Shown: positions 1-20,954 of the stretch, in pieces
How the letters are laid out: every line of letters begins with the position of its first letter
Position numbering within the stretch: position 1 is the stretch's first letter
From: a virus
IMG/VR virus record: IMGVR_UViG_3300028361_000143
Coordinates: 1-20,954 of that record
Strand: one strand, 5' to 3'
Length of the DNA: 20,954 nt
Translations under genes and position numbers: made by a program
The notes under the pieces: model-generated
What the model saw: only the letters and a program-made list of their open reading frames with translations
What the model was told of the DNA's origin: nothing
The model's database searches: none

Positions 1-279
1 GATGTTATTCTTAAATATGGTAATGAAACCAAGGGTGATGTCATACTTTCTTATTTGAAAGCCATGCCAGATTTAGTTAAAATCGATGTGTATGATGATT
101 TTGCTGGTGGTATGGAAAATAAAATCAGGGAATTTACGGATATCGAGAATCAGATTCCCGATGGTGTTGAATATAACATTTATGCCGTGGATGAAGGTCG
201 GGATACGTTTCATTTATTGGAATCAACGAATAACGTTCTTAATATAATCTATGAAGAACTACGAAATTTAAAACACTAG
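1..279 (+). CDS. Hypothetical protein, 3' end only
   Basis: The reading frame is open from the first base of the window to a TAG at 277-279, so this is the C-terminal 92 residues of a gene that starts upstream. A TTG at 55 could be read as a start, but the frame continues before it without a stop, so I treat the gene as partial. The segment is acidic and mixed alpha/beta in character, for example KIDVYDDFAGGMENKIREF and a C-terminal helix ending in ELRNLKH. I recognise no family. Its stop codon shares a base with the GTATTTATA element that precedes the next gene. Confidence 0.6.
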   Translation, partial: DVILKYGNETKGDVILSYLKAMPDLVKIDVYDDFAGGMENKIREFTDIENQIPDGVEYNIYAVDEGRDTFHLLESTNNVLNIIYEELRNLKH

Positions 280-287
280 TATTTATA
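279..287 (+). promoter_or_regulatory. GTATTTATA element upstream of the homing endonuclease gene
   Basis: GTATTTATA lies 13 nt before the ATG at 301. The same element occurs at nearly the same distance before the genes at 5914, 9867, 14599 and 17097. I infer a phage promoter -10-like box. Here it begins on the last base of the previous stop codon. Confidence 0.45.
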
Positions 288-300
288 ATAAAATTTCGAA

Positions 301-1026
301 ATGCCGAAAAAATTAACTAAAGAAGAATTTATTATGAAATCAAAATTTGTTCACGGAAAAATTTTTGATTATTCATTAGTTGATTATGTTAACAGTAAAA
401 CTAAAGTGAAAATAGTTTGCGTGAAACATGGTGTTTTTAAACAACGACCTAATGACCATTTAGGTGGGTATGGATGTAGAAAATGTCAATACGAAAAAAC
501 ATCGAAATTAAATAGGTTCACAAACGAAGAATTCATTAAAAGGGGTAAAAAAATACATGGGGATAAATATGACTACTCTGAATGTAAATATGATGGTTAT
601 GAGAAAAAAATTTCTATCATTTGCCCAAATCATGGTGTTTTTCATCAAACCCCACACAATCATTTAAGTGGGTATGGTTGTTTTAAATGTGGTGAATATA
701 AGGGTGAGAAAATAATTCGTTTATTTTTAGATGAACATGGTATTACATATGAACACGAAAAATCATTTGATGATTGTAGAGATAAGTTTCCATTGAGATT
801 TGATTTTTATTTACCTGAAGAAAATCTCTTAATTGAATTTGATGGTATACAGCATTATCAATCAATACCTTTTTTTGGTAATGATGACGGTTTAAAATCA
901 TACCGAAAACGTGATAAAATAAAAAATCATTATGTTATTAACGATAATTTAAAATTATTAAGATTACCGACAATTTTAATTGAACACGATGAATTAATCC
1001 CCACATTAAAATATTATTTAATATAG
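301..1026 (+). CDS. Homing-endonuclease-like protein: two zinc-ribbon repeats plus Vsr/EDxHD-like nuclease
   Basis: 241 residues. Two tandem repeats (about 7-62 and 73-130) share the pattern F-x-x-(K/R)-x-x-x-x-H-G, then C-x-x-H-G-V-F-x-Q-x-P-x-x-H-L-x-G-Y-G-C-x-x-C. The likely zinc ligands are C40/H43/C59/C62 and C108/H111/C127/C130. Such repeats are typical of DNA-binding parts of phage homing endonucleases. Residues 136-235 look like a Vsr/PD-(D/E)xK-type nuclease: E136, RFDFYLPE (D168), LLIEFDGIQHYQ (E179, D181, H185) and RDKIKN (D205). This resembles the EDxHD homing endonuclease family. I infer a free-standing mobile endonuclease that nicks or cuts related phage DNA. It is visibly A/T-rich, and the next gene starts 2 nt after its stop. 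No interrupted gene is evident beside it. An alternative is a resident nuclease with a phage function. Confidence 0.75.
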   Translation: MPKKLTKEEFIMKSKFVHGKIFDYSLVDYVNSKTKVKIVCVKHGVFKQRPNDHLGGYGCRKCQYEKTSKLNRFTNEEFIKRGKKIHGDKYDYSECKYDGYEKKISIICPNHGVFHQTPHNHLSGYGCFKCGEYKGEKIIRLFLDEHGITYEHEKSFDDCRDKFPLRFDFYLPEENLLIEFDGIQHYQSIPFFGNDDGLKSYRKRDKIKNHYVINDNLKLLRLPTILIEHDELIPTLKYYLI

Positions 1027-1028
1027 TT

Positions 1029-1832
1029 ATGAGTACGATAGCACCATATCATTTACCTCAAATTCGAGCACCATTAAATTATGTGTTGAATAAATTAGAT
1101 GTTGAAGGAATTCAATATCAATTAAATCTAAATCACGATTTAGATGATTTAAAACCCAGTCAACCCTTTGTTATTTCAGATATTGTTTCAAATGTGAATA
1201 TGGATGACCCGTTAATATGGATTTCAAATGAAAATAGAATACTTGATGGTCACCACACATGGATGCGTTGTTGGAATGATAATATTTCATGTAAATCAGT
1301 GCAAGTTAAATTAAATTTTAAAGATAGTTGTAGGATACTTAATAAAATACAGGATATTTATGAGTACGAACAATCACGAGAAATGGAAGAAGTTGTATCA
1401 CAGGACGTAATTAATTACTATGGTGACGATGAGAATCAGTTTCTTAAAGAATTAGAAAACAGTAATCAGGAATTAAATGACGGTGAACCAAATAATAAGG
1501 TTATTACGGCATATAGAAAAGACCCAATTAGAGAAAATTCAGTGGTTGGTAATTTCTTTTTATTAAAACCACAAGATGGTTTCGATAAGTATGAAATAGA
1601 ATTCGATAATCTCTTAGATATGGGTTCACTTGGAGTAACATATAAAGATGGTCAAGAACCAGTAGATATTCTGGCAAAAATCTGGTTTCCCAATATTAAT
1701 TTTGAAAAAATAGGTTCGGAACAGGATGTTCCAGCGATAAACATAAAAAATAAAGCCGTTGCTGAGAAAGCGATGAGAATGGGTTATGATGGAATTTTGT
1801 ATAATAATGTGATTGTTCAAGGATTAAAATAA
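1029..1832 (+). CDS. ParB/sulfiredoxin-like N-terminus fused to an ADP-ribosyltransferase-like C-terminus (tentative)
   Basis: 267 residues. Residues 50-85 contain PFVISDIV, then IWISNENRILDGHHTWMRCW. The 'DGHH-x-W' motif after a short beta strand is the signature of the ParB/sulfiredoxin nucleotide-binding fold, where DGHHR is usual. An acidic helical linker follows. The C-terminal 100 residues begin VVGNFFLLKPQDGFDKYEIEFDN and end MRMGYDGILYNNVIVQGLK. 'GYDGI-Y' close to the C-terminus is a recurrent feature of ART-like domains found in phage polyvalent or virion proteins, but I cannot see a full catalytic triad, so that assignment is inference. The gene follows the endonuclease gene by 2 nt, suggesting cotranscription. 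Possible roles include a nucleotide-dependent enzyme injected with the DNA or a head-associated protein. Confidence 0.5.
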   Translation: MSTIAPYHLPQIRAPLNYVLNKLDVEGIQYQLNLNHDLDDLKPSQPFVISDIVSNVNMDDPLIWISNENRILDGHHTWMRCWNDNISCKSVQVKLNFKDSCRILNKIQDIYEYEQSREMEEVVSQDVINYYGDDENQFLKELENSNQELNDGEPNNKVITAYRKDPIRENSVVGNFFLLKPQDGFDKYEIEFDNLLDMGSLGVTYKDGQEPVDILAKIWFPNINFEKIGSEQDVPAINIKNKAVAEKAMRMGYDGILYNNVIVQGLK

Positions 1833-1882
1833 TGGGTTATCCAACTGTTCATAAAAATCTACGAAAAACTAATAAAAAATAA
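1832..1882 (+). CDS. Possible 16-residue peptide or gene remnant
   Basis: The ATG shares its A with the preceding TAA (TAATG), as in translational coupling, and the frame encodes MGYPTVHKNLRKTNKK before a TAA. It is strongly basic. The length is close to what chance allows, so it may be a remnant or noise. The rest of the gap to 1986 is A/T-rich and I see no convincing promoter or hairpin in it. Confidence 0.2.
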   Translation: MGYPTVHKNLRKTNKK

Positions 1883-1985
1883 TAATATGTATGAAATAAG
1901 TTAAACTTTTGATAAAAACAAACTTTTTATATGAAAAAGAAAATAATATAACAACTTAATGTTAAAGGGATTAAAATAAGTAGAT

Positions 1986-2420
1986 ATGAATACATACAAA
2001 ATAACTAATATAACGAATCAACTACATAAACGTGATGTTCACTTCAAAACACCTGTGAAGATTGAGTATATTGATGACCGAAAAAAGAAAGTTGCCGAAG
2101 TTAAAACAGGTGAAAATCTATTTCTAACTGTAGCAACACTACCATTAGCAATACACAGATTAAGAATCAAAGGTTTAATAAATATTACTGAAGCAAGTGT
2201 TGCTGATATTAAAAAAATAAACCCACCTGAAAAGAAAACGGTAAAAAAAACTAAAATTGAAAAACCAAAGAGTTTGACTACGAAATCAGGTAACAGCGAA
2301 TCCGATACACTAAAAAAATCGAGTACCAGTAAATCAAGTACAACAAAGAAAAAGACTTATAGTAAATCAAGTTCAACGAGTTCTAAAACCGATTCAAAGA
2401 AAGAAGAATTCGGTAGTTAA
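1986..2420 (+). CDS. Hypothetical protein with Lys/Ser/Thr-rich tail
   Basis: 144 residues. The first 75 or so look folded, with predicted strands (VKIEYIDD, KKVAEVKTGENLFLTV) and a segment of small hydrophobic residues (ATLPLAIHRLRIKGLINI). Residues 76-144 are low complexity, dominated by K, S and T with repeated KSS/SST runs, and end in an acidic KKEEFGS. Basic disordered tails of this sort occur in DNA-associated or virion proteins, but I recognise no family. It stands alone between a 153-nt gap and a terminator, so it is probably its own transcription unit or the end of the preceding one. Confidence 0.6.
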   Translation: MNTYKITNITNQLHKRDVHFKTPVKIEYIDDRKKKVAEVKTGENLFLTVATLPLAIHRLRIKGLINITEASVADIKKINPPEKKTVKKTKIEKPKSLTTKSGNSESDTLKKSSTSKSSTTKKKTYSKSSSTSSKTDSKKEEFGS

Positions 2421-2442
2421 GCATAACATCAAGCAATAATTG

Positions 2443-2470
2443 AAAAACCAACAAATTTGTTGGTTTTTTT
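2443..2470 (+). terminator. Intrinsic terminator after the Lys/Ser-rich gene
   Basis: AAAACCAACAAA is followed directly by its exact complement TTTGTTGGTTTT and a T run ending at 2470. The perfect palindrome leaves only a few central bases for the loop. It sits 22 nt after the stop at 2420. As the hairpin is symmetrical and A-flanked, it could act in both directions. Confidence 0.7.
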
Positions 2471-2552
2471 ATGTGAAAGAATTCAAGATTCCGTGATGAT
2501 TTCCGTATAAGCAGATATATAGCATTATTTTATAAAAATTTATAATATTAAT

Positions 2553-3935
2553 ATGGACGGAAAAATAAGAATTTTATTTTATAACCTTGATGGAGCAGGA
2601 GTTAATTATTTCAGAACACAGACTCCTGCAATGGAACTTGAAAGAAATCATGGTGATAGGTTTTATGTGGAAATAAATCCACAAATCGATTTTAATGACC
2701 CCAGTTTTGTAGACTATCTCAAGACATTTCATATCATACATTATCACAGGCAGTTTCTTGGTGACACCCAACAAATGCTGAGACTCGCAGAAGAACTAAA
2801 AAAAGCTGGAACCACGTTAATCGTTGACATCGATGACTATTGGCAATTACATAAAGACCACCCGTTTTATAATATGAGTAAGGGAAAACAAATGCATGTT
2901 CCGATTCAAGAGAACCTGAAGATTGCGGATTACGTAACCACCACATCAGATATTTTTGCCGAGGAAATAAAGAAGGTTACGGGGAAAGATAATGTGGGTG
3001 TGTTCTATAACAGCGTTGACCCCACATGGATGAAACAATTTCAAAATAATTGGAAACCAGACCCAGATGGATTGGTTCGTATCACATATATGGCGGGTTC
3101 ATCACACATGGTTGACGTACAACAACTTGAGGGTGTCGTTAATTATCTACAGTCTCAACCAGATACCCGAAATAAATTTAAAATCATTATTGCTGGATGG
3201 GATACCGAGGGTAAAACCACTGATTACACCTTCAATCAGGAATTCAAAACCGAACTCGAAAGACTGGGATTGTGGACACATGAAGTCGTTAAGGCGGTAA
3301 ATAAACACAGAGGTAATGTCGATATGATACCCAAGATTCCCGATGAGATTAAGGAAAAATATCGTGATAACATATTTAATCAGGAACAACGTGATATCAG
3401 ATCGGAAGAAAGTATATATTTGATGTATGAAAAAATACTTACTGATAATCATGGGATTATTGAAAATGATGACTACTTGAGCTGGCTAATGAATTTCGAG
3501 AGAAATATACAGTATGACAACGAAGGAAATTTCGGAAGACGCTGGACACAGAAAGCCAATACGTATGCCAAGGTATTGGATGAAACCGACATAGCTCTCG
3601 CACCACTTGCCGATAACGGTTTCAATAGAATGAAATCCAATTTGAAGCAAGTGGAATGCTGGACTCGTAAACTTCCGATAGTCTGTAGTGATATCCCCCC
3701 ATATAATGTTCATGGTCACCACATGGAGAACTGTGTGTTGATTCCAAGTAAGAAAAACGCACATAAGTACTGGAAGAAGTATTTGAAGCAACTCATATTG
3801 GATGCCGAATTAAGAAAAAAAATCGGTAATCAATTACATGAAGACTTCAAAGAAGAATATAATCTTGCAAATGTCACGGCAAAACGTGCAGAATTCTATG
3901 AAAAAGTGATTGCCAAAACATTGGAAACCGTGTAA
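2553..3935 (+). CDS. GT-B fold glycosyltransferase (GT4-like)
   Basis: 460 residues. The N-terminal Rossmann-like half starts KIRILFYNLDGAGVNYFR and includes a loop-strand IVDIDDYW near 92-97, then YVTTTSDIFAEEI and VFYNSVDP (about 151-158), which is typical of the acceptor domain of group 1 glycosyltransferases. The C-terminal half has RITYMAGSSHM, FKIIIAGWDT and, around 346-368, DIALAPLADNGFNRMKSNLK-QVECW. That last stretch corresponds to the nucleotide-sugar binding region with the conserved acidic residue (E in QVEC), followed by LPIVCSDIPPY. The donor and acceptor cannot be read from the sequence. An insert-like stretch (about 245-300) between strands seems long for the family. Its place inside the structural gene region suggests glycosylation of virion proteins, or less likely of host surface sugars. 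It overlaps the next gene by 1 nt (TAATG), indicating coupling. The gap before it (2471-2552) shows no clear promoter. Confidence 0.8.
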   Translation: MDGKIRILFYNLDGAGVNYFRTQTPAMELERNHGDRFYVEINPQIDFNDPSFVDYLKTFHIIHYHRQFLGDTQQMLRLAEELKKAGTTLIVDIDDYWQLHKDHPFYNMSKGKQMHVPIQENLKIADYVTTTSDIFAEEIKKVTGKDNVGVFYNSVDPTWMKQFQNNWKPDPDGLVRITYMAGSSHMVDVQQLEGVVNYLQSQPDTRNKFKIIIAGWDTEGKTTDYTFNQEFKTELERLGLWTHEVVKAVNKHRGNVDMIPKIPDEIKEKYRDNIFNQEQRDIRSEESIYLMYEKILTDNHGIIENDDYLSWLMNFERNIQYDNEGNFGRRWTQKANTYAKVLDETDIALAPLADNGFNRMKSNLKQVECWTRKLPIVCSDIPPYNVHGHHMENCVLIPSKKNAHKYWKKYLKQLILDAELRKKIGNQLHEDFKEEYNLANVTAKRAEFYEKVIAKTLETV

Positions 3936-4963
3936 TGAAGAAACTTTTTAGAAATATAGTTCTTTGGTTATACATCAAACTTCATACATTGATGATTGCC
4001 ATAGGTGTGGCATTATTTAATACTGAACAGGAAATACTTAAAGCCGACCCCGATAATCTCAAAGAAGGTGATAAACATGTTCAGAGAATGCGTCATAGAA
4101 ATCAATTACTTGAGAAATTCTATGCTGGTCAAACCGATGAAAAGTACGTGCAAGAGTATTATGAAGTCCTTAAGAAAGCCGATAAGTTCATAAGAACAGC
4201 AACCCCACATCAAATGGCGGTTGCTGCCGATAAATATGGTACGAGTTACGGCATGAAAGACAAATGGGGTAGACGTTACGAACACTATGGTTTCTTCGAT
4301 GATAAGCACAAACATACTGGTAAGACATTGGGTGAGGTTCTAGCTATGGAATTCGAGGAAAGACGTACTAAGGACGATGATTTAAATATAATGTACATCT
4401 TTAATAACACGCCTATGGAAGTTGGTTTAAAGGACATTGGTGAGTCAATTGGTCGAAAGACTAAGGGAATAAATATTTCACCAATAACCGAAAATTATGG
4501 GGATGTTATTGATTATCCAGTAACACATTTACGTGATATCGAAATCAGAGAAACCCCACCATACATCAATAGGATTATTTTTAAGTGGGATGGCATTGAC
4601 ATCGTGGACATCAATAAAGCAAGCAAACAATTCAGATTTCCAATAAGTGTGGTTCGTGATAACGAGAAAGCAATAAATAAAATCGAAGAACTAACAGAAT
4701 TTCTACATGTTAAAAAGATTGGGTTTGAACACCGACAACTGGAATTTTTCATTCCATTACATTTCAACACATCTGAAATCGATGACAATTCAAATGTGTT
4801 TAGAGAAATTGTTGACATTAAACAAGTTTTTATTCGTGATGAATACGGAGAATTTCTTGCTTTTGGTGTTAATAATTTTGTGAAAAGAATAATTTATAAC
4901 GACACTCATGAAGTGCTGAAATTCGATGGAATTGAAATGCAAATGATGGGTAGAAAAACGTAA
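3935..4963 (+). CDS. Hypothetical protein with N-terminal hydrophobic segment
   Basis: 342 residues. The ATG uses the last A of the glycosyltransferase stop, so translation is probably coupled. Residues 5-28 (from FRNIVLWLYIKL to GVALF) form one hydrophobic helix, preceded by a positive MKKLFR; it could be a membrane anchor or a buried helix. A charged helical region follows to about 110, then a soluble alpha/beta part with WGRRYEHYGFFDD, LNIMYIFNNTPMEVG and strand-rich C-terminal repeats such as FRFPISVVRDNEKA. I recognise no family. The operon context (glycosyltransferase before, small acidic proteins and the baseplate block after) suggests a virion or assembly protein. Confidence 0.6.
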   Translation: MKKLFRNIVLWLYIKLHTLMIAIGVALFNTEQEILKADPDNLKEGDKHVQRMRHRNQLLEKFYAGQTDEKYVQEYYEVLKKADKFIRTATPHQMAVAADKYGTSYGMKDKWGRRYEHYGFFDDKHKHTGKTLGEVLAMEFEERRTKDDDLNIMYIFNNTPMEVGLKDIGESIGRKTKGINISPITENYGDVIDYPVTHLRDIEIRETPPYINRIIFKWDGIDIVDINKASKQFRFPISVVRDNEKAINKIEELTEFLHVKKIGFEHRQLEFFIPLHFNTSEIDDNSNVFREIVDIKQVFIRDEYGEFLAFGVNNFVKRIIYNDTHEVLKFDGIEMQMMGRKT

Positions 4964-4967
4964 TACT

Positions 4968-5372
4968 ATGTCAAAATTTTTAGAAGACCTAAAGAATGCT
5001 GCTGATGGTGGAGAATTTAATTCAGAGGCAGCGAAAAAAATTATCGAAGTAAGTGAAGCTGCTGAAAATAAAGCAAAAAATATGGAACCCTCACTGAAAA
5101 AAAGAATGGAAGACACCCCAGTTGAACCTGTTTCTGAGGACGAGGTGTCGGAATTAAATTCGGAATACGAGACTGAAATAAAAGAAGTCGATGCAGCAAA
5201 TAATCAACTGGCGATGCTGGTTGAAATCGAAGATATGGTGAAATTAACACTCGGTGATATGCTGGGTCATATTGAGAGTCTGGAAGAAAATCTTAAAGAT
5301 AAACTCAATGACACACCGTATCAAGAACTAAACTTAAAAATCAAAGAAATAAAATCAAAATACAAATTTTAA
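4968..5372 (+). CDS. Hypothetical acidic coiled-coil protein
   Basis: 134 residues, very rich in Glu, Lys and Ala, almost entirely helical by composition. Long heptad-like stretches occur around 10-40 and 65-130, for example EIEDMVKLTLGDMLGHIESLEENLKDKL. There is no signal peptide, no Cys and no recognisable catalytic motif. It starts 4 nt after the previous stop and ends 15 nt before the next gene, so it is in the same operon. Small acidic helical proteins in this position are often chaperones or scaffolding factors, but this is inference only. Confidence 0.6.
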   Translation: MSKFLEDLKNAADGGEFNSEAAKKIIEVSEAAENKAKNMEPSLKKRMEDTPVEPVSEDEVSELNSEYETEIKEVDAANNQLAMLVEIEDMVKLTLGDMLGHIESLEENLKDKLNDTPYQELNLKIKEIKSKYKF

Positions 5373-5387
5373 TTAAAACAAATATTT

Positions 5388-5834
5388 ATGGCAAAAATCG
5401 AAAAAGCGTCTGAGGATATCGTAAATCTATTCGAAGAAATCAGAGAGAAAACCACTATTCCTAAATGGGTGCAATTTGAGATTCTCAGTAACGACAAACA
5501 GAAGGAAATCTATAAAATCACCAAGGCTAATGACATTATAGAGGTTCTAACTGATGGGGTGAATTTTATTGTTGTGGTTAATGAGGAAATTCTGGATGAA
5601 TTACCGTTCGACATGCAAGAAATGGTTATGAATGAAGCTCTTGCTGGGGTTGTTGTTAACGATAGTGACACGGTTTCTCTGGATAAACCCAATTTTAATA
5701 CTCATCGAAGTATGTTAGAACACTATGGACACGAATCAATTGTGCGACTACACGAATCAATTAAAAGTCTTTATGACGCAAAAAAAGAAAAAGAAGACGA
5801 AGAAAAGGCGAGAACAAAAAAAGTTAAAGCATAA
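5388..5834 (+). CDS. Hypothetical protein, possibly a degenerate zincin-like domain
   Basis: 148 residues. The central part has strands IIEVLTDGVNFIVVVNEEILDELP, then a helix DMQEMVMNEALAGVVVN followed by an HRSMLEHYGHESIVRLHESI helix. The layout (a strand ending in -ELP-, then a helix with -NE-) recalls phage metallopeptidase-like proteins in which HExxH lies in that helix, but the His ligands are absent here, so any protease activity is unlikely. The last 18 residues are a charged K/E tail. It is the last gene before a strong terminator. The start is chosen at ATG 5388, which follows an A/T-rich leader with no alternative upstream. Confidence 0.6.
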   Translation: MAKIEKASEDIVNLFEEIREKTTIPKWVQFEILSNDKQKEIYKITKANDIIEVLTDGVNFIVVVNEEILDELPFDMQEMVMNEALAGVVVNDSDTVSLDKPNFNTHRSMLEHYGHESIVRLHESIKSLYDAKKEKEDEEKARTKKVKA

Positions 5835-5851
5835 TAGTTACATTAAATCCG

Positions 5852-5883
5852 AAATCCCGATAAGTTATTATCGGGATTTTTTT
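5852..5883 (+). terminator. Strong intrinsic terminator ending the 2553-5834 operon
   Basis: AAATCCCGATAA (5852-5863), loop GTTA, TTATCGGGATTT (5868-5879): a perfect 12-bp stem followed by T's to 5883. It is separated by only 8 nt from the GTATTTATA element that precedes the next operon. The terminator at 9806 shares the arm AAATCCCGAT. Confidence 0.9.
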
Positions 5884-5891
5884 GTTTATAA

Positions 5892-5900
5892 GTATTTATA
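5892..5900 (+). promoter_or_regulatory. GTATTTATA element before the baseplate operon
   Basis: GTATTTATA, 13 nt before the ATG at 5914 and just after the terminator at 5852-5883. A new transcript must start here if that terminator works, which makes this the best-supported promoter-like copy of the motif. Confidence 0.55.
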
Positions 5901-5913
5901 GGAAATTAATGTA

Positions 5914-6312
5914 ATGAATTCATATAACATAACATTTCCATTTAAAGATGACGTGACCACGAATACATTCATTCAAATGAATCGTGTGACTAAAGATGCG
6001 TATCTTTCTAATTTGTTGCTGTTATTATTAACGGAAAAACACGAAAGATATTATCAACCAGATTATGGTACGTTCTTACTTCAACACATTTTTGAACCCA
6101 ATGACGAAATCACTTCACGAATGGTTGAAGAAGACATTAAAGAAACCGTGGCGTTATTCATGCCTGAAATCAAAATAATGTCAGTGAGTTTCAATTGGCT
6201 AAACGATGATAATGGTCAACCAATATCTGAAAATCAATTAAATGTAAATGTTAAATTCGTATATAAAGAGGGTTCGTTATCGGAAGAAGGTAATTTAGAC
6301 TTAAATTTTTAA
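5914..6312 (+). CDS. gp25-like baseplate wedge protein (GPW/gp25 family)
   Basis: 132 residues, about the usual length for the family. The diagnostic core is residues 30-62: SNLLLLLLTEKHERYYQPDYG followed by TFLLQHIFEPND, matching the family pattern 'LLT--GER-x-x-P-x-(F/Y)-G--L---(L/I)F-P'. The downstream ALFMPEIKIMSVSFNW and the terminal strand NVNVKFVYKEGSLSEEG complete the alpha/beta fold. In T4-like and P2-like phages this protein forms the inner baseplate ring at the start of the sheath and contacts the gp6/J-type wedge protein, whose gene lies 3 nt downstream. It opens an operon after a terminator and a promoter-like element. Confidence 0.9.
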   Translation: MNSYNITFPFKDDVTTNTFIQMNRVTKDAYLSNLLLLLLTEKHERYYQPDYGTFLLQHIFEPNDEITSRMVEEDIKETVALFMPEIKIMSVSFNWLNDDNGQPISENQLNVNVKFVYKEGSLSEEGNLDLNF

Positions 6313-6315
6313 AAA

Positions 6316-8175
6316 ATGGCAACTGAAACAACAAACGTGATTCGCTACGGAAGCAGAACTTTCTCAGAAATTAGAGAGGATTTAATTGCTTTAATTAGAC
6401 AAAGTTACCCTGAGATACTTAGTGATTTCACGGATTCCAGTGTGGGTGCAATGCTTATTGACCTAAATGCTGGTGTAACAAACAACCTCTCTATGAATAC
6501 CGATAGGGCATTTCAAGAAACCCAATTAGAATATGCCCAACAAAGGTCAAGTATTCTGAACATAGCAAAAAATATGGGATTCAATATACCTGCTCGTAGA
6601 CCAAGTGTTACTGTTGTTGACTTTAGTGTAACGATTCCTGTTTTGGGAAATGCACCTGACTCAAATTATTATCCTGTGTTAAATGCAGGTGCACAAGTTG
6701 TTGGGGGTGGACAAACATTTGAGATTCAAAATAACGTGAATTGGAGTACGGCTGCAAGTAGTTTGGGTGACCCAAATAGAAGTATTATCCCGACACTGGA
6801 TTCCAATGGTATTCCAATTAATTATGTTGTAACCAAGAGAGAAGTGGTGTTAAATGGAGCCACAAATATATTTAAGAAAGTCATCACTGCCAGCGACATC
6901 ATACCGTTTTTCAGTATAACGCTTCCTGACCCAGATATTCTGGAAATCGATAGTGTGATTCTATTAGAGGGTACTAATTATAGTAATAACCCAACGGAAA
7001 CCGACTTCAGGAATATCAATAACCGTTATTTTGAAGTCGATTATTTGGCGCAGCAACGTATTTTTATTGAAGACGAATTAAACTCATCTGGAAGCAGTAA
7101 TACAAGTAATATTAAAGCTGCCAGATGGATAGATATTACGAAAAAATTTATTAAGGAATACACTCCGAATGGTTATTGTAAACTTACTTTTGGTTCTGGT
7201 GATGCTGATGTTAATGCGTTTAGAAACGGTTTTCTTAAAGCAGGTGTAAGTAATAGAGAGTTTCTCGATAATTTTCTAAATAACACGGCACTTGGTGAAA
7301 AACTCAAAGCCAATTACACGTTATTTGTTAAATACAGGACAGGTGGGGGTGCGAGTTCAAATATCGGCACAAATGTTCTGACTCAAATGGGTGCGTATTC
7401 TATGGGGGTGAACGGAAGTCGTCAGCAATTCAACCAAGCTGTTAGAAGAAGTCTCAGTGTTAATAATCCGATACCAGCCATTGGTGGTAATAATGGGTTA
7501 TCTACGGAACAAATCAGACAACTGGTTAAATACAATTTTAGTGCGCAGCAAAGAAGCGTTCAATTGACAGATTACTTGTTACAGGTGTATAAAATGCCCG
7601 GGGAGTACGGTTCACCTTATCGTGCCAATGCCTATAAATTAAATAATAAAATCGTTATACCCATTATAGGTATTGGTGCTGATGGTAAACTTGATAACAC
7701 TAGTAATTCATTGCTTCAGGGAAACATCACGGAATGGCTTACGGAATTCCGCATGGTTAATGACTATATAGAGGTTAAAGACGGTCAAATTTTTAATCTG
7801 GGATTTGAAGTCGATGTGTTTGTTGAAAATCAAGCCGATAATCAAATCGCAAACAATATAATTAATAAGATTTCAAGTTATTTCAATATAGCTGAACATG
7901 AAATGAATGAGGACGTGTATCTCGGAAAACTAGAAAGACAGATTCTGGAAGTCAATGGTGTTATAAATATAGTTAATCTCAAGGTCTTTAATTTGGTTGG
8001 TGACCAATATTCGATAAATACGGTGACTCAACCCATATCTAACACCAGTACTGGTGAAATAAAAATTGAAAACAATACAATATATTCAACACCTGATTCG
8101 ATGTTTGAAATCAAATATCCTCGAAAAGATATTAAGGTTTCGCTAAGAAAGTCAGTAATTAATGGAAAGAATTAA
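6316..8175 (+). CDS. Baseplate wedge protein, gp6/baseplate-J-like
   Basis: 619 residues. The N-terminus has the J-family opening: F-S-E-I-R-E-D-L-I-A-L-I-R-Q-S-Y-P, then DFTDSSVGAMLIDLNAGVTN and an aromatic/polar helix with RAFQETQLEYAQQRSSI and NMGFNIPARRPSV. The middle carries the inserted beta domain, including FVKYRTGGGASSNIG. The C-terminus has the typical YLGKLERQILEVNGVINIVNLKV segment. In contractile tails two copies of this protein form the wedge iris that opens on sheath contraction. The preceding gp25-like gene ends 3 nt upstream, and the downstream ORF overlaps by 14 nt, so translation is probably coupled. Confidence 0.88.
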   Translation: MATETTNVIRYGSRTFSEIREDLIALIRQSYPEILSDFTDSSVGAMLIDLNAGVTNNLSMNTDRAFQETQLEYAQQRSSILNIAKNMGFNIPARRPSVTVVDFSVTIPVLGNAPDSNYYPVLNAGAQVVGGGQTFEIQNNVNWSTAASSLGDPNRSIIPTLDSNGIPINYVVTKREVVLNGATNIFKKVITASDIIPFFSITLPDPDILEIDSVILLEGTNYSNNPTETDFRNINNRYFEVDYLAQQRIFIEDELNSSGSSNTSNIKAARWIDITKKFIKEYTPNGYCKLTFGSGDADVNAFRNGFLKAGVSNREFLDNFLNNTALGEKLKANYTLFVKYRTGGGASSNIGTNVLTQMGAYSMGVNGSRQQFNQAVRRSLSVNNPIPAIGGNNGLSTEQIRQLVKYNFSAQQRSVQLTDYLLQVYKMPGEYGSPYRANAYKLNNKIVIPIIGIGADGKLDNTSNSLLQGNITEWLTEFRMVNDYIEVKDGQIFNLGFEVDVFVENQADNQIANNIINKISSYFNIAEHEMNEDVYLGKLERQILEVNGVINIVNLKVFNLVGDQYSINTVTQPISNTSTGEIKIENNTIYSTPDSMFEIKYPRKDIKVSLRKSVINGKN

Positions 8176-8347
8176 AAGGGAAATATTACAAGCCGTTACA
8201 ACGGGAACAACCGCATGTACTGGAACCACGACCAGTTGTTATGTTATTATTCCCGATACTGGTGTCACGTATCAATTTAAGGTGGGATTGACTCAAGATA
8301 CTCGTGATATGGGATTCATGGATGCTTTCGTTGAACAAATAATATAA
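8162..8347 (+). CDS. Small hypothetical protein in the baseplate operon
   Basis: 61 residues. The ATG at 8162 lies inside the last 14 nt of the J-like gene in another frame, typical of coupled phage genes. The protein has a Thr/Gly-rich stretch (TTGTTACTGTTTS) with two Cys, then a strand pair CYVIIPDTGVTYQFKVG and an acidic C-terminus. The family is unknown. The operon position suggests a minor baseplate or tail component. Confidence 0.55.
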   Translation: MERIKREILQAVTTGTTACTGTTTSCYVIIPDTGVTYQFKVGLTQDTRDMGFMDAFVEQII

Positions 8348-8354
8348 TCACGAC

Positions 8355-8792
8355 ATGGCAAGGGGAACAACAAATAACAGCAGATTAATTGAACTCAAGA
8401 AATACGCAGTCGGTGTGTCTTTTACTCAACAATATTTTGGTAGCGGTTCACCAAGTAATGACGGAGTTGATTATCCGAATTCCGTTGAAGGTGATTATGT
8501 CACATATTATCTAGGTGGGATAAAATTTGTTGACGATATTAGCGAAGGCGTTACGACATTTAGTTATACACCACAGGGAACAAGTAGTCCAGATTTTATC
8601 GATGTACCGTATTATAAAGACCCCAATGAATCTAAAATCATCGGTAATCCTAAAATCAATAACGATGTATTTATTATCAGAGACCAGCAATCGGCTTTCG
8701 ATAAAAATTATAAACTGGAATACATTGAAAAAATGGTTGATTTGACGACATATGCTGGCGGTAAATATTTTAATGTTATAAACAACACATAA
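8355..8792 (+). CDS. Hypothetical baseplate-operon protein
   Basis: 145 residues, 7 nt after the previous stop. Composition is rich in Y, D, G and N with beta-strand character, for example YVTYYLGGIKFVDD, TTFSYTPQG and NNDVFIIRDQQSAF, as in many tail proteins. It has no Cys, signal peptide or recognised domain. It is probably a structural baseplate or tail component on the basis of neighbours. Confidence 0.6.
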   Translation: MARGTTNNSRLIELKKYAVGVSFTQQYFGSGSPSNDGVDYPNSVEGDYVTYYLGGIKFVDDISEGVTTFSYTPQGTSSPDFIDVPYYKDPNESKIIGNPKINNDVFIIRDQQSAFDKNYKLEYIEKMVDLTTYAGGKYFNVINNT

Positions 8793-8794
8793 AT

Positions 8795-8851
8795 ATGTCA
8801 AATCAATGTATATGTAAAGACTATTCAATGGATGAGATAAAAAAAAAATAA
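8795..8851 (+). CDS. Possible 18-residue peptide ending in a poly-A tract
   Basis: The ATG starts 2 nt after the previous stop. The frame reads MSNQCICKDYSMDEIKKK, ending at a TAA that follows ten consecutive A's. The tight spacing and CxC motif hint at a real small protein, but length alone cannot separate it from chance. Slipping in the A run does not join it to the next gene: the other two frames meet stops before the GTG at 8878. Confidence 0.3.
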   Translation: MSNQCICKDYSMDEIKKK

Positions 8852-8877
8852 TTTAAAAATATTTAACATTTCATAGA

Positions 8878-9783
8878 GTGAGCATTGGAGTATTTGGAAC
8901 AATAAGACCAGCAGATGTAAGCATTGATGATATCGATGTTTACTATAATTATGCACCCAATAGAGAATCAGAGGTGGAACCAATTCAGAAACTGGATTCC
9001 AATGAGATTTTAAGTTATAATTATCTGCCTGAAGAACAGGAAATTGTGGGAAGCGATAATATTTTAGAGGGTCTTTATAACATCAGTCTCCCCGCTGATG
9101 TTTTTTCGGAAATCGGAATATACACGTTATACCTTAAACCCAAAAGATTAACGGCAATAATAATTGATTGTAGTGTGCTTTCATCACTTCCCAGTGTCAA
9201 AGGAATTGTTCTGGACACCAATCAACTTCCCGAAGGACTTCGAGCAAATAATGCCTTACAGGGTTATCGTATTGAGTATATTGATACCACAACGAATCTG
9301 AAAACAAGAAATCTTGTGAGATATGTTGTGAGTTCAAATAAAGTGGTTCCTGTTAGTGAAAATATCGGGAATACGAGTCAGACCTCAACACGTTATAGGT
9401 TCGATGACAGCGGAACACTTTTATTTCTACAACTAACACCAAGTAGTTCATCGAACGTCAAACCCAATGCCACTCCGTTTATTGGTGTTCCAGACCAAAC
9501 CATAATTATATCGAACACTTTTTTCTCTCCACTGGTTATCGAAGTTAATTTGGTTGCCAATACAATTGATACGCTTTCCGATTTAGTTGGTGGTGAACAG
9601 GTAAAAGATGTTGACAACGGAATACTTACATATTATAATAGCGATAGAGTCATCACAAGACAGTTCAATATCTACGAAATTAAAGATGATGTCAACAACG
9701 TTCCACTATATGAAGTCAAGGAAAGACGAACAATTATCGATGAGACACAAAATTTTAATGACGTTATTGAAGACGTTCAGTAA
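8878..9783 (+). CDS. Hypothetical baseplate/tail structural protein
   Basis: 301 residues starting at GTG 8878; a TAA at 8854 in the same frame excludes a much longer N-terminus. The sequence is beta-rich: IGVFGTIRPADVSIDDIDVYYNY, LYNISLPADVFSEIGIYTLYLKP, TLLFLQLTPSSSSNVKPN. It ends in a charged part with EVKERRTIIDETQNF. No known domain is recognised. It closes the operon that carries the gp25-like and J-like genes and is followed by a terminator at 9806-9834, so it is likely a baseplate or tail-wedge component. Confidence 0.65.
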   Translation: MSIGVFGTIRPADVSIDDIDVYYNYAPNRESEVEPIQKLDSNEILSYNYLPEEQEIVGSDNILEGLYNISLPADVFSEIGIYTLYLKPKRLTAIIIDCSVLSSLPSVKGIVLDTNQLPEGLRANNALQGYRIEYIDTTTNLKTRNLVRYVVSSNKVVPVSENIGNTSQTSTRYRFDDSGTLLFLQLTPSSSSNVKPNATPFIGVPDQTIIISNTFFSPLVIEVNLVANTIDTLSDLVGGEQVKDVDNGILTYYNSDRVITRQFNIYEIKDDVNNVPLYEVKERRTIIDETQNFNDVIEDVQ

Positions 9784-9805
9784 CACCAAATTTTATTTCA
9801 TTAAG

Positions 9806-9834
9806 AAATCCCGATATAATTCATTGGGATTTTT
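9806..9834 (+). terminator. Intrinsic terminator ending the 5914-9783 operon
   Basis: AAATCCCGAT (9806-9815), loop ATAATTC, ATTGGGATTT (9823-9832), with one G-T pair, then T-rich sequence to 9840. The 5' arm is identical to that at 5852-5861. The next transcription element begins only about 10 nt further on. Confidence 0.8.
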
Positions 9835-9843
9835 CTTTTTATC

Positions 9844-9852
9844 GTATTTATA
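9844..9852 (+). promoter_or_regulatory. GTATTTATA element before the giant baseplate gene
   Basis: GTATTTATA lies 14 nt before the GTG at 9867, directly after the terminator at 9806-9834. The terminator plus element arrangement repeats that at 5852-5900. Confidence 0.55.
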
Positions 9853-9866
9853 GTAAATCATAGACA

Positions 9867-12800
9867 GTGGCAAAAGTAAAGGTAATTAATTCCAAACTCA
9901 ATGGTAACTTAAACGGCTCGTATTTCAACGATACGCCATCAAACACTATTTTTTCTTTTGGTAGGTTTTTCGTCACAACTAATTTCGATGATAAAACCAC
10001 GATTGATTATAGTAATACCCTGAGTTCTTTTGTTACTCCCGTTAATTTAGATAGTCTTGGAATCCAAGACAGGCAATCCGAGATAATGAATTTGTATAGT
10101 AATAATGCAGTTCTTAATCTCGATAAAACCGATTTAAATACTTTTGTTAAATTCGGTTCGGCATATGAGTTTCTCAGAGTGTCGATACAGAATGTGATTA
10201 CCAGATACCCGGGTTCGTTATTCGTTGATTCCCAGAAGCAAATTGGTGGAAACACCACATTTACGGGATTATCATATAATCAGGTCGAGAACATCTCAAC
10301 ATTTTACCTCTCAACAGGTGCTACTGTAAACAAATTTGGTCTGATTATTAACAACGGAAACGAAGAAATTCCAGATGGTAACGAATTGAAAAATCTTAAT
10401 TTATCATATGAAGATTATGTTGTCTGGTCTGGTCTTGAACCCAATAAATTGTTTAAAGTAGTTGGATACACGGGAAACACAGCTAAAAGTACCGCAAATT
10501 ATGATGGTACAGCAATACCGAAAATAAAGTACATCAGACTTCAGGTCGAAGGAAATCCGTTTGAGTCACTGGGAACTGGAACAACTGCTCAACAAGACTT
10601 CCATATACGTCCAAATAATGAGGTTTTCGAGGAATTCAGAGCACTTCTCGACCCATATGAACGTAACCTCGTTTCGAAAAGAAATGGCAGTAATGGGTTT
10701 GTATTTAAGTTAAAAGAACCCACGCTTCTCGAAGACGGGAAAATATTGTATTACGATAAAGAAGTGGTTTGGGTAACTAGTGACCAATATAATATCGATA
10801 TTAATAGTCCAAGTTATCAAAATTTTCTTACGATTGTCTTGACTATTGGTTCGAAATACGACCAGATTAAAACCGACCTCATCGCAAGATTTTTAACCCC
10901 AGCATCACTGAAAAACTATGATTTCACCGATGAGAAAAAAACCACGAAACTCCTGAGATTATATGGCAGGGAATTTGACCAGATGAAAGAATTTATCGAT
11001 TCATTGGTTTACATCAATAAAGTGACATACGATAAGAAAAACAATATACCTGACCAACTAATTCAAAACATGGCAAGAACCTTCGGTTGGGATTATTTTA
11101 ATCTTTTAAATGAGGGTGAGTTGGTTGAGAGTTTCTTAACTGTTGACGACACCGAAAGAGACCTTAACGAAAACGAATTACCAGCTGAAGTAGATATGGA
11201 ATTATGGAGACGCATATTAATGAATACCAGTTACTTCTGGAAATCAAAAGGTACTCGTCAGGCGATAAAATCTATTTTCTTGCTTATTGGAATTCCAGAA
11301 CCATTTATTAATATAACGGAATACGTATATACTGTTGATGGTAAAATCAACCCCAATACCGTTGCTTTAACAGCCAGAGACTTTCCAAGTAATTCTCTGC
11401 CGTATGATAATAGTGGATATCCTAAAGCACCACTTGAAACCAATGATTTCTTTTTCCAAATAAGTGGTGATACCGATAGTGGTCAAAGATATTTGGATGT
11501 CTTCCGTCAGGCTGGTTTCAACCTGAAACAGACCCCTGATAACAAGAAATCATGGATACGGACGGGTGCTACGACTCGTGAACACTACAGTACGTCACAA
11601 TATTATCAGGAAGACAGTAGACTGGTGATTAATACCAAGGAAATCGATATTGCGCTGGATACAACCAGAGGCATTGAATTCGATGTTTATGAATATATTC
11701 AAACCGACTTCGCTGCGAACAGCAGTGGTTACACGCTCCCGTATTCTTATGTGAATATCAGTAATGTTCCTCGCACTGGAAACACATTTAGTTTACCGAC
11801 AAGCGTGAATAATAAAAAACTTGGTGATATTGAGGTTAGGTATAATGGTATACTATTAAATGCACCGAGCACAGGTGATACCAATGGTTATACGAGCGGA
11901 AATACTGAAACTGTAGAAGCTGATTATACTGTTAATGGAAACACCTTCACAATACCAGAATTAAGTACTGGTGTCAGAGCTTCGGATGTTATTCAGGTCA
12001 CTCTTATTGATTCGGGTACGACAATTAGTAACGCTGCAACAAGTGCTATTACTGTTACATATATCGTTACTCGTGTTAAAGCTGAATTAAGTGGAACATA
12101 TGTACCATTACCAAGTTTTCCACGTGGAGATGTTCAACTCACAATTAATGGAATTGCGCTCACAAAAGGCACATCTCAATTCAGTGCTGATTATATCGTT
12201 GACCCAGCCAATTCAACAGGTGGGACTAATTATTTAATTATTCAGAATCCCGATGTCATCACGTTTTTAAATGCTAATCCAGATGTCCAGATTTCATACA
12301 TGGAAGTACAGGGAAGCAATGACATTAACCTGAGAAGCGAAGTCTTTAGAGTGGATAGCTTTAACAGTAGTAAGATATACTTCAATAACAGCGCAAATAA
12401 ATACGTGTATAGACTTAATTATAAGGTCAATAATGCCAGTGAGGTCAAGTTTCTGATTGACGGTATTGCATTGGAACCGTATCTGGATTACAGTGTAAAT
12501 GTGATGAGTCCATATGAAATCTTTTTACCACGAGGTATTCGATACGGTAGTGTGATTAGTGCGTATTATCTCGTGGGTGGACAAGGAGCGTTTGACCCTG
12601 TGATTAATGATGTGTTTGGTCTTGGAGATATTAGTGAATTATCGTTCTTGGAATTCCTTGAATTAATTCAGAGGAAAATGATTAACGCCAGAAACAGAAA
12701 AACGGTTACGGATTTCAAAGGTGGTTGGTATCCCGCTGTATTGGCAATATACGAAAAATACCTACAAAGAGCGGAACTTCCTAATGATGACCCGTTGCAG

Positions 12801-14558
12801 TCAAACGGATATACTTTCCAGAATCTGTATTCGTTTCTCGGTAAATATAATGCGTTTTTTCAGAGGTTCGTAGACCAGTTATTACCTGCCACAATTATAC
12901 GTAGACGTGGTGGATTACTTATTAGAAACACATTATTTACAAAACAAAAACACTGGTATAAAAGAGGGGTAAATGTGGCAAATACTGAAAATCTTAATTT
13001 CGATTTAAGAGGGAATCCAGTGGTGCAGTATCTCGGTAACGCAGGTAGTGTGTTCCAAATAATTCAAGGTGCATTACCACCTCCACCACCCCCACCACCA
13101 GTACCACCTGAAATGTATGTCGAAACCACACCCGGTGTGTTGGGTAGTCTCATAACTGGAGGTCGAAACATTCTTAATTATGATGAGGTTATTGAATATG
13201 GGATTGAATATAGGAAAACAACAACGAATAATTGGATAAAATCAACACTAACGACTTCATTAACACAAAACAGTTTCACACTAACCTTAACTGATTTAGA
13301 TGAGGGTGCAACATACCAATACAGGGCATTTGTTGAATCCGTTACATCGGGTTTTACGGGTAACACCTTATCGGCAACAACTCCACCACCACCACTACCA
13401 ACCCCAAGCGTTGAAACTAAAAGAGGTGGTACGACATTTGTTTACGAATATCCTCAAGGAAGTGGTGATTATTATGGTTTAATTCCAAGTACTGGTGGTG
13501 ATAATATTGTGCGCTATGCTGACGTTCAATATTATGGTATGCAATACAAAAAAGTGAATGATGTGACTTGGTTGCTTCAACCATCCACACCTTATTCTGG
13601 ACCACTCAATAACAATTCATGGAGTCAAAATATCGGTTTAATTGATACCGATTCAACTTATCAATACAGAGCATTCATTATTGTCGATGGTGTTACTTAT
13701 TATGGTATAAGCAGATTAACTACAACGCCGCCCGAACCATCAGATACACCTCCAGACGTAACGACATCACTAAGGACATTGGTTGGAGTAGATGGTACAT
13801 TATTTACATCAATACAAAACAAAATAGAAAATGGTGACCCGTCAACAATTATTACTCATGGTATTGCTTATACATCTAATAGTGCAAGAGCAACGGATAA
13901 TCTATTAAAAGTAGGAAGTACAGATGTGTTTACAAGTAGCGTAACTCTTACCCCCCCATTACCTGAAACACCGCTTAATTTTTCTCAAACCGTAAGTGGT
14001 TTGATACCAAACACACAATATTATTTCAGAGCATATGCCAGAAACGGTATTGGTGACGACAATATTGGTTATGGTGACATTAAAACCGTAACCACTAACG
14101 TACTAGCCAGTAAATTCGATATAAATGTTGAGGTTGTTTGGACTGGTGATAACAGTGGAGTACTCCATGGTGATGGGTTTACTGGAAAACTGGTGTTAAT
14201 GCAAAGCACAACACAAATACAGGAATATAATTTTGGACTTCCAGTGAATGATACCACAGAAACAGTGATATTTGCGAATCGAGACGCAACCCCAACCCCC
14301 AAATATAGCTTCAATTTAACCACCATTCAAATATTTTATGGTGGTAATCAAGAAGTGCCTGATATACGATGGAGAGATATAACACCGACAACTCCCGGTC
14401 CGTGGCAAAACACCGTTTTGATAACGAATGTCGATGAAAATAAAAAATCTTTTCAAGTACAGGTGAGCAATTCAGGTACACTTGAACTGGATGGTCCCCC
14501 TATCGAGTTAGGGCGAGACCGACCATCACTTGAACTGGATGGTCCAGCTATCGAGTAA
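9867..14558 (+). CDS. Giant baseplate/tail protein with P2-gpI-like segment, beta repeats and three Fn3-like domains
   Basis: 1563 residues from a GTG start, which is the first in-frame start after the promoter-like element. Residues 356-482 resemble the P2 gpI-type tail domain: LLRLYGREFDQMKEFIDSL, MARTFGWDYF (near 407) and WRRILMNTSYFWKSKGTRQA (ends near 463), then IFLLIGIPEPF. Between about 628 and 910 there are three beta modules of the form G-(I/V)-x-L-x(4-8)-DY-x-V... V-x-Y. A helical region follows, with LLPATIIRRRGGLLIRN. A run of eight prolines (about 1071) starts the adhesin part: three Fn3-like domains (1085-1170, 1180-1284, 1290-1405) with YQYRAFV, YQYRAFI and IPNTQYYFRAYARN. The last 155 residues form another beta domain ending in a duplicated LELDGP-(P/A)-IE tag. 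I infer a baseplate component whose C-terminus reaches outward to bind host glycans or fibres. Confidence 0.8.
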   Translation: MAKVKVINSKLNGNLNGSYFNDTPSNTIFSFGRFFVTTNFDDKTTIDYSNTLSSFVTPVNLDSLGIQDRQSEIMNLYSNNAVLNLDKTDLNTFVKFGSAYEFLRVSIQNVITRYPGSLFVDSQKQIGGNTTFTGLSYNQVENISTFYLSTGATVNKFGLIINNGNEEIPDGNELKNLNLSYEDYVVWSGLEPNKLFKVVGYTGNTAKSTANYDGTAIPKIKYIRLQVEGNPFESLGTGTTAQQDFHIRPNNEVFEEFRALLDPYERNLVSKRNGSNGFVFKLKEPTLLEDGKILYYDKEVVWVTSDQYNIDINSPSYQNFLTIVLTIGSKYDQIKTDLIARFLTPASLKNYDFTDEKKTTKLLRLYGREFDQMKEFIDSLVYINKVTYDKKNNIPDQLIQNMARTFGWDYFNLLNEGELVESFLTVDDTERDLNENELPAEVDMELWRRILMNTSYFWKSKGTRQAIKSIFLLIGIPEPFINITEYVYTVDGKINPNTVALTARDFPSNSLPYDNSGYPKAPLETNDFFFQISGDTDSGQRYLDVFRQAGFNLKQTPDNKKSWIRTGATTREHYSTSQYYQEDSRLVINTKEIDIALDTTRGIEFDVYEYIQTDFAANSSGYTLPYSYVNISNVPRTGNTFSLPTSVNNKKLGDIEVRYNGILLNAPSTGDTNGYTSGNTETVEADYTVNGNTFTIPELSTGVRASDVIQVTLIDSGTTISNAATSAITVTYIVTRVKAELSGTYVPLPSFPRGDVQLTINGIALTKGTSQFSADYIVDPANSTGGTNYLIIQNPDVITFLNANPDVQISYMEVQGSNDINLRSEVFRVDSFNSSKIYFNNSANKYVYRLNYKVNNASEVKFLIDGIALEPYLDYSVNVMSPYEIFLPRGIRYGSVISAYYLVGGQGAFDPVINDVFGLGDISELSFLEFLELIQRKMINARNRKTVTDFKGGWYPAVLAIYEKYLQRAELPNDDPLQSNGYTFQNLYSFLGKYNAFFQRFVDQLLPATIIRRRGGLLIRNTLFTKQKHWYKRGVNVANTENLNFDLRGNPVVQYLGNAGSVFQIIQGALPPPPPPPPVPPEMYVETTPGVLGSLITGGRNILNYDEVIEYGIEYRKTTTNNWIKSTLTTSLTQNSFTLTLTDLDEGATYQYRAFVESVTSGFTGNTLSATTPPPPLPTPSVETKRGGTTFVYEYPQGSGDYYGLIPSTGGDNIVRYADVQYYGMQYKKVNDVTWLLQPSTPYSGPLNNNSWSQNIGLIDTDSTYQYRAFIIVDGVTYYGISRLTTTPPEPSDTPPDVTTSLRTLVGVDGTLFTSIQNKIENGDPSTIITHGIAYTSNSARATDNLLKVGSTDVFTSSVTLTPPLPETPLNFSQTVSGLIPNTQYYFRAYARNGIGDDNIGYGDIKTVTTNVLASKFDINVEVVWTGDNSGVLHGDGFTGKLVLMQSTTQIQEYNFGLPVNDTTETVIFANRDATPTPKYSFNLTTIQIFYGGNQEVPDIRWRDITPTTPGPWQNTVLITNVDENKKSFQVQVSNSGTLELDGPPIELGRDRPSLELDGPAIE
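14479..14556 (+). repeat. Direct repeat encoding two copies of LELDGP-x-IE
   Basis: CACTTGAACTGGATGGTCC occurs at 14479-14497 and again at 14527-14545, and CTATCGAGT follows at the same offset in each (14500 and 14548). The period is 48 nt, or 16 codons, in frame. The second copy ends at the stop codon. This looks like a recent in-frame tandem duplication at the C-terminus. Confidence 0.85.
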
Positions 14559-14574
14559 TAAAAATAAAATAACC

Positions 14575-14583
14575 GTATTTATT
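14575..14583 (+). promoter_or_regulatory. GTATTTATT element before the 562-aa fibre-like gene
   Basis: GTATTTATT lies 15 nt before the ATG at 14599. It matches the elements at 279, 5892 and 9844 in all but the last base. No terminator is visible between the preceding stop at 14558 and this site, so readthrough is also possible. Confidence 0.45.
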
Positions 14584-14598
14584 AGAAAGAAAGTTTAA

Positions 14599-16287
14599 AT
14601 GGCGTTTATAGATAAAAAAAATCCAGTTGTAATCAATATTAAATTGACTTCACATGGCAGAGAATTACTCGCAGCAGGTGAATTGGATTTCAAGTATTAT
14701 GGCATCGGTGACAGTGAAATCGATTACAAGTTCAATGCCGAGGTAAATGCTGATGATACAGAATATACGGCATTCGATGCTGGTATATTACAACCAGCTG
14801 ATAATAATCCTGAAATGATTTCGTTTATCACAAGAAATGTTACTGGTGATAGCCTTAATGAACTTTCAAGCGTACCAGTTACTGCTTATAATGTTGAGAA
14901 TCAGGTTGATTCTCTGGGATTCTTTAGTAATCTCGGTACAACACCCAGTTTTATTACCGATAGTAATCACGTGAAACAACCCGACATAAAAATTGCGATG
15001 ACGGGTGTTACGGGTGGAAACACGTTGAAATTGGTGAAGGGACCGAGTTACGGCACAAGTGGAGAAGAACCTGCCGTGGGGGACTTATTACTCGTGAAAT
15101 GGACAACCAGTGGAGACACCACGGAACACACAATAAACACCTCACAACCACAACAATATCTCTGGTATCAGATTACAGGAATAACATCAGGAACACTTGC
15201 TGCCGATAATATTATTGTGGAATTAGACCGAGTAATTCCTAATTTTAGTGGCATGAGTTTGGCTTCAGACCTATATGCAGGTGCACTCGTATATTATAGT
15301 GAAATCAGCTTCAGTGGTGCGAGTGTATTTAACCTAACTCCGACACAATATGTTGATGAATCCGTACTGTCTTTCTTGGAAAACAGTCAGTGTCCCACAA
15401 TCGTATTTCCTTATTGGAATCTAAGCATTATTCATACCCAAGAAATAGCTGGTGTACAACCCAGTGATTTAAAATATACGCAATTCAAAAACAGAAAATT
15501 TGGTGGGTTCGTATCATACATACAGAATCAAGCACCCGTTAATAAAAGATTGGGTGTCGTGCACTACACCAATAGTAGTCCTGCAAATGTATATGCCGAG
15601 GGATTTCTATTAGATACATTGGAACTCGATATCCCCACAATAATGTGGCATAAATCTTCAACACCTGTAATGGGTGCGACATTCATCCCATATGGTAGTC
15701 CAAAATTATTGACAGGGGCAACCAAATCACTTAATACCACATATTATGACTTAGTAGATAAAAACAACACCAGTATTATCGTGGGTAAGGTTTTCAATGA
15801 ATTGAAACTCGTGGTAATTGAAGACCAAGAATTACTGTATGCGATGGAGTATAAATCAAACCGAAACTTTACGTTACCGAATTATAATGCCGATACCAAT
15901 ACGATAATATTTGGTTCTGGTGGTGGTGGGGGGACAAATGTGACTTGGACTACACCTGAAAACGATACATATGCGAGTTATGTTGGTGGAAACCTGAGTT
16001 GCATTGTATCTCAGGAATATTGTCATAGTGCCAAAAATTGGACGGCATTCCCAAGTGGTTCAAGTATATCTCTTGGTGGTATTAGCGATGCGGGATATCG
16101 TGTGTATGTATGTAATACCGAAGATGGTGAGGATAGCTATACCGAATTATGTGCCAAAAACATAGTGACCAATACAACAATAAGTATAGATGATGCTGAT
16201 ACCAGTGATGAAGAAACTTACAGCGTAACTATAGGACCAATAAACGGCACTCAAGGAATTATATTCTGTGGGTGTATATATTGCTAA
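14599..16287 (+). CDS. Fibre-like structural protein with Cys-rich C-terminus
   Basis: 562 residues. The N-terminus, IDKKNPVVINIKLTSHGREL followed by LAAGELDFKYYGIGDSEIDY, resembles attachment domains of tail-fibre proteins, where a 'T--G---L--G-----Y--IGD' phrase is common. A long beta-rich middle follows. A glycine linker, GSGGGGGTN, occurs near residue 438, and after it lies a separate module of about 115 residues with seven Cys, ending in FCGCIYC, the last residue being Cys. I infer a tail-fibre or baseplate spike protein whose tip module may be stabilised by metal or disulfides. It follows the giant gene and precedes another fibre-like gene by 10 nt. No catalytic motif is seen. Alternative: a whisker or decoration protein. 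Confidence 0.65.
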   Translation: MAFIDKKNPVVINIKLTSHGRELLAAGELDFKYYGIGDSEIDYKFNAEVNADDTEYTAFDAGILQPADNNPEMISFITRNVTGDSLNELSSVPVTAYNVENQVDSLGFFSNLGTTPSFITDSNHVKQPDIKIAMTGVTGGNTLKLVKGPSYGTSGEEPAVGDLLLVKWTTSGDTTEHTINTSQPQQYLWYQITGITSGTLAADNIIVELDRVIPNFSGMSLASDLYAGALVYYSEISFSGASVFNLTPTQYVDESVLSFLENSQCPTIVFPYWNLSIIHTQEIAGVQPSDLKYTQFKNRKFGGFVSYIQNQAPVNKRLGVVHYTNSSPANVYAEGFLLDTLELDIPTIMWHKSSTPVMGATFIPYGSPKLLTGATKSLNTTYYDLVDKNNTSIIVGKVFNELKLVVIEDQELLYAMEYKSNRNFTLPNYNADTNTIIFGSGGGGGTNVTWTTPENDTYASYVGGNLSCIVSQEYCHSAKNWTAFPSGSSISLGGISDAGYRVYVCNTEDGEDSYTELCAKNIVTNTTISIDDADTSDEETYSVTIGPINGTQGIIFCGCIYC

Positions 16288-16297
16288 TTAAAATAAA

Positions 16298-17035
16298 ATG
16301 GCAGCAAGCGGACACACAATATTCATAACATACGTACTAATACCAACAGGTAATACTGTTGGAAGTGGTTATCAGCAACCTATTCACTGTAATTACGTCA
16401 AAAAATTACAAGCCACGGCAGCTAACCCATATATAACCGAAGTTAATCTGAATTTCCCAAACCCAAAGGATTTTAATTTTCTTAATGCCGATATTACTAC
16501 TGGTACTGGGTACACAATGAATTGTATTCATGCCGTGGTTCAGATTGTCGATAATCAATCGTTTGCAACTATAAATGATGTTGTTCCCGATGCCAGTGCG
16601 TGGAAATATTTTGATATTAGTAACCAAGTAAGCGGATATACAGGTGTTCTTACACCAGCAAATCTAACCGCACAGGTATTTAAAATCTCATTATATAATT
16701 ATGATACCTATTCGGGATATACTTTAAATTACCTCAACTATCCTTCAAGTAGTCAAGTAGATAATCTGAGCTTTGGTGATGTGACGTATTTCTTTGGAAA
16801 CCTAACCACTAAAATCAAAGCCGATGTCTACACTATGGACATCGGTATTGACCTGCCTTTGGATGAGTTCAACTCCAGCACTAATTTGAGTTGGGATGGT
16901 GGTGAAACCGTCTTTATTAGTGAAGTCGGTATTTATGACAGTAACAGGAATTTAGTGGCAATCGGTAAATTAAACGACCCCGTACCAAAAGACTCTACGA
17001 TTTCCAGAACAATTGTTTTTGCTGTTGATTTCTAA
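16298..17035 (+). CDS. Fibre- or baseplate-associated structural protein
   Basis: 245 residues, beta-rich, with two Cys in the N-terminal half (HCNYVKK and MNCIHAVV). The last 50 residues, WDGGETVFISEVGIYDSNRN followed by LVAIGKLNDPVPKD, resemble the closing strands of phage tail-fibre and baseplate proteins, where 'EVGIYD--N-LVAIGK' recurs. It begins 10 nt after the previous gene and is probably cotranscribed with it. Function is inferred from this motif and context only. I see no terminator after it: the 61-nt gap to 17097 is A/T-rich and holds a GTATTTATT element. Confidence 0.6.
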   Translation: MAASGHTIFITYVLIPTGNTVGSGYQQPIHCNYVKKLQATAANPYITEVNLNFPNPKDFNFLNADITTGTGYTMNCIHAVVQIVDNQSFATINDVVPDASAWKYFDISNQVSGYTGVLTPANLTAQVFKISLYNYDTYSGYTLNYLNYPSSSQVDNLSFGDVTYFFGNLTTKIKADVYTMDIGIDLPLDEFNSSTNLSWDGGETVFISEVGIYDSNRNLVAIGKLNDPVPKDSTISRTIVFAVDF

Positions 17036-17073
17036 AAAAATCACATAAATCTATAATTTTTTATAATTTCTTA

Positions 17074-17082
17074 GTATTTATT
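17074..17082 (+). promoter_or_regulatory. GTATTTATT element before the RHH-like/RuvC-like genes
   Basis: GTATTTATT lies 14 nt before the ATG at 17097, in an A/T-rich gap of 61 nt. It marks the switch from structural to DNA-metabolism genes. Confidence 0.45.
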
Positions 17083-17096
17083 ATAAATTAAAAATA

Positions 17097-17318
17097 ATGA
17101 ATATGAAAGAAATTCTTACAATCAATAAAACCAAACCCAAATCTGTTATCATTGAGGGCAATCTACATGGTAGATTCAAGATGTATTGTAAGGGTAAGAG
17201 TTTAAAAATAGGTGGAGTGATTGAAGACCTCATTGCCATGTATTTAAACGACCCCAAGAAGATTCAATCCATGATTGAAGAAGTCAAAGAAATTAATTAC
17301 GAAGAACTTCATAAGTAA
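17097..17318 (+). CDS. Small protein with possible ribbon-helix-helix fold
   Basis: 73 residues; a second ATG two codons in (17103) is an alternative start. The order is a strand (KSVIIEGNLHGRF), a basic helix (KMYCKGKSLK), and a second helix (GGVIEDLIAMYLND), which fits the ribbon-helix-helix DNA-binding fold of Arc/MetJ-type proteins. A charged helical tail follows. It could regulate its own operon, since it stands first after a promoter-like element, but this is inference. The RuvC-like gene begins 6 nt after its stop. Confidence 0.5.
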   Translation: MNMKEILTINKTKPKSVIIEGNLHGRFKMYCKGKSLKIGGVIEDLIAMYLNDPKKIQSMIEEVKEINYEELHK

Positions 17319-17324
17319 GACAAT

Positions 17325-17939
17325 ATGCAAAAATATATCTGGTCATTAGACATTAGTACAACAAATATCGGTATGGCGTTATGGGATATCAGGGGTGGGT
17401 TAATTGAACTCAAACACCTTGAATTAAAGACCAATAAAAACACGCCCGTTGAAAATCGTGACATATATAAAGCCGAGATTTTCATGAAATACGTTCTGGA
17501 ATTTAAAGAAAGAATATCAAAAGAATTCAATGGACAGATTATTCATGTTATTGTTGAAGAACCACTTGGTGGAAGCAATAACGCTAATACTGTTTCTCTC
17601 TTATTTGGATTTAATGGTATTTGTAGGTATATATTGTATGAAGTATTTGGTACATATCCCATGAAAATAAGTGTGCATGAAAGTCGTAAACTTTTTTGTC
17701 CCGAACTTGTTCATACCGAGAAGAGAAAAGGTAAAATGGTCGAAGTTCTTAGTTTCCCCCCTGAATATCGAAAAGAAAAGAAGTTGTATATCTGGAAAAA
17801 AGTCTGTAAATTGGAACCGCAAATCGAATGGTTTTATAAGCGTGGAAGCACTACCGACCCCAAACCGATGTGTTTTGATATGTCTGATAGTTATGTTGTT
17901 GGATTTGCGGGTTTAAAAAAGTTGGGGTTTATTGCATGA
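17325..17939 (+). CDS. RuvC-fold nuclease (Holliday-junction resolvase-like)
   Basis: 204 residues. The acidic quartet of the RuvC/RNase H fold is visible: D9 in WSLDISTTNIGMAL, E78 or E79 in HVIVEEPLGG, and D185 and D188 in CFDMSDSYVVGF. A sequence between the second and last acidic motif (FPPEYRKEKKLYIWKKVCK) is basic and could contact DNA. Phages use such enzymes to resolve branched DNA before or during packaging. The gene follows the small RHH-like gene by 6 nt and overlaps the GIY-YIG gene by 4 nt (ATGA). The exact substrate cannot be told from sequence. Confidence 0.75.
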   Translation: MQKYIWSLDISTTNIGMALWDIRGGLIELKHLELKTNKNTPVENRDIYKAEIFMKYVLEFKERISKEFNGQIIHVIVEEPLGGSNNANTVSLLFGFNGICRYILYEVFGTYPMKISVHESRKLFCPELVHTEKRKGKMVEVLSFPPEYRKEKKLYIWKKVCKLEPQIEWFYKRGSTTDPKPMCFDMSDSYVVGFAGLKKLGFIA

Positions 17940-18244
17940 AATACGTTTATTTAATTCAGTCATTGGAAGACGGTTATTATAAAGTCGGGGTATCAAAGTA
18001 TCCGAAAAAAAGAATACGACAACTTCAAACGGGAAACTCTTCCGAATTGAAACTCATTGAATCCTTCCAATCCGAATTCGCCAATGTAATCGAAAAGGCG
18101 TTACATAGACGTTATTTCCATTTAAAGAAAGAAGGCGAATGGTTCGACATGGGTATTAGTCAGGAGACTTCCTTTCTTATGGAATGTAAGCAAATCGAAG
18201 AAAATCTTAAAATTCTGAAAGAAAATGGTAATGTATTTATATAA
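17936..18244 (+). CDS. Small GIY-YIG-type protein (T5orf172/MUG113-like)
   Basis: 102 residues. The pattern KYVYLIQS...YYKVGVSKYPKKRIRQLQTGN gives the GIY-YIG-like core, with K16-V-G18 and R26. E53 in VIEKALHRRY is the likely metal ligand, and GEWFDM is the usual ending of the T5orf172/MUG113 subtype. The first two bases of the ATG overlap the RuvC-like gene's end in ATGA. There is no extra DNA-binding domain, so it is probably a resident nuclease rather than a full homing enzyme. Its target is unknown. A GTATTTATA copy at the very end of this gene (18233-18241) is too far from the next start to be counted with the others. Confidence 0.7.
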   Translation: MKYVYLIQSLEDGYYKVGVSKYPKKRIRQLQTGNSSELKLIESFQSEFANVIEKALHRRYFHLKKEGEWFDMGISQETSFLMECKQIEENLKILKENGNVFI

Positions 18245-18320
18245 AAACCTTGCGTTTTTGGGAATTTTGTTATATGTTTGACAAAATTTCCGTAAATCAT
18301 ATTATCTTAATTAACATATA
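18245..18320 (+). promoter_or_regulatory. Promoter region with inverted repeat upstream of the metallophosphoesterase gene
   Basis: This 76-nt gap contains TTGACA (18278-18283), 16 nt, then TATTAT (18300-18305), a near-consensus sigma70-type pair ending 15 nt before the ATG. A Bacteroidetes-type pair also fits: CTTG at 18249-18252, 20 nt, TATGTTTG at 18273-18280. An inverted repeat AATTTTGT (18263-18270) / ACAAAATT (18281-18288) with a 10-nt spacer overlaps the TTGACA and could be a dimeric repressor operator. No T run follows, so it is not a terminator. Confidence 0.5.
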
Positions 18321-19799
18321 ATGACAAAAGAACGAATTGAAAAAGCAGTAGAAATTATTGAATACGCAATAGCTAATCAAGTGTCGGTCAAAGAAGCATC
18401 AGTGAAATGCGGAATGTCCGACACTTATGTTAAAAATACCAAGGCAGTTGTGTTTGATAAGTACGAAAATGGCACACTTGATGACGACCTTTTTAATCTA
18501 TTTAACGATGTCTATGGAAGTTACACAAATGTAACGGGATTCGTAACAAGCAGTAAAACCCAACCCAGCATCGAAGAGCCTGACCGTCCTAAAGACCTAC
18601 CCGTGACTAATGGTGAGAGTGAAAAATTTGAACAAAAAAATTATAACGAAGCCGAATATACTTGGGTTGGTGGTCAGAATTATGGTTCAGACCACATAAG
18701 AACGCTCGACCAACTAATGGCTGCAAGTGAGACCGATTTAAGTACTTGGAAAGTAGCGAGACATATCGTTAACAAATGGGATGTCACCATGAAGGTTAGG
18801 GAAAACGATGAGTTGGTTCCAAAAACAATTCAAAACTGGCAAGTAAAGGCATTTCTTGAACGCAATGTTAAAATGGTACGGGAACAAGCCATTGGTGAGA
18901 TATTCCAAGAAATGATTGAAGACTATAAACCACCAATACTACCATTAGCACCGAAAATCGAGTCCATTAAAGGTGGTATTGAAGATAAGAATCTCTTGGA
19001 AATCAGTATTTTTGACTTACACATTGGTAAACTTGCTTGGAGTGGTGAGACTTTTGAAAACTATGACATTAAAATTGCACGTAAGCGATTTCTCGATAGT
19101 ATTCAGAAACTGGTTCAGAGAGCCAGTGGCTTCAATTTCGAAAGAATACTTTTCCCTGTTGGAAACGATTTTTTCAATAGCGACACAATGGAAAATACGA
19201 CAACCAAAGGAACACAACAAGATGAAGACCTGAGATGGCAGAAAACATTTAGGGTCGGAGTAAGACTTTTGGTTGATGCGATTAATATGTTAAGAGAAAC
19301 AGGTGTACCTGTGGATGTGTTGGTCATCCCGGGTAATCACGATTTCGAACGCAGTTTTTATATGGGTTCGTATCTTGAAGCATGGTTTAAAAACGATGCT
19401 GCTGTAAACATTAATAATCATGCCTCACCGAGAAAATATTATCGTTATGGCAACACGCTTCTCGGACTCACACATGGAGGTGAAGAAAAGGAAGCCAGTC
19501 TCCCACTTCTTATGGCTACAGATATTGAATCCAAACCCATGTGGAGTGACACGAAATTTCATGAATGGCATCTCGGACATATTCATAGGAAAAGAACTGT
19601 TAAATACGAAATAAATAAAAGCAGACCATTAAATGAAGATTTAGGCGTAACGGTTCGATATCTGTCAAGTTTAACTGGTACTGAAGAGTGGCATCATAAG
19701 AAGGGTTTCGTTGGTTCAACAAAAGCAGCAGATGGTTTTGTTTGGAATCATGAATTCGGTTTGGTTGCTGCATTAAACACAAATTTAATATTAGACTAA
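18321..19799 (+). CDS. HTH-metallophosphoesterase fusion
   Basis: 492 residues. Residues 1-40 form a helix-turn-helix-like segment (KEASVKCGMSDTYVKNTKAVV). A long linker of about 180 residues follows. The calcineurin-like metallophosphoesterase domain shows all expected metal motifs: D232-x-H234 (FDLHIG), D283 (GNDFFNSD), N339-H340 (GNHDFE), H385 (THGGE) and H420-x-H422 (GHIH). Such domains include nucleases of the Mre11/SbcD group and other phosphodiesterases; the substrate is unknown. The HTH may direct it to DNA. A promoter-like region precedes it and the next gene starts 1 nt after its stop. Confidence 0.8.
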   Translation: MTKERIEKAVEIIEYAIANQVSVKEASVKCGMSDTYVKNTKAVVFDKYENGTLDDDLFNLFNDVYGSYTNVTGFVTSSKTQPSIEEPDRPKDLPVTNGESEKFEQKNYNEAEYTWVGGQNYGSDHIRTLDQLMAASETDLSTWKVARHIVNKWDVTMKVRENDELVPKTIQNWQVKAFLERNVKMVREQAIGEIFQEMIEDYKPPILPLAPKIESIKGGIEDKNLLEISIFDLHIGKLAWSGETFENYDIKIARKRFLDSIQKLVQRASGFNFERILFPVGNDFFNSDTMENTTTKGTQQDEDLRWQKTFRVGVRLLVDAINMLRETGVPVDVLVIPGNHDFERSFYMGSYLEAWFKNDAAVNINNHASPRKYYRYGNTLLGLTHGGEEKEASLPLLMATDIESKPMWSDTKFHEWHLGHIHRKRTVKYEINKSRPLNEDLGVTVRYLSSLTGTEEWHHKKGFVGSTKAADGFVWNHEFGLVAALNTNLILD

Positions 19800-19800
19800 T

Positions 19801-20334
19801 ATGACAACAAAAAAAGAAGACAAAAATGTTATCGGAATAGCTAAAGGCACATCTGGGACGAGAAAAAAAATCAGTACCAGAAAACCCGTAGCAAGAAAGA
19901 CAACAAGAAAACCTGCCACGAAAAAACTTACTCCTGAGCAGGAAAGAGACCTTAAGGCAAAACAAAAGGTCGAGGAATTACTTAAAGACGCTGAATTAAC
20001 ACCGAAAAAGGAAAATGATTTACTTGAGCTTGATGAAGACGAGAAAATCGATGAACCAAAAGGTGTTGAATGGCTGGAAGAACAGGTTCAAACCCTGATT
20101 GATGAAAACAAAGCACTTAAAGCCGAAAACCAAGCATTGATGGAAGACGGTAATGTTGGAAGCGATAAAATGCTGGAAGCCGTGGTTACGTTGTTTGATG
20201 AAATACAGAATAACCATATTAAATTAGGTACAGACCCCAAAACTGGTTTGGGTAATTTCAGGATTTACTGTCCCGGGTTTCTCAATAGAATGATTAAATT
20301 TTTCCCGTTTTTGAATGATTATAAGAAATATTAA
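19801..20334 (+). CDS. Basic N-terminal, coiled-coil protein of unknown function
   Basis: 177 residues. Residues 1-50 are very Lys/Arg/Thr-rich with repeats like RKPVARKTTRKPATKK, similar in style to histone H1 tails. A short acidic segment (LLELDEDEKIDEP) follows, then a coiled coil with heptads (EWLEEQVQTLIDENKALKAE) to about 120. The C-terminus holds a compact part, NNHIKLGTDPKTGLGNFRIY followed by CPGFLNRMIKFFPFL. A nucleic-acid-binding tail joined to a dimerising coil is plausible. The gene begins 1 nt after the metallophosphoesterase stop, so the two are probably cotranscribed and may act together. The next gene lies beyond a terminator. Confidence 0.6.
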   Translation: MTTKKEDKNVIGIAKGTSGTRKKISTRKPVARKTTRKPATKKLTPEQERDLKAKQKVEELLKDAELTPKKENDLLELDEDEKIDEPKGVEWLEEQVQTLIDENKALKAENQALMEDGNVGSDKMLEAVVTLFDEIQNNHIKLGTDPKTGLGNFRIYCPGFLNRMIKFFPFLNDYKKY

Positions 20335-20360
20335 CCAATAATCACATACATATATAATGA

Positions 20361-20397
20361 ATTGCTCTAAAACACTTTGTTTTGGGGCAATTTTTTT
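20361..20397 (+). terminator. Intrinsic terminator after the 18321-20334 operon
   Basis: TTGCTCTAAAACA pairs with TGTTTTGGGGCAA (two G-U pairs) around a 3-nt loop, extended by one A-T pair, and is followed by seven T's at 20391-20397. It lies 27 nt after the stop at 20334 and only 13 nt before the GTG of the next gene. Confidence 0.85.
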
Positions 20398-20406
20398 ATA
20401 TATTTG
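20376..20406 (+). promoter_or_regulatory. Bacteroidetes-type promoter embedded in the terminator
   Basis: TTTG (20376-20379), 19 nt, TATATTTG (20399-20406). This fits the Bacteroidetes -33 TTTG / -7 TAnnTTTG form exactly, including the usual 19-21 nt spacing. The first element is inside the terminator hairpin and the second directly follows the T run. A transcript would start within a few bases of the GTG at 20411, that is nearly leaderless. Confidence 0.4.
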
Positions 20407-20410
20407 TGTG

Positions 20411-20954
20411 GTGAGAAAAAGAAAGTGGACATATGAAAAATGTAAAGAAGAGGCATTGAACTACTCGCATAGATATCAATTCCAATTAAATTCTAATGCG
20501 TATTCGGCTGCTGCAAGAAATGGATGGCTTGATGAAATTTGTGCTCACATGAAAAAAACGGGTAATTGGTATAAGAGATGCGTATATGTGTATGAGTTTT
20601 CTGATAATTCAGTATATGTTGGATTGACATATAATTTAGATAAAAGAAAATTAAATAGGTTAAAGAATAAGAACGATGCAGTTGTCAAACACATATCCAA
20701 AACCAACATCCAACCAATTATTAAGCAAATTACCGATTATATTGATGTTAATGAAGCCTCTAAATTAGAGGTTTATTATATCGAAAAATATAGTAATGAT
20801 GGATGGGTTGTGTTGAATGTGGGAAGGGGTGGAACTGTTGGAAATAATCCGTATAAATGGGATTATGTGACATGTAAAGAAACAGCTAAGAATTTTAGAA
20901 CAAGAAATGAATTTAAAAAAGCATATCGTAGTGCCTATGAATCTGCACGTACAA
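20411..20954 (+). CDS. GIY-YIG homing-endonuclease-like protein, 5' part
   Basis: The frame is open to the window end, so the gene is partial (181 codons). I choose GTG 20411 (GTG 20408 is also possible) because the in-frame ATG at 20357 lies upstream of and within the terminator. The N-terminal motif WTYEKCKEEALNY...AYSAAARNGWLDEICAHM is a DNA-binding repeat seen in phage homing enzymes. The GIY-YIG core follows: CVYVYEFSDNSVYVGLT, the R/K-rich helix LDKRKLNRLKNK, the catalytic Glu in ASKLEVYYIEKY and LNVGRGG. A second copy of the DNA-binding repeat starts at WDYVTCKETAKNF and is cut by the window edge. It is probably a mobile endonuclease with its own promoter. Confidence 0.75.
   Translation, partial: MRKRKWTYEKCKEEALNYSHRYQFQLNSNAYSAAARNGWLDEICAHMKKTGNWYKRCVYVYEFSDNSVYVGLTYNLDKRKLNRLKNKNDAVVKHISKTNIQPIIKQITDYIDVNEASKLEVYYIEKYSNDGWVVLNVGRGGTVGNNPYKWDYVTCKETAKNFRTRNEFKKAYRSAYESART

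Follow-up and report, generated by a model that had tools for sequence, protein, structure and literature searches.

Why would a four-base word be almost entirely purged from a viral genome, and does the enzyme behind the pressure belong to the host or to the phage itself? This question is raised by IMGVR_UViG_3300028361_000143, a single viral contig of 20,954 bases, which is analyzed here as a whole and referred to as the window; all window counts cover that contig. Features of the window and of the corresponding locus in a sister phage are summarized in Table 1.

Table 1. Coordinates of the features discussed (window positions unless preceded by L003, a record of the sister phage).
Feature	Position	Strand	Basis or remark
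Whole contig	1..20954		GATC nearly gone; GGCC, CGCG and CCWGG missing
Truncated gene (3′ part) entering at the left edge, C-terminal part, 92 residues left	1..279	+	Comparison with the sister phage
Homing-endonuclease-like gene, inserted relative to the sister phage	301..1026	+	PHROG 559 HNH endonuclease, E 2e-59
Glycosyltransferase gene holding the sole GATC	2553..3935	+	PHROG 7162, E 4e-32
Sole GATC	3400..3403		AGA TCG, Arg-Ser, within the glycosyltransferase gene
Baseplate wedge protein gene, marker for the tree of relatives	6316..8175	+	PHROG 219, E 1e-19
PD-(D/E)XK nuclease gene of the sister phage	L003:3703-4212
Intact version of the gene at 1..279	L003:4209-4787		First 4 bases overlap the end of the nuclease gene

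According to the original prediction, GATC occurs once in the window (3400-3403), far below expectation. This was confirmed by Markov models, which expect 61-70 copies, and by codon-shuffled controls (1 vs 54.2 ± 5.4, z = −9.9); the lowest GATC count among 2000 synonymous-codon shuffles of the window was 32. The proposed avoidance of GAT before codons starting with C is also borne out: Asp is encoded there by 44 GAC and no GAT codons, and before all other codons by 285 GAT and 91 GAC. Likewise, Ile following a codon that ends in G is never written ATC (0/66), a codon used 107 times elsewhere in the window. The shuffles, together with the choice of Asp and Ile codons, therefore indicate that the absence of GATC is maintained at synonymous positions. 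The number of sites lies below both codon and composition controls, as in restriction-site avoidance. The only remaining copy is genuine, since the same site is present in a second contig (L001) that is 99.97% identical to the window. At this position the sister phage has AGG TCG, with the amino acids unchanged.

GATC is not the only word affected. The suspected lack of GGCC proved correct (0 vs 14 expected), and four further words were found to be missing or scarce in the window, namely CGCG (0 vs 9), CCWGG (0 vs 29), CGNCG (1 vs 17) and CCGG (6 vs 28). The synonymous-shuffle test also flags GGCC, CGCG, CCGG and CTAG.

Library preparation, codon usage or chance might in principle produce such deficits, and every record used in this study, except for the isolates, is a metagenome assembly. 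The probability of an artefact of this kind is nevertheless negligible. Base composition is excluded by the codon shuffles, and the isolate genomes described below show the same pattern. Moreover, one metagenome (3300031578) yielded relatives in both states, L005 (0/51; here and below, observed/expected) and L049 (39/54), which rules out a library artefact.

The gene set of the window is that of a large myovirus. Besides the genes listed in Table 1, it includes genes encoding a 1563-residue tail protein, a RuvC-like resolvase, a DNA repair exonuclease and homing endonucleases, and records among its close relatives reach 349 kb. A Bacteroidota metagenome bin includes one member of the clade, and Flavobacterium is the host of a distant relative, which weakly suggests that Bacteroidota are the likely hosts of the window phage and its jumbo relatives.

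The baseplate wedge marker identified 80 related loci. Among the 77 that were informative, 48 are essentially devoid of GATC and 29 contain it at 16-82% of expectation, with none between 3% and 16%. On the tree of this protein the GATC state changes 11 times, compared with a mean of 23 changes when the labels are shuffled. Complete loss extends over very large records (0/652 in 349 kb, 0/654 in 299 kb and 0/422 in 218 kb), while a 328-kb record retains GATC (285/885) but has lost AGCT (0/434). Other restriction-type words are also missing from the jumbo phages, in varying combinations.

Candidate genes were sought by comparing the genes of large records free of GATC with those of large records that contain it, supplemented by a profile search. 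The comparison left few candidates, one of which is a 167-residue protein of GATC-free records. It contains the D-(X)n-E-X-K signature of the PD-(D/E)XK superfamily, and the three active-site residues (D43, E59 and K61) are invariant in the jumbo-phage type of this protein. No Pfam family was matched by the protein, which corresponds to PHROG 13596, a family of unannotated function. Its predicted structure (pLDDT 90.9) gave weak best fold matches in the PDB to RecU (E 0.06) and EcoRV (E 0.15). A second model (pLDDT 79.5) gave weak best matches to Eco15I (E 0.03), NhoI, MspI and PvuII, all of them Type II restriction enzymes; the fold matches of both models are not significant by themselves (best E 0.03-0.06).

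A nuclease profile search that was blind to GATC revealed further carriers, and all 36 jumbo-phage stretches with the main type lack GATC (pooled 0/1553); several of these stretches overlap in the same records, and by our own count they represent about 17 lineages. A divergent relative of the nuclease is encoded by the 328-kb GATC-bearing record, and a separate subfamily (n3) accompanies normal GATC, so homology by itself does not predict the word. Attempts to assign words to other subfamilies failed: AGCT was rejected as the target of the G009-type nuclease, as L061, which has a similar second nuclease, keeps AGCT (13/28), and for the n3 type GGCC and CCWGG are absent also from relatives lacking n3. 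Among the genes listed in a presence/absence comparison of eight large records, no clear nuclease was found to track the loss of CCWGG, GGCC, CGNCG or CTAG.

The phage most informative about the window is its sister (G002/L003), a 60,694-base record whose DNA is 86-88% identical. It is completely free of GATC (0 vs about 205 expected) and CTAG (0/49), compared with one GATC and seven CTAG in the window, and it encodes the PD-(D/E)XK nuclease, here of 169 residues, immediately before the intact version of the truncated gene at the left edge of the window. The matching position thus falls to the left of the first base of the window, about 300 bases upstream, and no contig extending the window leftwards was found. 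Judging from the sister's locus, the window phage may itself carry the nuclease gene; its single GATC may reflect either a recent loss of this gene or the toleration of one site. The homing-endonuclease-like gene of the window, whose insertion is evident from the spacing between flanks matched in the sister, is not the nuclease in question.

The same GATC-blind scan also returned a group of T7-like marine phages, unrelated to these, which have a distant and shorter homologue; they lack GATC but have mostly near-normal counts of GGCC, CTAG and AGCT. The homologous gene is located between the DNA polymerase and exonuclease genes; in pelagiphages its neighbours are genes for DNA polymerase, exonuclease and ribonucleotide reductase. 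In Pelagibacter phage HTVC019P it encodes a protein of 134 residues (AGE60597.1). E32 and K34 are invariant in the pelagiphage type, while the identity of the first acidic residue is less clear. For this group a test set was assembled from regions picked by their DNA polymerase and supplemented by isolates carrying or lacking the gene, and regions covering the locus were scored. All 52 nuclease-positive regions are GATC-free and all 29 nuclease-negative regions keep GATC, with no discordant case among the 81 (pooled counts 0/1404 vs 1056/1255). The Fisher value of 1e-22 for nuclease against GATC absence ignores the relatedness of the contigs and therefore overstates their independence. On the tree of this set each trait changes seven times, and all four well-supported independent pairs are concordant. 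In the carriers of this set the 15 other 4-base palindromes have observed/expected ratios of 0.25-1.0, and none of them tracks the nuclease as GATC does. The gene is thus associated with the absence of GATC in two unrelated phage groups.

An association of this kind is silent on the order of events. The nuclease could be a passenger, kept by phages that were already GATC-free for another reason and having no part in the exclusion of the word. GATC-free phages without a recognised nuclease do occur, namely L421, in a record of 43 kb, and the jumbo phages L004, L024, L035 and L077, whose records are partial; in L421 the nuclease locus is occupied by another PD-(D/E)XK-type gene (UPF0102). Among the T7-like phages, four GATC-free contigs without the nuclease (L340, L358, L366 and L370) stop at the polymerase, before the locus. 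We nevertheless consider the passenger explanation improbable, given seven changes of each trait without a discordant region and the recurrence of the association in both groups. Carriers of the gene almost never show near-normal GATC; the exceptions are L297, a distant member that keeps GATC at 14/48, and L316 (2/13).

Cultured phages allow a comparison within single hosts. The stretches read from all 12 gene-bearing isolates (HTVC019P, HTVC109P, HTVC120P, HTVC031P, HTVC011P, HTVC025P, HTVC115P, HTVC201P, Eistla, HMO-2011, CRP-143 and C75C1) contain no GATC, and all five isolates without the gene (HTVC119P, HTVC200P, CRP-171, CRP-118 and CRP-403) keep it. On host HTCC7211 the gene-bearing phages HTVC109P, HTVC120P and HTVC115P have GATC counts of 0/29, 0/28 and 0/32, whereas HTVC119P, which lacks the gene, has 54/52. 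The corresponding values are 0/25 with the gene vs 24/33 without it for host FZCC0015, and 0/58 vs 52/94 and 66/72 for host FZCC0023. In HTVC120P, HTVC115P and L290, GATC is the sole missing 4-mer.

These isolates bear directly on the original explanation, by which hosts with a GATC restriction system of the DpnII, MboI or Sau3AI type cut the phages, and sites were lost over long exposure. There is good support for synonymous selection and for a GATC cutter as its source. The attribution to the host fares less well, as total loss tracks a phage-borne gene in both phage groups and, among phages of one host strain, those with the gene are free of GATC and those without it are not. No restriction systems have been reported in SAR11 genomes (PMC9516812); together with the split among same-host isolates, this speaks against host restriction in these marine phages. 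In sampled Bacteroidota, families of GATC restriction enzymes are rare (DpnII, 11/395 over the cut-off; MutH/Sau3AI, 7/395). In favour of the host, the jumbo phages lack numerous other palindromes of restriction type, nuclease-free relatives are partly depleted of GATC, and the Bacteroidota bin with a GATC-free relative contains a gene resembling DpnII methylase close to one resembling MutH/Sau3AI, although the contig in that bin may be a contaminant. A known case of restriction avoidance, Staphylococcus phage K (Sau3A), has no GATC either (0/113 in 50 kb). It resembles the phages studied here in being a large lytic phage with further restriction words missing; however, its cutter is attributed to the host, while here total loss tracks a phage gene and phages of the same host differ. 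As an account of the complete loss of GATC, host restriction appears rather unlikely. It is probably responsible for the loss of GGCC, CGCG and CCWGG, which is separate from the nuclease gene, and is the likely cause of the incomplete GATC deficit seen in jumbo phages without the nuclease; possibly it also brought about the initial loss of GATC sites.

We propose instead that phages of this lineage probably carry, or recently carried, a methylase-free PD-(D/E)XK nuclease directed at GATC, and protect themselves by eliminating its sites. Cleavage at GATC is suggested by the complete absence of the word from carriers. The nuclease would recognise and cut GATC, in most cases without a partner methylase, and the phage genome would be safe only through the removal of every GATC, mostly by synonymous changes. 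Any new GATC in the phage genome would then lead to a self-inflicted break in each infection, which would enforce a true zero and not mere depletion; host restriction, being met only sometimes, would be expected to yield depletion rather than zero. The likeliest substrate would be the host chromosome, the nucleotides of which would be fed to phage replication, the alternative being the DNA of competing phages. The location of the pelagiphage gene beside those for DNA polymerase, exonuclease and ribonucleotide reductase fits the breakdown of host DNA to nucleotides. With reasonable likelihood the proposal can be extended to the family matching PHROG 13596 as a whole, whose members may be methylase-free restriction enzymes acting against host or rival DNA, with self marked by the absence of the word; subfamilies would differ in their word, which could be read from the one missing in the carrier.

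Each element of this scheme has a counterpart among known systems. In the Type II systems DpnII/MboI and Sau3AI, as in the predicted PD-(D/E)XK nuclease, cleavage is tied to GATC, but here protection would consist in the absence of sites and not in methylation. T4 endonucleases II and IV destroy host DNA by acting on unmodified cytosine, and the phage DNA is spared. The selective destruction of host DNA proposed here is similar, except that the mark of self would be a missing sequence and not a modified base. The restriction enzyme PacI is reported to lack a partner methylase and to come from a host whose DNA is poor in its site. It would thus share with the phage nuclease the lack of a methylase and protection by missing sites, but it is bacterial and has an 8-base site, whereas here a phage enzyme would be matched by a 4-base word purged hundreds of times. 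No description of such a phage system was found in the open-access literature.

If the proposal is correct, a function would be gained for an unannotated gene found in SAR11 phages and HMO-2011, which rank among the ocean's most abundant viruses, and in jumbo phages, and the target word of a nuclease would have been predicted from sequence alone. It would also add a third means of distinguishing self from host DNA, after base modification and compartments, namely not containing the word. A restriction word missing from a phage need not then reflect the restriction systems of its host, which matters for host prediction.

The phage records were also screened for methylases and for known GATC restriction families. 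No GATC methylase (PF02086 or PF05869) was found in the records searched, some of which are partial, and no Dam-type methylase in 46 phage records; a phage GATC methylase was accordingly dismissed as the reason why some relatives keep GATC. The profiles of DpnII (PF04556) and MutH/Sau3AI (PF02976) likewise gave no match to the phage records searched. In one relative, C75C1, a gene encoding a C5 methylase adjoins the nuclease gene.

In the sister phage's record (60,694 bases), CTAG is absent against about 49 expected occurrences, whereas the window carries seven (see the table). Synonymous changes separate the two phages at most of the matched CTAG sites, which indicates that the pressure on this word changed over their short divergence.

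A 328-kb relative (G009, read as L121-L137) encodes a divergent member of the PD-(D/E)XK-signature nuclease family; its genome lacks AGCT (0/434, observed/expected) and GGCC (0/178) and retains GATC. In GATC-free marine phages without a nuclease of this family, its place behind the DNA polymerase is occupied by a UPF0102/PD-(D/E)XK-type gene.

Positions of features identified in the window and in other phage sequences
Feature	Sequence	Position	Strand	Remark
CTAG sites (n=7)	window	276, 4340, 7700, 7930, 8511, 10777, 14103		
Homing-endonuclease-like gene	window	301-1026		missing from sister phage at corresponding place
26-base stretch	window	2443-2468		matched own reverse complement in near-identical contig; probably a terminator hairpin
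Tandem family nucleases	L061 (jumbo phage)	1049-1630; 1627-2154		
UPF0102/PD-(D/E)XK-type gene	L421; L429 (marine phages)	9709-10032; 2850-3179		behind DNA polymerase
Intein-interrupted C5 cytosine methylase	L143 (record G029)	1231-3063	minus	
Nuclease homolog and C5 DNA methylase gene	L500 (phage C75C1)	5986-7778		nuclease homolog immediately ahead of methylase gene

A search of 23 related records turned up no C5 cytosine methylase other than the intein-interrupted one, and the record encoding it has the most normal counts of both CCWGG (134/227) and GGWCC (149/214). In this single case, methylation may protect the phage instead of avoidance of the two words. In the isolate phage C75C1 (GATC 0/32), the order of the nuclease homolog and C5 methylase genes resembles that of a restriction-modification pair.

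A DpnII-methylase-like gene located near a MutH/Sau3AI-like gene was identified on contig C502 (L228) of a Bacteroidota metagenome bin (G046), which also holds a GATC-free relative of the window phage. A gene neighbouring them appears foreign, and C502 may therefore be a contamination of this bin.

The isolate Microcystis phage Mel-JY01 (L223), only distantly related to the window phage through a baseplate protein, contains neither GATC (0/113) nor CTAG (0/43) across 50 kb.
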